From positions 3,596,001-3,660,000 of the forward strand of contig NZ_CP110341.1 of NCBI RefSeq assembly GCF_026013965.1: a stretch of DNA of 64,000 nt, written 5' to 3'. This document shows, in pieces, positions 1 to 64,000 of this stretch (the first letter of the stretch is position 1; every line of letters starts with the position of its first letter). The DNA comes from Brevibacterium sp. JSBI002. GTDB taxonomy: Bacteria; Actinomycetota; Actinomycetes; Actinomycetales; Brevibacteriaceae. Under the pieces are notes generated by a model that made no database searches, had not been told where the DNA came from, and saw only the letters and a program-made list of their open reading frames with translations. A program made the translations under genes and the position numbers.

Positions 1-1
1 C

Positions 2-79
2 AAGGACTTGTGGTCCAAAGGCGAATGGACCGACACACTTGTCTTCGGGATGCTCTCCAGCGACCGGCACCAGGCGTAA
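2..79 (+). CDS. C-terminal end of an unidentified protein (partial)
   Basis: An open frame enters from the left edge and stops at TAA 77-79. The visible 25 residues end in WTDTLVFGMLSSDRHQA. A tail with an aromatic residue, Asp-Thr and a hydrophobic strand just before the end is common in RimJ/RimL-type GNAT acetyltransferases, but too little is visible to name the family. It runs in the same direction as the following permease, separated by about 180 bases in which I see no other gene. Confidence 0.4.
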   Translation, partial: KDLWSKGEWTDTLVFGMLSSDRHQA

Positions 80-256
80 CCGATCCGCCACCACGCCGGT
101 CCGAGCTGATTTTCTGAGATCTCCGCCTCTTTGTGTCACCCTCCGTAGTCGCCTGCCCCTCCGATATGAGACTCTGAGGTGGCCGCAGACGCTCCTTCCG
201 GATCCAGAGGGCAAGCCGGTCACGGGCAGCCCACGAGAAGAGGACAGCAGACACCG

Positions 257-1744
257 ATGGCATCAGCCGACCACGACCGCACTGAGTCGCGTCCCACCGC
301 CGAATCCACCGCCTCCACCGCACCCGTCGAAGATGAAGGCAACGCCGGTCTGAAGAGGGGCCTGACTGCCCGCCATATCCGGTTCATGGCGTTGGGCTCC
401 GCCATCGGCACAGGACTGTTCATGGGTTCCTCGGAATCCATCCAAGCCGCCGGACCCGCCGTGCTGCTCGCCTACATCATCGGCGGAGCTGCCGTGTTCA
501 TGGTCATGCGGGCACTTGGCGAACTCGTCGTCCGCCACCCCGTCTCCGGCTCCTTCGGCCAGTTCGCCTCCACCTATATCCACCCCTTCGCAGGGTTCCT
601 CGTCGGTTGGACGTTCGCCTTTGAAATGGTCCTCGTCGCCGTCTTCGACGCCACCGCGATCGGCGTCTACATGGGCTTCTGGTTCCCGGATGTGCCCAAG
701 TGGATCTGGGTGCTCGCCGTCGTGTTCTTCATCGCCGCGATCAATATGCTCGGCGTCAAGGTCTTCGGTGAGCTCGAGTTCTGGTTCGCACTCATCAAGA
801 TCGCCGCGATCATCGCCCTCATCGTCGCAGGCGTAGGCATCATCATCTTCGGCTTCGGCATCGTCGACCATGACCAGATGGGGCCGCAGGCGCTGTTCCA
901 CAACGGCGGCTTCTTCCCCAACGGGTTCTGGGGTCTGCTCTCGTCGTTCACCATCGTCATGTTCGCCTTCGGCGGCGTCGAGATCATCGGCGTCACCGCT
1001 GGTGAGGCAAAGAATCCGAAGCAGGTGATCCCGGCCGCGATCAACTCGGTGCCGGTGCGCATCCTCCTCTTCTACGTCCTCACCCTCGGCGTCATCATGT
1101 GCATCCTGCCGTGGAATCAGATCACCTCCGAGATCAGTCCCTTCGTGGCGATCTTCGACTCCGTCGGCTTCACCGCGGCCGCCGCCATCCTCCAGATCGT
1201 CCTCATCACCGCTGCCCTGTCCGCCATGAACGCCGATATCTTCGGCGCCGGACGGATGCTCCACGGCCTTGCCGAACAGGGGCAAGCTCCACGGTCCTTC
1301 GCCCGCACCTCCCGCAATGGCGTGCCGGTGATGACCGTGATCACGATGATCATCGCCCTCCTGGCCGGCGTCGTCCTCAATTACCTCTACCCCGATCAGG
1401 CGCTGTTCCTCCTCGGCGCGCTCGCGACCTTCGCCACGGTCCTCGTCTGGCTGATCATCCTCGTCGCCCATATCCGGATGAAGAAGGTGATCGCCGAGGA
1501 GGCCCGCCTTCCCAGCGAATTCCCTGTTCCGCTGTGGCCGGTGGGGTCGTGGGTGACGCTCGCGTTCATCGTCTTCATCGTCGTCATGATCGGGGTCGTC
1601 CCCGATTCCCGCCCGGCCCTGTGGGTCGGTCTGCTGTGGGTGGCGGCACTGTGGCTGTGCTACATCGCGTTCGTCCGCGGGCAGGGACGTCGGCCATTCG
1701 CGCTCACCGACCGCACCGAACCCATGGGCTCCGGAAGGAGCTGA
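257..1744 (+). CDS. Amino acid permease, APC superfamily
   Basis: A 495-residue inner-membrane transporter, probably importing an amino acid with protons. The N-terminal ~35 residues are polar, then LKRGLTARHIRFMALGSAIG and GTGLFMGS match the conserved first helix of AAT-type amino acid permeases (AnsP, ProY and GabP relatives). About twelve hydrophobic segments follow, with the family's usual length. I chose ATG 257, which has a GAAGAGGA purine-rich stretch 13 bases upstream; an in-frame GTG at 179 is possible. The gene ends 26 bases before a relic of an ABC-2 permease gene on the other strand. Substrate cannot be read from the sequence. Confidence 0.9.
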   Translation: MASADHDRTESRPTAESTASTAPVEDEGNAGLKRGLTARHIRFMALGSAIGTGLFMGSSESIQAAGPAVLLAYIIGGAAVFMVMRALGELVVRHPVSGSFGQFASTYIHPFAGFLVGWTFAFEMVLVAVFDATAIGVYMGFWFPDVPKWIWVLAVVFFIAAINMLGVKVFGELEFWFALIKIAAIIALIVAGVGIIIFGFGIVDHDQMGPQALFHNGGFFPNGFWGLLSSFTIVMFAFGGVEIIGVTAGEAKNPKQVIPAAINSVPVRILLFYVLTLGVIMCILPWNQITSEISPFVAIFDSVGFTAAAAILQIVLITAALSAMNADIFGAGRMLHGLAEQGQAPRSFARTSRNGVPVMTVITMIIALLAGVVLNYLYPDQALFLLGALATFATVLVWLIILVAHIRMKKVIAEEARLPSEFPVPLWPVGSWVTLAFIVFIVVMIGVVPDSRPALWVGLLWVAALWLCYIAFVRGQGRRPFALTDRTEPMGSGRS

Positions 1745-1770
1745 CGACCCGGCTCGTGAGGTCGCTGCGA

Positions 1771-1892
1771 CTCACGGCGTCCGGCGGCGCAGCGTCAGCG
1801 ACCCGACGGTGACGGCTCCGACGATCCAACAGGCGATGAAGCCCACCCGCAGCCAGATGTAGGCATCGTCCTCACTGCCCGTCGACACCGCG
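1771..1892. repeat. Left copy of a 122-bp direct repeat (ABC-2 permease 3' end)
   Basis: By eye this matches 26811-26932 over 122 bases without gaps and with 8 mismatches (about 93% identity). Homology stops abruptly on both sides. The right copy is the 3' end of the intact ABC-2 permease gene. The two copies have the same orientation and bracket the 25 kb catabolic block. Confidence 0.93.
1772..1892 (-). pseudogene. 3' fragment of an ABC-2 permease gene
   Basis: Read on the minus strand, this encodes a residual tail with AVSTGSEDDAYIWLR, then GFIACWIVGAVTVGSLTL, then RRRTP and a stop. It is almost identical to the last ~40 residues of the intact permease at 26812-27546. No upstream permease sequence remains here; the frame runs instead into the MFS gene. 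This is a relic left by recombination or a duplicated insertion target, not a functional gene. Confidence 0.88.
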
Positions 1893-3107
1893 ACGTTGGC
1901 TGCTCCACCGTCCGAGTCCGAGGAGACTCAGACAGGACACCACAGTGGCGAGAACAGCGAAGGTGACCGTCGACGCAACAAGTCCAGTGAGCACCGCCAG
2001 CACGCCGACCCCGATGATCGGAGCCGACATCGCCAGATAGGCGAGAATGAAGTACGACGTCGTCACGGCTGTCCGGTTGCGGACCTCGGTGACGGCGGTG
2101 ATCGCCCTCATCCCCGTAGCAAATAGGAAACCCTGGCCAGCTCCGCCAAAGAGAGCGGAGACGACGAGAAGTACAGTCGAGTCAGTCAGCAACGCAGCCG
2201 CCAGAGAACCCATGCTGGCGATCTGGATGATGCCACCACACAGGACCAGAGTCCGGTCAGCCAAGCTCTGGAACAGCAGCTGACACGCCGCAGAAGCTCC
2301 GAACAGTGCGAAGACCACCGCTCCGATGACAGCCGACGACTGAATGCCGAGGGCTTGATGCATGAAGCTCGGGGCGACGGCCGAATACAATCCGGCAATG
2401 GCGAAGCTCGACACAGCTCCAGGTGCAGCCCGAATGAAGACAACGCGGGACTCTGGCGGGATCGCCGGAAGCTGCATGGCCAGAGAGTGCGAACGGGTCG
2501 TCACGCTCTCCCTCACACCCAGCAGCGCAGCGCCTGCGAGGCCGAGGAGGATCACGTGGATGAGGAACGGTGTGAACAGGGGTCGCGGCAGCGCTGCCGC
2601 GACCGCTCCCGACATGAGGTTTCCGAGCCCGAGACCTCCGATATTTGCGGCCGTCGCGAGCGAGGTCGCCAAACGGCGACGGCCCTCAGGGGCGTTCTCC
2701 AGCACAGCCACCGTTCCGGTCGCAGTGAAGATGCCCGCCGCGACTCCAGACATCACACGCCCCGTGTACAGCAATCCGAGGTGACTGCCGTACATGAAGA
2801 GCAGGGCGGAGACCACTGACAAGAGGACTCCAGCGCTCAGCAGCGGCTTGCGCCCCCAGGCCTCGGACAATCTGCCGAAGAAGATGAGAGAGACGATGAC
2901 AGCTACGGCATAGACCGAGAACAATAGAGTCGTCTGTGTGCTGCCGAACCCGAATTCTGCCTGGTAGCGAGGGTACAGCGGGGTCGGCAGGGTGACACCG
3001 ATCATCACCACGGCGAACACATAGGTCGACGCAGCCAGAGTCCACCCACTGCCTGTGCGTCGACTATTCGATACGACCGCCGCCTCCGCTCTGCGTTGTT
3101 CGCTCAC
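1872..3107 (-). CDS. MFS transporter with altered C-terminus
   Basis: A 411-residue major facilitator protein with about twelve hydrophobic helices. The loop after helix 2 reads FFGRLSEAWGRKPLL, the MFS motif A, and the order of helices resembles drug or metabolite exporters. GTG 3107 is taken as the start. The last seven codons (RRGVDGQ and the stop) lie inside the 122-bp permease repeat but in another frame, so the natural C-terminus was replaced when that junction formed. Base use is visibly less GC-rich than in its neighbours, which suggests transfer. It may export a pathway product or analogue; the substrate is unknown. Confidence 0.85.
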   Translation of the reverse strand: MSEQRRAEAAVVSNSRRTGSGWTLAASTYVFAVVMIGVTLPTPLYPRYQAEFGFGSTQTTLLFSVYAVAVIVSLIFFGRLSEAWGRKPLLSAGVLLSVVSALLFMYGSHLGLLYTGRVMSGVAAGIFTATGTVAVLENAPEGRRRLATSLATAANIGGLGLGNLMSGAVAAALPRPLFTPFLIHVILLGLAGAALLGVRESVTTRSHSLAMQLPAIPPESRVVFIRAAPGAVSSFAIAGLYSAVAPSFMHQALGIQSSAVIGAVVFALFGASAACQLLFQSLADRTLVLCGGIIQIASMGSLAAALLTDSTVLLVVSALFGGAGQGFLFATGMRAITAVTEVRNRTAVTTSYFILAYLAMSAPIIGVGVLAVLTGLVASTVTFAVLATVVSCLSLLGLGRWSSQRRGVDGQ

Positions 3108-3169
3108 AGTGCCCTGTCACCTCCGCTCACATTCTCTCCTTCCAGTATCTCCTCCACCACTCTCGCCTG

Positions 3170-4576
3170 TCACAGCGAGGGGCGATGGTGCCCGTGCCCC
3201 GTCGCCGCCTCGAAGCAGCGAGCGACGTGGAGGACCATCTCCTCACCGCCGACGGGGCCGATGATCTGCAGTCCGATCGGCAGTCCGGAAGCGCTGAAAC
3301 CGGCAGGCACGCTCAGTGCCGGGCACCCGGTGGCGGAGAACAGCGTTGTGGAATCGACCCATGCCATATAGTCCTCGACCGGACGCGAGTTGATCATCTT
3401 CGGATACTCGTCCTCGGCGGAGAACGGCAGCACTTGGGCCGTGGTGGTGACGAGGACGTCGTGTGTGGTGAAGTAATCATTCATCGCCGAGCACAACCGC
3501 ACGCGCGCACGATCGAAGTCGAAGAGATCATCGGCAGTCAACGCCAACCCGGCGTCGACATCAGCCTGGAGCGAGGCCTTCAGAGTCCCGGGATTCTCCC
3601 GGTTGATGTCGCGCAGGTTGGCCGCGAACTCATAGGCTCTGGCGGTGCGGAACACGTTTCGGGCCTCGCGGAGATCAGGCACGGACTCGCTGAGTCTCGC
3701 CCCGAGCCCGGTGAGAACCGGCCCCGCCGCCTCCACCACGGTCTGCACCTCGGCTTCGAGTTCCAGCCGCCCTGCGAGATCGGGCGAGAAGCCTGCCATA
3801 ATGCCCTGCAGGTCGACTGCGCCGCGGGACAGGATTTCCGACCCGCGCATGTCTCGGCGCTGTGCGCTCGGACTGGTCAGCTCCATGAGCCACGCGACGT
3901 CGTCGACAGTGCGTGCCAGGAACCCCGGTTGGCTCAGCCATTGCCACGGGTCCTCCGGCGGCACCTTCGGCAGACGGCCGTGCGAGGGGCGGAGGCCGAC
4001 GATGTTGGCGAAGGAGGCCGGCAGACGCAATGATCCGCCGGTGTCCGATCCGTCTCCGGCGGCCTGAATGCCACTGGCGATGGCCACAGCCGCTCCGCCG
4101 GACGACCCCGCAGCGGAACGGGTGAGGTCATAGGGATTGAGCGTCGTGCCGAACACGCGGTTGGAGGTGTGCGCTCCTGCCGCGAACTCGGGGACATTCG
4201 ACTTGCCGGTGGAGATCACCCCCGCCGCCTGCAGACGGGCGACGATGGAGCTGCTGCGCTGCGGAACATGATCGGCGAAGATCTCACTGCCATAGGTCGT
4301 GCGCATCCCCGCGGTGTCGTGGGTGTCCTTGTGGGTCATCGGAATCCCGAGGAGCGGCGGCAGGTCGTCACCTCCTGCCATACGTCGTCGATCCGCTTCT
4401 CTGGCGCCGGCGATCGCCCGCTCGGGTTCGAACGTCACGATGGCGTTCGTGACCGGATTGACCTTCTCGATGCGGTCAAGGTGCGCGGTCACCAATTCGA
4501 CGCTGCTGATCTCACGGCGTTCGAGTGCAGCCGCCTGTTCGGTCAGGGAGAGCCAGGTCAGAGCCTCAGAGGTCAC
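3170..4576 (-). CDS. Amidase signature family hydrolase
   Basis: A 468-residue cytoplasmic amidase that would hydrolyse a C-N amide bond by a Ser-cisSer-Lys triad. The residues are visible: Lys83 in PMTHKDTHDTAG, the cis-Ser in AAGSSGGAAVA (158/159) and the nucleophile Ser182 in GSDTGGSLRLPAS. Length is normal for the family (GatA and AtzF relatives). I place the start at GTG 4576, whose GTGA overlaps the stop of the upstream CoxG-like gene, implying translational coupling. It is the last gene of the Mo-hydroxylase operon, so it probably acts late in the pathway, for example on oxamate or another amide, but this is inference. Confidence 0.88.
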   Translation of the reverse strand: MTSEALTWLSLTEQAAALERREISSVELVTAHLDRIEKVNPVTNAIVTFEPERAIAGAREADRRRMAGGDDLPPLLGIPMTHKDTHDTAGMRTTYGSEIFADHVPQRSSSIVARLQAAGVISTGKSNVPEFAAGAHTSNRVFGTTLNPYDLTRSAAGSSGGAAVAIASGIQAAGDGSDTGGSLRLPASFANIVGLRPSHGRLPKVPPEDPWQWLSQPGFLARTVDDVAWLMELTSPSAQRRDMRGSEILSRGAVDLQGIMAGFSPDLAGRLELEAEVQTVVEAAGPVLTGLGARLSESVPDLREARNVFRTARAYEFAANLRDINRENPGTLKASLQADVDAGLALTADDLFDFDRARVRLCSAMNDYFTTHDVLVTTTAQVLPFSAEDEYPKMINSRPVEDYMAWVDSTTLFSATGCPALSVPAGFSASGLPIGLQIIGPVGGEEMVLHVARCFEAATGHGHHRPSL

Positions 4577-5292
4577 CGACGACCGGCCACGATGCCGAGG
4601 CAGACGCCGAGCAGCGCCGCACCCGCTCCGACGGCAGCCCCCGCGAGGAAGCTGTCTCCGACTGGTCGGCACGCCCCCGGCGCACAGCAGTTCGCGCTGG
4701 TCCCGGGGCCTGCCTGCGCACCGACGGCCTCCGGGGCACCGAGCCCGGACGCGCTCCCGCGCCCGGCAGCCTCGGCGCCGTTGCCGGCGGCGAGAACGGT
4801 GCCCTCCTCTGCTGGACTCCCAGCGTCTCGGGACATGGCTGCCTCCGGAACGCCGTCGCGGATCGCGGCGTCGATATCGGCGAAGAACTTCTTGGCGATG
4901 CGTTTGGCGACTCCGCCGAGCATCCTCTGGCCGACTCCGCCGATGGGTCCGCCGAGGACGGCGTCGGCCTCCCAGGTGATGTCGCTGCCGCCGTCGGCGC
5001 CGGGCGCCAGGGCCACCGAGATGTCCGCACCGATGGTGCCGGGCCCGCCCGCCCCCTTCGCGCTGAGAACGAACGACGTGTCTGCGACCTCCTCGGAGAA
5101 CGCGACTGTGCCTTTGTACGTTCCCTTGATCGCGGCGACGCCCATGGTGAGGACGACGTCGAAGCTGTTCTCACCGGTTCGGGTGAAGCTTTCGACGCCG
5201 GGGATCGTCGCGGCCAGGATCTTCTCGTCGTGGAAGGCGGCGTACGCCGTAGCCGGATCTGCGGTCATGGTGGCCGTGGAAGCAATGAGCAT
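4573..5292 (-). CDS. CoxG-like SRPBCC protein with C-terminal membrane anchor
   Basis: A 239-residue protein. Residues 1-145 form an SRPBCC fold typical of CoxG: conserved AYAAFHDEKILAATIPGVES at the start, TYKGTVAF in the middle and AKKFFADIDAAI at the end. Then comes an Ala/Gly/Pro-rich linker with a CCAPGAC cluster, and a C-terminal hydrophobic segment (FLAGAAVGAGAALLGVCLGI) that should anchor it in the membrane. CoxG homologues accompany CO dehydrogenase-type Mo hydroxylases and have been linked to membrane attachment and electron transfer to quinone. It lies 29 bases after the large hydroxylase subunit, so the same job for this enzyme is likely. Confidence 0.85.
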   Translation of the reverse strand: MLIASTATMTADPATAYAAFHDEKILAATIPGVESFTRTGENSFDVVLTMGVAAIKGTYKGTVAFSEEVADTSFVLSAKGAGGPGTIGADISVALAPGADGGSDITWEADAVLGGPIGGVGQRMLGGVAKRIAKKFFADIDAAIRDGVPEAAMSRDAGSPAEEGTVLAAGNGAEAAGRGSASGLGAPEAVGAQAGPGTSANCCAPGACRPVGDSFLAGAAVGAGAALLGVCLGIVAGRR

Positions 5293-5321
5293 GAGTATCG
5301 GTCCTTCGTGTCCGGTTGAGG

Positions 5322-7709
5322 TCAGCGGGAGTGGGCGGCGTCAGCGGCGTGGTCCGCCCGCATGTGCCACAGCGTCGAGGGATCCAGCGGCATGGATCGG
5401 ATCGCAATCCCTTCGGCGTCTTCGATCGCCGAAGCGATGGCGGTGGCAGCGGGGATTGTTCCGGCCTCGCCGGCGCCCTTGATCCCCAGTGGGTTGAGTG
5501 GGCTCGGCGTCTCGAGATGGTCGGTTTCGACGTGCGGGATCTCGGAGGCGAAGGGCATGAGGAAGTCCATGAATGACGCGTTGAGCAGCTGGCCGTCGGT
5601 GTCATAGGCCATCTTCTCGTAGAGCGCTCCGCCGACACCTTGGGCGACTCCGCCGTGGACCTGGCCTTCGACGACGAGCGGATTGACCATCGGCCCGCAG
5701 TCATGGACGACGCAGTATCGGAGTATCCGGATATCCGCCGTCTCCGGGTCGGTTTCGACGATCGCGGCATGGATGCCGTTGGCAACGGTCGAGCGCAGAG
5801 GCGAGAAGAACTCCTGCTCTTCGAGCCCCGGCTGCTCCCCCGGACGGATCGACGGCTCGTCCTCGTCAGATTCCTTGGCGAATTGCGTGGCGGCGCGTGC
5901 ACTCTCGTCGAACGCATAGCGAAGCGGATTCGACAGGACTGACACCGCTGCCAACGGCATCGACGCACTCGCATCGCCCTTGACCTGGACCATTCCCTCG
6001 ACGATCTCCAGATCTTCGGGGTCGGCTTCGAGAGATTCACCCGCGATCCGCAGCGCCTTCTCACGCACCTTCTTCGCGGTGAGATGAAGTGCATTGCCTG
6101 CCATTACCGCCCCGCGCGAGCCCCATGTGCCCACCGAGTACGGCAGTTTGCGCGTATCTCCGGTCGTGACGTGGACCGTGTCGAGCGGGACTCCCAGTTC
6201 ATCGGCGACGATCTGAGCGAATACCGTTGCATGGGCTTGGCCGTGTGAGGTCAGCCCCGTCCACACGTTGACCCGTCCTGAGGACTCGATCTCGATGTGG
6301 CCGCCTTCATAGGGCCCGGCTCCTGTGCTCTCGATATAGCAGGCGAGTCCGATTCCGACCTGGCGGCCTTCGCTGCGCGCCTGCTCACGATACGACTCGA
6401 ACTCATCCCAGCCGACGAGTGACTTGAGCTTGTCGAGCGACGTGACGAAGTCGCCGGAGTCAATGCAGCCTTCCGCTCCGTCCTGCATCCGCAGGCCCAT
6501 GGGATGGGGGAATTCGCGGACGAAGTTGCGCAGACGCACTTCGGCCCGGTCGAGGCCCAGTTCGGCCGCGATCGCGTCCATCGTCCTCTCCATCATGAAC
6601 ACGGCGTGAGCTCTGCCCGCGCCGCGATACGGGGTGACCATGACGGTGTTCGTGTAGAGCGACCAGTACTCGACGCGGAACGCCGGGATCGCGTAGGGGC
6701 CCATGATGTGCGTCGAGGTGTTGAGCGGGACGATCACCCCATAGGGCAGGTAGGCGCCGTTGTCATGCCAGAACTTGACGTCGAGCCCGAGGATCCGGCC
6801 CTCGTCATCGAAGCCGACCCTGACCCACTGGGTCTGGGCCCTCTCGTGGGCGGAGGAGATGAAGTGCTCGCGACGGTCCTCTGTCCATTTGACCGTGGTC
6901 TCGAGCGCTCGGGCGGCGCAGGCCACGGCGAGTTCCTCCGGCCAGGGATGGTTGATCTTCACTCCGAAGGCTCCGCCGACATCAGGTGTGATGACCTCGA
7001 CCTTAGTCAGCGGAAGTTCGAGCTTGGCGGCCAGAACGGCCCGCAGACCGGTGCTCGTCTGCGTCGAGGAGTGAACTTCGAGGCTGCCGTCGCCGGAATC
7101 CCACCGTGCGACGACGCCTTTGCCTTCCATCGGCATGCAGGCGCTGCGTTCGAACTCGAGGTCGAGTTCGAGGACGTGGGGTGCTCCCCCGAGTCCCGAA
7201 TCGATGTCGCCGACCTCCTGCACCAGGTGCGCGGCGACGTTGTCGGTCATTCCCTCATGGACGATTCGCGTCCCGGCGCGCGAGGCTTCGACGCCGACGA
7301 CCGGATCACAGAAGCGGTAGTCGACTTCGATGCGGTTCGCTGCGTCTTCGGCGATATAGCGGTTCTCGGCCACGACCATGACGATGGGCTCGCCGACGAA
7401 ATTCACATGGTCCTTGGCCAGCGCGTACCCGGTGTGAGGGGCGACGATCGAGGGATGCGGGATGAGCATCGGCAGCCGCTGGGCGGCCTCGCCGGGCAGG
7501 TCCTCGTGCGTCCACACCGCAATGACGCCGTCGACGTCGAGGGCGCCGGAGACATCGATGTCGATGATGTCCGCATGGGCGTGTGGACTGCGCACGAATG
7601 CCGCTGCAATCGCCGAGCCGGAGACATCATCGACATAGCGTCCGTGACCGGTGAGCAGACGGGGGTCTTCGCGCCGGGTGATCTTCTGGCCGAAGAGGCG
7701 GGTGGTCAT
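5322..7709 (-). CDS. Molybdenum hydroxylase large (Mo-binding) subunit
   Basis: A 795-residue catalytic subunit of the xanthine oxidase family that binds the molybdopterin cofactor and hydroxylates an N-heterocycle or aldehyde-like carbon with water as oxygen donor. Visible motifs are GGAFG (245-249), the active-site loop PYRGAGR (360-366) and the catalytic Glu748 in KGAGEAGTIPA. The loop is the YRGAGR form, not the CSFR loop of true (form I) CO dehydrogenase, so CO is an unlikely substrate. It overlaps the iron-sulfur subunit by four bases. With NCS2 permease, hydantoinase and carbamoyltransferase genes nearby, a purine, pyrimidine, hydantoin or imidazole-type substrate is most likely. Confidence 0.93.
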   Translation of the reverse strand: MTTRLFGQKITRREDPRLLTGHGRYVDDVSGSAIAAAFVRSPHAHADIIDIDVSGALDVDGVIAVWTHEDLPGEAAQRLPMLIPHPSIVAPHTGYALAKDHVNFVGEPIVMVVAENRYIAEDAANRIEVDYRFCDPVVGVEASRAGTRIVHEGMTDNVAAHLVQEVGDIDSGLGGAPHVLELDLEFERSACMPMEGKGVVARWDSGDGSLEVHSSTQTSTGLRAVLAAKLELPLTKVEVITPDVGGAFGVKINHPWPEELAVACAARALETTVKWTEDRREHFISSAHERAQTQWVRVGFDDEGRILGLDVKFWHDNGAYLPYGVIVPLNTSTHIMGPYAIPAFRVEYWSLYTNTVMVTPYRGAGRAHAVFMMERTMDAIAAELGLDRAEVRLRNFVREFPHPMGLRMQDGAEGCIDSGDFVTSLDKLKSLVGWDEFESYREQARSEGRQVGIGLACYIESTGAGPYEGGHIEIESSGRVNVWTGLTSHGQAHATVFAQIVADELGVPLDTVHVTTGDTRKLPYSVGTWGSRGAVMAGNALHLTAKKVREKALRIAGESLEADPEDLEIVEGMVQVKGDASASMPLAAVSVLSNPLRYAFDESARAATQFAKESDEDEPSIRPGEQPGLEEQEFFSPLRSTVANGIHAAIVETDPETADIRILRYCVVHDCGPMVNPLVVEGQVHGGVAQGVGGALYEKMAYDTDGQLLNASFMDFLMPFASEIPHVETDHLETPSPLNPLGIKGAGEAGTIPAATAIASAIEDAEGIAIRSMPLDPSTLWHMRADHAADAAHSR

Positions 7710-8215
7710 TGCGAAGCCCCCTCAGCGCGCAGCTCGGCGGCTCGTTGCACGGCGGAGACGATGTTCTGATACCCGGTGCAGCGGCAGAGGTTTCCGGACA
7801 CCGCCTCCCGCGCTTCCTCCTCGCTCGGGTGCGGGTTCTCGTCGATATAGGCATCGATGGTCGTGATGAAGCCGGGGGTGCAGAAGCCGCATTGGAGCCC
7901 ATGGCAGTCAATGAATGCCTGCTGCACATCGGCCGGATGCTCGGGATCGTCGCCGATGCCCTCGACCGTCGTCACCTCATGGCCCTGCGCCGAGCCGGCG
8001 AACATGAGACAGGAGCGCACAGGTTCCCCGTCGAGCTGGACGGTGCAGGCCCCGCATACTCCGTGTTCGCAGCCGACATGTGTTCCGGTGAGCTCCAGAT
8101 CCTGCCGCAGCACATCGGAGAGCAGCTTCCGGTCGGGGACTTCGAGCACGTGCAGAGTGCCGTTGACGGTGAGACGGATGGTCGATGTCGGTTCGGTGTC
8201 GAGGCTCTCTGTCAT
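7706..8215 (-). CDS. Molybdenum hydroxylase small [2Fe-2S] subunit
   Basis: A 169-residue electron-transfer subunit with two [2Fe-2S] clusters. The plant-ferredoxin-type site is CEHGVCGAC with a fourth Cys (C49, C54, C57, C69). The second, helical site is CGFC followed by CRC (C109, C112, C144, C146). It is the CoxS/XdhC-type small subunit of normal length and passes electrons from molybdenum to the FAD subunit. Its start overlaps the stop of the FAD subunit gene by four bases (ATGA), and its stop overlaps the large-subunit start. Confidence 0.95.
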   Translation of the reverse strand: MTESLDTEPTSTIRLTVNGTLHVLEVPDRKLLSDVLRQDLELTGTHVGCEHGVCGACTVQLDGEPVRSCLMFAGSAQGHEVTTVEGIGDDPEHPADVQQAFIDCHGLQCGFCTPGFITTIDAYIDENPHPSEEEAREAVSGNLCRCTGYQNIVSAVQRAAELRAEGASQ

Positions 8216-9150
8216 GCTCGTCCTCTCTTCGTGTCGGTTGCTGGTCTCCGGGTGCCGCCGGCCCGCTTCCGTGGGTTCTCACCGCGGCACAGGCGTCGGA
8301 ACAGTCGAGATGCGAGCACTCCGGTGAGGTGGCGACGGTAGTCAGCCGAGGCGTGGATGTCCCCGCCGGGATCGATGAAGTTCCGCACCGCATCGACGAC
8401 TGCATCGGCGGCCTCGGGTGCATCGTTGAGCCCGGTCCCGGACACGAGAGCGTCGAGGTTGAGGATTTCGGGGACGTCGGTGACTGAGATGAAGCCGCAG
8501 CGCAGGCCCGTCACGGTGTCGTCGTCGACGTCGACGATCATTCCCACGCCCGCAAGTCCGTAGTCCCCGCTGCGCCGGGCGAGTTCGTCGAAGCCGGCCC
8601 GAGCCCCGGCCGGCAGACCGGGGAAGACCGCGCGGGTGATGAGTTCGTCAGCTTCGAGACAGGTCTCCAAGGGGCCGACGTTCAGCTCGTCGGCTTCCAG
8701 GGACCTTTCTCCCCGGGTGCTGCGAACGTCGACCCGTCCGCCGGTGAGCGCAAGGATCATGGGCATCTCACCATTGGGGTCGGCATGAGCGATGGAGCCG
8801 ACCGTCGTCCCCCTGTTGCGCACCGCCGGATGGGCGACGAAACGCAGCGCCTCACCGAGGAGGGGATTGGCCGCGGCGATCTCCGCGGAGCGTTCGACCC
8901 GGCGATGCGTGGCCCTGGCCCCCACGATGATCTCGGTCTGCCCGTCATCGCCGGTGACCAAGAGTTCGTCGAGTCCGGACACTGCGGTGATATCGATGAG
9001 ATCGCTGGGAGCGGCGAGCCGCATGTTTAGTACGGGGACGAGACTCTGGCCTCCGGCGAGCACCTTGCCCGCGGCCGAGTGCTCACTCAGCAGATCGAGG
9101 GTGTCCTCAAGCGTCGTCGGCCGGTGGATCCGCAATGGTGGTGGCTTCAT
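8212..9150 (-). CDS. Molybdenum hydroxylase FAD-binding medium subunit
   Basis: A 312-residue CoxM-type flavoprotein. The FAD-binding motifs GGQSLVPVLNMRLA (about residues 38-51) and RNRGTTVGSIAHADPNGEMP (about 111-130) are clear, and the CO_deh_flav_C domain follows. The order medium-small-large in the transcript is the usual cox/cut order. The gene starts only five bases after the NCS2 permease stop, so permease and enzyme are co-transcribed, linking uptake of the substrate to its oxidation. Confidence 0.94.
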   Translation of the reverse strand: MKPPPLRIHRPTTLEDTLDLLSEHSAAGKVLAGGQSLVPVLNMRLAAPSDLIDITAVSGLDELLVTGDDGQTEIIVGARATHRRVERSAEIAAANPLLGEALRFVAHPAVRNRGTTVGSIAHADPNGEMPMILALTGGRVDVRSTRGERSLEADELNVGPLETCLEADELITRAVFPGLPAGARAGFDELARRSGDYGLAGVGMIVDVDDDTVTGLRCGFISVTDVPEILNLDALVSGTGLNDAPEAADAVVDAVRNFIDPGGDIHASADYRRHLTGVLASRLFRRLCRGENPRKRAGGTRRPATDTKRGRA

Positions 9151-9155
9151 CGTTC

Positions 9156-10631
9156 TTATTCGCTCGATTCCGGTTCGCGACGACCACGGTTGTGCTCAAC
9201 CGTGGCGGCGACCTGTGCTTGGTGCCCTTCTCTGCCGACGGACAGCACTGCTCCCCCGGCTCCCCTTTCGGAATCATCGCGCAGGCCAGCAGGTGCCAGC
9301 CACCGCGCAACATGGTACATGACCAGCATAGATATCGTTCCCAACGCGATTCCGGAGAGCACGAAGTCTTCGCTGAATTTCAGGCTCACGTCGCCGATGG
9401 CGATGATGAGTCCCGCAGACACGGGCACTATGTTGAGCGGATTGGCGAAGTTCACGCGGTTCTCAATCCAGATCTTCGCGCCGAGCATGCCGATCATGCC
9501 GTAGAGGACGACGGTGATGCCTCCGAGCACTCCGCCCGGCACGGCAGAGATGAGAGCACCGAACTTCGGTGAGAGACCGAAGAGGATCGCCACGAGCGCC
9601 GCAACCCAATACGCGGCAGTGGAGTAGACCCTGGTTGCGGCCATCACACCGATGTTCTCTGCATAGGTCGTCGTCGGTGAGCCGCCGACCGACGTTGCGA
9701 CGACTGTGGCAACGCCATCGCCGATGACCGCCCGACCCATGTACTTGTCGAGTCGGTCGCCGGTCATCTCCTCCACCGCTTTGACGTGACCGACGTTCTC
9801 GGCCACGAGGGCGATGATGCCCGGCAGCATGACGACGATGGCCGCCGCGTTGAAGACGGGGAGGTGGACTCCGACGACTCCGGCCGCCGTGTCGGTCATG
9901 GGAGGAAATCCGATCCACGGGGCCGAGGCGACACCCGAGAAGTCGACTCGGAAGTGTGTCGTCACTTCTCCGGCGGTCGCGCTGAAGGAGGTGATCTCAC
10001 CGAAGACGCGGTCGAAGATCCAGGAGAGGGCATAGCCGAGGACCAGACCGAGGAACACTGCGATCCGCCCCAAGAAGCCGCGCACCCACACGGAGACGAA
10101 GACGATGAAGATCATGACGATGACGGCGATCCACTGATCCTGCGGCCAATAGGTGCTCGCCACCACCGGAGCGAGGTTGAAGCCGATGAGCATGACGACG
10201 CCGCCGGTGACCACAGGCGGGAGCACCTTCATGAGCGCTCCGGAGCCGACGAAGTGGATGAACGTGCCCACGAGCGCGAGAATCACGCCTGAGACCATGA
10301 TCGCACCGGTCACCTCGGCGGGTGTGCCGCCTTGGGCAGTCACGGCGGTGACACCGCCGACGAACGCCGCGGAGGTGCCGACGTAGCTGGGGACCTTGCC
10401 TTTGACGATGAGCAGGAAGATGATGGTGCCCACACCGGACATCATCACGGCCAGCTGCGGATTGAGCCCCATGATGATCGGGAAGACGAAAGTCGCACCG
10501 AACATGGCCACGACGTGCTGGACGCCGAGGCCGACCGTTCTGCCCCAGCTCAGGCGCTCACCTGGGGCGACGGCACCTCCCGGCGCAATGGTCTTTCCAT
10601 CTCCGTGAAGTGTCCAGGAAAACATCGACAT
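9156..10631 (-). CDS. NCS2-family purine/pyrimidine (xanthine/uracil) permease
   Basis: A 491-residue nucleobase:cation symporter with about 12-14 membrane segments. QHVVAMFGATFVFPIIMG near the N-terminus and the signature region YAENIGVMAATRV are typical of UraA/XanQ/PucJ transporters. ATG 10631 is chosen because GGAGAGG lies six bases upstream; an in-frame start at 10658 lacks this. As first gene of the Mo-hydroxylase operon it should import the heterocyclic substrate. Whether that is xanthine, uracil, hydantoin or another base cannot be told from sequence. Confidence 0.93.
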   Translation of the reverse strand: MSMFSWTLHGDGKTIAPGGAVAPGERLSWGRTVGLGVQHVVAMFGATFVFPIIMGLNPQLAVMMSGVGTIIFLLIVKGKVPSYVGTSAAFVGGVTAVTAQGGTPAEVTGAIMVSGVILALVGTFIHFVGSGALMKVLPPVVTGGVVMLIGFNLAPVVASTYWPQDQWIAVIVMIFIVFVSVWVRGFLGRIAVFLGLVLGYALSWIFDRVFGEITSFSATAGEVTTHFRVDFSGVASAPWIGFPPMTDTAAGVVGVHLPVFNAAAIVVMLPGIIALVAENVGHVKAVEEMTGDRLDKYMGRAVIGDGVATVVATSVGGSPTTTYAENIGVMAATRVYSTAAYWVAALVAILFGLSPKFGALISAVPGGVLGGITVVLYGMIGMLGAKIWIENRVNFANPLNIVPVSAGLIIAIGDVSLKFSEDFVLSGIALGTISMLVMYHVARWLAPAGLRDDSERGAGGAVLSVGREGHQAQVAATVEHNRGRREPESSE

Positions 10632-10827
10632 ATGCCTCTCCTCGCCCTCGGGCATCACAGCGAACGATCCCCTACTCGCGGTGGAATGGCCACCAGAGCT
10701 GACAACCAGGTGCTGACGGACCGTTCCAGCTTAGGTTCAGACTCTATTGCCCCAGTGAGTCATACATCACGTCATTATCTGACAAATACGCCGCATTCCC
10801 TTCGGCATTCTTCGCCAGAGTCTGCGA
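10632..10827. promoter_or_regulatory. Upstream region of the permease/Mo-hydroxylase operon with a candidate regulator site
   Basis: A relatively AT-rich gap between the pucR-type gene and the permease. At 10770-10786, minus strand, it contains TTTGTCAGATAATGACG. A very similar 17-mer lies upstream of hyuA (25131-25147) and in the allH/regulator intergenic space (12554-12570). I infer a shared operator, possibly for the neighbouring PucR protein. No promoter hexamers are certain. Confidence 0.45.
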
Positions 10828-12510
10828 TCACGGCAGCTTCATGATCTGGAGTGCGAGCGCCAGAGACAGGCGCAGACCTGGATCTTCGGTGAAGGGACCG
10901 ACGATGTTCTCGAGTTTGCTGATCCGATAGCGCAGCGTGTTGTAGTGGAAGAAGAGCGCACGGGCGGTCTCCGCAACATTGAGATTGTGGTCGAGCAGCA
11001 TCTGCAGAGTCTCACGCAGACCCGCATATTCCTCTTTGGCGTCGGTAGCAAGCGGCCCCAGGACCTCCTCGGCGAATCTCCGCAGCTCGGCCTGCTCTCC
11101 GACCTGCAGCAGCAGTCGATAGACTCCCAGCGAATCATAGTGGCGAAGCCCCTGGCCGCCAGCGAGCTGACGCCCGACCTCCAAGGCGCGCATGGCCTCC
11201 TGATAGGCCGCGGCCAATCGTGAGACGTCATCGGCCGGACGAGAGATTCCGACGGAGAACTCCCGCCGACCGCCCCCGCCCAGTCCGCGGACCGACGATG
11301 AGAAATCACGCAGACGTGCGATGACGTCCTCGCGTGATTCCGCTGCCAGCAGCAGGATCACCTGGTCACCCGATCCGACGACCGCTGCGTGCGGATCGTG
11401 CTGGGCGACGGTCTTCGCCCAGGCGTCGGAGAACAAAGATTGCATCGCACGTTTGTCTCGGGCTTCGGTCATGTCGGATTCGGTATCGATCTCAGCGACA
11501 GCCACGCTGATCGGGCGATTGAGGTTCCACCCCAGAGAGTCCGCACGTGAGAGCACTCTGTCCGTCGACACGATGTGCCCGCGCAGCACCTCGAGGACGA
11601 AGTCGGTGCGATATTTGCTCTCGACCTCCGTGATGGCCCGCTCACGCGTGATGACCAAAGCGGCAGCCGCCGCGGCCTGTTCGAGCAGTCGGAAGTCGTC
11701 TGCGCCCAGCTTCCGATCGCTGAAGGCAACGACGCGACCGAGCGTCTGCGAATTCGTCGGCACCTCACTGTCGGACCGGCGGCCACCTTCGATGACGACG
11801 TTCGCCCAGGTAGGACCCGATACGGGTCCAGGGCGACTGCGTCCGGACGGTTCATCTTCGACCCGGAAGCGGCCGGAGGAGTCGAAACACGACAGTCCGA
11901 GGACATCATCGTTCGAGTAGTCGCCTGCATTTGAACAGATCGACCGCACCCGACCGTCGAGCGTCGTCACTGCGGCGGCCACCCCAGTCCACTGCGCGAG
12001 CATCCGACACACATCATCCAATTCTCCTCCGCCGATGATGACGTCGACGAGTTCGCGCATCGTCTGTTCCGTCCGCGCGATGACCTTCGCCCGCCTGTCG
12101 AGGCTGCCGGTGAGCACCTCGTGCATGATCTCGTCGAACCCCACGCCTTCGCCCAGGTGGATGAGGGGGAGGCCGAGGGAGTCGGCTGCGGCGATCGCGG
12201 AATCGGGAATCTCTGCCATATAGCGTCCCGATTTGATTCCGATCGCCGAGATTCCATGCTCGTCGAAGGTCTCGAGCAGACCGGCGAGGTTCTCAGGATG
12301 CTCGCGGATCGGGTATGCGGTGGTCAGCAGCAGCTCGTGCGGCTTCACCCAGGGCAGGATGTCGGGGACTTCCATGACGTTGGTCATCTCCACCGGCCGC
12401 TCGAGCCCCGAGGCACCGGCGACGAGCCGTGTGCCCTGCATGCTCGGCAGCTTGAGAACATCGGCGACCGTGAAGGTCCCGGAGGCGAATGTGCGGTCAC
12501 CGCGAACCAT
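10828..12510 (-). CDS. PucR-family transcriptional regulator
   Basis: A 560-residue activator-type regulator of purine-like catabolism. An N-terminal PucR sensor domain begins FTVADVLKLPSMQGTRLVAG, a CdaR/GGDEF-like middle follows, and the C-terminal PucR helix-turn-helix is visible as LNVAETARALFFHYNTLRYR. ATG 12510 has AGGA ten bases upstream and places the PucR domain about a dozen residues from the start; ATG 12561 is an alternative. The gene lies between the permease operon and the divergent all genes, so control of both is likely. Confidence 0.9.
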   Translation of the reverse strand: MVRGDRTFASGTFTVADVLKLPSMQGTRLVAGASGLERPVEMTNVMEVPDILPWVKPHELLLTTAYPIREHPENLAGLLETFDEHGISAIGIKSGRYMAEIPDSAIAAADSLGLPLIHLGEGVGFDEIMHEVLTGSLDRRAKVIARTEQTMRELVDVIIGGGELDDVCRMLAQWTGVAAAVTTLDGRVRSICSNAGDYSNDDVLGLSCFDSSGRFRVEDEPSGRSRPGPVSGPTWANVVIEGGRRSDSEVPTNSQTLGRVVAFSDRKLGADDFRLLEQAAAAAALVITRERAITEVESKYRTDFVLEVLRGHIVSTDRVLSRADSLGWNLNRPISVAVAEIDTESDMTEARDKRAMQSLFSDAWAKTVAQHDPHAAVVGSGDQVILLLAAESREDVIARLRDFSSSVRGLGGGGRREFSVGISRPADDVSRLAAAYQEAMRALEVGRQLAGGQGLRHYDSLGVYRLLLQVGEQAELRRFAEEVLGPLATDAKEEYAGLRETLQMLLDHNLNVAETARALFFHYNTLRYRISKLENIVGPFTEDPGLRLSLALALQIMKLP

Positions 12511-12596
12511 GGATGTCAATTCCTGCTGACTGGCAATCGATTCCTTGGCATCATTTGACATCCATTGACGATAGCAGGCCGGGATACTCTGTCGAA
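12511..12596. promoter_or_regulatory. Divergent control region between PucR-type regulator and allH
   Basis: This 86-base gap separates two divergent genes. TTTGACATCCATTGACG at 12554-12570 matches 12 of 17 positions of the site upstream of the permease operon. If the regulator starts at the alternative ATG 12561, this site would cover its start codon. Candidate autoregulatory and activation site; inferred only from sequence similarity. Confidence 0.4.
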
Positions 12597-13655
12597 ATGA
12601 GGTCTCGGTCCGTGATTCTGCCTGGCACCGCCTCGGTGCTGCCGTGTCCCAGGATCCCAGGGGATGCGACCGCGCGTGCCTCGCGTCGCCCGACCGCACA
12701 GCGCGATCTCACGTGCGAAGCCGAGGTCATTCAGACCTTCGCTTCCGGCTTCTACCTCGCCGTCGACGACCCCGGCCCTCACGCACCACCTCACCGGTGG
12801 ATGCTCCCGATCATGGGGCCCGAGGCCATGGTGCTGCCTTTCGGCGTCGTCGTTCCCACGCTCGACAGCACCCATCTTCGGTCTCTGCAGACCGGGACCC
12901 GCGCATCGGTTGTCTGGGAGCCCCCACCGGCTCGGCCGCAGAGCTCGCACCCACGCACGGCTGCGCACGGCAGCCAGCCGACAGAACCGCCGGTCATCCG
13001 AGAGATCGAATTGCCCGACTTCACCGTCGATGTCGTCCGCGAACACCGGCCGATGCGGGTTCCCGCGCTCCGTTGGCCCGACATCGACCGCGCACGCGTC
13101 ACGGAGCTGAGCAGGCGCCTGCACCCGGGATCTCCCGATCTTGCGGACCGCTCCCTCGCTCTCGCATCGGCGCTGTGCACAGGTGATGCGGCAGGTGCTC
13201 AAGCCGGTGTGAAGGCACTTGTCGGGTTCGGGACCGGCAGCACCCCCAGCGGCGACGACGCCTTGTGCGGAATCGCTCTCGGCCTCCGCTGCCTGGGGAA
13301 AGACAGGGACGTGGATCTGCTGCGGCAAGTCCTCGATCCGATGCCGCTGGCGACGATGACTCCCGTCATCTCCGGCGCGCTCATCCGTGCCGCGGTCTCC
13401 GGCTTCTGCGTGCCCGCGGTCGCAGCCGCAATCCGTACCTGCCACCGCCTCCACGCCTCAACCTCCGGCGGCGAATCCCTCGTCGGCGACGTTCTGGAGC
13501 CTCTCGACAGGATCGGCCACAGCTCCGGTCATGATCTGTTCACCGGCTTCCTTTCCGTGCTCACCACCGCCTCGGGCACCCGCGCTCCGCATTCTCCGCT
13601 CCGCTCCGTGACAGAGTCTTCTTCGAAAGGATCCTCACCATGCCTCGTTCACTGA
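12597..13655 (+). CDS. allH: DUF2877 protein, AllH-like subunit of oxamate carbamoyltransferase
   Basis: A 352-residue DUF2877 protein. The conserved core GFGTGSTPSGDDALCGIALG is clear, and a second conserved stretch is SSGHDLFTGFL near the C-terminus. In E. coli, AllH acts with AllF (FdrA) and AllG (YlbE) as oxamate carbamoyltransferase, which splits oxalurate with phosphate into oxamate and carbamoyl phosphate. Here it directly precedes, and overlaps by 16 bases, the fused allF-allG gene. ATG 12597 is chosen because earlier in-frame codons lie inside the divergent regulator gene. Confidence 0.85.
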   Translation: MRSRSVILPGTASVLPCPRIPGDATARASRRPTAQRDLTCEAEVIQTFASGFYLAVDDPGPHAPPHRWMLPIMGPEAMVLPFGVVVPTLDSTHLRSLQTGTRASVVWEPPPARPQSSHPRTAAHGSQPTEPPVIREIELPDFTVDVVREHRPMRVPALRWPDIDRARVTELSRRLHPGSPDLADRSLALASALCTGDAAGAQAGVKALVGFGTGSTPSGDDALCGIALGLRCLGKDRDVDLLRQVLDPMPLATMTPVISGALIRAAVSGFCVPAVAAAIRTCHRLHASTSGGESLVGDVLEPLDRIGHSSGHDLFTGFLSVLTTASGTRAPHSPLRSVTESSSKGSSPCLVH

Positions 13656-16648
13656 TCGTTCGACACGGCGTCTATGTCGACTCCGTTGCTCTCATGCAGG
13701 TGTCAACGGATATCAAGGCCACTGAGGGAGTCGACGATGCCCTCATCGGCATGGGCTCCGAGCTCAATCTCGAGCTCATCTGCGCCGCAGGATTCAGCAT
13801 CGAAGAAGACATGACTCCGAACGATCTGCTCATCGCGGTGAACGCTCGGTCCGAGGAGGCGCTCGCCGCAGGACTGGCTGCCGTGGACGCGGCTTTCGAC
13901 AGGCTTGCCGCCGCAGGCCGCGACGCGTCGGGCCTCGGCGGAACCGTGCAGCCGGCACTCACAGTCGAATCCGCTGCAGCCCGATCCGATGCCGCTCTCA
14001 CCTTCGTCTCCGTTCCCGGCGCGTATGCCGGAGTCGAGACCCTCGCAGCCTTGGATTCCGGCTCCTCCGTGCTGCTGTTCAGCGACAATGTCGATCTGGA
14101 GACCGAGGTCGACCTCAAGACACGCGCTGCCGCCGACGATCTCATCGTCATGGGCCCCGACTGCGGAACGGCGATCATCTCCGGAGTGGGTCTCGGGTTC
14201 TCCAACCAGGTCCGCCAGGGCAGCTTCGGCGTCATCGCGGCCTCGGGCACGGGCGCCCAACAGGTGTCGGTCCTTCTCGACGCGGCCGGAGTCGGCGTCA
14301 GCCACCTCATCGGCACCGGCGGTCGCGATCTGTCTCGTGAAGTGGGCGGCATCAGCGCCCGCCAGGCGCTGCGAGCTCTCGCCGCCGATGCCGACACCGA
14401 GCAGATCCTCGTCGTGTCGAAGCCGGCCGACACCGGAGTGGTCGCAGAGATGGAAGCTCTCGCTGCCGAACTCGGCGTCACGGTCACCTGGGCGGTTCTC
14501 GGCCCCGATTCGCCCAACCTCACAGCGGGAGTCGAATCCACCCTTGCGGCCGCCGGGCACACTGTCCCGGTATGGCCGAATTGGGGAGTCTCCGGATCCC
14601 CGACGCCGCGTTCGGGCTCGCTCATCGGCCTCTTCTGCGGAGGCACCCTCGCCGACGAGGCGATGCTCATCGCCCGGTCCGCGCTCGGCCCGATCACCTC
14701 GAACATTCCGCTTCCGGGCGCCCCGTACGTGAGCGGGACCGAAGCGAGCGGCGAAACCCATACCGTCATCGACTTCGGCGATGACGAGATGACCGCCGGG
14801 CGCGCACATCCGATGATCGACCCCTCACTGCGCCTGCAGGCGATTCGGGACCTCGGGCCCCGCGCAGGTGTGCTTCTGCTCGACCTCGTCCTCGGTTACG
14901 GGGCACATCCGGATCCTGCTGGTGATCTCGCCGCTGCGATCTCAGAGGTGCGCACGTCGGCTGTTGAGGCCGGACACGATCTCCCCGTCGTCGTCAGCCT
15001 CATCGGCACGGATGCCGACCCTCAGGGTCTCGAGGTCGCAGCGAATGCTCTCACCTCTGCCGGCGCCGAGGTGTTCCTCTCCAACGCCGAGGCCAGTCAT
15101 CGGGCGCTCGCCCACCTCGGACACGCTGACACTGCGGTCTCCGAGCGAGGATCAGCGGTGACCGGCCAGCCGGCCGCCGGTGCCACGCCCACCGCACGGC
15201 GGTCGAATGATTCTGCAGCCGCGGCACCGCTGTCCGGCCTGCTGGAGACCGCTCCCGCGGTCGTCTCCGTGGGTCTCGGACTCTTCGCCGAGGCACTGCG
15301 CGCCCAGGCAGTGGACGTGACCGAGGTCGACTGGAAGCCGCCCCTCGGGGACCCGGTCGCACTTTACTCGGCCATGGCCGACTCGCGCCGGCACGAGGCG
15401 AACGCCGTGGCGATGGAGCGCATGCTCGCGGCTGGAGCAGAGCTCGTCGGCTTGCGGCCGGCCAGCGAATGCCTGGGATTGCGCGAGAACGAATTCCTCC
15501 ACTCCGGCCCGCCGCTGGAATGGGAGCGGGCTTCAGGACCGATGCGCGGGGCCTTGGCCGGAGCAGTCGTCTTCGAGGGACTCGCAGACACGCTCGACGA
15601 GGCCGAAGCCGGGCTCGCCGACGGACGTTTCTCCTTCGCACCCTGCCATTCTCGTGACGCCGTCGGCCCGATGGCGGGAGTCGTCAGCCCCTCGATGTGG
15701 ATGTTCGAGCTCGTCGACCCCGTCTACGGCAACCGCGCCTACTGTTCGCTCAACGAAGGCCTCGGCAAGGTGCTGCGTTACGGGGCGAACAGCGAAGAAG
15801 TGCTCACTCGCCTGCGATGGATGCGCGATGTGCTCGGTCCGGTGCTGGCGGCAGCGCTCAAGGCCACGGGACCGCTGGACACGAAGAGCTACGTCACGCA
15901 GATGCTCCAGTCCGGAGACGAGGGACACAATCGCAACCGGACTGCGACGCTGCTCTTCCTCCGCGAGATCATGCCGACTCTGTTCACTCTGGACTTCCCT
16001 GCCGACGACCTCGCCGAGGTCGCGCGCTTCCTCGGCGCCAACGACTATTTCGCTCTCAATCTCGTCATGCCCACATGCAAGCTCGCCATGGCGGCGGCGA
16101 AGGGCATCCCCGGCTCCACACTCGTCGTCACCATGGCCCGGAACGGCACGGACTTCGGCATTCAGCTCGCCGGCACCGGCGACCAGTGGTACACGGGCCC
16201 GGCACAGATCGCCGAGGGACTCTATCTGGGGTCCTACGGTGTCGACGATGCCAATCCCGACATCGGCGACTCGGCCATCACGGAGACAGCCGGAATCGGC
16301 GGCCTCGCGATGGCTGCGGCTCCCGCGGTCGTGCGCTTGGTCGGAGGGGACGTCGCCTTCGCAGTCGACACCACGCGGCGGATGTACGAGATCACTCTCG
16401 GCGAGCATCCGCAGCACCAGATCCCCGTGCTCGAATTCCGTGGGGTTCCCAGCGGAATCGATCTCACGAAGGTGCTCCGCACGCAGGTGCTGCCGCAGAT
16501 CAACACGGGCATGGCGGGGAAGGTGGCCGGCGTCGGTCAGGTGGGCGCGGGTCTCGTCACCCCGCCGATGGAATGCTTCACCACCGCCGTCGAGGGACTG
16601 AACGCACAGCGCGTCTCACCCGACCCTGAATGCGCTCCGCTCACCTGA
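13640..16648 (+). CDS. allFG: Fused AllF-AllG (FdrA-YlbE) carbamoyltransferase subunit
   Basis: A 1002-residue protein joining two subunits that are separate in E. coli. Residues ~1-500 are FdrA/AllF-like, a succinyl-CoA synthetase-type fold with VMGPDCGTAIISGVGLGFSN and GVIAASGTGAQQV. A Ser/Ala/Pro-rich linker spans ~505-535. Residues ~535-1000 are DUF1116 (YlbE/AllG), with MRGALAGAVVFEGLA and GDEGHNRNRTATLLFLREIM. With AllH the complex should phosphorolyse an N-carbamoyl acid such as oxalurate to carbamoyl phosphate. GAAAGGAT precedes ATG 13640. No stop or frame break occurs across the joint, so it is a true fusion in this sequence. Confidence 0.9.
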   Translation: MPRSLIVRHGVYVDSVALMQVSTDIKATEGVDDALIGMGSELNLELICAAGFSIEEDMTPNDLLIAVNARSEEALAAGLAAVDAAFDRLAAAGRDASGLGGTVQPALTVESAAARSDAALTFVSVPGAYAGVETLAALDSGSSVLLFSDNVDLETEVDLKTRAAADDLIVMGPDCGTAIISGVGLGFSNQVRQGSFGVIAASGTGAQQVSVLLDAAGVGVSHLIGTGGRDLSREVGGISARQALRALAADADTEQILVVSKPADTGVVAEMEALAAELGVTVTWAVLGPDSPNLTAGVESTLAAAGHTVPVWPNWGVSGSPTPRSGSLIGLFCGGTLADEAMLIARSALGPITSNIPLPGAPYVSGTEASGETHTVIDFGDDEMTAGRAHPMIDPSLRLQAIRDLGPRAGVLLLDLVLGYGAHPDPAGDLAAAISEVRTSAVEAGHDLPVVVSLIGTDADPQGLEVAANALTSAGAEVFLSNAEASHRALAHLGHADTAVSERGSAVTGQPAAGATPTARRSNDSAAAAPLSGLLETAPAVVSVGLGLFAEALRAQAVDVTEVDWKPPLGDPVALYSAMADSRRHEANAVAMERMLAAGAELVGLRPASECLGLRENEFLHSGPPLEWERASGPMRGALAGAVVFEGLADTLDEAEAGLADGRFSFAPCHSRDAVGPMAGVVSPSMWMFELVDPVYGNRAYCSLNEGLGKVLRYGANSEEVLTRLRWMRDVLGPVLAAALKATGPLDTKSYVTQMLQSGDEGHNRNRTATLLFLREIMPTLFTLDFPADDLAEVARFLGANDYFALNLVMPTCKLAMAAAKGIPGSTLVVTMARNGTDFGIQLAGTGDQWYTGPAQIAEGLYLGSYGVDDANPDIGDSAITETAGIGGLAMAAAPAVVRLVGGDVAFAVDTTRRMYEITLGEHPQHQIPVLEFRGVPSGIDLTKVLRTQVLPQINTGMAGKVAGVGQVGAGLVTPPMECFTTAVEGLNAQRVSPDPECAPLT

Positions 16649-16679
16649 CCCGAGCGCAGTGCACCCCACGAGAGGCGTG

Positions 16680-16745
16680 GTCGGCGAACGCGGGATGCGC
16701 CGTCGGCGAACGCGGGATGCGCCGTCGGGGATGGCGAAGTGCGCC
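16680..16745. repeat. Three 22-bp tandem repeats between convergent genes
   Basis: Two perfect 22-base units (16680-16701, 16702-16723) beginning GTCGGCGAACGCGGG are followed by a diverged third unit (16724-16745; 16 of 22 identical). The array fills most of the gap between allFG and the convergent xdhC-like gene, ending two bases before the latter's stop. Function unknown; it could be a slippage-prone spacer or termination region. Confidence 0.85.
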
Positions 16746-16746
16746 G

Positions 16747-17880
16747 TCAGCGGTGGATCTGGCCGGTCGTCGTCCTCAGTGAGGCGCCGGTTGCGCCCGA
16801 TACCTCGGCGAGCACCTCGGCGAAGATCGAGAGCGCAGTGGCCTCGGGCGATCTGGCACCGAGGTCGAGGCCGATCGGTCCGTGGATCCGGGCGATCTCC
16901 GCCTCGGCGGCACCGGCCTCGCGCAGGGCATCTGTGCGCTGAGCGTGGGTGCGTCGACTGCCGAGAGCGCCCACGTAGCCGGCCTCCGAACGGATCGCTT
17001 CGAGGAGGACGGGAACATCGAACTTGAGGTCGTGGGTGAGCACCGCGACGACGGTGGAGTCGTTCACTCGTCCGGCGGCCGCCTCGGCGGCGAAGTAGCG
17101 GTGGGGCCAGCTGACCACGACTTCGTGAGCTGCGGGGAACCGTGCGGAGGTGGTGAAGACCTCCCTCGCGTCGCAGACCGTCACGTGATATCCGAGGAAG
17201 CGCCCCAACTCCGCCAACGCGGCCGCATAGTCGATCGCTCCGAAGATGAGCAGCCTCGGCGGTGGGGTCGAGGTCGTCACGAAGATGCGGGTGCCCGCGC
17301 CGAGGCGCCGACCCGTGTCGTCGAATTCGAGAGTTCCAGTGGATCCGGCGGCGATCATCGCTGCCGCGTCGGTGGCGATGTGCTCAGTGAGGCGGGGGTG
17401 GCCGAAGTCCCCGTGCACGATCCCGTGCTCGTCGAGAGCGAGACTGCGGCTGGGTCCGCTCAGGCTGCCGCTGACCTCCTCGGTGGGGCCCGGCAGCTCG
17501 AGGGCGAGGGCTGCGGCCTGTGCACCGGCGACCGCCTCGAGGTAGATCCGCAGACTCGACGCCTGTGCTCCATCGAGGACGGGCGTGACGAGCACGTCGA
17601 TCTGACCGCCGCAGGCGAGCCCGACTGCGAAGGCGTCCTCGTCACTCGTGCCATAGTGCGCCGTGGCCGCGCGACGGGTTGCCAGACAGTCGAGGGCGAG
17701 TTCGTGCACGGCGGATTCGACGCACCCGCCGGACAGGCTGCCGATGACTTCGCCGTCTGCGGCGACGGCCATCATCGCGCCGGCGGGTCGCGGTGCCGAT
17801 GACCAGGTCTTCGTCACCACGGCGAGTGCGAAGTCGCGATGAGCACCGAGCCAGCTGAGGATGGATGCGGCCTCGTTCAC
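16747..17880 (-). CDS. XdhC/CoxI-family Mo-cofactor maturation protein
   Basis: A 377-residue protein of the XdhC family that handles or sulfurates the molybdenum cofactor before insertion into xanthine dehydrogenase-type enzymes. The XdhC_CoxI domain shows SAPRPAGAMMAVAADG and GSLSGGCVESAV; the C-terminal Rossmann domain shows LLIFGAIDYAAALAELG and GYVGALGSRRTHAQR. GTG 17880 is taken as start because it overlaps the coxE-like stop (GTGA). It ends the hyu-arcC-cox maturation transcript, tying those genes to the Mo hydroxylase across the allFGH pair. Confidence 0.9.
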   Translation of the reverse strand: MNEAASILSWLGAHRDFALAVVTKTWSSAPRPAGAMMAVAADGEVIGSLSGGCVESAVHELALDCLATRRAATAHYGTSDEDAFAVGLACGGQIDVLVTPVLDGAQASSLRIYLEAVAGAQAAALALELPGPTEEVSGSLSGPSRSLALDEHGIVHGDFGHPRLTEHIATDAAAMIAAGSTGTLEFDDTGRRLGAGTRIFVTTSTPPPRLLIFGAIDYAAALAELGRFLGYHVTVCDAREVFTTSARFPAAHEVVVSWPHRYFAAEAAAGRVNDSTVVAVLTHDLKFDVPVLLEAIRSEAGYVGALGSRRTHAQRTDALREAGAAEAEIARIHGPIGLDLGARSPEATALSIFAEVLAEVSGATGASLRTTTGQIHR

Positions 17881-19004
17881 GCGCGGACCTCCGATCCGCC
17901 TCTGACGGCAGAGCGCTCGCCGTGGTGCTGGGCTCGTGCGGCGATCGCATCCGCCGCCACCTGCCATTGCGCGACGGTCGTCGCCGGCAGAACCGCGTGA
18001 GCGTGAACGGCGGCGACGCTCAGTCCTCGCGTGCGGGCTGCGAACCCCGCGCGTCCGGCGCGTGGATTCACCCAGAGGAACCTGTGGCTGAGTCGGGCCA
18101 GGCGTGCGCACGATCGTTCCAGCTCCGCGCAGTCGCCCTGCTCCCAGCCATCGCTGATGACGACGAGAACGCTGCCCCGGACGAGGTCCTTTCTGCGACC
18201 GGTGAGCAGCTCACCCAGAGAATCGCCGAGGCGGGTCCCGCTCCCCGCGTCGAGGACATCGGTCAATCCCGTTCGCAGACGACCGCGACCCGACCGTGTG
18301 TTCGCGCTGGCGTGGGGTCTGTCCACCCTGGTCAGCCGTGTACCTGCGGTGAAGCAGCGCGCCCTGAGCTGGTCGGCGCCGCGGTCGAGGAACCTGAGCA
18401 CGGACTCGCGCCAGGGCGACATCGATGCCGACACATCGGCGACGAGGGTGACTTGGCGCAGACGGTGGAGGGAGCGTCGGCGCGGGATGGACGAGAGTTC
18501 CTCGGCTCTGACGAGCTGGCGCAGCATGCGGCGTGAGTCGATGTCGCCGGCATGCCAGGGCCGTGACCTGTACGGCGATCCGAGTGGACGTCCGAAGGTC
18601 AGGCGGTCGATGAGGGCTGCGGCTTCGGCAGTGTCGTCGAGTCCGAGATCGACGTGGCGCAACCGCTCCCGGCGGCTGGCCGCCGTGATCTCGGCCGACT
18701 CGGCTTCACCGGCGCCGTCGAGACTGAGATGCGGCTGGGGGATCTCAACCTGGATCCCGGAATCCTCTGCTGCGCCCGCGACCCGGAGTCCGAAGGTCGA
18801 GTCGAAGACAGCGTCATGGATGCGCAGATGCTCGTGCCGGGTGCACGTCAGCGACCGCGACGCGGCGCGGATCTGTCGCGGGTCGAACGGATCGAGGGAT
18901 GCCGCTGCCGTGAGCAGCGAGCGCACCGCTTCCATATCTGCCGGCAGTCCCGCCGCGCGCAACCGGGCACTCAGGAGGATCAGCGTGTCTGCAAGGTTCG
19001 TCAC
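17877..19004 (-). CDS. CoxE-like VWA-domain protein
   Basis: A 375-residue protein with a von Willebrand A domain whose metal-site motif is VADVSASMSPWR (Asp190, Ser192, Ser194). It matches CoxE, which works with the AAA+ ATPase CoxD in activating CO dehydrogenase-type Mo enzymes. It overlaps the coxD-like gene upstream and the xdhC-like gene downstream by four bases each. MoxR/VWA pairs act as chaperones or metal-insertion machines, so a role in maturing the Mo hydroxylase at 5322-9150 is likely. Confidence 0.87.
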   Translation of the reverse strand: MTNLADTLILLSARLRAAGLPADMEAVRSLLTAAASLDPFDPRQIRAASRSLTCTRHEHLRIHDAVFDSTFGLRVAGAAEDSGIQVEIPQPHLSLDGAGEAESAEITAASRRERLRHVDLGLDDTAEAAALIDRLTFGRPLGSPYRSRPWHAGDIDSRRMLRQLVRAEELSSIPRRRSLHRLRQVTLVADVSASMSPWRESVLRFLDRGADQLRARCFTAGTRLTRVDRPHASANTRSGRGRLRTGLTDVLDAGSGTRLGDSLGELLTGRRKDLVRGSVLVVISDGWEQGDCAELERSCARLARLSHRFLWVNPRAGRAGFAARTRGLSVAAVHAHAVLPATTVAQWQVAADAIAARAQHHGERSAVRGGSEVRA

Positions 19005-19918
19005 CGGCTGCCGCCTCCGAGTGATCTCAGGGCAGAGCCGGCGGGATCGAGGTCATCCGCTTCCTTGAGGACAGCGGAGAGGGTCGCGGCTGCCGACGGT
19101 TCATCGAGTTCTTCGAGACCGAGGCTGTGCAGGGCCCGGAGCCAATCGATGGTCTCCGCTGTCCCGGGCGGTTTGATGAGATCGACCCTGCGCAGTCGAT
19201 TCGCCGCATCGATGACAGCCTCGCGCAGGGACGACTCCGCCTGTGGCACATGCAGCGACAAGATCCGTGATTCTGCTGCGGCATCCGGTTGTTCGAACCA
19301 GTGGTAGAGACAGCGTCGGCGCAGCGCATCGTGGAGATCTCGCGTGCGGTTCGAGGTGAGGATGACCAGCGGAGGGGTCTCGGTCGAGATCGTGCCGAGT
19401 TCGGGGATGCTGATCGACCAGTCGGCGAGGGCTTCGAGCAGAAGAGCGTCGAATTCGTCTCCTGCGCGGTCGACCTCGTCGATGAGCAGCACGGGCCTCG
19501 GATCGTCTGATCCCAGACCCTGTGAGTCTTCGATGGCCTGCAGTATCGGGCGCGCCAGGAGGAAAGCTCGATCGTGGAGTTCGTCGTCGAGGCGCAGCGC
19601 ATCGATCGGCTCGCCCGCCACCGTCGAGGCCGCTTCGATCGTTCTCACATGGAGGATCTGCTTCGCGAAGTCCCAGTCATAGAGAGCTTGGCTGGATTCG
19701 AGACCGTCGTGACATTGCAGGCGGATGAGCGGGCCACCTGAGGCGCGGGCGAGCGCTCGAGCCAAGCTCGTCTTGCCGACGCCCGGAACGCCTTCGCACA
19801 GGAGCGGCTTCCCGAGCCGATGGGCGAGCACGCAGGCGGTCGCCAGTTCGGACGTGACGATGTGTCCTGCCCGTTCCAATGCCTGCTCCAGGGATCGGGG
19901 ATCACTGAAAATCGTCAT
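19001..19918 (-). CDS. MoxR/CoxD-type AAA+ ATPase
   Basis: A 305-residue AAA+ ATPase. Walker A is GVPGVGKT (43-50) and Walker B is LLIDEVDRAGDEFDALLLEAL. The DWDFAKQIL stretch is typical of CoxD-type MoxR proteins. In Oligotropha, CoxD is required to build the active site of CO dehydrogenase; here the hydroxylase has a YRGAGR loop, so the pair may assist sulfuration or cofactor loading instead. It starts 27 bases after the carbamate kinase stop, in the same transcript. Confidence 0.9.
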   Translation of the reverse strand: MTIFSDPRSLEQALERAGHIVTSELATACVLAHRLGKPLLCEGVPGVGKTSLARALARASGGPLIRLQCHDGLESSQALYDWDFAKQILHVRTIEAASTVAGEPIDALRLDDELHDRAFLLARPILQAIEDSQGLGSDDPRPVLLIDEVDRAGDEFDALLLEALADWSISIPELGTISTETPPLVILTSNRTRDLHDALRRRCLYHWFEQPDAAAESRILSLHVPQAESSLREAVIDAANRLRRVDLIKPPGTAETIDWLRALHSLGLEELDEPSAAATLSAVLKEADDLDPAGSALRSLGGGSR

Positions 19919-19945
19919 GTCGCCATCGTCTCCTCTGACTTGATT

Positions 19946-20884
19946 CTACCGATCGTCCGAGGTCACCACGGTGCCGACAGTTCCGGACACGGCGGCCGCG
20001 AGCTGGGCGAGCTCGGTGATGACGGCTCGCTGTCCGCCGTTGTCGACGAAGTCGATGATCGCGTCGACCTTCGGCCCCATCGACCCGGAGGCGAATGTGC
20101 CTGTGCTGCGCAGCTCCTTGAGCTGTGCCGCGCTCACGGCTCCGACGTCGCGTGCCTGAGGTGTGCCGTAGCCGGCAACGGCACAGGGGACATCGGTGGC
20201 GATGATGAGCAGGTCGGCGCCGACTGAGGCGGCGAGCTTCGCGGCACTGAGGTCTTTGTCGATGACGGCGGAGATCCCGGTGCTTCCTCCTTCTGCAGGA
20301 ACAACGGGGATCCCGCCGCCGCCCGCAGCGACGACGACCCAACCGGAATCGGCGAGGAAAGAGACCATCGGAGTCTCGAGGATCTCCACCGGTCTGGGCG
20401 AGGCCACAACCCGGCGCCATCCTTTCTCCCCGAAGTCCTTCCACGTCTGTCCGTGCGCCGTCATCTCGGCGGCGAAGGCAGCGTCTTGGTACGAGCCGAT
20501 CGGCTTGACCGGGTCGGCGAACGCAGGATCGTCAGGGTCGACGACCGTCCGCGTCACCACAGCGGCGACCTTGCTGTCGAGTCCCCGGGTGCAGAGTTCA
20601 CGTTCGAGTTCGCTCACGATCGTGAACCCGAGCGTGCCCTGTGTCTGCGCTCCGCACCAGTCCAAGCCCACCGGCGGAAGTTCGTGCGCTGAGAGTTCGT
20701 TCTTGCGCAGGATGTTCCCGACCTGCGGGCCGTTCCCATGGGTGATGACGAGTTCATGTCCGGCTGCTGTGAGGTCGGCCAGATGAGCTGCCGCGGCGGC
20801 GATCGCACGCTGCTGGGCGGGCGGAGAGGCGTCTCCGCCCGGTCCCGTCATCGCGTTGCCCCCGAGGGCGACGAGGACTCTCAC
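19946..20884 (-). CDS. arcC: Carbamate kinase
   Basis: A 312-residue carbamate kinase that converts carbamoyl phosphate and ADP to carbamate (then ammonia and CO2) and ATP. Family motifs are VALGGNAM at the N-terminus, VITHGNGPQVGNIL, VVAAGGGGIPVV, VIDKDLSAAKLA and GSMGPKVDA. The start overlaps the hyuB stop by four bases. Paired with an AllFGH-type carbamoyltransferase it is the energy-yielding last step, as in E. coli allantoin fermentation (AllK). There are no arginine deiminase genes nearby, which argues against an arginine role. Confidence 0.95.
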   Translation of the reverse strand: MRVLVALGGNAMTGPGGDASPPAQQRAIAAAAAHLADLTAAGHELVITHGNGPQVGNILRKNELSAHELPPVGLDWCGAQTQGTLGFTIVSELERELCTRGLDSKVAAVVTRTVVDPDDPAFADPVKPIGSYQDAAFAAEMTAHGQTWKDFGEKGWRRVVASPRPVEILETPMVSFLADSGWVVVAAGGGGIPVVPAEGGSTGISAVIDKDLSAAKLAASVGADLLIIATDVPCAVAGYGTPQARDVGAVSAAQLKELRSTGTFASGSMGPKVDAIIDFVDNGGQRAVITELAQLAAAVSGTVGTVVTSDDR

Positions 20885-22941
20885 AGCCAGTCGACCGCCG
20901 CGGCTGCGGACCCATCGCCGGAGAGCTGAGCGTAGCCGGGTCCCCGGTCGAAGAAGGGCCTGTTCTCCTCACGGTCACCGCGCATCTGCGCACGCAGCGT
21001 CTGCGTTGCCGCCTCATCGACCTGTGCATCGTCGACGCCGGCCGCATCGGCGCCGACCGTGGAACTCAGGTCGGCGGTGATGACGACACCGTAGGCCTCA
21101 CGGGCGCCGTCGATGCTCACCTTGCCCCATCGCACGTCACGCAGAACTTCGTCGCTCGGACGATCGAGGGGGTCTCCCCAGCCTCCCCCGCCGGTGGTTC
21201 TGATGCGCACGATCTCTCCGGCGCGGATCTCTTCGGCGTCGGCGAGCGCATCGACCTCACGCTCGTTCGGACCGCCCGGGTCGATGGTCACTTGGAACGG
21301 TCGGCCTGCCTTTCCTCCCTTGACACCCCAGCAGGCCAAGATCGAGCGGTCGGCGATCGACATGAAGTGAGCGTCCTTGAGCATCCGAATGTGCTTTTCG
21401 TAGCCGAGGCCCCCACGGTAGCGGCCTGCACCGCCCGAGTCGACAGCCAGTCCGAGCCGCTCGACACGGAAGGGGAAGCGGGACTCCGTGAATTCCGTCG
21501 GCAGGTTCCGAGAATCCGGGACGACATGGATTGTGTCTTCGCCATCGGAGTAGTAGCGTCCGCCCGATCCCCCGCCGAGGACCTCGCGCATGAGGTAGTC
21601 CTTGCCGTCTCGATCCTTCCCGTAGACACCGGTGTAGCGGATCGTCTCCTGGTCAGCCGGCATGCGACCGTCCACGGCCTTGGCGACGACGCCCGCGAGG
21701 ACACCGAGGAGGCGGAGGATGACGAATGTGCGCGCATTGGTCGGGCCGGGGAATTCAGGAGTGAGCAGGGTGCCTTTCTCCGGGAATCGCATCTCGATGA
21801 GGGGGACGATCCCCTCGTTGACATCGAGCTCGGCCATGCGCTCAGGGGTATCGGCGAGATTGCGCAGGATCGGGGCGAGCCACTTCTTGAGGAAGTTCCC
21901 TCCCACATAGTCTCCGCAGTGGTTGATCGGGCCTGCCGCCTGCGCGGCTGTTCCCGTGAAGTCGACGATGAGTCGGGGGCCATCGTCGGGACCGCCGGTC
22001 GCCGTCTTCGTCAAGGTGATGCGCTGCGTGTGGAGCATCGGGTCGGAGACGCCGTCGTGCTCCGCGTAGTCCTCCCAGACATATTGGCCGTCCGGAATCT
22101 TCGACAGGATCTCGCGGCGATAGATCTCGGTGGAATTCTGCAGAATCGTGTCGAAGGCGGTTTCGACGGTCTCAACTCCATAGCGGGTGAAGAGCTCGGA
22201 CAGACGGCGCGCCCCCATGAGGCAGGCCGAGCATTCGGCGTCGAGGTCGGCCGAAAGCGAATCGGGCATCCGTGAATTGCGCGTCATGATCCGCAGTGCT
22301 GAGGCGTTCGGGGTGCCTTCGGACCAGAGTCTGATCGGCGGGATCATCAGCCCCTCTTCGAAGACGCTCGTGGCCCCCGAAGGCATCGAACCCGGGCAGG
22401 CGCCTCCGATGTCGTCATGGTGGCCGAAGGCCTGGACGAAGCATACGACGCGCCCTTCGGCGAACACAGGAACGGTCACGCACATATCAGGGAGGTGGCC
22501 GATGCCGCCTTCGGATTCGTAGACGTCGTTGTGGAAGAAGACATCCCCTTCCCGCATCTCCTCGATGGGGAAGTCACGCACGACCGGATGGACCAGCGCT
22601 GAGTATGAGCGCCCCGTGAGCTTGCGCAGCTGGCGATCGTGGATGCCTGCACGGAAGTCGTGGGCGTCGCGGATCATCGGCGAACGTGAAGTGCGCGCTA
22701 TCGAGGTTTCGACTTCCATCTCCACGCTCGCGAGTGTGCCTTCGACGATCTCGACGATGATCGGATCGACGCTCGACCCCGGCGCGGTCAGGCGATTGCC
22801 GTGCTCATAGGCGGTCGGCAGCCCTGCGGGGTTGATCGGTGAGGCGGCGATGTAGTCGGCGAGCTCTTGGCCCTTCAGGGCTTCGGTGCGCAGCATCGAT
22901 CCCGAGTCGACGGCCGATGTGCCTGCAGCTGTGGTGGTCAT
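20881..22941 (-). CDS. hyuB: Hydantoinase B / oxoprolinase beta-type subunit
   Basis: A 686-residue HyuB-family subunit. Typical stretches are DPIIVEIVEGTLASVEMEVETS, FFHNDVYESEGGIGHLPDM, FGHHDDIGGACPGSM and the C-terminal RTTGGGGWGDPLDR. With HyuA it forms an ATP-dependent amidohydrolase that opens five-membered cyclic imides or amides such as N-methylhydantoin or 5-oxoproline. The four-base overlaps with hyuA before it and carbamate kinase after it indicate one tightly coupled operon. The ring substrate here is unknown. Confidence 0.93.
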   Translation of the reverse strand: MTTTAAGTSAVDSGSMLRTEALKGQELADYIAASPINPAGLPTAYEHGNRLTAPGSSVDPIIVEIVEGTLASVEMEVETSIARTSRSPMIRDAHDFRAGIHDRQLRKLTGRSYSALVHPVVRDFPIEEMREGDVFFHNDVYESEGGIGHLPDMCVTVPVFAEGRVVCFVQAFGHHDDIGGACPGSMPSGATSVFEEGLMIPPIRLWSEGTPNASALRIMTRNSRMPDSLSADLDAECSACLMGARRLSELFTRYGVETVETAFDTILQNSTEIYRREILSKIPDGQYVWEDYAEHDGVSDPMLHTQRITLTKTATGGPDDGPRLIVDFTGTAAQAAGPINHCGDYVGGNFLKKWLAPILRNLADTPERMAELDVNEGIVPLIEMRFPEKGTLLTPEFPGPTNARTFVILRLLGVLAGVVAKAVDGRMPADQETIRYTGVYGKDRDGKDYLMREVLGGGSGGRYYSDGEDTIHVVPDSRNLPTEFTESRFPFRVERLGLAVDSGGAGRYRGGLGYEKHIRMLKDAHFMSIADRSILACWGVKGGKAGRPFQVTIDPGGPNEREVDALADAEEIRAGEIVRIRTTGGGGWGDPLDRPSDEVLRDVRWGKVSIDGAREAYGVVITADLSSTVGADAAGVDDAQVDEAATQTLRAQMRGDREENRPFFDRGPGYAQLSGDGSAAAAVDWL

Positions 22942-25067
22942 TTGCTGTCCTCCTGACCGGTCGTGCGGGTGATGATGATGTTCGCGGCGCGATCGATGCG
23001 CGCGGTGAAATTCGGATGGAGCGGCACCGTGGAGCCGAACTCCTCGATGACCGCCGGTCCGACGATCTCATCGCCGTTGAGCAGGTGCTCACGCCAGTAG
23101 ACCGGGGTGTCGACGAAGTCCTCGGCCGCGTCGAAGCAGACGGGGCGGCGACCGGTCTGTGCCCTCTCGTCGAGAGCCGGCGCATTCTCTGCCGACTCGA
23201 TGTGGCGGGTCTGGGGCCGGGTGATCGGCCCGATACCGGACACCCTGAGGTTGACCCATTCGACGAACTGATCGTCTTTGTCGGCGAAGTCGTAGCCGTA
23301 GAGCTTGCGGTGCTCGGCGTGGAATGCCTGTGTGACCTCATCGGCCCAGTCCCTGGTGATCGGCCCCGCCGGCGCAGGGACGCGGACTTCAAAGGCCTGT
23401 CCGAAGTACCGCAGGTCGACCGTGCGGTCGAATTGGTGGTCGTCGCTCGGGAAGCCCTCGTTGTCCAGAGCCTCGGCAGCCCGATGCGTCAGTCCCGCGA
23501 AGATCGCGGAGACCTCGTCGATATCGAGGCGGTCATCGCGGCTGACATGTGTCTGCACGTAGTCGTTCTTCACGTCGACGGTGAGCAGACCGAAGGCGGA
23601 GACGTTGCCGGGGTTGAGAGGAACGACGACTCCGGCGAGGTCGAGGACGTCGACGAGGGTGCAGGCGAGCAGCGAGCCCGATCCGCCGAAAGTTGCGAGC
23701 ATGAAGTCGCGGACATCGAGCCCCCGCTGCACCGAGATCTGACGCAGAGCATTCGCCTGGTTCCAGGCTGAGATCTCGAGGATGCCGGTTGCCGCCTTCT
23801 CCGCGGTCAGCCCGAGTCGCTGAGCGATCTCGTCGATGCCGGACCTGGCGGCCTCGACGTCGAGCGGGATTTCTCCGCCGAGGAGGTGGGGCGGGATCCG
23901 CCCGAGGTAGACGTGGGCATCGGTGATCGTCGGCTCGGTGCCGCCGTTTCCGTAGCAGATGGGGCCCGGGTCGGCGCCCGCCGACTGGGGACCGACCTTG
24001 AGCTGGCCCTCTGGGGTCGTCCACGCGATCGATCCGCCGCCGGCGCCGACGGTCACAACGTCGATCATCGGGATCTTCGATGGGTATACGCCGACGCTGC
24101 CTTCGGTCGTCAGGGCCGGCTCACCGTCGATGACGACGGTGACATCCGTCGAGGTACCCCCGCCGTCGCAGGTGAGCACCTTGTCGAATCCGGCTTCCCG
24201 GGCGATGAGACCGGCGCCAAGGGCTCCAGCGGCCGGGCCGGAGAGTACGGTGGTGATCGGCTGGTTGACGACTTCTTCGGCAGACAGGACTCCGCCGTTG
24301 GACTTCATGATGTAGAACGGCAGCGCGGAGTCTGCGCCGACGCCGGTGTAGGCGTCGAGGCGGTCGTGGATGTTGCGCACATACTTCGAGACCTTCGGCT
24401 TGACGGCCGCGTCGACGAGCGTCGTCATCGACCGCTCGTACTCTCGATACTCTCGCAGCACCTCGGAGCTCAACGACACCGTCGCCTCAGGGTGGATCTC
24501 GGTGAGGATCTCGCGCATCTTCTGCTCGTGAGCCGGGTTGGCGTAGGCGTGGAGGAAGTTCACGCCCAGTGTCATGACGCCCTGATCTTTGAACCACTGG
24601 GCGACCTCGCGCGCCTGAGCCTCGTCGAACGGGCGGACTTCGCCGCCCTCGAAATCGAGACGCCCCGAGACGGTCTTGACCAGATCGGCAGGGACGATGC
24701 GCTCCGGCTTGACCCAGAAGTACGAGTTGCCGTAGCCGTCGGGCACTGCCTGACGTGCGATCTCGAGGACGAATTCGTAGCCTTCGGTCGTGATGAAGCC
24801 GAGGCGGTCGAGCTTGCCTTCGAGGAGTTGGTTGGTGGCCACAGTCGTTCCGTGGCTGACAGCGCTGATGTGCTCCGCTGTGACGGAATCGCCGAGCATC
24901 GCCAGCACTTTGTCGATGCCGTTGATGAAGCCGTCGGCCGGGTTCGAAGGCGTCGACGGCGTCTTCGTCGTCGTCAGTGTGCCGCTGGTTTCGTCGAAGG
25001 CGACGATATCGGTGAATGTTCCACCGGTATCGATGCCGATGCGGATTCGAGGAGCGTTGGGCGACAT
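22938..25067 (-). CDS. hyuA: Hydantoinase A / oxoprolinase alpha-type subunit
   Basis: A 709-residue HyuA-family ATP-binding subunit with the actin-like nucleotide motif RIGIDTGGTFTDIVAFDE at the N-terminus, SHGTTVATNQLLE, and VLTCDGGGTSTDVTVV in the middle. I place the start at ATG 25067, which has AGGAAGGA seven bases upstream; ATG 25103 is possible. It is the first gene of the hyuAB-arcC-coxDE-xdhC transcript. Expected role: phosphorylation-driven ring opening to an N-carbamoyl acid. Confidence 0.93.
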   Translation of the reverse strand: MSPNAPRIRIGIDTGGTFTDIVAFDETSGTLTTTKTPSTPSNPADGFINGIDKVLAMLGDSVTAEHISAVSHGTTVATNQLLEGKLDRLGFITTEGYEFVLEIARQAVPDGYGNSYFWVKPERIVPADLVKTVSGRLDFEGGEVRPFDEAQAREVAQWFKDQGVMTLGVNFLHAYANPAHEQKMREILTEIHPEATVSLSSEVLREYREYERSMTTLVDAAVKPKVSKYVRNIHDRLDAYTGVGADSALPFYIMKSNGGVLSAEEVVNQPITTVLSGPAAGALGAGLIAREAGFDKVLTCDGGGTSTDVTVVIDGEPALTTEGSVGVYPSKIPMIDVVTVGAGGGSIAWTTPEGQLKVGPQSAGADPGPICYGNGGTEPTITDAHVYLGRIPPHLLGGEIPLDVEAARSGIDEIAQRLGLTAEKAATGILEISAWNQANALRQISVQRGLDVRDFMLATFGGSGSLLACTLVDVLDLAGVVVPLNPGNVSAFGLLTVDVKNDYVQTHVSRDDRLDIDEVSAIFAGLTHRAAEALDNEGFPSDDHQFDRTVDLRYFGQAFEVRVPAPAGPITRDWADEVTQAFHAEHRKLYGYDFADKDDQFVEWVNLRVSGIGPITRPQTRHIESAENAPALDERAQTGRRPVCFDAAEDFVDTPVYWREHLLNGDEIVGPAVIEEFGSTVPLHPNFTARIDRAANIIITRTTGQEDSK

Positions 25068-25216
25068 CGTCGTCCTTCCTGGTCGCGTGGGATTTGTCAC
25101 CATCTTTCCCTGTGACTGGGCTCACTGAACCGGCAAGAGCTGACAAATAGCACGAAGCTTGTTGGCGAGATTTCACAGTCACGTGGCGGGTGGTGACTCG
25201 TGCGGCGGGACTCGCC
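25068..25216. promoter_or_regulatory. Promoter region of the hyuAB operon with candidate regulator site
   Basis: TTTGTCAGCTCTTGCCG lies at 25131-25147 on the minus strand, about 65 bases upstream of the chosen hyuA start. It shares the ten-mer TATTTGTCAG, and 15 of 19 positions, with the site upstream of the permease operon at 10770. I infer co-regulation. No clear -35/-10 pair can be defended. Confidence 0.45.
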
Positions 25217-26035
25217 TCAGGCGACGAGCAGCTCCTCCGCGAGCACCTCGTCGAGGCCGCGAGCATCTCGTCCGAGGATGGCGGGGATCCCCGCCGCCCC
25301 ACAGGGCAGGCCATAGCGGTCATAGTAGGCGAACATCGCCGTCAGCCATTCTCGTTCGCGCGCATCGAGTCCGCTGCCGTTGTGCTCCTGCCCGGCCGCC
25401 CACGCGCGTGGACTCGTCACCTCGAGAGCCACCTCGGTGCCGAGCACTGCCTCCGCGGCTCGGGCCACATCGCGCACCGTCACGAGCTGCGGTCCGCCGA
25501 TTTCGAGAGTCGCCCCGATATGACTGTCGCCTGCGAGCAGGTGCGCGGCCGCTTCACCGACGTCGCGCAGGCTGATGAGCCCGAAGGGAGTATCCGGGTC
25601 GTACGGGACGGTGATCTGAGGGTCATGACCGCGCAGCCCGGGCAGGAAGTTGTCGATATACGCGCAGGGTTCGACGATGGTGAAGGGCAGCGAACTGCGG
25701 CGCACGCGGTCCTCGGACTCGGCCTTGGCGAGATGGTGCGGCATCGCCGGGGCGTATGGTGAGGCCACCGAGTGGTAGACGATCCGTTCGACACCGGCGG
25801 CGTGGCAAGCCCCAAGGAGCATCTCGATGAAGCCGACTTCATCGCTGTGCAGGTTCGGCGCCATGAGGTAGACGGATCGGCATCCCTGCAGCGCGGTGAT
25901 GGGATCGGCGAGGTCTGCCCGCCCCAAAGTCACTGGCACGCCGCCTGCGGAGCTCACAGCTGCCGCGACGGCACGGCCTGTCTTCCCGGTTCCGGAGACG
26001 ATGCCGATCCTGTCCGCTCTGGCTTGTGGTTTCAC
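25217..26035 (-). CDS. NmrA/SDR-like NAD(P)-binding protein
   Basis: A 272-residue atypical short-chain dehydrogenase or NmrA-like protein. The N-terminal Rossmann motif is GIVSGTGKTGRAVAAAV, the strand-end VYLMAPN and YHSVASPYAPAM follow, and the rest matches azoreductase/NmrA-type proteins. GTG 26035 is taken as start, with GGAAGC upstream and 13 bases after the stop of the nucleotidyltransferase gene. It lacks a clear catalytic Tyr-x3-Lys pair, so it may be a sensor or reductase. Its role in the pathway cannot be assigned. Confidence 0.75.
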   Translation of the reverse strand: MKPQARADRIGIVSGTGKTGRAVAAAVSSAGGVPVTLGRADLADPITALQGCRSVYLMAPNLHSDEVGFIEMLLGACHAAGVERIVYHSVASPYAPAMPHHLAKAESEDRVRRSSLPFTIVEPCAYIDNFLPGLRGHDPQITVPYDPDTPFGLISLRDVGEAAAHLLAGDSHIGATLEIGGPQLVTVRDVARAAEAVLGTEVALEVTSPRAWAAGQEHNGSGLDAREREWLTAMFAYYDRYGLPCGAAGIPAILGRDARGLDEVLAEELLVA

Positions 26036-26048
26036 GATGAGCTTCCGT

Positions 26049-26699
26049 TCATGAGTGGATGTCTGCGAGGTGCAGTCCGAATCGGGCTGCGGCCTCCGGG
26101 GTGTCGATGTCGGCCAGCCCGTCTCGACCGGCTGGCAGCAGGTCCGCGCATTCGATGCCGGAGACGCCGCCGCGGCTGGAGTGGCGGCGGAGCATGACCC
26201 GCAGTCCTTCGTCCCCGGCAGCGGCCGCGTGCGCTTCGGCGATGTGTGCACGACCGAGGCCGACGGGGTGACCGGGAACCGAGTTCCAGTGTGCGCGGGC
26301 GAGGTGCTCCGGAACCGTCGCATCGAGCAGGCGACCGTAGGCCTCAGCTGGGACATCGGGAAGATCGAGCAGAGAGATGACGACTCCGGCAGCTATGTTC
26401 GGCACCGCGCTCAGCCCAGCGCGCAGCGAGGTGCTCAGGCCCTGTCGGTGCTCAGGGTTCTCGACGATCCGTGCTCGGCCCGGCACCAGTCGGGAGGCCC
26501 GATCAGCCGCCGGGCCGAGCACGACGATGACGTTCGAGTCGCATCCTCGGGCGGTAGCCGCGGTCAGCATCCTTTCGACCTGCACGGTCAGCAGCGCGGT
26601 GCCGTCCGCGTATTTGAGCAGTGCCTTCGGCCCGCCCATCCGAGTTCCGCTGCCGGCCGCCAACAGCAGCAGACTCGGGATCTCTCTCACCTGCTCCAT
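26049..26699 (-). CDS. MocA-like molybdenum cofactor cytidylyltransferase
   Basis: A 216-residue nucleotidyltransferase. The fingerprint LLAAGSGTRMGGPKALLKY, the metal-binding LLDLPDVP and the later GHPVGLGRAHI and DIDTPEAA place it in the MobA/MocA group. MocA converts Mo-molybdopterin to the cytosine dinucleotide form used by CoxL-type hydroxylases. Sitting in the same block as the Mo hydroxylase and XdhC, that is the most likely job. It could also be a related sugar nucleotidyltransferase, but the GxRMGxPK motif and context favour MocA. Confidence 0.85.
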   Translation of the reverse strand: MEQVREIPSLLLLAAGSGTRMGGPKALLKYADGTALLTVQVERMLTAATARGCDSNVIVVLGPAADRASRLVPGRARIVENPEHRQGLSTSLRAGLSAVPNIAAGVVISLLDLPDVPAEAYGRLLDATVPEHLARAHWNSVPGHPVGLGRAHIAEAHAAAAGDEGLRVMLRRHSSRGGVSGIECADLLPAGRDGLADIDTPEAAARFGLHLADIHS

Positions 26700-26810
26700 G
26701 TGCTCAGACTGGCACCATTGTCACCTTCGCGCCACTGCACAAGTCACCAAAGACGGCCCGCCTTCGTCGTCAGATCTCGTGGTAGCCGACCGCGGCCTCT
26801 GTACGTATCG

Positions 26811-26932
26811 CTCACGGCGTCCGGCGTCGCAGCGTCAGCGAGCCGACGATGACGGCGCCGACGATCCAGCAGGCGATAAAGAGCACCCGCAGCCAGATGT
26901 AGGCATCGTCCTCACTGCCCGTCGACACCGCG
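26811..26932. repeat. Right copy of the 122-bp direct repeat
   Basis: This is the 3' end of the intact ABC-2 permease gene, repeated at 1771-1892 with 8 mismatches and the same orientation. The catabolic block lies between the copies, 25,040 bases apart. Recombination between them would excise that block. Confidence 0.93.
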
Positions 26933-27546
26933 CTCAGCGCATCGATCGCATGGGACAGCGGCAGCCAGTCGCCGATCACTTCGAGCACATCGGGCAGCTG
27001 ATCGCGCGGGAGGAAGATCCCGCCGAGCAGGATCTGCGGGAACACGAAGACCGGCATGAACTGCACGACCTGGAACTCTGTGCGAGCAAAAGCACTGGCC
27101 AGCAGGCCCAAGGCCGTGCCCAGCAGCGCGTCGGCGATCGCGACGACGAAGAGCAGCCAGACCGGCCCGTCGATCTCGAGACCGCAGACCAGAGTCGCGT
27201 AGCCGACGGCCACGGCCGTCTGCACGACGGCGAGCAGGCCGAACGCGAGGGTGTAGCCGAGGATGAATTCGCCGCGCCCCAACGGCATCGACAGCAGACG
27301 TTCGAGCGTTCCGCTGCGGCGTTCGCGCAGGGTCGCGATGCTCGTGACGAGGAACATGACGATGAACGGGAAGAGCGCAAGCATCGCCGGCCCGATGTCG
27401 GCGAACACCTCGGTCTCGGCGAAGATCCAGGCCACGAGCCCGATCAGCAGGCTCGGCACGATGAGCAGCAGGGCGATCGTGCGCGGATCGTTCCGGATCT
27501 GGACGAGCACACGTCCCGTCGTCGCCAGAGTGCGCAGCGGGCTCAT
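26812..27546 (-). CDS. ABC-2 type exporter permease
   Basis: A 244-residue ABC-2 membrane permease with six hydrophobic helices. RERRSGTLERLLSMPLGRGEFILG is the signature cytoplasmic loop, and VQFMPVFVFPQILLGGIFLPRDQLP is typical of drug-type ABC-2 exporters (DrrB and NodJ relatives). Its start overlaps the ATPase stop by four bases. Its last 40 codons are duplicated at 1772-1892. Probable role is efflux under the control of the adjacent TetR repressor; the substrate is unknown. Confidence 0.92.
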   Translation of the reverse strand: MSPLRTLATTGRVLVQIRNDPRTIALLLIVPSLLIGLVAWIFAETEVFADIGPAMLALFPFIVMFLVTSIATLRERRSGTLERLLSMPLGRGEFILGYTLAFGLLAVVQTAVAVGYATLVCGLEIDGPVWLLFVVAIADALLGTALGLLASAFARTEFQVVQFMPVFVFPQILLGGIFLPRDQLPDVLEVIGDWLPLSHAIDALSAVSTGSEDDAYIWLRVLFIACWIVGAVIVGSLTLRRRTP

Positions 27547-28361
27547 CGCCGGCCTCCCTTCCCCGCGCCGCGGCCCGCGCCGCCGCGACCGCCTCGGGAG
27601 AGCAGTCGGGTCCCCGACCGACGGCTCCGTCCGGACGGTCCCGCCCCGTTCGCATCCGCTTCGATGATGTCGAGGAACGCTTCCTCCGCCGAGGCGGCCC
27701 CCGTGCTGGCGAGCAGATCATTCGGTGTCGTATCGGCGATGATCGCCCCCTCCCGCATGAGCAGCAGCCGATCACAGCGCGTCGCCTCATCCATGACATG
27801 GCTCGAGACCAGCAGAGTCGTCCCCTCGTCGGCGAGGCCGCGGAAGAGGTCCCACAGATCACTGCGCAGAACAGGATCGAGACCCACGGTCGGTTCGTCG
27901 AGGACCAGCAGGTCCGGGGATCCGAGCATCGCCGCGGCCAAGGACACCCGGTTGGCCTGACCGCCCGACAGCGTCCTGGCCATCTGATCGGCCTGACCGG
28001 TCAGGTCCGTCCGCTCGAGGACCCGCTCGACATCGGCCTTCGACGCTCCCTGCACCCGTGCGAAGTAGCGCAGATTCGCCCGCACGCTCAGGTCCTCATA
28101 GATGCTCGCCGATTGGGTCATATAGCCGACCCGATGCCGCAGATCCGCAGATCCGGCGGCCCGGCCCAGCACCTGCACCCGCCCGCCCGCGACGATCTGG
28201 ACCCCGACGATGGCGCGCATCAGCGTCGTCTTCCCGCTGCCGCTGGGCCCCAACAGCCCGACGATATCGCCTCTGGACACCGCGAGGTCCAGTGAATCGA
28301 TGACTGTCGTGCGGCCACGGCGGATCGTCAGTCCTCGGGCTTCCACCGAATTATTCATCAT
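27543..28361 (-). CDS. ABC exporter ATP-binding protein
   Basis: A 272-residue ATPase with Walker A GPSGSGKTT, signature LSGGQANRVSLAAAML and Walker B LLVLDEPTVGLDP. It pairs with the ABC-2 permease. The likely start is ATG 28361 or the adjacent 28358. There is no ribosome-binding site; instead the start lies seven bases after a -10-like hexamer, so the message is probably leaderless. A longer frame from 28406 would run through the promoter and operator and is rejected. Confidence 0.92.
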   Translation of the reverse strand: MMNNSVEARGLTIRRGRTTVIDSLDLAVSRGDIVGLLGPSGSGKTTLMRAIVGVQIVAGGRVQVLGRAAGSADLRHRVGYMTQSASIYEDLSVRANLRYFARVQGASKADVERVLERTDLTGQADQMARTLSGGQANRVSLAAAMLGSPDLLVLDEPTVGLDPVLRSDLWDLFRGLADEGTTLLVSSHVMDEATRCDRLLLMREGAIIADTTPNDLLASTGAASAEEAFLDIIEADANGAGPSGRSRRSGTRLLSRGGRGGAGRGAGKGGRR

Positions 28362-28370
28362 GTGATGAAT
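28353..28370. promoter_or_regulatory. Palindromic operator ATTCATCA-TG-TGATGAAT
   Basis: Perfect 8-base arms around a 2-base centre, covering the start codon and the -10 region of the ABC ATPase gene. The TetR-family gene ends just 100 bases upstream on the same strand. A repressor bound here would block transcription initiation. Binding by this TetR is inferred. Confidence 0.75.
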
Positions 28371-28396
28371 ATGGTATCCGGGAGTGCTGTGGTCAA
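28368..28396 (-). promoter_or_regulatory. Leaderless promoter of the ABC exporter
   Basis: On the minus strand TTGACC (28396-28391) and CATATT (28373-28368) are separated by exactly 17 bases. The ATG at 28361 lies seven bases after the -10 hexamer, where the transcript would begin. There is no Shine-Dalgarno sequence. This geometry is standard for leaderless actinobacterial messages. Confidence 0.65.
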
Positions 28397-28470
28397 GGGT
28401 TCTCACGAAGAGATCTCATGACCGCCGCCCCTTCACCGGTCAGCGGCGGCCGCGCTGGAGCCCAGCGGGC

Positions 28471-29106
28471 TCATTCCACGTCGCCGACCCCATCGATATG
28501 GCACTGCACCGCCGGTGCCAGTCGTGCGATGAGATCGTCGACCGGCATCGACGCCAGCGGTTCGAGTTCGAGGACGTGGCGGAAGATGAGCGCACCCGCC
28601 ATCTGGGTGAGGACGAGAGTGGCCCGAACATCCGCCTCTGCCGGGTCGACGCCGCTCGACTCGAGCCTGCCCGCCACCGCTCCTTTGAGCTCACGCAGCA
28701 GAAACTGCCTGATCAGACGGCCGGCCGCCGAGTCGCTCACGGCAGAGCGCAGAACTGTCACCCCGATAGACTTCACGGTCGAACGTTCCCAGGCGCTGAG
28801 CACCGTGCGCACGAGGGACTCGCCGAGGCGGTCATCGTCGGTATCCAAGGCCGAGCGGACGATGCGGTCCGGTCGCACGGGAAGCTTGACCACCTCGGCG
28901 AACAGTCCGGCCTTGGACTCGAAGTAGTGGTGGACGAGCGCGGAGTCGACCTGGGCCCGACGGGCGATGCCGCGAATCGACGTCTTGTCATAGCCCTTTT
29001 CGGCGAATTCGGCCGAGGCGGCGTCAGCAATCGCCGTCCGCGCGTCGCTGCTGCTGTCCTTGCGCGGGCGCCCTCTCCGGCGGGGCCCCGGGTTCACATC
29101 CGCCAT
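28471..29106 (-). CDS. TetR-family transcriptional regulator
   Basis: A 211-residue regulator. After a basic GPRRRGRPRKD stretch, the DNA-binding domain reads AIADAASAEFAEKGYDKTSIRGIARRAQVDSALVHHYF, and a ligand-binding helical domain (TetR_C type) follows. ATG 29106 is chosen because upstream in-frame sequence is unlike protein. It lies directly upstream of the ABC exporter in the same direction and most likely represses it through the palindrome at 28353-28370, responding to an exported compound. Confidence 0.9.
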   Translation of the reverse strand: MADVNPGPRRRGRPRKDSSSDARTAIADAASAEFAEKGYDKTSIRGIARRAQVDSALVHHYFESKAGLFAEVVKLPVRPDRIVRSALDTDDDRLGESLVRTVLSAWERSTVKSIGVTVLRSAVSDSAAGRLIRQFLLRELKGAVAGRLESSGVDPAEADVRATLVLTQMAGALIFRHVLELEPLASMPVDDLIARLAPAVQCHIDGVGDVE

Positions 29107-29246
29107 GCCTCCCAGAGTATCGTGAGCCCCATCTGCAAAAGGTCTGCACAACGGTCCTCCGAACCGAGCAAAGGTCTGGGAAACGGGCCTCTGTTTGGTC
29201 AGAACCACCTCGGCGGGGGTCCTAGCGTGGAGGTAGCAGCAGTCGT

Positions 29247-30548
29247 ATGAAAGGTTTTCCGGTTCACATGTTCAGGCAGTCGTCGAAGTTGGCCAATGTC
29301 CTCTATGACATTCGAGGACCCGTCCTCGAAGAGGCCCAGGCGATGGAAGCCGCCGGGCACACGATCCTCAAGCTCAACATCGGCAACCCTGCCCCCTTCG
29401 GATTCGAAGCCCCCGAGGCGATCGTCCAGGACATCGCCGCGAACCTGCCGGTGACGCAGGGCTATTCCGACTCGCGGGGAATCCTCTCCGCCCGTCGCGC
29501 GGTCGTCCAGTACTACGAGACCCGCGGCATCCACAATCTCGGCACCGACGAGGTCTACCTCGGCAACGGAGTCAGCGAACTCATCACCTTGAGTCTGCAG
29601 GCGCTGTGCAATCCCGGCGATGAGATCCTCGTGCCCGGCCCTGACTACCCGCTGTGGACCGCCTCGGTGGCACTGTCCGGCGGCACCCCGGTCCACTACC
29701 GCTGCGCGGAAGAGGACGCCTGGCAGCCTGACCTGGCCGACCTCGAAGCCCGGATCACCGATCGCACCCGCGGCATCGTCGTCATCAACCCGAACAACCC
29801 GACCGGCGCCGTGTACTCGAAGGAGACGCTGCAGAAGATCGCGGACATCGCCCGCCGCCACGGCCTCATCGTCTTCTCCGATGAGATCTACGAGAAGATC
29901 ACCTACAACGGCGTCGAGCTGGTCAACATGGCCACCCTCACCGGCGACGACGTTCTGTGCCTGACCTTCTCCGGACTCTCGAAGGCCTACCGGGTCGCCG
30001 GCTACCGTTCCGGCTGGCTGGCGATCACCGGACCGCTGGACGAGGCGCACAGCTACCTCGAGGGCATCAAGCTGCTGGCGAATATGCGCATGTGCTCGAA
30101 CGTTCCGGCCCAGCACGCGATCCAAGCGGCCCTGGGCGGGAAGCAGTCGATCGACGATCTCGTTCTGCCGACCGGCCGCCTCGGCGCGCAGATGCAGGTA
30201 GCCTACGAGGGGCTCAATTCGATCGACGGCGTCTCGGCTCACCGGGCCGACGGCGCGCTGTACATGTTCGCGAAGCTCGATGTCGAGAAGTTCGGCATCA
30301 CCGATGACGAGCAGTTCGCCCTCGACCTCCTGCGCGAACAGAAGATCCTCGTCTCCCACGGCACGGCCTTCAACTGGCCCAAGCCCGACCATTTCCGACT
30401 CGTCACCCTGCCCTCGGTCGAGGTGCTCACCGAGGCGATCGAACGCCTCGACACGTTCCTCTCCGGCTACCGGCAGGTCGCTCCCACGACGTGCGAGCTG
30501 CCTGTGGTGCGCGAACATGAGGTACGCGGAGCCGCAGCCGCCGGTTGA
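29247..30548 (+). CDS. Alanine-type aminotransferase (class I/II, PLP)
   Basis: A protein of up to 433 residues resembling AlaA/AlaT aminotransferases, which transfer amino groups between alanine and 2-oxoglutarate. NIGNPAPFGFEAPE, the cofactor-contact LGNGVSELI, NPNNPTGAVYS and the PLP-lysine region SGLSKAYRVAGYRSGW are all present. ATG 29247 or 29268 may be the start; GGAGG lies about 13 bases before the first. It is monocistronic and divergent from the TetR gene. Confidence 0.88.
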   Translation: MKGFPVHMFRQSSKLANVLYDIRGPVLEEAQAMEAAGHTILKLNIGNPAPFGFEAPEAIVQDIAANLPVTQGYSDSRGILSARRAVVQYYETRGIHNLGTDEVYLGNGVSELITLSLQALCNPGDEILVPGPDYPLWTASVALSGGTPVHYRCAEEDAWQPDLADLEARITDRTRGIVVINPNNPTGAVYSKETLQKIADIARRHGLIVFSDEIYEKITYNGVELVNMATLTGDDVLCLTFSGLSKAYRVAGYRSGWLAITGPLDEAHSYLEGIKLLANMRMCSNVPAQHAIQAALGGKQSIDDLVLPTGRLGAQMQVAYEGLNSIDGVSAHRADGALYMFAKLDVEKFGITDDEQFALDLLREQKILVSHGTAFNWPKPDHFRLVTLPSVEVLTEAIERLDTFLSGYRQVAPTTCELPVVREHEVRGAAAAG

Positions 30549-30626
30549 CGGCGTCGATCGCTCGGGCGAAGCACCCATCCGATGCCGGGTGCGGCGGAGG
30601 CACCGAGCCCCTGCGACACTGGTCTC

Positions 30627-32096
30627 ATGACAGAGATCGATGATGAGCCGGGGACCGTGTCCGCCACCGCCGTGGCCGAGATCGTCGGAGCTCTCTCCCG
30701 CGGGGTAGATCTGGACCGCGCTGCCCTGGCCCGCTGTTTTGAGCACCACCCCGACCTCATCGACTCCTTCTCCGATCTCTCGGCGACCATGACCCGGTGG
30801 AAGCAGAAAGATCGCGAGCGTTCGGCCCTCCTGGAAAGCGCCTCGGAGCTCATCCGCGTGCGCGACACCGAGAAGCTGCTGCAGAAGCTCGTCGACCGTG
30901 CCCGAACACTCATCGGATGCGATATCGCCTACCTCTCCCAGTACTATCCGGAGACCGACGACCTGCGTGTTCAGGCAAGTCGCGGAGCGATCTCGGCGAA
31001 TCTCAAAGAACTGCGAGTGCCTCCCGGCGTCGGACTGGCAGGACAGGTCGTGCGTGATCGCTCCGCACAGTGGACGTCGAACTACGATCTGACCCGACTG
31101 CCTCACGAAAGACGCGTCGACTCCGCGGTGAAGGCCGAGCGCATGGAATCACTCCTCGGAGTGCCGATGCTCGTCGACGGCGAAGTCCTCGGCGCCCTCT
31201 TCGCGGCCAACCGCTACCCACATGACTTCACCACCGACGAGATCACCCTGCTGTCGGCTCTCGCGGACCATGCTTCCGTGGTGCTGAAGACGGCGCAGCT
31301 GATGGGAGACCTCGCAGAGGCGGCCCAAGCCTCCGCGGAAGCCGAGGAGACGGCAGCCGCGCAGGCCAGCACCCTCCAACGGCTCGTCGAGGTCGAGGAG
31401 CAGCTGACGCAGCTCGTCCTGCAGGGACAAGGAGTCCCCGCAGTTCTCGCCGCCATCTCCGAACTGCTCGAGGCCGACGTGATCGTCGTCGACAGCGGAC
31501 GTCTCGGCTCTCCGAGCTTCCCCGCCGATGAGGCGTTCTTCGACGGCATCACGGTGGACGATGCGGACGTCCGAACGGCACTGAGTCACAGTCGGGCGAC
31601 AGGCCGAAGCGCGCAGGTCGCTGGTGCACAGCACATGTACGTCGCCTCGGTGGCATCCCACCGCCGACAGCACAGCGCACTGTTCGTGCGTTTCGACGAC
31701 GAACCGGCGGACGGCGACGCGAACATCGTCGCCCAGGCGGCGCAGACGCTCGCGCTCATCCGAATGAACGAACAAGCCCGGGCTGATGCCGAGAACCGAG
31801 TCCGTGGAGAACTCGCAGTCGACATCATTGCCGGCACTCGTGATCTCAGTGAGCTCGAAGCCCGTTCCCGAACCGGCGGCTTCAGCCTCTCCGGACCCTG
31901 GAGACTCATGACGATTCAGGGCGACATCGAAAACGATGACCGCATCGCCGCTCGCCTGGTCCGCCTCGAGCCGCGCATTCTCATGACGCAGCGATCCCCC
32001 GGGATCACGGTGCTCCTGCCCAGCGCCGTGATCCGCGACAGGCCCACCCTGGACACCCTGTTCGAAGAGTCGGGCGCCTCGAAAGTTCGCTGGTGA
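30627..32096 (+). CDS. GAF-domain sensor part of a split PucR/CdaR-type regulator
   Basis: A 489-residue protein (ATG 30627; 30582 also possible). A short N-terminal helix region is followed by a GAF domain (ARTLIGCDIAYLSQYYPETD, GLAGQVVRDRSAQWTSNY, VPMLVDGEVLGALFAANR), then a coiled-coil-like Glu/Ala stretch and a CdaR-like middle. It stops at TGA 32094-32096, before the DNA-binding domain that this family normally carries. That domain follows at once in the -1 frame. It probably controls the mevalonate operon. The break is either a one-base deletion or a coupled two-protein arrangement. Confidence 0.75.
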   Translation: MTEIDDEPGTVSATAVAEIVGALSRGVDLDRAALARCFEHHPDLIDSFSDLSATMTRWKQKDRERSALLESASELIRVRDTEKLLQKLVDRARTLIGCDIAYLSQYYPETDDLRVQASRGAISANLKELRVPPGVGLAGQVVRDRSAQWTSNYDLTRLPHERRVDSAVKAERMESLLGVPMLVDGEVLGALFAANRYPHDFTTDEITLLSALADHASVVLKTAQLMGDLAEAAQASAEAEETAAAQASTLQRLVEVEEQLTQLVLQGQGVPAVLAAISELLEADVIVVDSGRLGSPSFPADEAFFDGITVDDADVRTALSHSRATGRSAQVAGAQHMYVASVASHRRQHSALFVRFDDEPADGDANIVAQAAQTLALIRMNEQARADAENRVRGELAVDIIAGTRDLSELEARSRTGGFSLSGPWRLMTIQGDIENDDRIAARLVRLEPRILMTQRSPGITVLLPSAVIRDRPTLDTLFEESGASKVRW

Positions 32097-32524
32097 TCAT
32101 CTCCGACACCGATTACGACAGGAAGCAGCTGCGCACTGCCGAGGACGAAATGTGGTCGTGCATCCGCGTCCTCAATTCCCTCGGCATCAGCGAAGGAATC
32201 TTTGCCCCGGAGGATTTCGCGCCTTACACCGCAATGTTCGGCACCGCGCCGGAGCAGACGGAGAGATTCATGCACCGGATGCTCGAGCCGCTGCGCCGAT
32301 GGGACCGAACCCATTCAGCCGAGCTGCTCTCGACTCTGCGGGAGTATTTCGAGTCCGGCATGAGCATCCGCAGAACCGCGACTCAGATGTCAGTGCATGT
32401 CAACACCGTCAAGCAACGACTGGAGAGAGCGGATCTCGTGCTCGGTCAGGAGTGGAAGACACCGGACCGGGCGTTCCGCCTCCAGGTCGCGCTCCGCCTC
32501 GACAAGTTGAAGTCATCCTTCTAA
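32093..32524 (+). CDS. PucR-type helix-turn-helix part of the split regulator
   Basis: A 143-residue frame starting GTG 32093, overlapping the upstream stop (GTGA). The C-terminus is a PucR helix-turn-helix: STLREYFESGMSIRRTATQM and SVHVNTVKQRLERADLVLG. The first half continues the CdaR-like domain of the upstream frame, so the two once formed one protein of about 630 residues. It may still be made by coupled re-initiation, but the domain is cut mid-fold, which favours a frameshift. Confidence 0.7.
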   Translation: MIISDTDYDRKQLRTAEDEMWSCIRVLNSLGISEGIFAPEDFAPYTAMFGTAPEQTERFMHRMLEPLRRWDRTHSAELLSTLREYFESGMSIRRTATQMSVHVNTVKQRLERADLVLGQEWKTPDRAFRLQVALRLDKLKSSF

Positions 32525-32629
32525 GCCTCTATGTCTGGAACAGCCAAAGCAGAGCGATATTCACATCCGAAAAAGACATGGCAGATTCACTCGTGCATTG
32601 TTTGACTGATCTCTGCGGAGGAACTCCGA

Positions 32630-32646
32630 CCGACAGCCTATGTCGG
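32630..32646. promoter_or_regulatory. Inverted repeat CCGACA-N5-TGTCGG upstream of mvaA
   Basis: Six-base arms with a five-base spacer, 28 bases before the mvaA start. It could be the operator of the upstream GAF/PucR-type regulator or a small hairpin in the leader. The rest of the 150-base gap shows no gene. Confidence 0.4.
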
Positions 32647-32674
32647 CCAATGACGACCTGACTGGAGATACACG

Positions 32675-33949
32675 ATGGCAGTGAACAGCCGAATTGCCGA
32701 CTTCCGAAACATGTCGGTCGGTGATCGCAGGAAAGCCGTCGCAGCCTCGACTGGGCTCGACCCCCAACTGTTGAGCCAGCTCGATGCGGATGCCTTCGGT
32801 CCCGAAGACGCCGTCAACCTCAGCGAGAACATCTTCGGCGTGTTCTCGCTTCCTCTCGGCGCAGCTACCAACTTCACGATCAACGGCACCGACGTGCTCG
32901 TACCCATGGCGACCGAAGAGGCCTCGGTCATCGCCGCCGCCAGCAACGCAGCACGAATGGCGCGTCCGCACGGCGGCTTCTTCACAAGCTCGACCGAGCC
33001 CGTCATGCAGGCACAGATCCAGCTCATCAACGTGGCGGACCCGCAGGCCGCGCGCACACGTGTCCTCGAACGCCAAGCAGAGATCATCGACCTGGCCAAT
33101 GCGCAGGACCCCAAGCTCGTCGAGGTCGGTGGCGGAGTCAAGGGCCTCGAGGTCCGCCTCGTCGAGGCGAGGACGACGACGTATGTTCTCGTCCACCTGC
33201 TCGTCGATGTCCGAGACGCAATGGGGGCGAATGCGGTCAACACGATGGCTGAGGCAGTCTCCGGAACCGTGGCAGCCATCGCCGGAAGCGACGCACTGCT
33301 GCGCATCCTCACCAACAAGGCGGACCGTCGACTGTCTCGGGCACGGGCAGTCTTCGACAGGGATCTGCTCGGCGGAGACGAGGTCATCGACAACATCCTC
33401 CATGCCTACGAACTCGCCGCAGCCGATCCCTATCGAGCAGCCACTCACAACAAGGGCATCATGAACGGCATCTCCGCCGTCGTCCTCGCCACCGGGAACG
33501 ACACCCGCGCGGTCGAGGCCGGAGCGCACTCCCATGCGCTCGTCGACGGCCGCTATTCTTCCCTTTCGGCGTTTGAGAGGAATGCCGACGGCGACCTGGT
33601 CGGCACCCTCGAGATGCCCATGCCGGTCGGCCTCGTCGGGGGCGCCACCAAGGTCCATCCCGCCGCGCGCACAGCTCTGCAGATCGCCGAGGTGGCGAGC
33701 GCACAGGAGCTCGCCGAAATGATCGTCGCCGCCGGCTTGGCGCAGAACCTCGCGGCACTGCGAGTTCTCGCCACCGAGGGCGTGCAGCGCGGACATATGT
33801 CACTTCATGCGAAGAACCTCGCTGCCTCTGCCGGAGCGAATGCCGAGGAGACCGCGATCATCGTGGACCGCCTGATCGAAGAGAGGGCCTTCCGGTTCGA
33901 CAGGGTCCAGTCAATCCTCGACGAACTCCGCTCCGGTGTGTCGCGATGA
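32675..33949 (+). CDS. mvaA: Degradative (class II) HMG-CoA reductase
   Basis: A 424-residue enzyme that oxidises mevalonate plus CoA to HMG-CoA with NAD+ (the Pseudomonas mevalonii MvaA direction). Catalytic residues are visible: Glu at 81/82 in PMATEEASVIAA, Lys260 in THNKGIMNGI, Asp276 in LATGNDTRAVEAG and His374 in GHMSLHAKN; the nucleotide-binding DAMGANAVNT is also present. Length and motifs match class II rather than the biosynthetic class I. GGAG lies eight bases before ATG. The stop overlaps the start of mvaB (ATGA). Confidence 0.94.
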   Translation: MAVNSRIADFRNMSVGDRRKAVAASTGLDPQLLSQLDADAFGPEDAVNLSENIFGVFSLPLGAATNFTINGTDVLVPMATEEASVIAAASNAARMARPHGGFFTSSTEPVMQAQIQLINVADPQAARTRVLERQAEIIDLANAQDPKLVEVGGGVKGLEVRLVEARTTTYVLVHLLVDVRDAMGANAVNTMAEAVSGTVAAIAGSDALLRILTNKADRRLSRARAVFDRDLLGGDEVIDNILHAYELAAADPYRAATHNKGIMNGISAVVLATGNDTRAVEAGAHSHALVDGRYSSLSAFERNADGDLVGTLEMPMPVGLVGGATKVHPAARTALQIAEVASAQELAEMIVAAGLAQNLAALRVLATEGVQRGHMSLHAKNLAASAGANAEETAIIVDRLIEERAFRFDRVQSILDELRSGVSR

Positions 33950-34881
33950 CGGCACAGCTTCCACAGCAGTTCGCGTCGTCGAACCTGCCGACCGCGGTCA
34001 GTGTCTGCGAAGTCAGCGCTCGAGATGGTCTGCAGTCGCAAGCACGCACACTTCCTGCCTCAACCCGGCTCGAACTGATCCGGCGGCTCTCCGAAGCCGG
34101 CCTGAAGACCATCGAAGCCGGAAGCTTCGTCTCTCCGCGGGCCGTTCCCCAGATGGCCGACACCCGATCGGTGCTCGCCGGGCTCGACCTGGACTCCGAT
34201 ATCGCGTTTCCCGTCCTCGTCCCGAATCGAAGGGGTCTCGATGATGCCGTTGCAGCGGGGACGAAAGACGCCTCGGTCTTCATCAGCGTCACCGAATCGT
34301 TCGCCCAGGCCAACCTCGGCGGTTCCCTCAAACACACCACAGACCGCAGCATCGAGGTGGCACGCGCAGCAACCGCGGCGGGGATGCGGGTGCGGGGCTA
34401 TCTGTCGATGGTCTTCGGGGACCCCTGGGAAGGCGCGGTCGATCCTGAGCGCGTCGCCACGGCTGCGCGTCGCCTCGTCGATGCCGGCTGCCTGACGATC
34501 TCGCTCGGCGATACCATCGGAACCGCGACTCCCGGTCATGTGACCGCTGTTCTTGATAGCCTGGTCGGCGCCGGGATTCCGATCGATCGGATCGCCCTGC
34601 ACACCCACAACACCTATGGCCAGGCGCTTGCGAATGTCTACTCCGCGCTTCAAGCAGGTGTCAGTCAGTTCGACGCATCGGCAGGAGGGATCGGTGGCTG
34701 CCCCTTCGCCCGCACAGCTTCCGGAAACCTGGCCACCGAAGATCTCCTCTGGATGCTCCAGGGTCTGGGCATCTTCACCGGCGTCGACATCGACGCCGTG
34801 GCAACGGTCAGCCAGTGGCTGGGCGAGCAGCTCGGCATTCCGCTTCCGTCCGCAACATCATCGGCCGTCCTCGGCCGGTAG
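33946..34881 (+). CDS. mvaB: Hydroxymethylglutaryl-CoA lyase
   Basis: A 311-residue TIM-barrel lyase cleaving HMG-CoA to acetyl-CoA and acetoacetate. Motifs: EVSARDGLQSQ with the catalytic Arg-Asp, EAGSFVSPRAVPQMADT, SLGDTIGTATPG, the metal-binding HTHNTYGQALAN and the active-site Cys loop GGIGGCPFA. Translationally coupled to mvaA. Together they make a complete two-step route from mevalonate to central intermediates. Confidence 0.95.
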   Translation: MTAQLPQQFASSNLPTAVSVCEVSARDGLQSQARTLPASTRLELIRRLSEAGLKTIEAGSFVSPRAVPQMADTRSVLAGLDLDSDIAFPVLVPNRRGLDDAVAAGTKDASVFISVTESFAQANLGGSLKHTTDRSIEVARAATAAGMRVRGYLSMVFGDPWEGAVDPERVATAARRLVDAGCLTISLGDTIGTATPGHVTAVLDSLVGAGIPIDRIALHTHNTYGQALANVYSALQAGVSQFDASAGGIGGCPFARTASGNLATEDLLWMLQGLGIFTGVDIDAVATVSQWLGEQLGIPLPSATSSAVLGR

Positions 34882-34929
34882 TTCCATCGTTCACGTTCCC
34901 GACAGCCGTCGGCCGACAGAAGGCAGGCA

Positions 34930-35352
34930 ATGATGCCACAATTGCTCGAGGTGTGGAATGACACCGTCGACCCCAGACATCTCATCGGCGGTATCGCCAT
35001 AGCCGTCGGGACAGCAGTCCCGGCCTACCTCATCGCCGATCATCTCTTCGCCGCCGGAGGCGATGAAGCGCTGGGTCACTCCTATGCTCTTCTCGTCGGC
35101 ATCGTCGGCTGCATCGTCGGGGCCGTGATCTCCGGGTTTCTGTTCAAACCCAAGAGAGTGATCACCACCTCGGCGGCCGACACGCGCAACCGGCAGGAGA
35201 TCATCGACGAGGTCGTCGAGGAATATGGGGACCTGGGCGACCCACGCGAGTTGCGTCCTGCTCTCCAGGAAGAAGTTCATGCTCTTGGACTCTTCGACGC
35301 GCTTGTCGAAAACCATGAGGCCCGCACCCAGGAGAAAGGCGGGAAGAAGTGA
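34930..35352 (+). CDS. Small membrane protein, putative partner of the TctA-like permease
   Basis: A 140-residue protein with two hydrophobic segments (HLIGGIAIAVGTAVPAYLIA and LLVGIVGCIVGAVISGFLF), then a charged C-terminal tail ending EARTQEKGGKK. It occupies the position of TctB in tripartite tricarboxylate transporters but has only two obvious membrane segments and no clear TctB similarity. Its stop overlaps the start of the TctA-like gene (GTGA), so the two are probably made in fixed ratio. I infer a transporter subunit for mevalonate uptake. Confidence 0.7.
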   Translation: MMPQLLEVWNDTVDPRHLIGGIAIAVGTAVPAYLIADHLFAAGGDEALGHSYALLVGIVGCIVGAVISGFLFKPKRVITTSAADTRNRQEIIDEVVEEYGDLGDPRELRPALQEEVHALGLFDALVENHEARTQEKGGKK

Positions 35353-36734
35353 GCGCGGAACTCATTGAACCCATCCTGTGGGCAATTGGGATGGCGCTCC
35401 TAGCCGGAGTCCTCTTCACCGGTATCGGCCTGATCTCAGGCACCGACGAAACTGCGATTGTTGCGCCACTGGCGCTCCTGGTGATCCTGATCGGCGTTCC
35501 GCCCTCAGGCGTCATCGCGTTCTTCCTTGCGGCGATCATCGCCAAGCATATTTCCCACGCTGTGCCCACTACGCTTCTGGGCATACCAGGGGATACCACC
35601 GCCGTTCCTATGTTGCGCGAAGCTCAGCTTCTGCGCTCCCTGGGCGTCCCTCACATTGCCTTGCAGAAAGCGATCTCTGGCGGGGTGATATCGGTTGCGA
35701 TAGCAGTACCGCTCTCAATTGTCTTTGCTCTCGTACTCACGCCATTCGCCGACGCGATCGGTGCCGCCGCTCCTTGGATCTTTATCGCGGCAGCCGTCCT
35801 CGTCGCCTATACCTCAAAGGGAAAGCTGGCCGCCGTTGTAGCGCTCATTCCTTTCGTTCTGCTCATCGTCGGCCTCCAGGCCTTCATCTTGGAGCAGAAG
35901 GAAGCGACTTTCACGACGTCGTTCTTCTTGGGGATCGCCACGGGTCCACTGATCTTCGATCTGTTCTCTGCAATGTCGCCTGTCGGCCGTCGGACAATGC
36001 GTCAGGAAGGCAAGCGAGAGTTCAATCTAGCTCCTGATGTTCGGCCGAAAGGTGGCAGTAGACTGCCTAACCCCTTCAAGGCGCTAAGCGGCCGACAACT
36101 CGCCTACACGAGCGGATCGGCAGCGATTACCAGCGCCACTTTCGTGTTCTCACCGGTCGCGATGGCTGTGCTTATGGGCGAAATCGTCGGCAGCCGGATC
36201 AAGAACGGTTACGAGCGGCTGACCACTGTCATCACTGTCAGGAATGGAACTACGGAATCGACCTATATCGCCGAGACCCTCATCCCGCTCATCGCCATCG
36301 GCCTGCCGCTCTCACCCATGGCCGCCGGGCCCGCGGCACCCCTGTTCAACGCCCCGCCGGTCTACACCCTCGACGCCGAGGCGGGGACGACGAACAATCT
36401 CCACGACCTGCTCACGACTAGTCAGTTCGCTCTCTTCTCCGTTATCGCGGCGATCATCGCCGTCGCCATCGCCTACCCTTTCGTGATGACGAACGCTCAC
36501 CGAGCGGCGACCTGGGTGATGAAGTCGGTCTCCCACGAGGCGATCATCGCCGGGTTCGCAGCTCTCATCTGCGTCATCTGCCTCTATGAAGGCGGTCTGC
36601 TGGCGCTCGGAGTGACGATCACTGTCGGACTCGTCGGGGGACTGTTCAACCGGATGATCGGCATGCATGCCGGTGTCCAGTTCATGGGCTACTACGTCGC
36701 CGTGCTCACCGTGCCCGCGATCCTCGCACTCTGA
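35349..36734 (+). CDS. TctA-like permease, candidate mevalonate transporter
   Basis: A 461-residue membrane protein of the tripartite tricarboxylate TctA/DUF112 type, with 10-12 helices. GISGTDETAIVAPLALL-like and TTLLGIPGDTTAVPML stretches near residues 30-90 are the family signature, and a second repeat has LIPLIAIGLPLSPMAAGPA. No TctC binding-protein gene is present. Located in the mva operon, mevalonate or a related hydroxy acid is the likely substrate. Base composition changes inside the gene: 35350-36240 is less GC-biased with less favoured codons, while the 3' third is typical of the window. Confidence 0.82.
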   Translation: MSAELIEPILWAIGMALLAGVLFTGIGLISGTDETAIVAPLALLVILIGVPPSGVIAFFLAAIIAKHISHAVPTTLLGIPGDTTAVPMLREAQLLRSLGVPHIALQKAISGGVISVAIAVPLSIVFALVLTPFADAIGAAAPWIFIAAAVLVAYTSKGKLAAVVALIPFVLLIVGLQAFILEQKEATFTTSFFLGIATGPLIFDLFSAMSPVGRRTMRQEGKREFNLAPDVRPKGGSRLPNPFKALSGRQLAYTSGSAAITSATFVFSPVAMAVLMGEIVGSRIKNGYERLTTVITVRNGTTESTYIAETLIPLIAIGLPLSPMAAGPAAPLFNAPPVYTLDAEAGTTNNLHDLLTTSQFALFSVIAAIIAVAIAYPFVMTNAHRAATWVMKSVSHEAIIAGFAALICVICLYEGGLLALGVTITVGLVGGLFNRMIGMHAGVQFMGYYVAVLTVPAILAL

Positions 36735-36768
36735 GACGCCTTCTGACCGCCACTTTGAAACCGCGGCG

Positions 36769-37773
36769 TCACCGCCACTGCCGGGTGACGGTACGGACGT
36801 CGGTGACCACCTCGGCGATGGCGGAATGGTGCGCATCGACGATCGGATCATGACGGGCACGCCCCTGTGGCCGCGAGGACCTGGAGACGAGCAGGACGTC
36901 ACGGCGGCAGTCGCTGAGCGGCATCGGGATGACGGTGATGTCCGGGTCGGTCGACAGCGATGATTCGGGGATCATCGCCACCGCCAGACCGGCCGAGATC
37001 ATCCGGTTGATGGCCGCATAGTCATCCATCCTCATCCCCACGCGGGGTTCGAACCCGGCGCTCAGACAGAAGGAGCGGACCACCTCGTCGATGGCGTCAC
37101 CGGGGTCGATGCTGAATGCCCAGGTCTGGGAGACAAGCGCTGTGAGGTCGGGTCGGCCATGATCGTCGACGCCGATCGGTCCGATGGTCTTCGGCACGCA
37201 CAGGTACAGCCGCTCCGAATACAGGTGGGCGGCGGTCAGCGTCGCCGGGATCCACGTTCGTTCGAGATCGGTCGACACGAGCAGGGCGAGGTCGAGGTCC
37301 CCGGACTCGAGTCGGGAGACGAGCTTCGCGTGTTCATCCATCGTCACATCCAGGGCCGCGGTGAGCACGTCGGTCCGGTCGCCGGCGACCGCCTCGTCAC
37401 GGGTCTGCCACCTCGGGCGAGCCTGCAGCTGATCGTGGAGGCGCGGGATGACGCGAGCACCGACGGTGGGCACGGCCCCGATGCGCACCGGCACGGCCTG
37501 AGATTCCCGCCAGAGAGCCACCTCGGCACCGAGGCGCTGGCACAGTCCGAGGATCTCCACGGCTCGGGTCACTACGAGGCTGCCCACGGTCGTCGGCTGT
37601 GATCCGCGCGGTGTGCGATCGAGCAGAGTCGCGCCGAGGGCACGCTCGAGATTGCGCAGATGATGATTCACCGTCGGCTGGCTCCACTGCAGCGCGGCAG
37701 AGGCCGCGGCGACGGATCCGGTGTCGGCCACGGCGCGCAGAGCGGTGAGGCCGCGGGTATCGAGTGGTTCCAT
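36769..37773 (-). CDS. LysR-family transcriptional regulator
   Basis: A 334-residue LysR-type protein. The N-terminal winged helix reads GLTALRAVADTGSVAAASAA and LQWSQPTVNHHLRNLE, followed by a two-lobed effector domain with LAVAMIPESSL near the C-terminus. It is divergent from the PLP decarboxylase gene, with 91 bases between, so that gene is the expected target. It is convergent with the mva operon. Confidence 0.92.
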   Translation of the reverse strand: MEPLDTRGLTALRAVADTGSVAAASAALQWSQPTVNHHLRNLERALGATLLDRTPRGSQPTTVGSLVVTRAVEILGLCQRLGAEVALWRESQAVPVRIGAVPTVGARVIPRLHDQLQARPRWQTRDEAVAGDRTDVLTAALDVTMDEHAKLVSRLESGDLDLALLVSTDLERTWIPATLTAAHLYSERLYLCVPKTIGPIGVDDHGRPDLTALVSQTWAFSIDPGDAIDEVVRSFCLSAGFEPRVGMRMDDYAAINRMISAGLAVAMIPESSLSTDPDITVIPMPLSDCRRDVLLVSRSSRPQGRARHDPIVDAHHSAIAEVVTDVRTVTRQWR

Positions 37774-37784
37774 TGATCTCCCCC

Positions 37785-37827
37785 ATTGAGTTCAATACTG
37801 ACTATAGAGCAACAGAGGAAAGTTGCT
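37785..37827. promoter_or_regulatory. Two inverted repeats in the LysR/decarboxylase divergent promoter
   Basis: ATTGA-GT-TCAAT lies at 37785-37796 and AGCAAC-N8-GTTGCT at 37808-37827. The 23-base centre-to-centre spacing and dyad form suit recognition and activation sites of a LysR-type regulator. Assignment is by position only. Confidence 0.45.
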
Positions 37828-37864
37828 ATTCTCTCCTACCTGCTCGCCTCCTTAATCTGGACGC

Positions 37865-39409
37865 ATGACCGTGCACCAGGACTCCCCCATGCCCCCGGCC
37901 CCGCACTCCTCCTCGGGGTCGCCGATGCATCCTGCCCTCACGCAGTCCCGCGCGCCCTACGCCGAAGCTCTGGCGCACGCGGCCGACCGCAACTCGCTGT
38001 TCCTGTCCACCCCCGGGCACGGAGGCACGACCGAGGGCATCTCCGCAGGTCAAGCCGAATTCTTCGGCGAGCACACCCTCTCCCTGGACATCCCCCCGCT
38101 CTTCGACGGAATCGACCTCGGCGTCGACACCCCGAAGGACGAAGCCCTGCAATTGGCCGCCGAGGCCTGGGGCGCCCGCCGCACCTGGTTCCTCACCAAC
38201 GGCTCCTCGCAGGGCAACCGCATGGCCGCCCTTGCCATCGGCACCCTCGGGTCCGGCGTCGTCGCCCAACGCAGCGCGCATTCGAGCTTCATCGACGGCA
38301 TCGTGCTGGCCGGCCTCAACCCCGGCTTCGTCTACCCCAACGTCGACGAAGTCAACGGCATCGCCCACGGCGTCACCCCCGACGCCCTGCGCCGGGCCAT
38401 CCGCAACCACCCCGAGCCCGTGACCGCCGTCTACCTCGTCACCCCGAGCTACTTCGGCGCCGTGGCCGACGTCGAAGCCCTCGCCGAGGCGGCCCACGAA
38501 GCAGGTGCCGCACTGATCATCGACGCCGCCTGGGGTGCCCACTTCGGCTTCCACCCAGACCTGCCGGACTCCCCCGTCACCCAGGGCGCCGACATCGTCA
38601 TCATGAGCACGCACAAACTCGCGGGCTCGCTCACCCAGTCCGCACTGCTCCACCTCGGCGACACCGAATTCGCCGATCGCCTCGAACCGGCGCTGGCCCG
38701 GGCCTTCATGATGACCGCCTCGACGAGCGAGAACGCTCACCTCATGGCCTCGATCGACCTCGCCCGCCGCGCGCTCATGACCTCGACCGAGGCGATCACG
38801 GACTCGCTGGAGAACATCCGCCACATCCGCGCGCAGATCGAAGCCACCGACCGCTACCACCTGCTGTCCGGCGAGTTCCTCGGCCATGCCGACGTCGTCG
38901 ACATCGACCCGTTCCGCCTGCCCATCGACATCACCGCCACCGGACTCGACGGCCACACGGTGCGCAAACGCCTGGCCGAGGAATTCGACATCTTCCCCGA
39001 GATGTCGACGGCGACCACCCTCGTCGCCCTCATCGGCATCGGAAAGTCCCCGGACATCGGCCGCCTCATCGATGCCCTGGAGACCCTGCGCCTCGAAACC
39101 GCGGACTCCGCCACGGTGACGAGCCCGGCAGTCGCTCTCCCGCCGCTGCCGACGGCCGGCCGGTTGGCGATGACCCCGCGGGAGGCGTATTTCGCCGATT
39201 CCGAACTCGTCACCGCCGCCGAGGCGGTCGGACGAGTGAGCGTGAGCTCGCTGGCCGCGTACCCACCCGGCATCCCCAATGTCCTGCCCGGCGAGGAGAT
39301 CACCGCCGATACCGTCGACTTCCTCCAGGCCGTGGCAGCGAGCCCGTCCGGTCACGTCCGCGGCGCCGTCGATCCCGGACTCGAGACCTATCGGGTCATC
39401 AGGAACTGA
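37865..39409 (+). CDS. PLP-dependent decarboxylase of the Orn/Lys/Arg family
   Basis: A 514-residue fold-type I PLP enzyme. FLSTPGHGGTTEG, GVDTPKDEALQLAAEAWGA and WFLTNGSSQGNRMA match the Orn/Lys/Arg decarboxylase major domain; the cofactor Lys is in MSTHKLAGSLTQSALL. The C-terminal domain (PPGIPNVLPGEEIT) is also typical. The protein is shorter than the biodegradative enzymes (about 700) and resembles the 480-residue lysine/arginine decarboxylases of Gram-positive bacteria. The substrate (lysine, arginine or ornithine) is not certain. No strong ribosome-binding site is seen. Confidence 0.88.
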   Translation: MTVHQDSPMPPAPHSSSGSPMHPALTQSRAPYAEALAHAADRNSLFLSTPGHGGTTEGISAGQAEFFGEHTLSLDIPPLFDGIDLGVDTPKDEALQLAAEAWGARRTWFLTNGSSQGNRMAALAIGTLGSGVVAQRSAHSSFIDGIVLAGLNPGFVYPNVDEVNGIAHGVTPDALRRAIRNHPEPVTAVYLVTPSYFGAVADVEALAEAAHEAGAALIIDAAWGAHFGFHPDLPDSPVTQGADIVIMSTHKLAGSLTQSALLHLGDTEFADRLEPALARAFMMTASTSENAHLMASIDLARRALMTSTEAITDSLENIRHIRAQIEATDRYHLLSGEFLGHADVVDIDPFRLPIDITATGLDGHTVRKRLAEEFDIFPEMSTATTLVALIGIGKSPDIGRLIDALETLRLETADSATVTSPAVALPPLPTAGRLAMTPREAYFADSELVTAAEAVGRVSVSSLAAYPPGIPNVLPGEEITADTVDFLQAVAASPSGHVRGAVDPGLETYRVIRN

Positions 39410-39719
39410 TCTCCGCAGTCACCGTCCGCTCCATGTCCGCCAGTCTCAGTTGACAACGCCATTGGACAAGTGACAGTGCGAATTAGGCAACAATCTTTTT
39501 GCTTATTTTCTGGCCCACTGGATGATTTTCAACGAAGGCTACTGCCCTCAGGCGCATTCGGCGTGAACTGTGTCACAATTTTTATTGACACTCCCTGAGT
39601 ACCAAGCAAGGATATTCGGCATTGTCGAAATCCGACAGCAACTGCCGCGCAGAGTTCGCACCATTCCGGCGACTCGGCCCTGCAACTTGCCCAGCAGCAG
39701 CTGAAACGAGGAACCACTG
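39410..39719. other. 310-base intergenic region with a long inverted repeat
   Basis: This AT-richer stretch contains no convincing gene. At 39570-39591 there is GTGTCA-N10-TGACAC, a possible operator. Several TTGACA-like hexamers occur (for example 39586 onwards) but none has a good -10 at the right distance. It should hold the promoter of the downstream transporter. Confidence 0.5.
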
Positions 39720-41258
39720 ATGTCAGAAGGCCACGACAGACCCGCGCAGAAAGACAAGAAGCCGACCCGCAAGGAACGGCGTGCAATAAAGAAGCAGAAG
39801 CGGTTCGAGGCCGATGACTGCATCGTCGTCGAAACCAAATCGATCCGGACCGCCATCGGCGGCACCACAGTCGGCAACTTCATGGAATGGTTCGACTTCG
39901 GTGTCTACGGCTACCTGGCCGTGACGATGACCTCCGTCTTCACCGAAGGCATGGACCGACAGATGGGTCTGCTCGTGACCCTCCTCGGCTTCGCCGTGTC
40001 CTTCCTCGTCCGCCCGCTCGGCGGCATGGTGCTCGGACCGCTGGGTGACAAGATCGGCCGCCAGAAGGTCCTGTTCTTCACGATGGCCACGATGGCCACC
40101 GCCACCGCCCTCATCGGCGTCCTGCCCACCGCGGCCCAGGTCGGCCTGTGGGTGATCATTCCTCTCTACCTGCTCAAGATGATCCAGGGCTTCTCCACCG
40201 GCGGCGAGTACGCCGGTGCCACCACCTACGTCTCCGAATTCGCTCCGGACAAGTCCCGCGGCTACTGGGCCTCGTGGCTCGATGTCGGCTCTTACCTGGG
40301 CTTCGCCGCCGGCGCCGGAACCGTGGCCATCACGACGGTGATCACCACGTCCATCAACGGCGAGAACGCCATGCTCGACGGCGGCTGGAGGATCCCGTTC
40401 CTTCTCGCCATCCCGCTCGGCATCGTCGCCATCTGGTTCCGTCTGAAGATCCCGGAGACCCCGAGCTTCGAGTCGAGCGAGGAAGCCGGCCGCGACGTCA
40501 AGGTCAAGGACGACAAGTACGCCCGCCACGGGCTCATCGGGGTCATCCGCCACTTCTGGAAAGAGATCCTCATCGGCATCGCCGTCGTCGCAGGCTCCCA
40601 GACTGTCGGCTACGCGCTGACGAGCTTCATGCCCACCTACCTGGAGGAGACCGTCAAGGTCTCGAATGTCCAGGCGGCCGTGGCCACGATTCCGGTTCTC
40701 GTCATCATGTCGCTGTGCCTGCCGCTCATCGGCAAGCTCTCCGACAAGCTGGGCCGCAAGTTCGTCTTCCTGGCAGCAGCCATCATGACGATCGTCCTCA
40801 TCGTTCCCGCGTTCGCCGTCATGCAGATCGGTGAGATGTGGGCAGTGGTCGTGGCTCTGTTCATGGTCGCCCTGCCCGCCGGCTTCTACATCGCCTGCCT
40901 GGCCTCGACCCTGCCGGCGCTGTTCCCGACCGCGTCGCGCTACGGAGCGATGGGCCTGACGTTCAACCTCGGCGTCTCCCTGTTCGGCGGCACCACGCCG
41001 CTGTTCGCCCAGGCGCTCATCGATGTCACCGACAACTCGTACATGCCCGCGTTCTACATCATGTTCTTCTCGGTCGTCGCACTCGTCGCCGTGCTGCTCA
41101 TGAAGGAATCGGCGCACCGGCCGCTGCCGGGCTCGTTCCCGACGGTGAACACCCACGAGGAGGCCGAAGAGCTGGCTCGCACCCAGGCCGACAACCCGGA
41201 CATGGACATCGAATCCATGCCGATCGTCGACATCGATCCCGACAAGGCACCCGCCTGA
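39720..41258 (+). CDS. MHS-type MFS transporter (ProP/ShiA-like)
   Basis: A 512-residue metabolite:proton symporter. A charged 45-residue N-terminus leads to GNFMEWFDFGVYGYLA, the first-helix signature of the MHS family (ProP, KgtP, ShiA). GDKIGRQKVLF is motif A and GFSTGGEYAGATTYVSEFAP is the fourth/fifth helix signature. GAGGAA lies eight bases before ATG. A strong terminator follows. Betaine, proline or a dicarboxylate are plausible substrates given the next gene cluster. Confidence 0.9.
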   Translation: MSEGHDRPAQKDKKPTRKERRAIKKQKRFEADDCIVVETKSIRTAIGGTTVGNFMEWFDFGVYGYLAVTMTSVFTEGMDRQMGLLVTLLGFAVSFLVRPLGGMVLGPLGDKIGRQKVLFFTMATMATATALIGVLPTAAQVGLWVIIPLYLLKMIQGFSTGGEYAGATTYVSEFAPDKSRGYWASWLDVGSYLGFAAGAGTVAITTVITTSINGENAMLDGGWRIPFLLAIPLGIVAIWFRLKIPETPSFESSEEAGRDVKVKDDKYARHGLIGVIRHFWKEILIGIAVVAGSQTVGYALTSFMPTYLEETVKVSNVQAAVATIPVLVIMSLCLPLIGKLSDKLGRKFVFLAAAIMTIVLIVPAFAVMQIGEMWAVVVALFMVALPAGFYIACLASTLPALFPTASRYGAMGLTFNLGVSLFGGTTPLFAQALIDVTDNSYMPAFYIMFFSVVALVAVLLMKESAHRPLPGSFPTVNTHEEAEELARTQADNPDMDIESMPIVDIDPDKAPA

Positions 41259-41305
41259 TCGAGGTGAGAACCTGATCGGCCGCGATGCCAGATCGAGTGA
41301 AGAAG

Positions 41306-41340
41306 ACGCTGGGCCGTCCCGTTTCGGGGCGGCCCAGCGT
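41306..41340 (+). terminator. Strong hairpin terminator after the MHS transporter
   Basis: ACGCTGGGCCGTCCCG pairs with CGGGGCGGCCCAGCGT across a three-base TTT loop, a 16-base stem with a single wobble pair, followed by a T-rich CGTTTCGTCGTTTC. It lies 47 bases after the stop codon and could serve both strands. Confidence 0.85.
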
Positions 41341-41474
41341 CGTTTCGTCGTTTCTCGGTGCGGTTCATGGGCGGGGCAGGCAGCCCAGGGTCTTCTGGCA
41401 CTGTCTTCTCTGAACTGCTCACGTTCCTCCCTGTGCAGTTGAGGAGAAAGTGTACCGATTCGCCGCAGCGGGCT

Positions 41475-42188
41475 TCAGCCGTCGGCGTCAGCCGGGACGC
41501 GTTTGAAGAAGTAGAGGTTCGACGTGACGAGCTCGGCCGCCTCCGCGGCGTTCCCGGACTCGATGAGGTCGACGATCTTCGGCAGTTCGCGAGCGGAATC
41601 TTCCGCGATGGCCCCGATCTGATCCTGGCGTCGGTAGAGGCGCGACTGATCGCGCAGGCGCAGGCTGATCGCGGCGGCGCGCCCGCCGAGTCCGTGCTCG
41701 AGCAGAGCCTCATGGAACCTGCGGTCCTGCGTATAGAACTCGGCGTAGTCGCCGGCTTCGACCGCTGTCACGGTCGCTTCGGCGAGACCGCGCAGTCGGG
41801 TCACCGCAACGGCCTTCGTCGCCGATCCGCTCGCCGCATCCTCACCTGCCCGCTGGTTGCGACCGACGATGTCTTCGCTGCCGGCCTCGGCCAGGCTGCG
41901 GGCGGCGGGGACGGCGAGGAGAACGCGGATGGCGATGATCTCCTCGAGGTCCGCCTCGGTGATGGTGACCAGACGGAAGCCGCGATTGGGCACGGCTTCG
42001 ACGGTCCCCTCGGTGACGAGCGCCATCATCGCCTCGCGCACCGGACTGAGTGAGATGCCGAGCTGCTTGGCCAGGCCCGCTGCTGAATAGATGCGATCCT
42101 CGGCGAGCTCACCGGAGGTGATGGCATCGCGGATGATGCCCAATGCCTGCTCGCGCAGCGATTCGGCCTGCGGTCTCACTCGCTCCAT
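41475..42188 (-). CDS. GntR-family (FadR/FCD) regulator
   Basis: A 237-residue regulator. The winged helix reads LREQALGIIRDAITSGELAEDRIYSAAGLAKQL with GISLSPVREAMMALVTEGTV, and the FCD ligand domain includes the metal-binding-type YTQDRRFHEALLEHG. ATG 42188 has GAGGAG eight bases upstream and is preferred over 42260. It is divergent from the flavin demethylase gene and probably represses it via the palindrome at 42294-42307. Confidence 0.92.
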   Translation of the reverse strand: MERVRPQAESLREQALGIIRDAITSGELAEDRIYSAAGLAKQLGISLSPVREAMMALVTEGTVEAVPNRGFRLVTITEADLEEIIAIRVLLAVPAARSLAEAGSEDIVGRNQRAGEDAASGSATKAVAVTRLRGLAEATVTAVEAGDYAEFYTQDRRFHEALLEHGLGGRAAAISLRLRDQSRLYRRQDQIGAIAEDSARELPKIVDLIESGNAAEAAELVTSNLYFFKRVPADADG

Positions 42189-42293
42189 CGCACACTCCTC
42201 ATCGAATCGCGGTTGCCATGAATTCACAGTCGTGACCGGCTCGCCGACTATTGACAGCATAACCGCGAGATCGCACCATTGAACTAAGTAGTC

Positions 42294-42307
42294 GGTAATC
42301 GATTACC
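42294..42307. promoter_or_regulatory. Perfect palindrome GGTAATCGATTACC
   Basis: A 14-base perfect dyad in the divergent region between the GntR gene and the flavin demethylase gene, 62 bases before the latter's start. FadR-type GntR proteins bind short dyads of this form. Proposed operator. Confidence 0.65.
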
Positions 42308-42368
42308 CACCCGGACTCCCCCACGGAGTCACACTCACAGTGTTGTTCCTGCAATGAAGGAGGAACCC

Positions 42369-44537
42369 ATGACCGCCGACCCCTCAACCGGCACACCCGC
42401 ACCGACCACGGGTGCGACCGACGCGTCCGCCGATCCGCTGCTCCAGCCCTTCGAGCTCGGCAGACTCACGCTGCGCAACCGCATCGTCTCGACCTCGCAC
42501 GAGCCCGCGTACACCGAACTCGGCATGCCGAAAGACCGCTACCGCCTCTATCACCGGGAGAAGGCCCGCGGCGGTGTCGGTCTGACGATGATCGGCGGTT
42601 CGGCCATCGTGTCGAAGGACTCCCCCGCCGCGTTCGGCAACATCGACCTGTCCACCGACGAGGTGGTTCCGTGGCTGTCCGCGATCGCCGGAGACTGCCA
42701 CGACGAGGGCGCGGCGATCATGATCCAGGCGACCCACTTGGGCCACAGGTCCTCGAACTTCGCCGGCGACTGGCTGCCGTTGGTCTCGGCCTCTCGGACC
42801 CGGGAGGCTGCTCACCGGTCGTTCACCAAGGCGCTCGAGGACTTCGATATGGATCGCATCGTCGCGGACTTCGCGTCCGCCGCCGAACGCGTCGCCGCCG
42901 CCGGATTCGACGGACTCGAGGTCATGCACGCCGGTCACCTGCTCGATTCCTTCCTCGCCCCGTGGCTCAACGACCGCGACGACGAGTACTCCGGCGAACT
43001 GAAGAATCTCATCAAGTTCCCGATGCGCATCATCGACGCCGTGCGTGCATCAGTTCCCAACGACTTCGTCCTCGGCATCCGCATGGCCGTCGACGAGCGC
43101 CGCGAAGACGGCATGGACGAAGCGAGGGCCACCGAGATCCTCCGGACCTACACCGATCACGGCATCGACTTCCTCAACCTCAACGTCGGGATGATCAACT
43201 CGGACCGTCAGCTCGCCGAGGCGATCCCCGGCATGGGCACCCCCTCGGCCCCCTGGCTCGAGACCTGCCGTCGCATCCGCGAGGCCATCGACATCCCCGT
43301 CCTCCACGCCGCACGCATCTCCGACGCCGCGACCGCCCGGTTCGCGATCGCCGATGGCTGCCTCGACCTCGTCGGGATGACCCGGGCGCAGCTGGCCGAC
43401 CCTCACCTGGCGCGCAAGGTGGCCGAAGGACGTGAGGACGATATCCGTCCCTGCGTCGGCGCCAACATGTGCCTCGACTCCATCTACACCTCCGGTTCGG
43501 CCACCTGCATCCACAATCCCGCTACCGGCCGGGAGGCCGATCTGCCGCAGGAGGTTCCCCACGACGTCACGACCGGACCCAAGCATGTCGTCATCATCGG
43601 CGCCGGTCCGGCCGGGCTCGAAGCCGCCCGTGTCGCGGCCGTGCGCGGTCACCGGGTGACCCTGCTCGAGGCCGAGGACGCCCCCGGCGGGCAGGTCCGC
43701 ATCGCCGCCCGCTCGCAGCGCCGCCGCGATCTCATCGGCATCATCGACTGGCGCGTCCAGCAGTGCAGGAAGCACGGCGTCGACTTGCGACTGAACACCT
43801 TCGCCGAGGCGGACGACATCCTCGGCCTCGACCCCGACGTCGTCATCGTCGCCACCGGAGGGGTTCCCGATGCCGGATATCCCTTCCGTGAGCAGGGCCC
43901 GAGCTTCGACGTCTGGGACGTCATGGACGACCGGCTCAAGTCGAAGCAACGGGTGCTCGTCTTCGACGATCACGGGTTCTACCCGGCGCTCGACGCCGTC
44001 GAACGCTTGGCCCGAGCCGGTCAGCAGGTCACCTATGTCAGTCCCGAACGCACGATCGGCATCGACGTCGGGTCGATGAACTCCCCCGCCTATCTTCAGG
44101 TGTTCTCCGAATTCGGAGTCGAGGTCCGCCTCGGCGAGCGTTTGGCGAAGAAGCCGCGGATCGAGGGGAAGAAGATCGTGGCGATGCTGCGCAACGACTA
44201 TTCGGATCGGGAGACGGAGGTCGTCACCGATGCCGTGGTCGTCGACTTCGGGACGACGCCCAACGATGAGGTCTATTTCGAGCTCAAGTCGCAGTCGTCG
44301 AACCACGGGGCCACGGATCTCGAAGCGTGGGTGCACGGACGCCCGCAGCCGGAATACGCCGGTGTGACGACCACCCGCCCTGATGCGACGGCAGTCGCGG
44401 AACCGACGACCACCTCCGCCACCACCTCCGCTGAGGTGGGGCACCCGTTCACGCTGTATCGGATCGGTGACGCCGTCGCCTCCCGCAATGTGCATGCGGC
44501 TGTGTTGGAAGGGCTGAGAGTGGGAATGGGGCTCTGA
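42369..44537 (+). CDS. DgcA/StcD-like flavin oxidoreductase (N-methyl amine demethylase)
   Basis: A 722-residue old-yellow-enzyme-type protein. Residues ~25-370 form the FMN TIM barrel ([37 protein letters not shown]); then the [14 protein letters not shown] and [12 protein letters not shown] cysteines of the iron-sulfur linker; then an FAD/NAD domain starting [19 protein letters not shown]. The CVGA-x2-C form is shared with dimethylglycine demethylase DgcA and the stachydrine-pathway StcD. ATG 42369 is chosen because GGAGGAA is ideally spaced; ATG 42354 precedes that site. It should remove a methyl group from dimethylglycine or N-methylproline. Confidence 0.85.
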
Positions 44538-44554
44538 GCACGATCTGCACGAGT

Positions 44555-45488
44555 GTGGACTTCCATACTGCCGGCGAACCGTTCCGAATCGTCGCCGAAC
44601 CCCCGGTCGAGATCCCCGGCGCGAGCGTGGCAGAACGGCGGGAACTGGCCGTGCCGGGCTCGGAAGTCAATGATCTGCGCAGACTGCTGTGCTTCGAACC
44701 GCGCGGTCATACGGACATGTACGGCGGATTCATCACCGAACCCGATGACGGTGGGGCTGACTTCGGGGTCCTGTTCTGGCACAAGGACGGCTTCTCCACG
44801 GCCTGTGGCCACGGGACGATGGCGCTCGGCGCATGGGCAGTGTCCTCTGGGATCGTCGCCGTCGATCCGTCCGGGACCACGGAGGTCACGATCGACGTGC
44901 CCTCGGGTCGAGTGCGCGCGCAGGTGCACACGGCCGCCGAGGGGCGGGCCACCTCGGTGGACTTCGTCAACGTGCCCAGCCGGCTCGTCGCCTCGGGGCT
45001 CACTGTGGATACGAGCCTGGGCCAGGTGACGGTCGATCTCGCGTGGGGTGGGGCGATCTACGCGCTCGTCGACGTCGCGCAGTTGGGTGCCGTCGCCGGT
45101 TCCACCCAGGACGCCGAGGTGGGCCACCTCGGTGAGGTGAGTTGCGAAGTCGTGCCCGAGAACCTCACCGCGCTCATCGCCGTGGGTAGGGAGGTCAAGG
45201 CGGGTCTTGCCGATCATCCGGGCACCGTCCACCCCGAGGATGACCGGCTCTCCGTGCGGGTCGGGAACGGCGGCTCGCGTCGCCGCCCTCCATGCCGCCG
45301 GTGAGCTTCGCCCGGGGCAGACGCTCGTCCATGAGTCGATCGTCGGCACGACGTTCCGGGCGCGAGTGCTCGAAGAGACCGATGACGGCGTCGTCCCGGT
45401 CGTCACCGGCAGCGCCTACCGGGTGGCCACCTCGACGTTCGAGGTCGACCCGCTCGATGATCTCGTGCCCGGGTTCGTGCTGCGGTGA
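44555..45488 (+). pseudogene. Proline racemase-family gene, broken by internal deletion and frameshift
   Basis: The first part (GTG 44555) starts DFHTAGEPFRIV and carries the first catalytic Cys in TACGHGTMALGAW. The second part, in the +1 frame from about 45247, has the other catalytic Cys in GSPCGSGTAARVAALH and a complete C-terminus ending at 45488. At the joint the first frame reads HPEDDRL and the second resumes at SPCGSGT, skipping roughly 30 residues that the family has between these points. Both Cys indicate a racemase or epimerase rather than the dehydratase. The N-terminus may begin at CTG 44534, overlapping the previous stop. Probably non-functional. Confidence 0.8.
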
Positions 45489-45506
45489 GAAATTACTCCT
45501 CCGCGA

Positions 45507-46484
45507 TCAGTGTTCGAGGATGATCTTTCCGGTCGTCGCCCGGGATTCGAGCGCTGTGAAGGCGGCGGCCACCTCGGCGAGGGGGAACCGGTCGCCGATG
45601 CGGACGGTGAGGTCTCCGCTGCGGATCCATTCGAAGATCTCGTCGGTGCGCGAGCGCAGCTCCTCTGGCGTCCTGACGTGGTCGACGACGGTCGGTCGGG
45701 TGAGGAAGAGGGAGCCGGAGGCGCTGAGGGTGTTGACGTCGACGGCGGGAACGGGGCCGCTGGCATTGCCGACGACAACGAGGGTCCCGCGCGTGCGCAG
45801 GGTCTTGAGGTCGCCTTCGAAGGTCGTCGCGCCGACGCCGTCGAAGATCACCGAGGCTCCTTCTCCGTCTGAGGAGACCTCCCGGATCTTCTCAGCGAAG
45901 TCGTCGTAGCCGAAGACGTGGGCGGCGCCATTGGCTCGGGCGATCTCGGCCTTCTCTTCGGTCGAGGTCGTGCCGATCACGGTGGCGCCCTTGGCCGCGG
46001 CGATCTGCGTGAGCATCTGCCCGAGCCCGCCGGCCGCGGCGTGGACGACCACGACGTCGCCGGCCGAGATAGGGAAGGTACTCGTGGTCAGGTAGTGGGC
46101 GGTGATGCCCTGCATGAGAGCGGCAACCGCGATCTCGTCATCGATATCGTCCGGCAGTGGAACGGCTTTGTCCGCCCTGACGAGGGCAGTGGATGAGAAG
46201 CTGCCCTGTCCACCGGTCATCCAGCCGACGCGATCGCCGACGGAGAAGCCGTCGACTCCGGCGCCCACGGCGGTGACCGTGCCGACCCCTTCGACTCCTG
46301 GGGCGAACGGTGCTGTGACCGGTGTTCCTCCGCGGCGCTGGACGACGTCGAGGAAGTTCACCCCCGCCAGACTCAGGCTGACCTGCAGCTGTCCGTCGGC
46401 CGGCCCAGCGGCACCCGCTGGTGAGTCGTCGGTGACCTCGTACTTCTCGGGTCCCCCGTGTTCGTTGACGATGATCGATGTCAT
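45507..46484 (-). CDS. Zinc-less quinone oxidoreductase (QOR family)
   Basis: A 325-residue medium-chain dehydrogenase/reductase. GVNFLDVVQRRGG, APFAPGVEGVGTVTAVG and the Rossmann motif VHAAAGGLGQMLTQIA match NADPH:quinone reductases; zinc-binding Cys are absent. ATG 46484 has AGGAGG six bases upstream. It is divergent from a TetR gene with twin operators between them, so it is likely induced by an electrophile or quinone. Confidence 0.92.
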   Translation of the reverse strand: MTSIIVNEHGGPEKYEVTDDSPAGAAGPADGQLQVSLSLAGVNFLDVVQRRGGTPVTAPFAPGVEGVGTVTAVGAGVDGFSVGDRVGWMTGGQGSFSSTALVRADKAVPLPDDIDDEIAVAALMQGITAHYLTTSTFPISAGDVVVVHAAAGGLGQMLTQIAAAKGATVIGTTSTEEKAEIARANGAAHVFGYDDFAEKIREVSSDGEGASVIFDGVGATTFEGDLKTLRTRGTLVVVGNASGPVPAVDVNTLSASGSLFLTRPTVVDHVRTPEELRSRTDEIFEWIRSGDLTVRIGDRFPLAEVAAAFTALESRATTGKIILEH

Positions 46485-46512
46485 TGCTGCCTCCTCGAAG
46501 TCGAATCCGAAC

Positions 46513-46526
46513 CGGACTATAGTCCG
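46513..46526. promoter_or_regulatory. Operator 1, CGGACTATAGTCCG
   Basis: A perfect 14-base palindrome between the divergent quinone reductase and TetR genes, ending three bases before the TetR start. Shares CGGAC-N4-GTCCG with operator 2. Confidence 0.8.
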
Positions 46527-46529
46527 TAT

Positions 46530-47204
46530 ATGGACGACATTAACGGACCGCAGTCCGGTTATGGAAGAGGGAACGGGAGATTTCTCCCTCTGGTTCCCTC
46601 GCAGGCCCCTCTGCGCGCCGATGCGCAGCGCAATCGTCGGAAGATCCTCGATGCCGCGACCGACCTCGTGGCTGACAAGGGAGTGGACGGGCTGACGATG
46701 GATGAGCTGGCCCGGCGAGCGGGTGTCGGCAAGGGCACTCTCTACCGCAACTTCACCGACAAGCCTGGGATTGCCTCGGCTCTGCTCGACGACCGGGTCC
46801 GGGACATGCACGCCCGCATGCTCCAGGGCCCGCCGCCGCTGGGACCGGGCGCTCCGGGCAGCGAGCGCCTCAGCGCTTTCGTCGATGCATACCTGCGTCA
46901 CATCGCCGGCAACCTCGACCTCGTCCTGCTCACCGAGAGCAGCTCGCCGAAAGGCCGGTTCGACCGGCAGAGCTACCCGTTCTGGCGACGCCACGTGGAG
47001 ATCCTCATCGCCGAAATATGGGCAGCTGGGACCTCCGAGCCATCAAACTCGGACCCGTCCGATCTGATCGGGATACGCGCCGAGGCGGTCATGGCAGTTC
47101 TGTCCGCCGCGCAGCTCGATCAGTGGCTGAACAGGCAGGGCCGCACCCTCGAGGAACTCATTCCGCAGATCCAGGCGATCGCCTCCGCCATCGCCGCTCG
47201 GTAG
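46530..47204 (+). CDS. TetR-family regulator
   Basis: A 224-residue regulator. After a polar N-terminal arm, the DNA-binding domain reads RKILDAATDLVADKGVDGLT and MDELARRAGVGKGTLYRNF. ATG 46530 is the most likely start; there is no ribosome-binding site and operator 1 ends three bases upstream, so the message may be leaderless. The second operator lies within its first codons, consistent with autorepression as well as control of the quinone reductase. Confidence 0.88.
   Translation: MDDINGPQSGYGRGNGRFLPLVPSQAPLRADAQRNRRKILDAATDLVADKGVDGLTMDELARRAGVGKGTLYRNFTDKPGIASALLDDRVRDMHARMLQGPPPLGPGAPGSERLSAFVDAYLRHIAGNLDLVLLTESSSPKGRFDRQSYPFWRRHVEILIAEIWAAGTSEPSNSDPSDLIGIRAEAVMAVLSAAQLDQWLNRQGRTLEELIPQIQAIASAIAAR
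46544..46557. promoter_or_regulatory. Operator 2, CGGACCGCAGTCCG
   Basis: Same half-sites as operator 1, placed 31 bases downstream (about three helical turns), inside the start of the TetR coding sequence. The matching arms and phasing suggest two repressor dimers on the same DNA face. Confidence 0.75.
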
Positions 47205-47229
47205 GGACCGAACACACGACGTCGGCAGC

Positions 47230-48528
47230 TCACCTGTCGACGACGATGTCGGTGAGCGGAGTCGAGCAGCAGGGCAGGAACTTTCCGGCGGCGATCTCCT
47301 TCGGCCGGATTCCGCCTGCATGCTTCATCTCGACTTCGCCGCTGACGAGCACGGACTTGCAGGTTCCGCACGCGCCTTCCGAGCAGGATGAGGGCACGGA
47401 CAGTCCGGCGTCCAGAGCAGAGTCGAGGACGGTCGTGGACTCATCGCAGTCGACCACGCGTCCGGAGACCCTGAACTCGACCGCATGGCTGACCCCGGTG
47501 ACTCCGACGGCACCAGTCTCGGCGCCCTTGGCCCTCGCACCGGCCTTGGCCAGACGATCGGCAGGTGACGTGGCGAAGACGAAAGATTCCTCATGCGTCC
47601 GTGCCGACGGCACCCCTGCCTCGGCGAGTAGGGGCCTCACCGCATTCATATACGAACCCGGCCCGCACAGGAAAGTTTCGCGGTCGGCCGCGTCAGGGAC
47701 CACCTCGGCGAGGGTGGACGCATCGATCCGACCCCGCCGACCGGCCCAGGTCTCAGCCTCGGAATCCCTGGAGCACAGGATGGTGACGCTGACTCCGGCG
47801 ACCTCAGCGAGCTGTTCGAGCTCGGCGCGGAAGATGATGTCGGCCGGCGTCGAGGCGCTGTGGACGAAGACGATGTCGGTGCCCAGCCCTCCCTGTCTGG
47901 CCAGCAGGCTGCGCACCATCGACATGATCGGGGTGATTCCGGAGCCCGCGGAGAGGAAGAGGTGACGTTCGGCCTGGTGAAAGCTCGTGCTGAACAGCCC
48001 GTACGGCCCGTCCACGTGCAGCTGATCGCCGACCCGCACGTTCTCGTGCAGATGAGTCGACACCGCTCCCCCGGCCACGCGCTTGACCGTGACGGTGAAG
48101 ATGTTCGTGCCGAAGGGCGCCGAGGAGATCGAATAGCAGCGCTCGAGGCCGAGCTCGGGGATGCGCATCGTCACATACTGACCCGGCGCGAAGTCAACGG
48201 CGGTCATCCATCCCGCCCGCAGCTCGAAGGTCTTCACGTCGTGGGTCACCTGGGTGATGCCGGTGACCTCGACGGGGCCGGTGAGCAGTTCCGGGTCGAG
48301 CTGAAGTTCGGCGAGCACCGGGCCATCCGATTCAGCGGGCACCCGGTCGACCGGCGCGGCGAGCGCGGTCTCGACTGCCGTATCGAAGGCCGGCGGGGCG
48401 GCCGTATCGAAGGCCGACTCTACGGCGGCCGCGAGTGCGGGTCGCCTGCCCCGAGTGGGCACTCGGAACGTCGCCTTGCTCACGGGCGCGGATGCAGCCT
48501 GGGCGAATGTCGAATGGCGGTACCTCAT
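47230..48528 (-). CDS. Rieske oxygenase reductase (GbcB-like, FNR plus [2Fe-2S])
   Basis: A 432-residue electron-transfer protein. An Ala-rich N-terminal extension of ~75 residues carries a short internal duplication (AFDTA twice). The FAD domain has ERCYSISSAPFG, the NAD domain has LFLSAGSGITPIMSM, and the C-terminal plant-type ferredoxin has CSEGACGTCKSV with the distal Cys near PCCSTP. It matches reductases of glycine betaine/proline betaine demethylases. Its start overlaps the oxygenase stop (ATGA), so the two are a functional pair. Confidence 0.92.
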   Translation of the reverse strand: MRYRHSTFAQAASAPVSKATFRVPTRGRRPALAAAVESAFDTAAPPAFDTAVETALAAPVDRVPAESDGPVLAELQLDPELLTGPVEVTGITQVTHDVKTFELRAGWMTAVDFAPGQYVTMRIPELGLERCYSISSAPFGTNIFTVTVKRVAGGAVSTHLHENVRVGDQLHVDGPYGLFSTSFHQAERHLFLSAGSGITPIMSMVRSLLARQGGLGTDIVFVHSASTPADIIFRAELEQLAEVAGVSVTILCSRDSEAETWAGRRGRIDASTLAEVVPDAADRETFLCGPGSYMNAVRPLLAEAGVPSARTHEESFVFATSPADRLAKAGARAKGAETGAVGVTGVSHAVEFRVSGRVVDCDESTTVLDSALDAGLSVPSSCSEGACGTCKSVLVSGEVEMKHAGGIRPKEIAAGKFLPCCSTPLTDIVVDR

Positions 48529-49898
48529 CGTCGCTCAGCTCCTTCGAACCGCACGGTTCGTTGTTCTCTATGGGCCTTGAGCCGTTCGATGTACCAGGTG
48601 ACGAAGTCATCGACCTGGGATTCGGTGGGTGCGTAGGGCCCCGGCACGTACGCCGGCGACGAGATTCCCAGGTGCCCGCGTTCGCAGAAGGTCGCGTCCT
48701 GTTCGTTCGTCTTGAGCCACACCGTCGTGAGGTTGTCGAGGTCGTAGTCGACGCCCTCCTCCGCATCGGCGTGGACGAGCCAGGTCGTGCGCACCAGCGT
48801 CTTGTCCTCGGCGAGCGGCAGCAGGCTGAACGTCACCACGTGGTCGCCCATCGCGTGGAACCACATGTTCGGCTGCACGTGCAGCGAGGCCCGGCCCAGA
48901 ACGAAAGTGTCGAGGTTGCCCAATAATTTCGCCGAGGCGGCCGATCCGTCCATCGTGTACGACTCGCCCTTCCCGTCGAGAGCTGCCCGTTCGATCCGGA
49001 ATCCGGTGGGCCGTCCGCTCAACTCCTCGACGAGGGCGTAGGGCAGGCCGTTGCGGTCGCAGTCGGCATGCAGCTGGTCCTCGGCGTCGAGGTACCGCTG
49101 GTACGCCGGCTGCAATCGCTTGGGAATCTCGTCTGGTTCGTAGCCGTAGGTGGGGAAGAACGAGCACGTCAGCTCCGGGTGGCCGGCTTCGCAGTGGTAG
49201 CACTCGCGGTTGTTCTCCATGACGAGCTTCCAGTTCGAGTCCTCGATGAGGTCACTCTGCGCAGCCACCTTCGTCCCGGCGATGTCATGCCCGGTCAGAT
49301 AGGGCTCGATGACCTCGGCCACCTCGTCGATGTCGTCTGGCGGAGTCGGGCTGAGGCAGATGAAGATGAGCCCGCCGATGATGCGGAGGTTCACGGAACG
49401 CAGAGAGAAGCAGCTCCGGTCGAAGCCAGGAGCTTGAACGCCTGCAGAGATGAGCTCTCCGGCAGGGGTGTAGGTCCATTGGTGGTAGCCGCACACGATG
49501 TTGCCCACCGAGCCGGACAGATCATTGAGCAGCCGAGTCCCCCGGTGACGGCAGACATTGTGGTGGGCACGGATCTCACCGTCGTCATCGCGGATGACGA
49601 TGACGGAGTAGGCTCCGATGTCGACCGTGAGATAGTCACCGGGCTCGGGCACTTCGGCAGCAGAGGCAACGAAGATCCAGGTCGAGGCGAAGATCGCCTC
49701 GATATCGCGCGCGAAGAACTCCGGGCTGATGTAGAACGGTGCCGCCAGCGAATAGCCGGGCACACGTTCGTCGATGAGTCGGTCGATATCGGTCCTGCCG
49801 TGCCCGCCCGATCCGGCAGCCGCACCCGACCCAGCGGGTCCGCTCGTGCTGGAATCGGTCCGCTTCTGCTCTGGTGCCAGAGTCAATTCGTCCACCAC
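48525..49898 (-). CDS. Rieske non-heme iron oxygenase (GbcA/Stc2-like)
   Basis: A 457-residue oxygenase alpha subunit. The Rieske site is CRHRG (Cys116, His118) and CGYHQW (Cys136, His139). The mononuclear iron site is in ENNRECYHCEAGHPEL, with the two His spaced as in betaine demethylases. GbcA oxidatively demethylates glycine betaine to dimethylglycine; Stc2 does the same to proline betaine. The DgcA/StcD-like gene at 42369 would take the next methyl. Which betaine is used is not decided by sequence; the racemase relic hints at a proline-type one. Confidence 0.92.
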   Translation of the reverse strand: MVDELTLAPEQKRTDSSTSGPAGSGAAAGSGGHGRTDIDRLIDERVPGYSLAAPFYISPEFFARDIEAIFASTWIFVASAAEVPEPGDYLTVDIGAYSVIVIRDDDGEIRAHHNVCRHRGTRLLNDLSGSVGNIVCGYHQWTYTPAGELISAGVQAPGFDRSCFSLRSVNLRIIGGLIFICLSPTPPDDIDEVAEVIEPYLTGHDIAGTKVAAQSDLIEDSNWKLVMENNRECYHCEAGHPELTCSFFPTYGYEPDEIPKRLQPAYQRYLDAEDQLHADCDRNGLPYALVEELSGRPTGFRIERAALDGKGESYTMDGSAASAKLLGNLDTFVLGRASLHVQPNMWFHAMGDHVVTFSLLPLAEDKTLVRTTWLVHADAEEGVDYDLDNLTTVWLKTNEQDATFCERGHLGISSPAYVPGPYAPTESQVDDFVTWYIERLKAHREQRTVRFEGAERR

Positions 49899-50024
49899 CT
49901 CGTCGTGTCTCGGCCGCGTCTGATGTCGGCTCCTTCGCCGACCGCGACCGTGGAGTTCGTGCTCCTGCCCCCAGTGTCCGCCAGAGGTTTGCTGAAGAAA
50001 AGCGAATCTTCTTCATCCGAAACG

Positions 50025-50039
50025 TGCAATACTATTGCA
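50025..50039. promoter_or_regulatory. LysR box TGCAATA-C-TATTGCA overlapping a start codon
   Basis: A perfect 15-base dyad of the T-N11-A type whose last base is the A of the LysR gene's ATG. It lies in the divergent region with the Rieske oxygenase gene. Likely autoregulatory and activating site. Confidence 0.75.
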
Positions 50040-51022
50040 TGATCGATCCGCGTCTCCACGTCCTTCGGGTCCTTGCCGAAGTCGGCACCCTCACCGAGGC
50101 GGCACACCGCCTCGGATACACCCCTTCAGCCGTATCGCACCAGCTCAGAGGCCTGTCGAAAGATCTCGGCGTGCGCATCGTCGAACCGCGCGGTCGCGGA
50201 CTCGTCCTCACCCGCGCCGGTCAGCTCCTCCTCGAACGCTCTCAGGAGCTCTTCACCAGGTGGGAGGAGATCCGAGGCGAGCTCGACGGCCTCGGCACCG
50301 GCCTCGACACGCGCACCAGACGGCTGCGCCTGTGCGGCTTCTCCACTGCCGCGGCCGTGCTGCTTCCACCGACGGCTCTGACCGTGATGGAGCGATTCCC
50401 GGGCGCCGAGGTCACGATCATCGAAGCCGACCCCGAGGAGTGCTTCGACCTTCTGATCTCCGACCATGCCGATGTCGCCGTGGTCGTGGCCACCGACCCG
50501 CTGCCGCCGCGCAGCGATCCCCGTTTCGAGCAGTCGGCGCTGTTCAGCGATCGCCTCGATCTGCTGGTTCCCGTCGGACACCGCCTGGCCGAGAAGTCGA
50601 CGGTGGCACTGAGCGAGGCCGCCGAGGAGTCCTGGATCCTCGACCGGGCGGGTTCGCCGTATCACCGTCTGGTGCGCACGGCGTGTGCGGCTGCCGGTTT
50701 CCAACCGGAACAGGCCCATCAGTCTCGGGAGTGGGAGACGGGTGCGTCGTTGGTTTCGGCGGGACTCGGGGTCGCGCTCATTCCTCGCCTGGCACGCCTG
50801 CCGGACGGCTTCGATGTGGTGCGCGTGCCGCTGCGCGGTGATCCGGTGCCGTCGCGGAAGATCCTCTCCGGTATCCGCCGCGGTTCGGGCGCTCAGCCGA
50901 TCATCGCCTCGGCGTTGGAGGTCCTCCGGGAGGCTGCTGAAACGGCGGCTCCCCAGGGGGCGCGACCATCCAGACCTGCCGCGGGTGCAGCCTGCGCCGC
51001 TTCCTCGCGACAACGGTGGTGA
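50039..51022 (+). CDS. LysR-family regulator of the Rieske oxygenase genes
   Basis: A 327-residue LysR protein whose N-terminus is LHVLRVLAEVGTLTEAAHRL and GYTPSAVSHQLRGLSKDLG, followed by an effector domain (LVSAGLGVALIPRLARL near the end). ATG 50039 is chosen because the helix-turn-helix then starts at the usual distance; the longer upstream frame crosses the promoter. No ribosome-binding site is evident, so it may be leaderless. Its 3' end overlaps, antisense, the end of the next small gene by 122 bases. Confidence 0.92.
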   Translation: MIDPRLHVLRVLAEVGTLTEAAHRLGYTPSAVSHQLRGLSKDLGVRIVEPRGRGLVLTRAGQLLLERSQELFTRWEEIRGELDGLGTGLDTRTRRLRLCGFSTAAAVLLPPTALTVMERFPGAEVTIIEADPEECFDLLISDHADVAVVVATDPLPPRSDPRFEQSALFSDRLDLLVPVGHRLAEKSTVALSEAAEESWILDRAGSPYHRLVRTACAAAGFQPEQAHQSREWETGASLVSAGLGVALIPRLARLPDGFDVVRVPLRGDPVPSRKILSGIRRGSGAQPIIASALEVLREAAETAAPQGARPSRPAAGAACAASSRQRW

Positions 51023-51296
51023 GAACGATCCCGGCGATGAGCACCAGAACGGATATGACAGCCACAACGAAACCGGTGATGAAGAAACCGGAGGCGAAAT
51101 CGTCGAAGGCGTCGACATTGCCACCGCCTCCGAGGAGGAACAGGAACATCGGGATGACGAGGATGCACAGCCCCACCCCGAGGCCGAGGACTCCGGCGAT
51201 GATGAGGAGGATTCCCCACACCACGGACGGTTTCTTCGCAGGCACGCCTCCCGGCGGGACCCCTCCGGGCTGGATCATCTGCGGGTGATGGGTCAT
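50901..51296 (-). CDS. Small two-helix membrane protein with proline-rich ends
   Basis: A 131-residue protein not matching a family I recognise. MTHHPQMIQPGGVPPGGVP at the N-terminus and a Pro-rich C-terminus (PPGEPPFQQPPGG) flank two hydrophobic segments (VVWGILLIIAGVLGLGVGLC plus adjoining residues, and FFITGFVVAVISVLVLIAGI). GGAGG is five bases before ATG 51296, which fixes the start. It is convergent with and overlaps the LysR gene. Confidence 0.75.
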   Translation of the reverse strand: MTHHPQMIQPGGVPPGGVPAKKPSVVWGILLIIAGVLGLGVGLCILVIPMFLFLLGGGGNVDAFDDFASGFFITGFVVAVISVLVLIAGIVLTTVVARKRRRLHPRQVWMVAPPGEPPFQQPPGGPPTPRR

Positions 51297-51442
51297 CCGG
51301 GCCTCCTTCGTCTCTTCCGATCCTATCGGGGACTCGAAACCACGCCATGACCTGCGCGTAGAGTTGAAGCGCACACTCACCGATCGCGGACAGTGGACTG
51401 ACCAGGGCGAATCGGGCCTCGTTTCGAAGGGACGGCACCACG

Positions 51443-52852
51443 ATGGATGACATGACTGCCGACGGCCGGTCCGACAGCGAAACTCAGACTTCCGCACCCG
51501 AGGCCACAGCCGCCTCGGCGCGGGGTGGGAGCCTCAAACGGACGATCGGTCTGAGCGAGCTCGTCTTCTTCGGACTCGTCTTCATCGGTCCCGCGGCCGC
51601 AGTCGGCGTATTCGGCACCCTCGATGCCCGCTCGGGCGGGGCCGTGGCACTCGTCTACATCGTCGCGACGATCGTCATGGCCTTCACCGCGGTCAGCTAT
51701 ATGCGCATGTCACGGGAGGTTCCCCGCGCGGGCACGGTCTTCGCCTACGCCTCGGCGGGCATCGGGAAACCGGCCGGCTTCATCGCCGGGTGGATGATCC
51801 TCCTCGACTATCTCTTCATCCCCTCGGTCGCCTACCTGTTCACCGGGATCGCCCTGAACTCGATCTTCCCGGCCCTGCCCGTCTGGGTGTTCGTGGCCGT
51901 CGCCGTCGTCCTCACCACCGGACTCAACCTCGCCGGGGTCAAGGTCGCCTCCCGTGTGATCACCGGAGTCGTCCTCGCCGAGGTGGCGGTCCTCGCCCTG
52001 GTCCTCGTCCTCGGCATCGCCTACCTCGTCCAGCATGAGCCGACGCGGGGATGGCTGACCCCGCTGACCGGGGTCGATGCGTTCTCCGTGACCGCGGTGC
52101 TCGCGGCAGTGTCCGTGGCTGTGCTGTCGTATCTCGGCTTCGATTCGCTCGCGACGTTCTCCGAGGAGGCCAAGGGCGGGCCGCGGATCGTCGGCCGAGC
52201 CACGCTCATCTGCCTCGTGCTAGCCGGCGTCTTCTTCGTCGCGCAGACCTGGGTGGGCAGTCTGCTCTCACCGTTGACCCCATCCGAGCTGCAGGCCGAT
52301 CCCGCGCTCGAGGGAGCCGCCTACTACAGCGCCGTCGACTCGACGCTCGGCCCGTGGCTGCACTGGCTGCTCGCCTTGGCCAAGGCCGTGGGCGCGGCCT
52401 TCTCCGCGATGATCGGTCAGGCCGCCGGTTCCCGCATCCTCATGGACATGGGACGATCCCGTCAGGTTCCGAAATTCCTCGCCGAGGTGGCCCCGAAGAC
52501 CGGTGTTCCGTGGAAGGGAATCCTCGTGGCCGCCGGCGGCAATGTGATCGTGGCCGGGTGGGCGGCGACCCGTGCCGATGGTCTCGACCAGCTGACCTCG
52601 ATCGTCAACGTCGGGGCGCTGACGGCATTCATCTTCCTTCAGGCCTCGGTGGTCGGATACTTCCTCGTGAAGAAGCAGGGCAGCGAGGCTCCCAACGGGT
52701 TCAACCACGGCGTCATTCCGGTCATCGGCGCCGGTCTGCTCATCGCCGTGCTCGTCAGCGCGAATCCTCTGGCCCTGGTCATCGGCGCGATCTGGCTCGT
52801 CATCGGCATTGCGGTGTTCGCGGTGAACAACCGGCGGCGAATCCACGATTGA
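51443..52852 (+). CDS. APC-family amino acid/amine permease
   Basis: A 469-residue transporter with twelve hydrophobic helices. IGLSELVFFGLVFIGPAAAVG is the first helix and FDSLATFSEEAKGGPR is the sixth-helix loop typical of PuuP/YeeF-type amine and amino acid importers. A polar 32-residue N-terminus precedes helix 1. It lies downstream of the betaine genes but is transcribed on its own; the substrate is unknown. Confidence 0.9.
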   Translation: MDDMTADGRSDSETQTSAPEATAASARGGSLKRTIGLSELVFFGLVFIGPAAAVGVFGTLDARSGGAVALVYIVATIVMAFTAVSYMRMSREVPRAGTVFAYASAGIGKPAGFIAGWMILLDYLFIPSVAYLFTGIALNSIFPALPVWVFVAVAVVLTTGLNLAGVKVASRVITGVVLAEVAVLALVLVLGIAYLVQHEPTRGWLTPLTGVDAFSVTAVLAAVSVAVLSYLGFDSLATFSEEAKGGPRIVGRATLICLVLAGVFFVAQTWVGSLLSPLTPSELQADPALEGAAYYSAVDSTLGPWLHWLLALAKAVGAAFSAMIGQAAGSRILMDMGRSRQVPKFLAEVAPKTGVPWKGILVAAGGNVIVAGWAATRADGLDQLTSIVNVGALTAFIFLQASVVGYFLVKKQGSEAPNGFNHGVIPVIGAGLLIAVLVSANPLALVIGAIWLVIGIAVFAVNNRRRIHD

Positions 52853-52941
52853 GCCGCTCAGGTGGCCCTTCGTCAAGCCATCTGGGCATGAGAAGGGCGG
52901 GCCGCCTCGGCGATGGAGTCGTCGGTCGTACTGGCGAGGTC

Positions 52942-53976
52942 TCAGTCCTGCAAGCGGGTCGTTCCTTCGTGGCCGCCGGAGGTGTTGAGCTGTTTGGCAT
53001 AGCAGCTGTCGGGGCCTAGACCGTGCGATGAGCACCAGGACAGGGCGTCTTCGGGATCGTCGTAGCCGATGCCGACGACGGTGACCCAGAAGTTGTCTTC
53101 TTTGAAGCTGCTGAAATCGCCGGACCAGATGAGCTTCACGCGGGGGAACTCTTCGCGCAGTCCTTCGAACTCTTCGAGGATCGATTCTTCGTCCCAGGTC
53201 TTCCCTTCGGCTTCGAGTCCGACTCGCTTCGAGCTCAGCTGCGGAACCCATTTGCCGTTGAGTTCGCTCTTCGCTGTCTGTCCGTCGGAGTCGGCGAGCT
53301 GTTTGAGTGCCTTCTTCGGGTCGTCGGGAAGCGCCGATTCGGTCTCGATGGGTTCGGGTGACTGGCTGGCCGCAGCCGAACCGTCATCACTGGCGGTGCT
53401 CGTCGGCTCAGTCGTGGAGGCGACGGTGTCGGGATCCTCGGAGTCCTTGGAGAAGAAGGTCGCCGCGCCCCATCCGATGCCCCCTGCGAGGACGATGCCG
53501 ACGATGACGAGAAGGGCGATGAGTCCTCCGCGCTTCTTCTGCGCGGGCGGTGCGGCCTGCTGATACGGCCCCGGGCCATAGCCGTGGGGCGGCGGGGGTG
53601 GTTGTTGGCCGGCCTGGAGTGGTTGCTGGCCGGGCTGCTGCATTCCAGCGGCGGCCGCTTGGCCGCCGGCAGGGAAGGCTTGGGCGCCCTGGCCTTGGGA
53701 GGGTCCGCTCTGCGGATGCGGAGGCTGACCGGAGCGGTGGGACGGTCCGCTCTGCGGATGCGGGGTCTGGATTTTGGGACGCTGCGGCTGAGACGACGGT
53801 GGCGGCGGTGGAGGTGCACCCCAGCCGTTGCCTGACTGAGGGCCTTGCTGAGAACCCGACTGAGGGCCGGGGTGGGATCCGGGCTGTGAACCAGGAGGGG
53901 ATGACCATTGGCTGCCTGATCGATCGTTGACGTCCCATTCGTTCTCGTCCCCGCGTCCGGGAGGGTTCGTACTCAT
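52942..53976 (-). CDS. Pro/Gln-rich single-pass membrane protein
   Basis: A 344-residue protein starting at ATG 53976 (GGAG upstream). Residues 1-155 are low-complexity, rich in Pro, Gln, Ser and Gly, with repeats such as PHPQSGPS. One membrane helix (GLIALLVIVGIVLAGGIGWG) follows a KKR stop. The outside part has an acidic Ser/Thr-rich stalk and a C-terminal domain of about 120 residues with two Cys (SWCSSHGLGPDSCYAKQL). Such proteins are common in actinobacteria. No function can be assigned, but it is divergent from another Pro/Gln-rich membrane protein. Confidence 0.8.
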   Translation of the reverse strand: MSTNPPGRGDENEWDVNDRSGSQWSSPPGSQPGSHPGPQSGSQQGPQSGNGWGAPPPPPPSSQPQRPKIQTPHPQSGPSHRSGQPPHPQSGPSQGQGAQAFPAGGQAAAAGMQQPGQQPLQAGQQPPPPPHGYGPGPYQQAAPPAQKKRGGLIALLVIVGIVLAGGIGWGAATFFSKDSEDPDTVASTTEPTSTASDDGSAAASQSPEPIETESALPDDPKKALKQLADSDGQTAKSELNGKWVPQLSSKRVGLEAEGKTWDEESILEEFEGLREEFPRVKLIWSGDFSSFKEDNFWVTVVGIGYDDPEDALSWCSSHGLGPDSCYAKQLNTSGGHEGTTRLQD

Positions 53977-54149
53977 CCGCAACTCCAGATCGATCACGCC
54001 GTATTCCAGAAAAAGTCCCAATATAGGACTTCTCTTGCATTAACAGCCTAATATAAGTTGTGAACTACACATGCTTGATCTGCACAGTTTATTGTTTCGA
54101 TTTGAACTACATTGCGCAGCTGTCGGGCAACTGCACTTGAGGACTGGGT
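53977..54149. promoter_or_regulatory. AT-rich divergent promoter region of two Pro/Gln-rich membrane proteins
   Basis: A 173-base gap with the most AT-rich stretch in the window (around 54040-54110). TATAAG-like sequence occurs near 54052. It must hold both promoters, but exact elements are not clear. Confidence 0.5.
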
Positions 54150-57100
54150 ATGCACGACGAATCCGACGAGACGACACCGACCGCCGCCGAGGATCCGAAG
54201 GATCAGACCGCCGAGGACCAGGCCGCTGAGGATCAAAAGAGTCCCGAGCCTTTTGACGAGCCGAACGCCGAGGAATCCGCTGAGGCGAAAGCTGAAATGA
54301 CCCCCGCTGAGTCGGACGCCGAGTCCGAGTCGGAGAAGAGTTCCAAGACGAGCCCCGGCGCAGAGGCCCAGGATGGTGACGCGACCGAGGTGATGAATCC
54401 CGTCGGATCCGATTCCGCCGAGGAGACCGCTCGCTGGGCGCCCCCGGAGGACTGCACTCCCACCGACAAGCAGACAATCGACCCCTACGAAAAGGCCGCC
54501 GAGAACGACTCTTCCAACTCCGGCTCTCAACCCCAGACGGCGAGCGCTCGTCACCAGGGATCGGATTCACATCCGCAGACCGCAGGTCCGTACTACGCTC
54601 AAGGGCCCGGCCCCTACCAACCCGATCCTTACCAACATGGCACCTATCAGCAAGGCGCTTACCAGCAGGGAGCCTTCCCGCAGGGTTCTGGCCCCTACCA
54701 ACAGGGCGCCTACCCACAGGGTTCCGGTCCGTACCAGCAGGTCCCTCACCAACAGGGTCCCTATCAGCCCGGCCAGTCCGGGCCCATGCCCTACCCCGCA
54801 CCACCGGGTTATCCGGCGAACGCCCCGAAGTCGAAATTCGCCTCGGCGCTGGCTAAGGGAGCGACGTGGAAAACGGCCCTGATCCCGCCGGGGATCGCCC
54901 TCCTCGGCGGCATCATCGTCTCCATCATCCTCACCGTCATCCTCACGTCGATGTCGGAATTCGACTCGCTGACCGAGGAGACCGGCCTCAACCTTGACAG
55001 CCTCAACTACGCCCTGCCGTTCATCCTCATGGCTCTGGCGCTGTTCGGTTCGGCGGCGTTGCGCTTGGACATCAACGCCCCTGACACCTTCAACGCCCAA
55101 CTGGGCATCTTCACCACCGGCGCACCCCTGGTGGTCACCATCGTCATTGTGGGTCTGCTGTGGTGGATGACGAAATTGAGCGAACGCCGCTCCCCCGCAC
55201 CCAACCGAGTGTCCACGTGGATCCGCATCGGGGTCGCGACCCTGGCGATGACGCTCGTGCTCTTCCTCCTCCAGGTCATCTTCGCCGCCCGCGCCTCCGC
55301 CTTTGAAGAGGAAGGATCGTTCACCTTTTCCTTCTCGGCGGTCACCGTCCGATCGTTCTTCCTGCCGATGCTCGTCATCCTCATCACGAGCATCGCCGGT
55401 CGTGTCGCCGGACATTTCAAGGGCACCGAGGCGATCGGTGCACCGTTCCTGCGCTGGGCTGTTCCGCCTCTGCTGGTGACCTGGATCCACCTCGCCCTCA
55501 CCGTGGCCGTGTTCTCGATCGTCGCGCTCTTCGTCCTGCCGCTGTCAGTCGAGATGCCGGGTCAGCTGGTGCCGCTGACGTTCGTCAACATGGGCCTCAT
55601 CCTCACGTCGCTGACCCACCTCGGCGGAATCAGCGCCACCGCCCAAGGCGACTTGGGCTTGTACTCGGACACCTTCTCCGAGAGCCTCACCATGTTCAGC
55701 CGCGAGGCTCCCGGGCTGCTGTGGCTGGGCCTGCTCGTCGTCGTGGCCGCCGTGCTGATCGCAACGATCGTCGCCACCGTCACCCGGCGTCCGGCCTGGA
55801 CCGTGATCGAGCAGGACAAGCAGCAGTGGTCGAGCGCGTGGAAGCTGCCTGTGGCGTTCTGCCTCGTCTGGGGTCTGCTGTCGCTGTTGGCCATTCCGGC
55901 GAACCTGGCGATGTCCGGATCCGCCGAGGCGGCCATGTTCTTCGGTGGGTCCGGTGCGGCCCGTGCGGGGATCGGCCCCCTGGCCTGGACCTTCCTCATC
56001 TTCGCGCTCTGGGGCGGGATCATCGAGGTGCTCTCGCGCACCCTGGGGCCACGTCTCGCCCTCACCTTCCCCGCGGTCGCACGGATCGCCGCCGGTCGGA
56101 CCGTGCACCCGCACTGGGGACCGTATCTGGGGATGAGCGAACCGCAGTTCGCATTCGTCCATCCCGATCTGGCTCAGGCCGCCGCTCCGACGCCACCGCC
56201 GGTCGCTCCCGGCCCCGGCGAAATCGGACCACACGGGGCGGGTGGGTTCGGACCGCAGGGGCCCGCCGGCCATCAGGGGCCGCCCGCACCGCCGGACGCG
56301 TTCGGCTCGCAGAGCCAGTCGCAGAGCCAGCCTGGCGGCCAACCGGCCGGTGCGCCGCAGGGCCCACAACAGTTCTCCGCGCCGGTCGGCCCGCAGCAGC
56401 ATCCGACCCCGTCCGACCAACAGCCGTATGCCTATCCGCAGGGTGCCGCCGGACAGCAGTCGTACTCGGCTCCGCAGGGAATGTACGCCGCACAGCCGTA
56501 CGCTGGGCCGGCCAAACCCTTCGACAAGAAGAAGACGACGCTCGTCTCGGTCGTCGCCGGAGGTGCCGTGCTCCTCCTCGTGGCCTCGATCATCGTCGTC
56601 ACTCAGCTCAACGGGCACATGTTTGGTCCCGAAGCGACGGTGGAGAAGTACTTCGGGGAGCTCTCCGACGGTGACGCCGAAGGTGCGCTCAAGGTCGCCG
56701 ACGTCGACGTTCCACAGGAGTCACGGACCCTGCTGACCAACGAGGTCCTTGGCGGTTCCGAGGCACTGCCCGACGATGTCACCGTCGAGGATGCCGAGAT
56801 CTCCGGAGACACGGCGACAGTCGCGGTCACCTACGATGTCGGCGGCTCCAAAAGCAACAGCACCCTGACCCTGCACAGGGCGGGGAAGAAGGCGCTGTTC
56901 TTCGACGACTGGGCGCTCAAGAGCCCGGAACTGCTCACCCTCACCGTCGACACTCCCGGCCTCAAGAAGGTCAAGGTCGACGGAATCGACGTCGACAGCG
57001 ACGGATCGACACTGTCCCTGCCGGCATTCCCCGGTCTCTACACGATCGACCTGGCCGAGAAGTCCGATCTCATCACCGCCGACGCGGTCGAGGTGCGGGC

Positions 57101-57575
57101 CTTCCTCGGCGACGACGCGAACATGGAGGGCAAGGAGACGCCGCTGCTCTCAGCCCACCCCTCGGATGCGTTCCGCGCCGAGGTCGACAAGCAGGTCAAG
57201 ACCCTCATCGACAGCTGCGCGAAGAAGTCCGTCGCTCAGCCCGACGGGTGCCCGTTCGGATCCTCGCTGGCCGACAGCTACGACGCCACCGGCCTCAAAT
57301 GGTCGATCTCGTCGTATCCGACGGTGACCGTCGCCGATGACTCGATGGGCACCGACCAGTATTCGAACCCCGAGGACGCGACCGGCCCGAACGGCGGCCC
57401 GGCGTGGCTGATCTCCTCGGACACCACCGGTGAAGCGCTCGTGACCGGCAGCTACGAAATGTTCGATGAGTCCGAACCCTTCGATGACACCGTGACCTTC
57501 GACCTCAACGGCACGGCCGAGATCGTCGACGGCAAGGTCGTCATCACCGTCAGCGACGACCCCTGGGACTGGTGA
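54150..57575 (+). CDS. Large polytopic membrane protein with disordered N-terminus and extracytoplasmic domain
   Basis: An 1141-residue protein. Residues 1-145 are acidic and disordered; 146-225 carry Tyr-Gln-Gly repeats (QQGAYPQGSGPY twice). About ten hydrophobic segments lie between ~242 and ~650. A second Pro/Gln linker (~675-785) leads to another helix (VVAGGAVLLLVASIIVVTQL) and a ~330-residue outside region. That region begins ATVEKYFGELSDGDAEGAL, resembling TcaA-type NTF2-like and later domains. GAGGA precedes ATG. The function is unknown; cell-envelope sensing or division scaffolding are possible. Confidence 0.85.
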   Translation: MHDESDETTPTAAEDPKDQTAEDQAAEDQKSPEPFDEPNAEESAEAKAEMTPAESDAESESEKSSKTSPGAEAQDGDATEVMNPVGSDSAEETARWAPPEDCTPTDKQTIDPYEKAAENDSSNSGSQPQTASARHQGSDSHPQTAGPYYAQGPGPYQPDPYQHGTYQQGAYQQGAFPQGSGPYQQGAYPQGSGPYQQVPHQQGPYQPGQSGPMPYPAPPGYPANAPKSKFASALAKGATWKTALIPPGIALLGGIIVSIILTVILTSMSEFDSLTEETGLNLDSLNYALPFILMALALFGSAALRLDINAPDTFNAQLGIFTTGAPLVVTIVIVGLLWWMTKLSERRSPAPNRVSTWIRIGVATLAMTLVLFLLQVIFAARASAFEEEGSFTFSFSAVTVRSFFLPMLVILITSIAGRVAGHFKGTEAIGAPFLRWAVPPLLVTWIHLALTVAVFSIVALFVLPLSVEMPGQLVPLTFVNMGLILTSLTHLGGISATAQGDLGLYSDTFSESLTMFSREAPGLLWLGLLVVVAAVLIATIVATVTRRPAWTVIEQDKQQWSSAWKLPVAFCLVWGLLSLLAIPANLAMSGSAEAAMFFGGSGAARAGIGPLAWTFLIFALWGGIIEVLSRTLGPRLALTFPAVARIAAGRTVHPHWGPYLGMSEPQFAFVHPDLAQAAAPTPPPVAPGPGEIGPHGAGGFGPQGPAGHQGPPAPPDAFGSQSQSQSQPGGQPAGAPQGPQQFSAPVGPQQHPTPSDQQPYAYPQGAAGQQSYSAPQGMYAAQPYAGPAKPFDKKKTTLVSVVAGGAVLLLVASIIVVTQLNGHMFGPEATVEKYFGELSDGDAEGALKVADVDVPQESRTLLTNEVLGGSEALPDDVTVEDAEISGDTATVAVTYDVGGSKSNSTLTLHRAGKKALFFDDWALKSPELLTLTVDTPGLKKVKVDGIDVDSDGSTLSLPAFPGLYTIDLAEKSDLITADAVEVRAFLGDDANMEGKETPLLSAHPSDAFRAEVDKQVKTLIDSCAKKSVAQPDGCPFGSSLADSYDATGLKWSISSYPTVTVADDSMGTDQYSNPEDATGPNGGPAWLISSDTTGEALVTGSYEMFDESEPFDDTVTFDLNGTAEIVDGKVVITVSDDPWDW
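54610..54775. repeat. Degenerate tandem repeat encoding YQQGxYPQGSGP units
   Basis: Repeated TACCAGCAGGG/TACCCACAGGG-type units encode the Tyr-Gln-Gly repeats at residues ~155-207 of the large membrane protein. Copy number may vary between strains. Confidence 0.75.
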
Positions 57576-57582
57576 CCGACGC

Positions 57583-57606
57583 GGCGTGGCCCGACCGGGT
57601 CACGCC
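57583..57606. terminator. Hairpin between convergent genes
   Basis: GGCGTGGCCCG pairs with CGGGTCACGCC with one wobble and almost no loop. It sits between the stop codons of the large membrane protein and D-serine dehydratase. No T tract follows, so it is a moderate candidate for a bidirectional terminator. Confidence 0.5.
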
Positions 57607-57608
57607 GT

Positions 57609-58964
57609 TCAGTCGGTGAAGATCGCCGAGGCGGTGCTGCTGATCCGGTCCACGAGCCCTCGTCCTTCGTCGAGGTAGGCGGCACGTTCGTCGGCGGGGA
57701 CCATCGCCCCACCGGTGAGCCACACCAGGTGGACGCCCGCGGAAGTTTCGCCCGTTGCAGTTCCCATCCGCCACGGAATGGTCAGCCCGGCGGTTGCCGA
57801 GGGTTCGACATCGACGCCTTCGGTCTCGTGGAGCACGCCGACTCCGGCCCGGATGACCTCGTCGGGGACCGTGGCGAAACCGGAGATGAGCGGCCCGATC
57901 GTCGGTCCGATGAAGCGTGAGGGTCGGGCGACTGCCAGTCCGTCGGCGGCGGTGGCTCCGGTCAGGCCGATGTCCTGCACGGAGATGCCGCTGTGCCGAC
58001 CGGTGCGCACGCCGAGGAACATCGCCGGTGCCTGGCTCGGTTCGACGAAGACGCAGCGCACCGCAGGGCCGAAGACCCGCTTCAGCCCGAAGGTCACTCC
58101 CCCGGGACCGCCTCCGATTCCGCACGGCAGGTAGACGGTGAGCGGATTCTGCTCGTCGATGGTCACTCCGGCGGCGGCGAACTGCTGCTGGAGACGCAGG
58201 GCTGCCACCGAATATCCGGCGAAGAGGCTCACGGAGTCCTCGTCGTCGACGAAGTGCGTGTTCTCGTCGGCTTCTGCCGAGGCTCGTCCAGCTTCGACGG
58301 CTTCGACGAAGTCGCCGGCGTGTTCGATGACGCCGACCCCGTGGTCGCGCAGCATCGTCTTCTTCCATTCGCGGGCATCGGCGGACATATGCACCGAGGC
58401 GGCAAAGCCGAGGCGAGCGCTCAGGATCCCGATCGACAGTCCGAGGTTGCCGGTCGAGCCCACGACGATGCGGTGGTTCGCAGCGATCTCACTGAACCGA
58501 CGACTCGAATAGGCGGCGGGATCATGAGCGTCGACTCCATGCTCGGCGGCGATCGCCTCGGCGAATTCGAGCACCTCGTGGAAGCCGCCGCGGGCCTTGA
58601 TCGACCCGCTCACCGGCAGGGAGTCGTCGCGCTTGAGCCACAGCTGTCCGGTGATTTCGGACCCGAACAGATCAACGAGGCGATGCTGCGCCGCCGGCGC
58701 CGGGACCAGGGCCGATTCGATCATTCCGCCGTCGGTTTCGGGGAACGCCGACGCGAGCTCGGCCGGAACGGTCGCCGTCTCGGGGAAGGTCGTCGCGAAC
58801 CAGGAGGCGAAGCGGTCGAACCGGGCCGCCGCGGAATCCATGACCTCGCCGAATTCGGGCAGGGCCGCCTCGGTGCCGGTGGAGCGGAGCCACGTGGTCG
58901 GGGCACCCGATGCCAGGGATCGGATGATCTCGTCGGTGCTGAGTTCGTCAGGCAGGTCGGTCAT
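57609..58964 (-). CDS. dsdA: D-serine ammonia-lyase (dehydratase)
   Basis: A 451-residue PLP enzyme converting D-serine to pyruvate and ammonia. WLKRDDSLPVSGSIKARGG contains the cofactor Lys123, GSTGNLGLSIG is part of the cofactor phosphate site, and YLPCGIGGGPGGVTFGLK is the glycine-rich phosphate loop. Length and motifs match DsdA. It is a single gene facing the large membrane protein. It would detoxify or use D-serine. Confidence 0.92.
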   Translation of the reverse strand: MTDLPDELSTDEIIRSLASGAPTTWLRSTGTEAALPEFGEVMDSAAARFDRFASWFATTFPETATVPAELASAFPETDGGMIESALVPAPAAQHRLVDLFGSEITGQLWLKRDDSLPVSGSIKARGGFHEVLEFAEAIAAEHGVDAHDPAAYSSRRFSEIAANHRIVVGSTGNLGLSIGILSARLGFAASVHMSADAREWKKTMLRDHGVGVIEHAGDFVEAVEAGRASAEADENTHFVDDEDSVSLFAGYSVAALRLQQQFAAAGVTIDEQNPLTVYLPCGIGGGPGGVTFGLKRVFGPAVRCVFVEPSQAPAMFLGVRTGRHSGISVQDIGLTGATAADGLAVARPSRFIGPTIGPLISGFATVPDEVIRAGVGVLHETEGVDVEPSATAGLTIPWRMGTATGETSAGVHLVWLTGGAMVPADERAAYLDEGRGLVDRISSTASAIFTD

Positions 58965-58995
58965 GTACCGATCGTAGCCCGGCAGGGTGCGGGCC

Positions 58996-59976
58996 TCAGT
59001 TCCCCACGATCTTCTTCGCGGAGTCGAGGACGTCGGCGAGTTCGTTCAGCCATTTCGCGTAGCCGTCATAGGTATAGGCACGTTTGTCGTCCCAGGTGCC
59101 GAGCTGGTCCTCCCTGACAGCGGGCAGGCTCTTGTACACCGGGTTGTCCTCGTAGTCGGTCGAGGCGTCGTGGCCGAGGACGACGTCGGCCGGGTAGTCC
59201 GACATCTTCTCCCAGGAGACTTCGGCCCAACTGCTCTCTCCGGTGGCGTCGGGACCGACGAGGGTGAGCCCGTCCTCGCTGAGCATCTCGGCGATGCCCA
59301 AGGAGTTCGAGGTGTAGTTGATCTCGGCAGTGAAGTTCGCCAGCAACACTGTCAGTTCGTTCTGCTTCTTCGCCACGCCGCGGATGCGAGCCCGGGCGTC
59401 GTCGAAGGCCTTCCGCTTGTCCGCGATGGCGCCGGTGTCCGTGTCCTTGCCCAATGCCTTCGCGATGGCCGCATACTGAGCGAACATCGCGTCGGGGCTC
59501 TGCCCGCCGAGTTTGACGGGGACGAAGGGCACGAGCTCACTGACCTGGCCTTTCACCTTCTCGTCCCACCAGGTCCACCCGTCGCCGGCCTCATTGCCGT
59601 AGGCGACGAGGACGTCCGGCTCGGCGACCGCGAGAGCTTCGATGTCGAGTTCCATATCGGTGCCGACGACCTCGACGCCTTCTTGGTCAAAGGCCTTACC
59701 CGGGGATTCGTTCTGGCCGAAGCCGAAGACCGCGACCGGCGTAATGCCGTACTGCGCGAGACCGGCCGCCGAATAGAAGTCCGCGGCGATGCGCTTCGCC
59801 GGACGGTCGAGTTCGATCGTCAGTCCGTCATAGCCCTCCGGCGAATACGTGAAGTTCGGGATGCCGTCCGCGGCACCGGAAGCACCGCTTCCCGCCTCAC
59901 CGTCGGTCTCAGATCGACAGGCAACGAGGGCGAACGGGGCGAGAACGGACAGGGCAAGGAGCTGACGACGACGCAT
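58996..59976 (-). CDS. Siderophore ABC transporter substrate-binding lipoprotein
   Basis: A 326-residue FepB/FhuD-type binding protein. ATG 59976 starts a lipoprotein signal MRRRQLLALSVLAPFALVAC with the lipobox Cys at residue 20; the longer upstream frame would bury this. The mature protein shows the two-lobed periplasmic-binding pattern (RIAADFYSAAGLAQYGITPV, LAVAEPDVLVAYG). It is divergent from a siderophore-interacting protein with an iron box between. No permease or ATPase genes are within reach. Confidence 0.92.
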   Translation of the reverse strand: MRRRQLLALSVLAPFALVACRSETDGEAGSGASGAADGIPNFTYSPEGYDGLTIELDRPAKRIAADFYSAAGLAQYGITPVAVFGFGQNESPGKAFDQEGVEVVGTDMELDIEALAVAEPDVLVAYGNEAGDGWTWWDEKVKGQVSELVPFVPVKLGGQSPDAMFAQYAAIAKALGKDTDTGAIADKRKAFDDARARIRGVAKKQNELTVLLANFTAEINYTSNSLGIAEMLSEDGLTLVGPDATGESSWAEVSWEKMSDYPADVVLGHDASTDYEDNPVYKSLPAVREDQLGTWDDKRAYTYDGYAKWLNELADVLDSAKKIVGN

Positions 59977-60112
59977 CGAGGGCCTTTCCGTGGGCGTCCC
60001 CGCAGGGACGTTTGGACGTGGAGGTACGGCGAAAGTGCTGGTCAGAGTGCTGTGAATTGCTGGACTTGCTGCGGACTTCTGCAGTGAGGCCGGAACCACC
60101 TTAGCACTATTT

Positions 60113-60131
60113 GGAAAGGCTAGCCTTACTA
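60113..60131. promoter_or_regulatory. IdeR/DtxR-type iron box
   Basis: A core AAGGCTAGCCTT palindrome at 60116-60127 within GGAAAGGCTAGCCTTACTA, close to the 19-base IdeR/DtxR consensus TTAGGTTAGSCTAACCTAA. It lies in the divergent region of the siderophore-binding and siderophore-interacting genes. Iron-dependent repression of both is expected. Confidence 0.75.
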
Positions 60132-60250
60132 AATTAGGGTAGAGTATCGTTGCGGATGTTCCGACATCACGACAGCTGCACACACGAACACAACGCGTCC
60201 CGCGGGGACGACCTCACGACCGCTGGCCGTGGGGATGCGAAGGAGAATCA

Positions 60251-61264
60251 GTGTCACGAGCCCCCATCGGTGCCTTCGAAGCAGAGGTCCTCGCCGTCGA
60301 AGATCTCAGCCCGTCCTTCCGCCGGGTGACGTTCGGTGGTGCCGGACTGGCGGACTTCGGCCCGAACACACACCCGCTCGACCTGCGGATCAAACTCGTC
60401 ATCCCACCGCTGCAGGCAGCCGCACCGCAGTTCGATCTGCCCGCTTTCCTCCACGAGCAGGAAGCCGCCGGAGTCTCCTGGTACCAGGCCTGGCTGCAGG
60501 TCGATCCCGCCAAGCGCGGAGCGATGCGCACCTACACCGTGCGGGAATGGAACGATGCCGAGCGTCGACTCGTCATCGACATGGTCCTCCATACCGATGA
60601 ACATGGCCATTCGGGTCCTGCCGCCCAGTGGGCCGAATTCGCCGAGGTGGGACACCGTCTCCATATCATCGGACCTTCCCGCGCCTCGGAGACGCCGTGC
60701 GCCGGGATCGAATTCGCCCCCGGCGATGCTCACCAGATCCTGCTCGCCGGCGACGAGACGGCTGTGCCCGCCATCGCCTCGATCCTCGATTCACTCAAGG
60801 ACAGCCAGGCGCAGGGCAAGGCCGTTCTCGAAGTCCCGAGCGCCGAGGACATCATCGACATCACCGCTCCCACCGGCTTCGAGATCGAATGGCTGCCACG
60901 CGGGGAGGCCGACTTCGGTCAGCTCCTCGAACCTGCCGTCCGCGAGGCGGTGCGGTCGGAGACCCGGATCCCCGTCGGAGCCGGACCGGCAGGGTCGGCC
61001 GGCGGGCCGGATGGTCAGGTCCGGGAACTCGACGATGTCAACATCGACGAAGAGATCCTCTGGGACGTTCCCGCGGCCCTCACCGAGGCGGCTCAAGGCA
61101 GTTCGAGTGCCACGGAGAAGGACGACCGTCCCTTCTATGCCTGGATCGCCGGAGAGGCAGGACCGGTCAAGCGTCTGCGTCGCTATCTCGTCCAGGAAGT
61201 CGGAGTCGACCGCAAGCAGATCGCGTTCATGGGCTACTGGCGTCAGGGCAAAGCCGAAGGCTGA
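60251..61264 (+). CDS. Siderophore-interacting protein (FAD ferric-siderophore reductase)
   Basis: A 337-residue SIP-family reductase that releases iron from imported siderophores. LSPSFRRVTFGGAGLADF is the conserved start, MRTYTVREW is the FAD-binding RxYT motif, and LLAGDETAVPAIASIL and FYAWIAGEAGPVKRLRRYL are the NAD-side motifs. GTG 60251 has AAGGAGAA upstream. A ~25-residue Gly/Pro insertion (VGAGPAGSAGGPDG) lies near residue 245. Confidence 0.92.
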   Translation: MSRAPIGAFEAEVLAVEDLSPSFRRVTFGGAGLADFGPNTHPLDLRIKLVIPPLQAAAPQFDLPAFLHEQEAAGVSWYQAWLQVDPAKRGAMRTYTVREWNDAERRLVIDMVLHTDEHGHSGPAAQWAEFAEVGHRLHIIGPSRASETPCAGIEFAPGDAHQILLAGDETAVPAIASILDSLKDSQAQGKAVLEVPSAEDIIDITAPTGFEIEWLPRGEADFGQLLEPAVREAVRSETRIPVGAGPAGSAGGPDGQVRELDDVNIDEEILWDVPAALTEAAQGSSSATEKDDRPFYAWIAGEAGPVKRLRRYLVQEVGVDRKQIAFMGYWRQGKAEG

Positions 61265-61269
61265 GAATG

Positions 61270-61297
61270 GGCAGCGCCGCCTACTGACAGCGCTGCC
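61270..61297. terminator. Hairpin between convergent siderophore and oxidase genes
   Basis: GGCAGCGC and GCGCTGCC form an eight-base stem with a 12-base loop, without a T tract. Possible terminator for the siderophore-interacting gene. Confidence 0.4.
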
Positions 61298-61313
61298 AAC
61301 AGGCCGACTAGCC

Positions 61314-62729
61314 TCAGATCTCGGCGAGCATCTTCCCCGGGTTGAGGATGCCCAGCGGGTCGAGCGCTTCTTTCACGGCTCGCTGGATCCGCTTCGACCC
61401 TTCATCGAGTTCGTTCGCCAGCCATGTGCGCTTGAGGAAACCGACTCCGTGCTCACCGGTGATCGTCCCGCCGAGCTCGATGCCGACGCGCATGATCTCC
61501 GCGAACACTTCTTCAGCCTTCGCTGTCTCCGCCTCATCGGAGGAGTCGAAGAAGATCGACGGGTGCATATTGCCATCACCGGCGTGGGCGACGAGGGCGA
61601 TCTCGAGACCGGACGATGCCCGCAGCTCGGTGAGCCAGTCACAGAACTCCGGCACGGCCGTCCGCGGCAGGCACACATCGTCGAGCAGCTGACCGCCGCC
61701 GTGGGCGTGCGCGAACTTCTCATATGCCGGCTGGATCATCCGCCGCGCGGTGATGAAGGCCGCCGAGTCGCTCGGATCGTCCGAGTACGCAACGTCGAGG
61801 GCACCGCAGCGTTCGGCCACCTCGGCGAAGGTCGACATCGCTGCCTCCGCATCGGTCGGGTTGTCGTCGACCTGCATGATGAGCATCGCGCCGGCGTCGC
61901 TGTCGAGGCCGAAGTCGCCGTAGTCGTTGAGCATGCGCAGAGAGGATCCGTCGAGGAATTCGAAGAGGCTCGGCACTCCGCCGTCGGCCATGAAGTCGGC
62001 GACGGTCTGCAGTCCGCTGCGCTCATCCGGAAAGGTCGCGATCGCGGTGAACGGATCGGGCAGGGCGGGCACGAGGCGCAGGGTCGCCTCGACGACGATG
62101 CCCAAGGTACCTTCGGAGCCGACGAAGAGGTGGCGCATATCGAGCCCGGCCACGCCCTTGGCCGTCTGCGGGCCGAGCGTGGTGAGCGTTCCGTCCGCCA
62201 GAACGACCTTGAGTGACCGGACATAATCCCTGGTCACACCGTATTTCACGCAGCACAGTCCGCCGGCGTTCGTGGCGATGTTTCCACCGATGGACGACAG
62301 TGCCACCGAGCCGGGGTCCGGCGGATAGGACAGCCCGAACGGGGCGAGATGGTCCTTGAGGTCCTGGTTGATGATGCCCGGTTGGACGGTGACGAGGCGT
62401 TCGGCCTCGTTGACGGCCACGACGTCCTTCATCTTCGACACGTTGAGCAGGATCGCGCCTGGTGAGGCGTTCGCTCCTCCTGAGATCCCGGACCGGGCCC
62501 CCTGCGGGACGACCGGGATCCGATGCGCGGTGGCGAACCGCATGACCTCTTGGACGTCTTCCACCGAGGCGGCCCTGACCAGGGCGATCGCCCCTTCCCG
62601 CGGACAGAACAGGGCTTCGTCGCTGGAGTGGGCGTCGATGACATCGGGGTCCGTGGTCAGCGCGCCCGGGCTCAGTCGGGCGATGAGGTCGGTGAACTGG
62701 GCGGTTTCCGACGGTGTGGCAGTGGACAA
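61314..62729 (-). CDS. glcD: FAD-linked oxidase, GlcD/D-lactate dehydrogenase-like
   Basis: A 471-residue flavoprotein oxidising a 2-hydroxy acid such as glycolate or D-lactate. The N-terminal FAD domain has PVVPQGARSGISGGA, YPPDPGSVALSSIGGNIATN and GLDMRHLFVGSEGTLGIV; the C-terminal domain has VAHAGDGNMHPSIFF and TITGEHGVGFLKR. No GlcE or GlcF partner is adjacent. It ends an operon with the MFS gene, nine bases upstream, which may import the substrate. Confidence 0.9.
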   Translation of the reverse strand: MSTATPSETAQFTDLIARLSPGALTTDPDVIDAHSSDEALFCPREGAIALVRAASVEDVQEVMRFATAHRIPVVPQGARSGISGGANASPGAILLNVSKMKDVVAVNEAERLVTVQPGIINQDLKDHLAPFGLSYPPDPGSVALSSIGGNIATNAGGLCCVKYGVTRDYVRSLKVVLADGTLTTLGPQTAKGVAGLDMRHLFVGSEGTLGIVVEATLRLVPALPDPFTAIATFPDERSGLQTVADFMADGGVPSLFEFLDGSSLRMLNDYGDFGLDSDAGAMLIMQVDDNPTDAEAAMSTFAEVAERCGALDVAYSDDPSDSAAFITARRMIQPAYEKFAHAHGGGQLLDDVCLPRTAVPEFCDWLTELRASSGLEIALVAHAGDGNMHPSIFFDSSDEAETAKAEEVFAEIMRVGIELGGTITGEHGVGFLKRTWLANELDEGSKRIQRAVKEALDPLGILNPGKMLAEI

Positions 62730-62738
62730 GGAGGCTCC

Positions 62739-64000
62739 TCAGTTCGACGGGGTTTTCACACTATCGGGTGCGGGCGCCGCCTTGAGGATGAGGGTGACGA
62801 TTCCGGCGGCGACCATGACGGCTCCGACGACCCACATGCCCGCGTTCTGAGTGCCGGTGAGGTCAGCGAGCCAACCGGTGATGTAGGGGGCGAAGAACCC
62901 GGACGAGTTGCCCAGCGAGTTGATGAGCGCCAGACCTGCAGCGGCACGGCGCCGGCGAGGAAGGTCTGCGGCAGGGGCCAGAACGTCGGCAGGGCCGCAC
63001 AGATGGCCATGCAGGTGATCGTCACGGCGATCATCGTGGTGAATGGCGAGGAGAGGTAGAGGGCGATCGGGATCGTGACTCCGCCGATGAACAGCGGCAG
63101 GGCCACGTGCCAGACTCGTTCGCCGGTGCGGTCGCCGTGGCGAGACCAGAAGTACATGGCGACGGCACCGAAGAGGTAAGGAATGGCGGTGATGAAGCCG
63201 ATCTCGACGATCGAGTATTCGACGCCGAAGGTCTCCTGGAAACCGGATATGATCGTCGGCAGGAAGAAGCTCATGGCGTAGAGGCCGTAGACCATGCCGA
63301 AGTAGACGAAGGACAGCGCCCACACGCGTGGCTGCAGCAGGGAGCGGCGGACCGGGTAGTGGAAGGTCTCTTCCTTGCTCTTCTCCTCGGCATCCATCGT
63401 GGACTGCAGCCAGTTGCGCTCTTCGGCACTCAGCCACTTCGCGTCGCGTGGGTGATCGGTGAGGTAGAAGATGCACATGATGCCCAGCAGAACCGCGGGC
63501 ACACCTTCGATGATGAACATGAAGCGCCAGCCCGCGAAGTTCTCGAAGATCGCGTTTCCGCTGGAGATCAGCCACGATGACACGGGAGTGCCGACGACGC
63601 TGGACATCGGGATGGCGAGCATGAACAGGGCAGTCGCCCGGGCGCGCATCGAGGTCGGGAACCAGTACGTGAGGTAGAGGATGACACCGGGGAAGAATCC
63701 CGCCTCGGCGACACCGAGGAGGAACCGCAGCACGTAGAGCCAGAAGTGGTTGAGCACGAACGCCATGGCAGCGGCCACGACACCCCAGCTGATGAGGATG
63801 CGGGCGAGCCAGATGCGAGCACCGAACTTGTGCAGCGCCAGGTTCGAGGGCACCTCGAGGATGAGGTAGCCGAAGAAGAAGATGCCGGCGGCGAACCCGA
63901 ACTGGGTCGCCGTCATCGCGAGGTCTTCATTCATTCCGCCGGGTCCGGCGATGCCGAGGTTCGTCCGGTCGAGGTAGTTGATGAAGTACATCGCGATGAT
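62739..64000 (-). pseudogene. ACS-type MFS transporter, frameshifted and cut by the window edge
   Basis: Residues near the edge read YFINYLDRTNLGIAG, the first helix of the anion:cation symporter MFS family (GudP, tartrate or phthalate transporters), so the start lies beyond 64000. The main frame runs to about 62946, where FLAGAV goes out of frame; the proper sequence resumes one frame over as AAGLALINSLGNSSGF and ends at 62739. Restoring one G in GTGCC (to GTGGCC) near 62945 would repair it. Either a real inactivation or a sequencing error. Together with glcD it suggests hydroxy-acid uptake. Confidence 0.8.

Follow-up and report, generated by a model that had tools for sequence, protein, structure and literature searches.

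A candidate locus for oxidative uracil and thymine breakdown in Brevibacterium sp. JSBI002, with a Mo hydroxylase, HyuAB, an AllF-AllG fusion and carbamate kinase

What compound is broken down by a gene block that brings together an NCS2 permease, a three-subunit Mo hydroxylase (CoxLMS) with its maturation proteins, HyuAB, AllH, an AllF-AllG fusion, carbamate kinase (CK), an amidase and a PucR-type regulator? All of these genes, listed in a preliminary description of the window (the whole stretch analysed, 64,000 nucleotides of contig NZ_CP110341.1), were recovered at 3170-26699 by Pfam and NCBIfam profile searches (Table 1). We consider it reasonably probable that the block is a locus for the oxidative breakdown of the pyrimidines uracil and thymine, a reading suggested by barbiturase-linked loci in relatives, the RutG-like site of the permease and the AllG tree.

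Table 1. Genes of the locus, with window positions and the profile matches or proposed roles on which their naming draws.
Feature	Position	Strand	Evidence and proposed role
Amidase-signature hydrolase	3170..4672	-	PF01425, 304 bits; proposed malonamate (or ureidomalonate) to malonate
CoxG-like protein	4573..5292	-	PF06240, 77.6 bits
CoxL-like Mo subunit	5322..7709	-	MoCoBD_1/2, Ald_Xan_dh_C; proposed uracil/thymine dehydrogenase large subunit
CoxS-like [2Fe-2S] subunit	7706..8215	-	PF01799, PF00111
CoxM-like FAD subunit	8212..9150	-	PF00941, PF03450
NCS2 permease, pyrimidine type by site residues	9156..10658	-	PF00860, 246 bits
PucR-type regulator	10828..12699	-	PF07905, PF17853, PF13556
AllH-like subunit	12489..13655	+	PF11392, 61.6 bits, cut-off 25
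AllF-AllG fusion, 1002 aa	13640..16648	+	PF06545, 302.8 bits; PF00549, 100.7 bits
XdhC/CoxI-type Mo-cofactor maturation protein	16747..18111	-	PF13478, PF02625
CoxE-like VWA maturation protein	17877..19004	-	PF05762
CoxD-like AAA ATPase	19001..19918	-	PF00004, PF07728
Carbamate kinase	19946..20884	-	PF00696; TIGR00746, 330.5 bits, cut-off 358
HyuB subunit, ATP-dependent amidohydrolase	20881..22941	-	PF02538, 455 bits; proposed ring opener
HyuA, ATP-binding subunit	22938..25103	-	PF01968, PF05378, PF19278
NmrA-like NAD(P)-binding protein, approximate start	25217..26000	-	PF05368, 50.9 bits
MobA-like NTP transferase	26049..26699	-	PF12804, 94.9 bits; probably Mo-cofactor maturation

Two starts need comment. 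The PucR frame overlaps allH, and its real start probably lies further in; the same is probable for the NmrA-like gene, since its 379-aa frame (25217-26356) overlaps the MobA-like gene. Relatives of the latter protein align over ∼64–80% of the frame in most cases, and are present in 19 of the 80 named barbiturase loci, mostly directly after hyuB.

The locus was compared with 60 genomes of the family (18 AllG-positive, 42 AllG-negative), 396 genomes of the phylum and 80 named barbiturase loci, whose barbiturase-type proteins were the set sought with the Bar alignment. The order coxGLSM-NCS2-pucR-allFG-xdhC-coxE-coxD-CK-hyuB-hyuA is the same in all 15 AllG-positive congeners and is thus not due to chance; ten of these also have the amidase and 11 have allH (by tblastn), and a MobA-like gene lies between coxD and CK in several. 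Of the 60 family genomes, 19 have a CoxL orthologue and the same 19 have one of HyuB, and across the phylum 25 of the 30 CoxL-bearing genomes have HyuB and every HyuB-positive genome (25/25) has CoxL. Conserved co-occurrence of CoxLMS, HyuAB and AllFG, which the preliminary description had proposed as a check on its idea of a single pathway, is therefore found in relatives and supports that idea. Counting against the pyrimidine reading, CoxLMS and HyuAB are present without AllG in G016, in G437 (80% complete), in Haloechinothrix and in three rhodococci, among which CoxL and HyuAB were read in L173/L277 and L172/L278 only; that allH, allFG and CK are missing together in G016 speaks for it. Three genomes of family f51, again on the opposing side, carry a CoxL relative (49–50%) but have no HyuB and no protein of Bar type. 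A CoxL-barbiturase-amidase set in f51 had been considered as a minimal cluster, but was dropped as the AtzD-family proteins there lack the Bar residues. CoA transferase, nitrilase-like and acyl-CoA synthetase neighbours, each seen in single lineages, fell below the NCBIfam cut-offs listed and were set aside as candidates.

The link to pyrimidines comes in part from barbiturase, which is present in seven of the 18 AllG-positive family genomes (genome-wide) and in relatives lies beside CoxGLSM or CK/HyuAB; the protein of one such relative (G059) matches the solved barbiturase 5hwe with 663 bits. The phylum survey yielded 26 proteins of the AtzD/barbiturase family, 21 of which have the four barbiturase-type residues also found in 7/7 family and 80/80 named proteins. 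All 21 Bar-type genomes also have AllG, and the other five never do. The window locus shares genes and gene order with these barbiturase-linked loci and is orthologous to them. In the AllG tree the window protein groups with AllG linked to barbiturase/HyuAB, apart from AllG of E. coli and AllG linked to AllD-like proteins, although the basal fork of this 65-row clade is weak (89/44). The permease is likewise of pyrimidine type by its site residues: at UraA positions 73/241/245/288/289/290 it has A/E/H/Y/A/E, all six matching the pyrimidine symporter RutG. Both Glu residues (241 and 290) are kept in 20/20 linked permeases aligned, seven of which (26–30% identical) have Asp instead of His at 245.

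From these observations we infer the following substrates and order of steps. Uracil or thymine would be brought in by the NCS2 permease and oxidised at C6 by CoxLMS, matured by XdhC, CoxD, CoxE and the MobA-like protein, to barbiturate or 5-methylbarbiturate. HyuAB would then spend ATP on opening the ring, giving ureidomalonate (an N-acyl urea); for this step most relatives additionally have barbiturase. AllH and the AllF-AllG fusion would convert ureidomalonate and phosphate to malonamate and carbamoyl phosphate, a step modelled on the E. coli oxamic transcarbamylase (OXTCase) acting on oxalurate, after which carbamate kinase would yield ATP, CO2 and ammonia, and the amidase would release malonate and ammonia from malonamate. 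No family genome (0/60) exceeded the NF006183 cut-off for PreA-type dihydropyrimidine dehydrogenase of the reductive pyrimidine pathway. The locus is probably, to judge from its genes, a variant of a described oxidative route without a barbiturase in its own genome. The preliminary description knew of no such pathway, but a route from uracil and thymine via barbiturate was described in the 1950s, according to the available excerpt of the source (PMC3758960).

As the window's own genome has no barbiturase (no PF09663 match), HyuAB is the best candidate for the ring opener. The ATP motifs DxGGT and GxxPGP (HyuA: DTGGTFTD, DGGGTSTD, GADPGP) and the metal-site His/Asp residues (HyuB: RDAHD, HLPD, GHHDD) are kept, the metal residues being assigned by motif and the motif definitions taken from the excerpt available (PMC8453981). 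That HyuAB simply replaces barbiturase is too simple a view, however, since HyuB is also present in 18 of the 21 phylum genomes with a Bar-type protein, and HyuAB may thus carry out another step. A stronger version of the pyrimidine reading holds that HyuAB of this clade acts as a barbiturase that depends on ATP and has no relationship to the known enzyme, that AllFGH is a ureidomalonate (malonamate) carbamoyltransferase which, with carbamate kinase, gives an energy-recovering pyrimidine breakdown freeing ammonia without urea or urease, and that the CoxLMS enzymes which carry the NCBIfam name aerobic CO dehydrogenase (group 5) act as dehydrogenases of uracil and thymine. We hold this version tentatively, at a little under even chances. 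Urease exceeded its cut-off in three of 18 AllG-positive and 18 of 42 AllG-negative family genomes (one of the latter 18 being a 28-residue match), a difference that is not significant (P = 0.08). In the three genomes of family f10 coxM-coxS-coxL-hyuA-hyuB-allF-allG lie side by side with no PF09663 match, a linkage that supports the pyrimidine reading. The stronger version nevertheless becomes somewhat less probable in view of these loci: the stretches read showed no carbamate kinase, NCS2 permease or AllH, and in one genome (G091) a PF04199 cyclase-family hydrolase, encoded close to AllG, is another possible ring opener. In another (G216), hyuB has an in-frame stop.

Within the same pyrimidine locus the roles could be divided differently, with the amidase of the window's clade opening barbiturate in place of barbiturase and HyuAB serving another step, e.g., on 5-methylbarbiturate from thymine. 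The amidase (stretches MTHKDT, GSSGG and GSDTGGS) follows coxG in 11 of the 18 AllG-positive family genomes, the window's own included (fetched stretches), and also in G016; these 11 never coincide with the seven genomes that have barbiturase, and in three of those seven it is barbiturase that takes the amidase's place after coxG. The retention of HyuAB in 7/7 barbiturase-positive family genomes, and in 18/21 Bar-type genomes of the phylum, also fits. Replacement of barbiturase by the amidase is weakened, however, by 13 of the 80 named loci, which contain both, with the amidase between coxG and hyuA, and the f10 loci have HyuAB but no barbiturase genome-wide and no window-like amidase in the stretches read. 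Amidase-signature enzymes, moreover, cut mostly linear amides. We therefore regard this division of roles as unlikely, and retain the amidase as a candidate ureidomalonase; as malonamidase E2 it scored just 75 bits, below many other amidases.

The route favoured in the preliminary description, in which a heterocycle is converted to parabanate, HyuAB yields oxalurate and AllFGH yields oxamate, would follow the E. coli AllFGH, which acts on oxalurate/oxamate according to the excerpt consulted (PMC11326118), and among solved structures HyuA is indeed closest to an N-methylhydantoinase (7hk5, 473 bits). Its outline of import, Mo hydroxylation, ATP-dependent ring opening, phosphorolysis, recovery of ATP and amidase may well stand, but the AllG tree, the pyrimidine-type permease and the linked barbiturase point away from parabanate, oxalurate and oxamate as substrates and towards uracil and thymine via barbiturate, so that this chemistry now appears quite improbable. 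Still less probable is a purine route, in which CoxLMS would be a xanthine/hypoxanthine dehydrogenase. CoxL does match xanthine dehydrogenases distantly and the regulator is of PucR type, but xanthine dehydrogenase models score far below their cut-offs, and XanQ and UacT have Gln at UraA 290 where the window permease has Glu. That genes for CO oxidation merely neighbour nitrogen genes is scarcely credible: NF040766 names CoxL an aerobic carbon-monoxide dehydrogenase large subunit (1403 bits, cut-off 950), but YRCSFR, the CO dehydrogenase active-site motif, was not found in it, YRGAGR (at 361) standing there instead (a GAGE motif is also present), the closest solved structures are the N-heterocycle-related 6-hydroxypseudooxynicotine dehydrogenase (433 bits) and quinoline 2-oxidoreductase (424 bits), with the CoxL of 8uem close behind (404 bits), and CoxL is tied to HyuB.

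Returning to the pyrimidine reading, the nearest known system is that of Rhodococcus erythropolis, whose oxidative pathway consists of uracil dehydrogenase, barbiturase, a characterised enzyme, and ureidomalonase. R. erythropolis NBRC 15567 has the locus barbiturase-amidase-NCS2-CoxMSLG-HyuAB, and so shares a related permease, Mo hydroxylase, HyuAB and amidase with the window. The window's genome has no barbiturase but has AllFGH and carbamate kinase, whereas NBRC 15567 has no AllG genome-wide and no CK was seen in the stretches read. Bar-type members of the barbiturase/cyanuric acid hydrolase (AtzD) family occupy the same locus in relatives. With E. coli allFGHK (OXTCase and carbamate kinase) the window has all four families in common, its carbamate kinase being 39% identical to YbcF/AllK, but AllF and AllG are fused, AllG falls in another clade and the neighbours differ. 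Neither AllB, AllC and AllD, whose absence had been stated before, nor AllE of E. coli has a tblastn match in the window at E<=1e-3, and E. coli AllH as query gave no match there either. The AllF, AllG and AllH domains all exceed their cut-offs, that of AllH weakly, and the fusion aligns with 3dmy (FdrA) at 110-492 and with 3clq at 585-988, although it falls under the cut-off of the FdrA model NF004760 (391 against 433 bits). Nor is the fusion a peculiarity of this one stretch, as stop-to-stop frames of 1015–1350 aa at AllG recur in its own genome and 15 congeners, while those of the two other AllG-bearing genera are 502–543 aa. HyuAB, finally, shares its ATP and metal-site motifs with N-methylhydantoinase, caprolactamase and 5-oxoprolinase, but lies under the NCBIfam caprolactamase cut-offs, and HyuB orthologues were found only together with CoxL in the family and phylum surveys.

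Judged from its genes, the cluster most probably serves the uptake of uracil and thymine and the oxidation of their ring, with ATP consumed in ring opening and then recovered. If this is true, it would offer candidate genes for the oxidative pyrimidine pathway, for which the excerpts of the literature at hand name barbiturase alone at gene level, and would correct the naming of a group of Mo enzymes now called CO dehydrogenase. The new OXTCase family would gain a second acceptor, and the locus would provide a testable case in which ATP is spent on ring opening and regained via carbamoyl phosphate.

All genes named in the preliminary description, which had proposed a new N-heterocycle pathway, were found in the window (see table), within a genome assembled as one 3.74-Mb contig. 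Exact 4-base overlaps occur at five of the ten joints of the two minus-strand runs, and where the linked genes have relatives in named organisms, these are actinobacteria. The set is read here as probable oxidative uracil or thymine breakdown, in which the Mo hydroxylase CoxLMS would be followed by ring opening, AllFGH, carbamate kinase (CK) and the amidase.

Features of the window locus and of related loci (positions within each fetched stretch)
Feature	Stretch	Positions	Strand	Arrangement
Whole locus	Window	3170-26699		
amidase-coxG-coxL-coxS-coxM-NCS2	Window		minus	Nearly gapless run
AllH and AllF-AllG fusion	Window		plus	Pair between the minus-strand runs, adjoining the PucR regulator
xdhC-coxE-coxD-CK-hyuB-hyuA	Window		minus	Nearly gapless run
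NmrA-like NAD(P)-binding protein	Window	25217-26000		
Locus of congener G016	L264	1900-20000		amidase, coxGLSM, NCS2, pucR, xdhC, coxE, coxD, hyuBA
Amidohydrolase of G376	L114	9203-10486		Between barbiturase and NCS2
CoxMSL relative with AtzD-family protein, G240	L145	5676-12062		Amidase adjoining

AllG was present in 18 of the 60 family genomes, and 24-40 kb around it were fetched in 17 relatives. The order coxGLSM-NCS2-pucR-allFG-xdhC-coxE-coxD-CK-hyuB-hyuA was kept in all 15 congeners with AllG, with AllH in 11/15 and the amidase in 10/15, as read by tblastn, the simple ORF caller having missed some frames. Outside the genus, G059 carries CK-hyuBA-coxGLSM-NCS2-pucR-allFG, and G057 has two loci about 45 kb apart, coxGLSM-NCS2-pucR-allH-allF-allG and barbiturase-CK-hyuBA. 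HyuB orthologues (80-100% identity) were found in 19 family genomes, namely all 18 with AllG and G016, the next-best match by score reaching 280 bits (33% identity), and CoxL orthologues (E<=1e-150) in exactly the same 19. As allH, allFG and CK were not found in the G016 locus while the rest is in place, they seem to be gained and lost together, as a single module.

Among 396 evenly drawn phylum genomes, AllG was found in 49, PF09663 (AtzD/barbiturase family) in 26, of which 21 are Bar-type (with residues typical of barbiturase), HyuB orthologues (E<=1e-150) in 25 and CoxL orthologues (E<=1e-200) in 30. AllG accompanied all 21 Bar-type proteins and none of the five other PF09663 proteins (Fisher P ~1e-21, a value that ignores shared ancestry). 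HyuB-positive genomes all had CoxL, and 24/25 had AllG, the exception being G437, which is 80% complete. A Bar-type protein was present in 20 of the 30 CoxL-positive genomes and HyuB or a Bar-type protein in 27, the exceptions being three genomes of family f51; the sole Bar-type genome without a CoxL orthologue, G363, has a distant CoxL (28%) adjoining its Bar-type protein. AllG and CoxL shared a contig in 17/26 genomes (2.4-10.9 kb apart; separate contigs in nine), and CoxL and HyuB in 19/25 (3.9-33.5 kb). The CoxL matches of three draft genomes (G068, G083, G338) each contain one in-frame TGA, which, like the stop in hyuB of G216 (below), may stem from sequencing error, an alignment end or recoding.

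Barbiturase in relatives offers a clue to the substrate. In G059 it adjoins CK and hyuBA, and the G059 protein matches the solved barbiturase 5hwe with 663 bits, against 332 for the best cyanuric acid hydrolase. Barbiturases are described as having Asn, His, Lys, Val and Ser/Ala where cyanuric acid hydrolases have Arg, Thr, Arg, Gly and Gly (Peat et al., 2013, PMC3758960). The first four residues were Bar-type in 7/7 family, 21/26 phylum and 80/80 named proteins (the best 80 listed, from a set sought with a Bar alignment). At the fifth position every family protein and every listed named protein has Ser or Ala, and 10 of the 21 Bar-type phylum proteins have Gly. Two of the five non-Bar phylum proteins were cyanuric-type, and three from f51, one incomplete, matched neither type. 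G240, G251 and G356 have a CoxMSL relative (CoxL 49-50%) with an AtzD-family protein bearing the residues of neither enzyme, possibly for another ring substrate.

In the best 80 named barbiturase loci listed, with flanks of up to 10 kb that often end at contig ends and neighbours counted from matches above 70 bits, CK was found in 72, hyuB in 54, hyuA in 49, coxG in 30 and coxL in 28. A window-like amidase was found in 19 of them, 13 times between coxG and hyuA and six times beside barbiturase. Longer stretches show, with variations, allG-allF facing away from pucR-NCS2-coxM-coxS-coxL-coxG-(amidase)-hyuA-hyuB-CK-barbiturase. Relatives of the NmrA-like protein also occur in 19 of these 80 loci, mostly directly after hyuB, and in three Nocardioides/Pimelobacter stretches (L200, L223, L228) barbiturase is followed by a further, distantly related Mo hydroxylase (CoxL 33-34%). 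AllG was present in 21 of 25 genomes tested from the 80 and absent from Rhodococcus erythropolis, Rhodococcoides fascians, Rhodococcus sp. IEGM 1409 and Haloechinothrix halophila; in these four the amidase directly adjoins barbiturase, and CK was not seen in the stretches read. R. erythropolis NBRC 15567, searched genome-wide for AllG, has barbiturase-amidase-NCS2-coxMSLG-hyuAB.

The window permease carries A/E/H/Y/A/E at UraA positions 73/241/245/288/289/290 in the alignment, identical to the pyrimidine symporter RutG, whereas XanQ and UacT have Gln rather than Glu at 290. Both Glu residues were kept in 20/20 linked permeases aligned; seven distant ones (26-30% identity) have Asp at 245, like XanQ. 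The cytosine deaminase-like amidohydrolase of G376, with relatives in L113, L142 and L146, may be a weak further clue, scoring 197-198 bits, below cut-off, against cytosine deaminases and 219 bits against a general amidohydrolase, its best match.

The E. coli AllFGH has been demonstrated to be an oxamic transcarbamylase (OXTCase; PMC11326118). An AllG tree of 80 rows (E. coli AllG, 18 from the family, 31 from the phylum after 20 weaker matches were left out, and 30 of the 31 found in named genomes) placed the window AllG within a 65-row clade whose basal fork is weak (89/44) and whose inner 59-row fork is firmer (99/93). The 44 clade rows selected independently of barbiturase all belong to genomes that have HyuB or a Bar-type protein, the remaining 21 being uninformative on this link. 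Outside lie E. coli AllG, nine second copies from six genomes with another copy inside, two fused copies next to an AllD-like gene and three whose neighbour is isochorismatase-like (both families by eye, from N-termini). This grouping makes it likely that the window AllFGH is an OXTCase-like enzyme with another acceptor. L133 and L134 (G439, G447), where an AllF-AllG fusion of another clade accompanies an AllD-like dehydrogenase (by eye), CK and PucR, probably represent a true oxalurate locus with an independent fusion. In L130, L131 and L132, an isochorismatase-like hydrolase (by eye, N-terminus) adjoins AllFG and CK.

The oxidative pyrimidine route and barbiturase are already known; in a limited search covering few subscription papers, no paper was found linking CoxLMS, HyuAB or AllFGH to barbiturase. 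The CoxL group carries the NCBIfam name aerobic CO dehydrogenase, which we think is a misnomer. In the window's genome, urease alpha had no match and PreA-type dihydropyrimidine dehydrogenase none over cut-off.

The pathway would need a ring opener between CoxLMS and AllFGH, for which HyuAB is the one candidate common to the HyuB-positive genomes without a Bar-type protein (12/19 in the family; 7/25 in the phylum: G000, the window's own genome, G072, G087, G091, G194, G216 and G437). Three genomes of family f10 (G091, G194, G216; 92-96% complete) have contiguous coxM-coxS-coxL-hyuA-hyuB-allF-allG, with overlapping gene ends in G091 and G194 and no PF09663 match in any; CK, NCS2 and AllH were not seen in the stretches read. 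In the draft G216, hyuB has one in-frame stop (TAA), in G194 an acyl-CoA synthetase-like gene overlaps coxM, and near AllG in G091 and G072 lies a protein of the PF04199 cyclase family that may be a hydrolase. 5-Methylbarbiturate is not known to be accepted by barbiturase, and in genomes with both openers HyuAB may serve for 5-methylbarbiturate derived from thymine.

Because ureidomalonate, like oxalurate, is an N-acyl urea, the product left once phosphate has taken up the carbamoyl group is a primary amide: malonamate from the former, oxamate from the latter. The amidase would then cut a malonyl-amide bond, and we infer that a malonyl-specific amidase could use malonamate in genomes with AllFGH and ureidomalonate in those lacking it, as in G016 and Rhodococcus.
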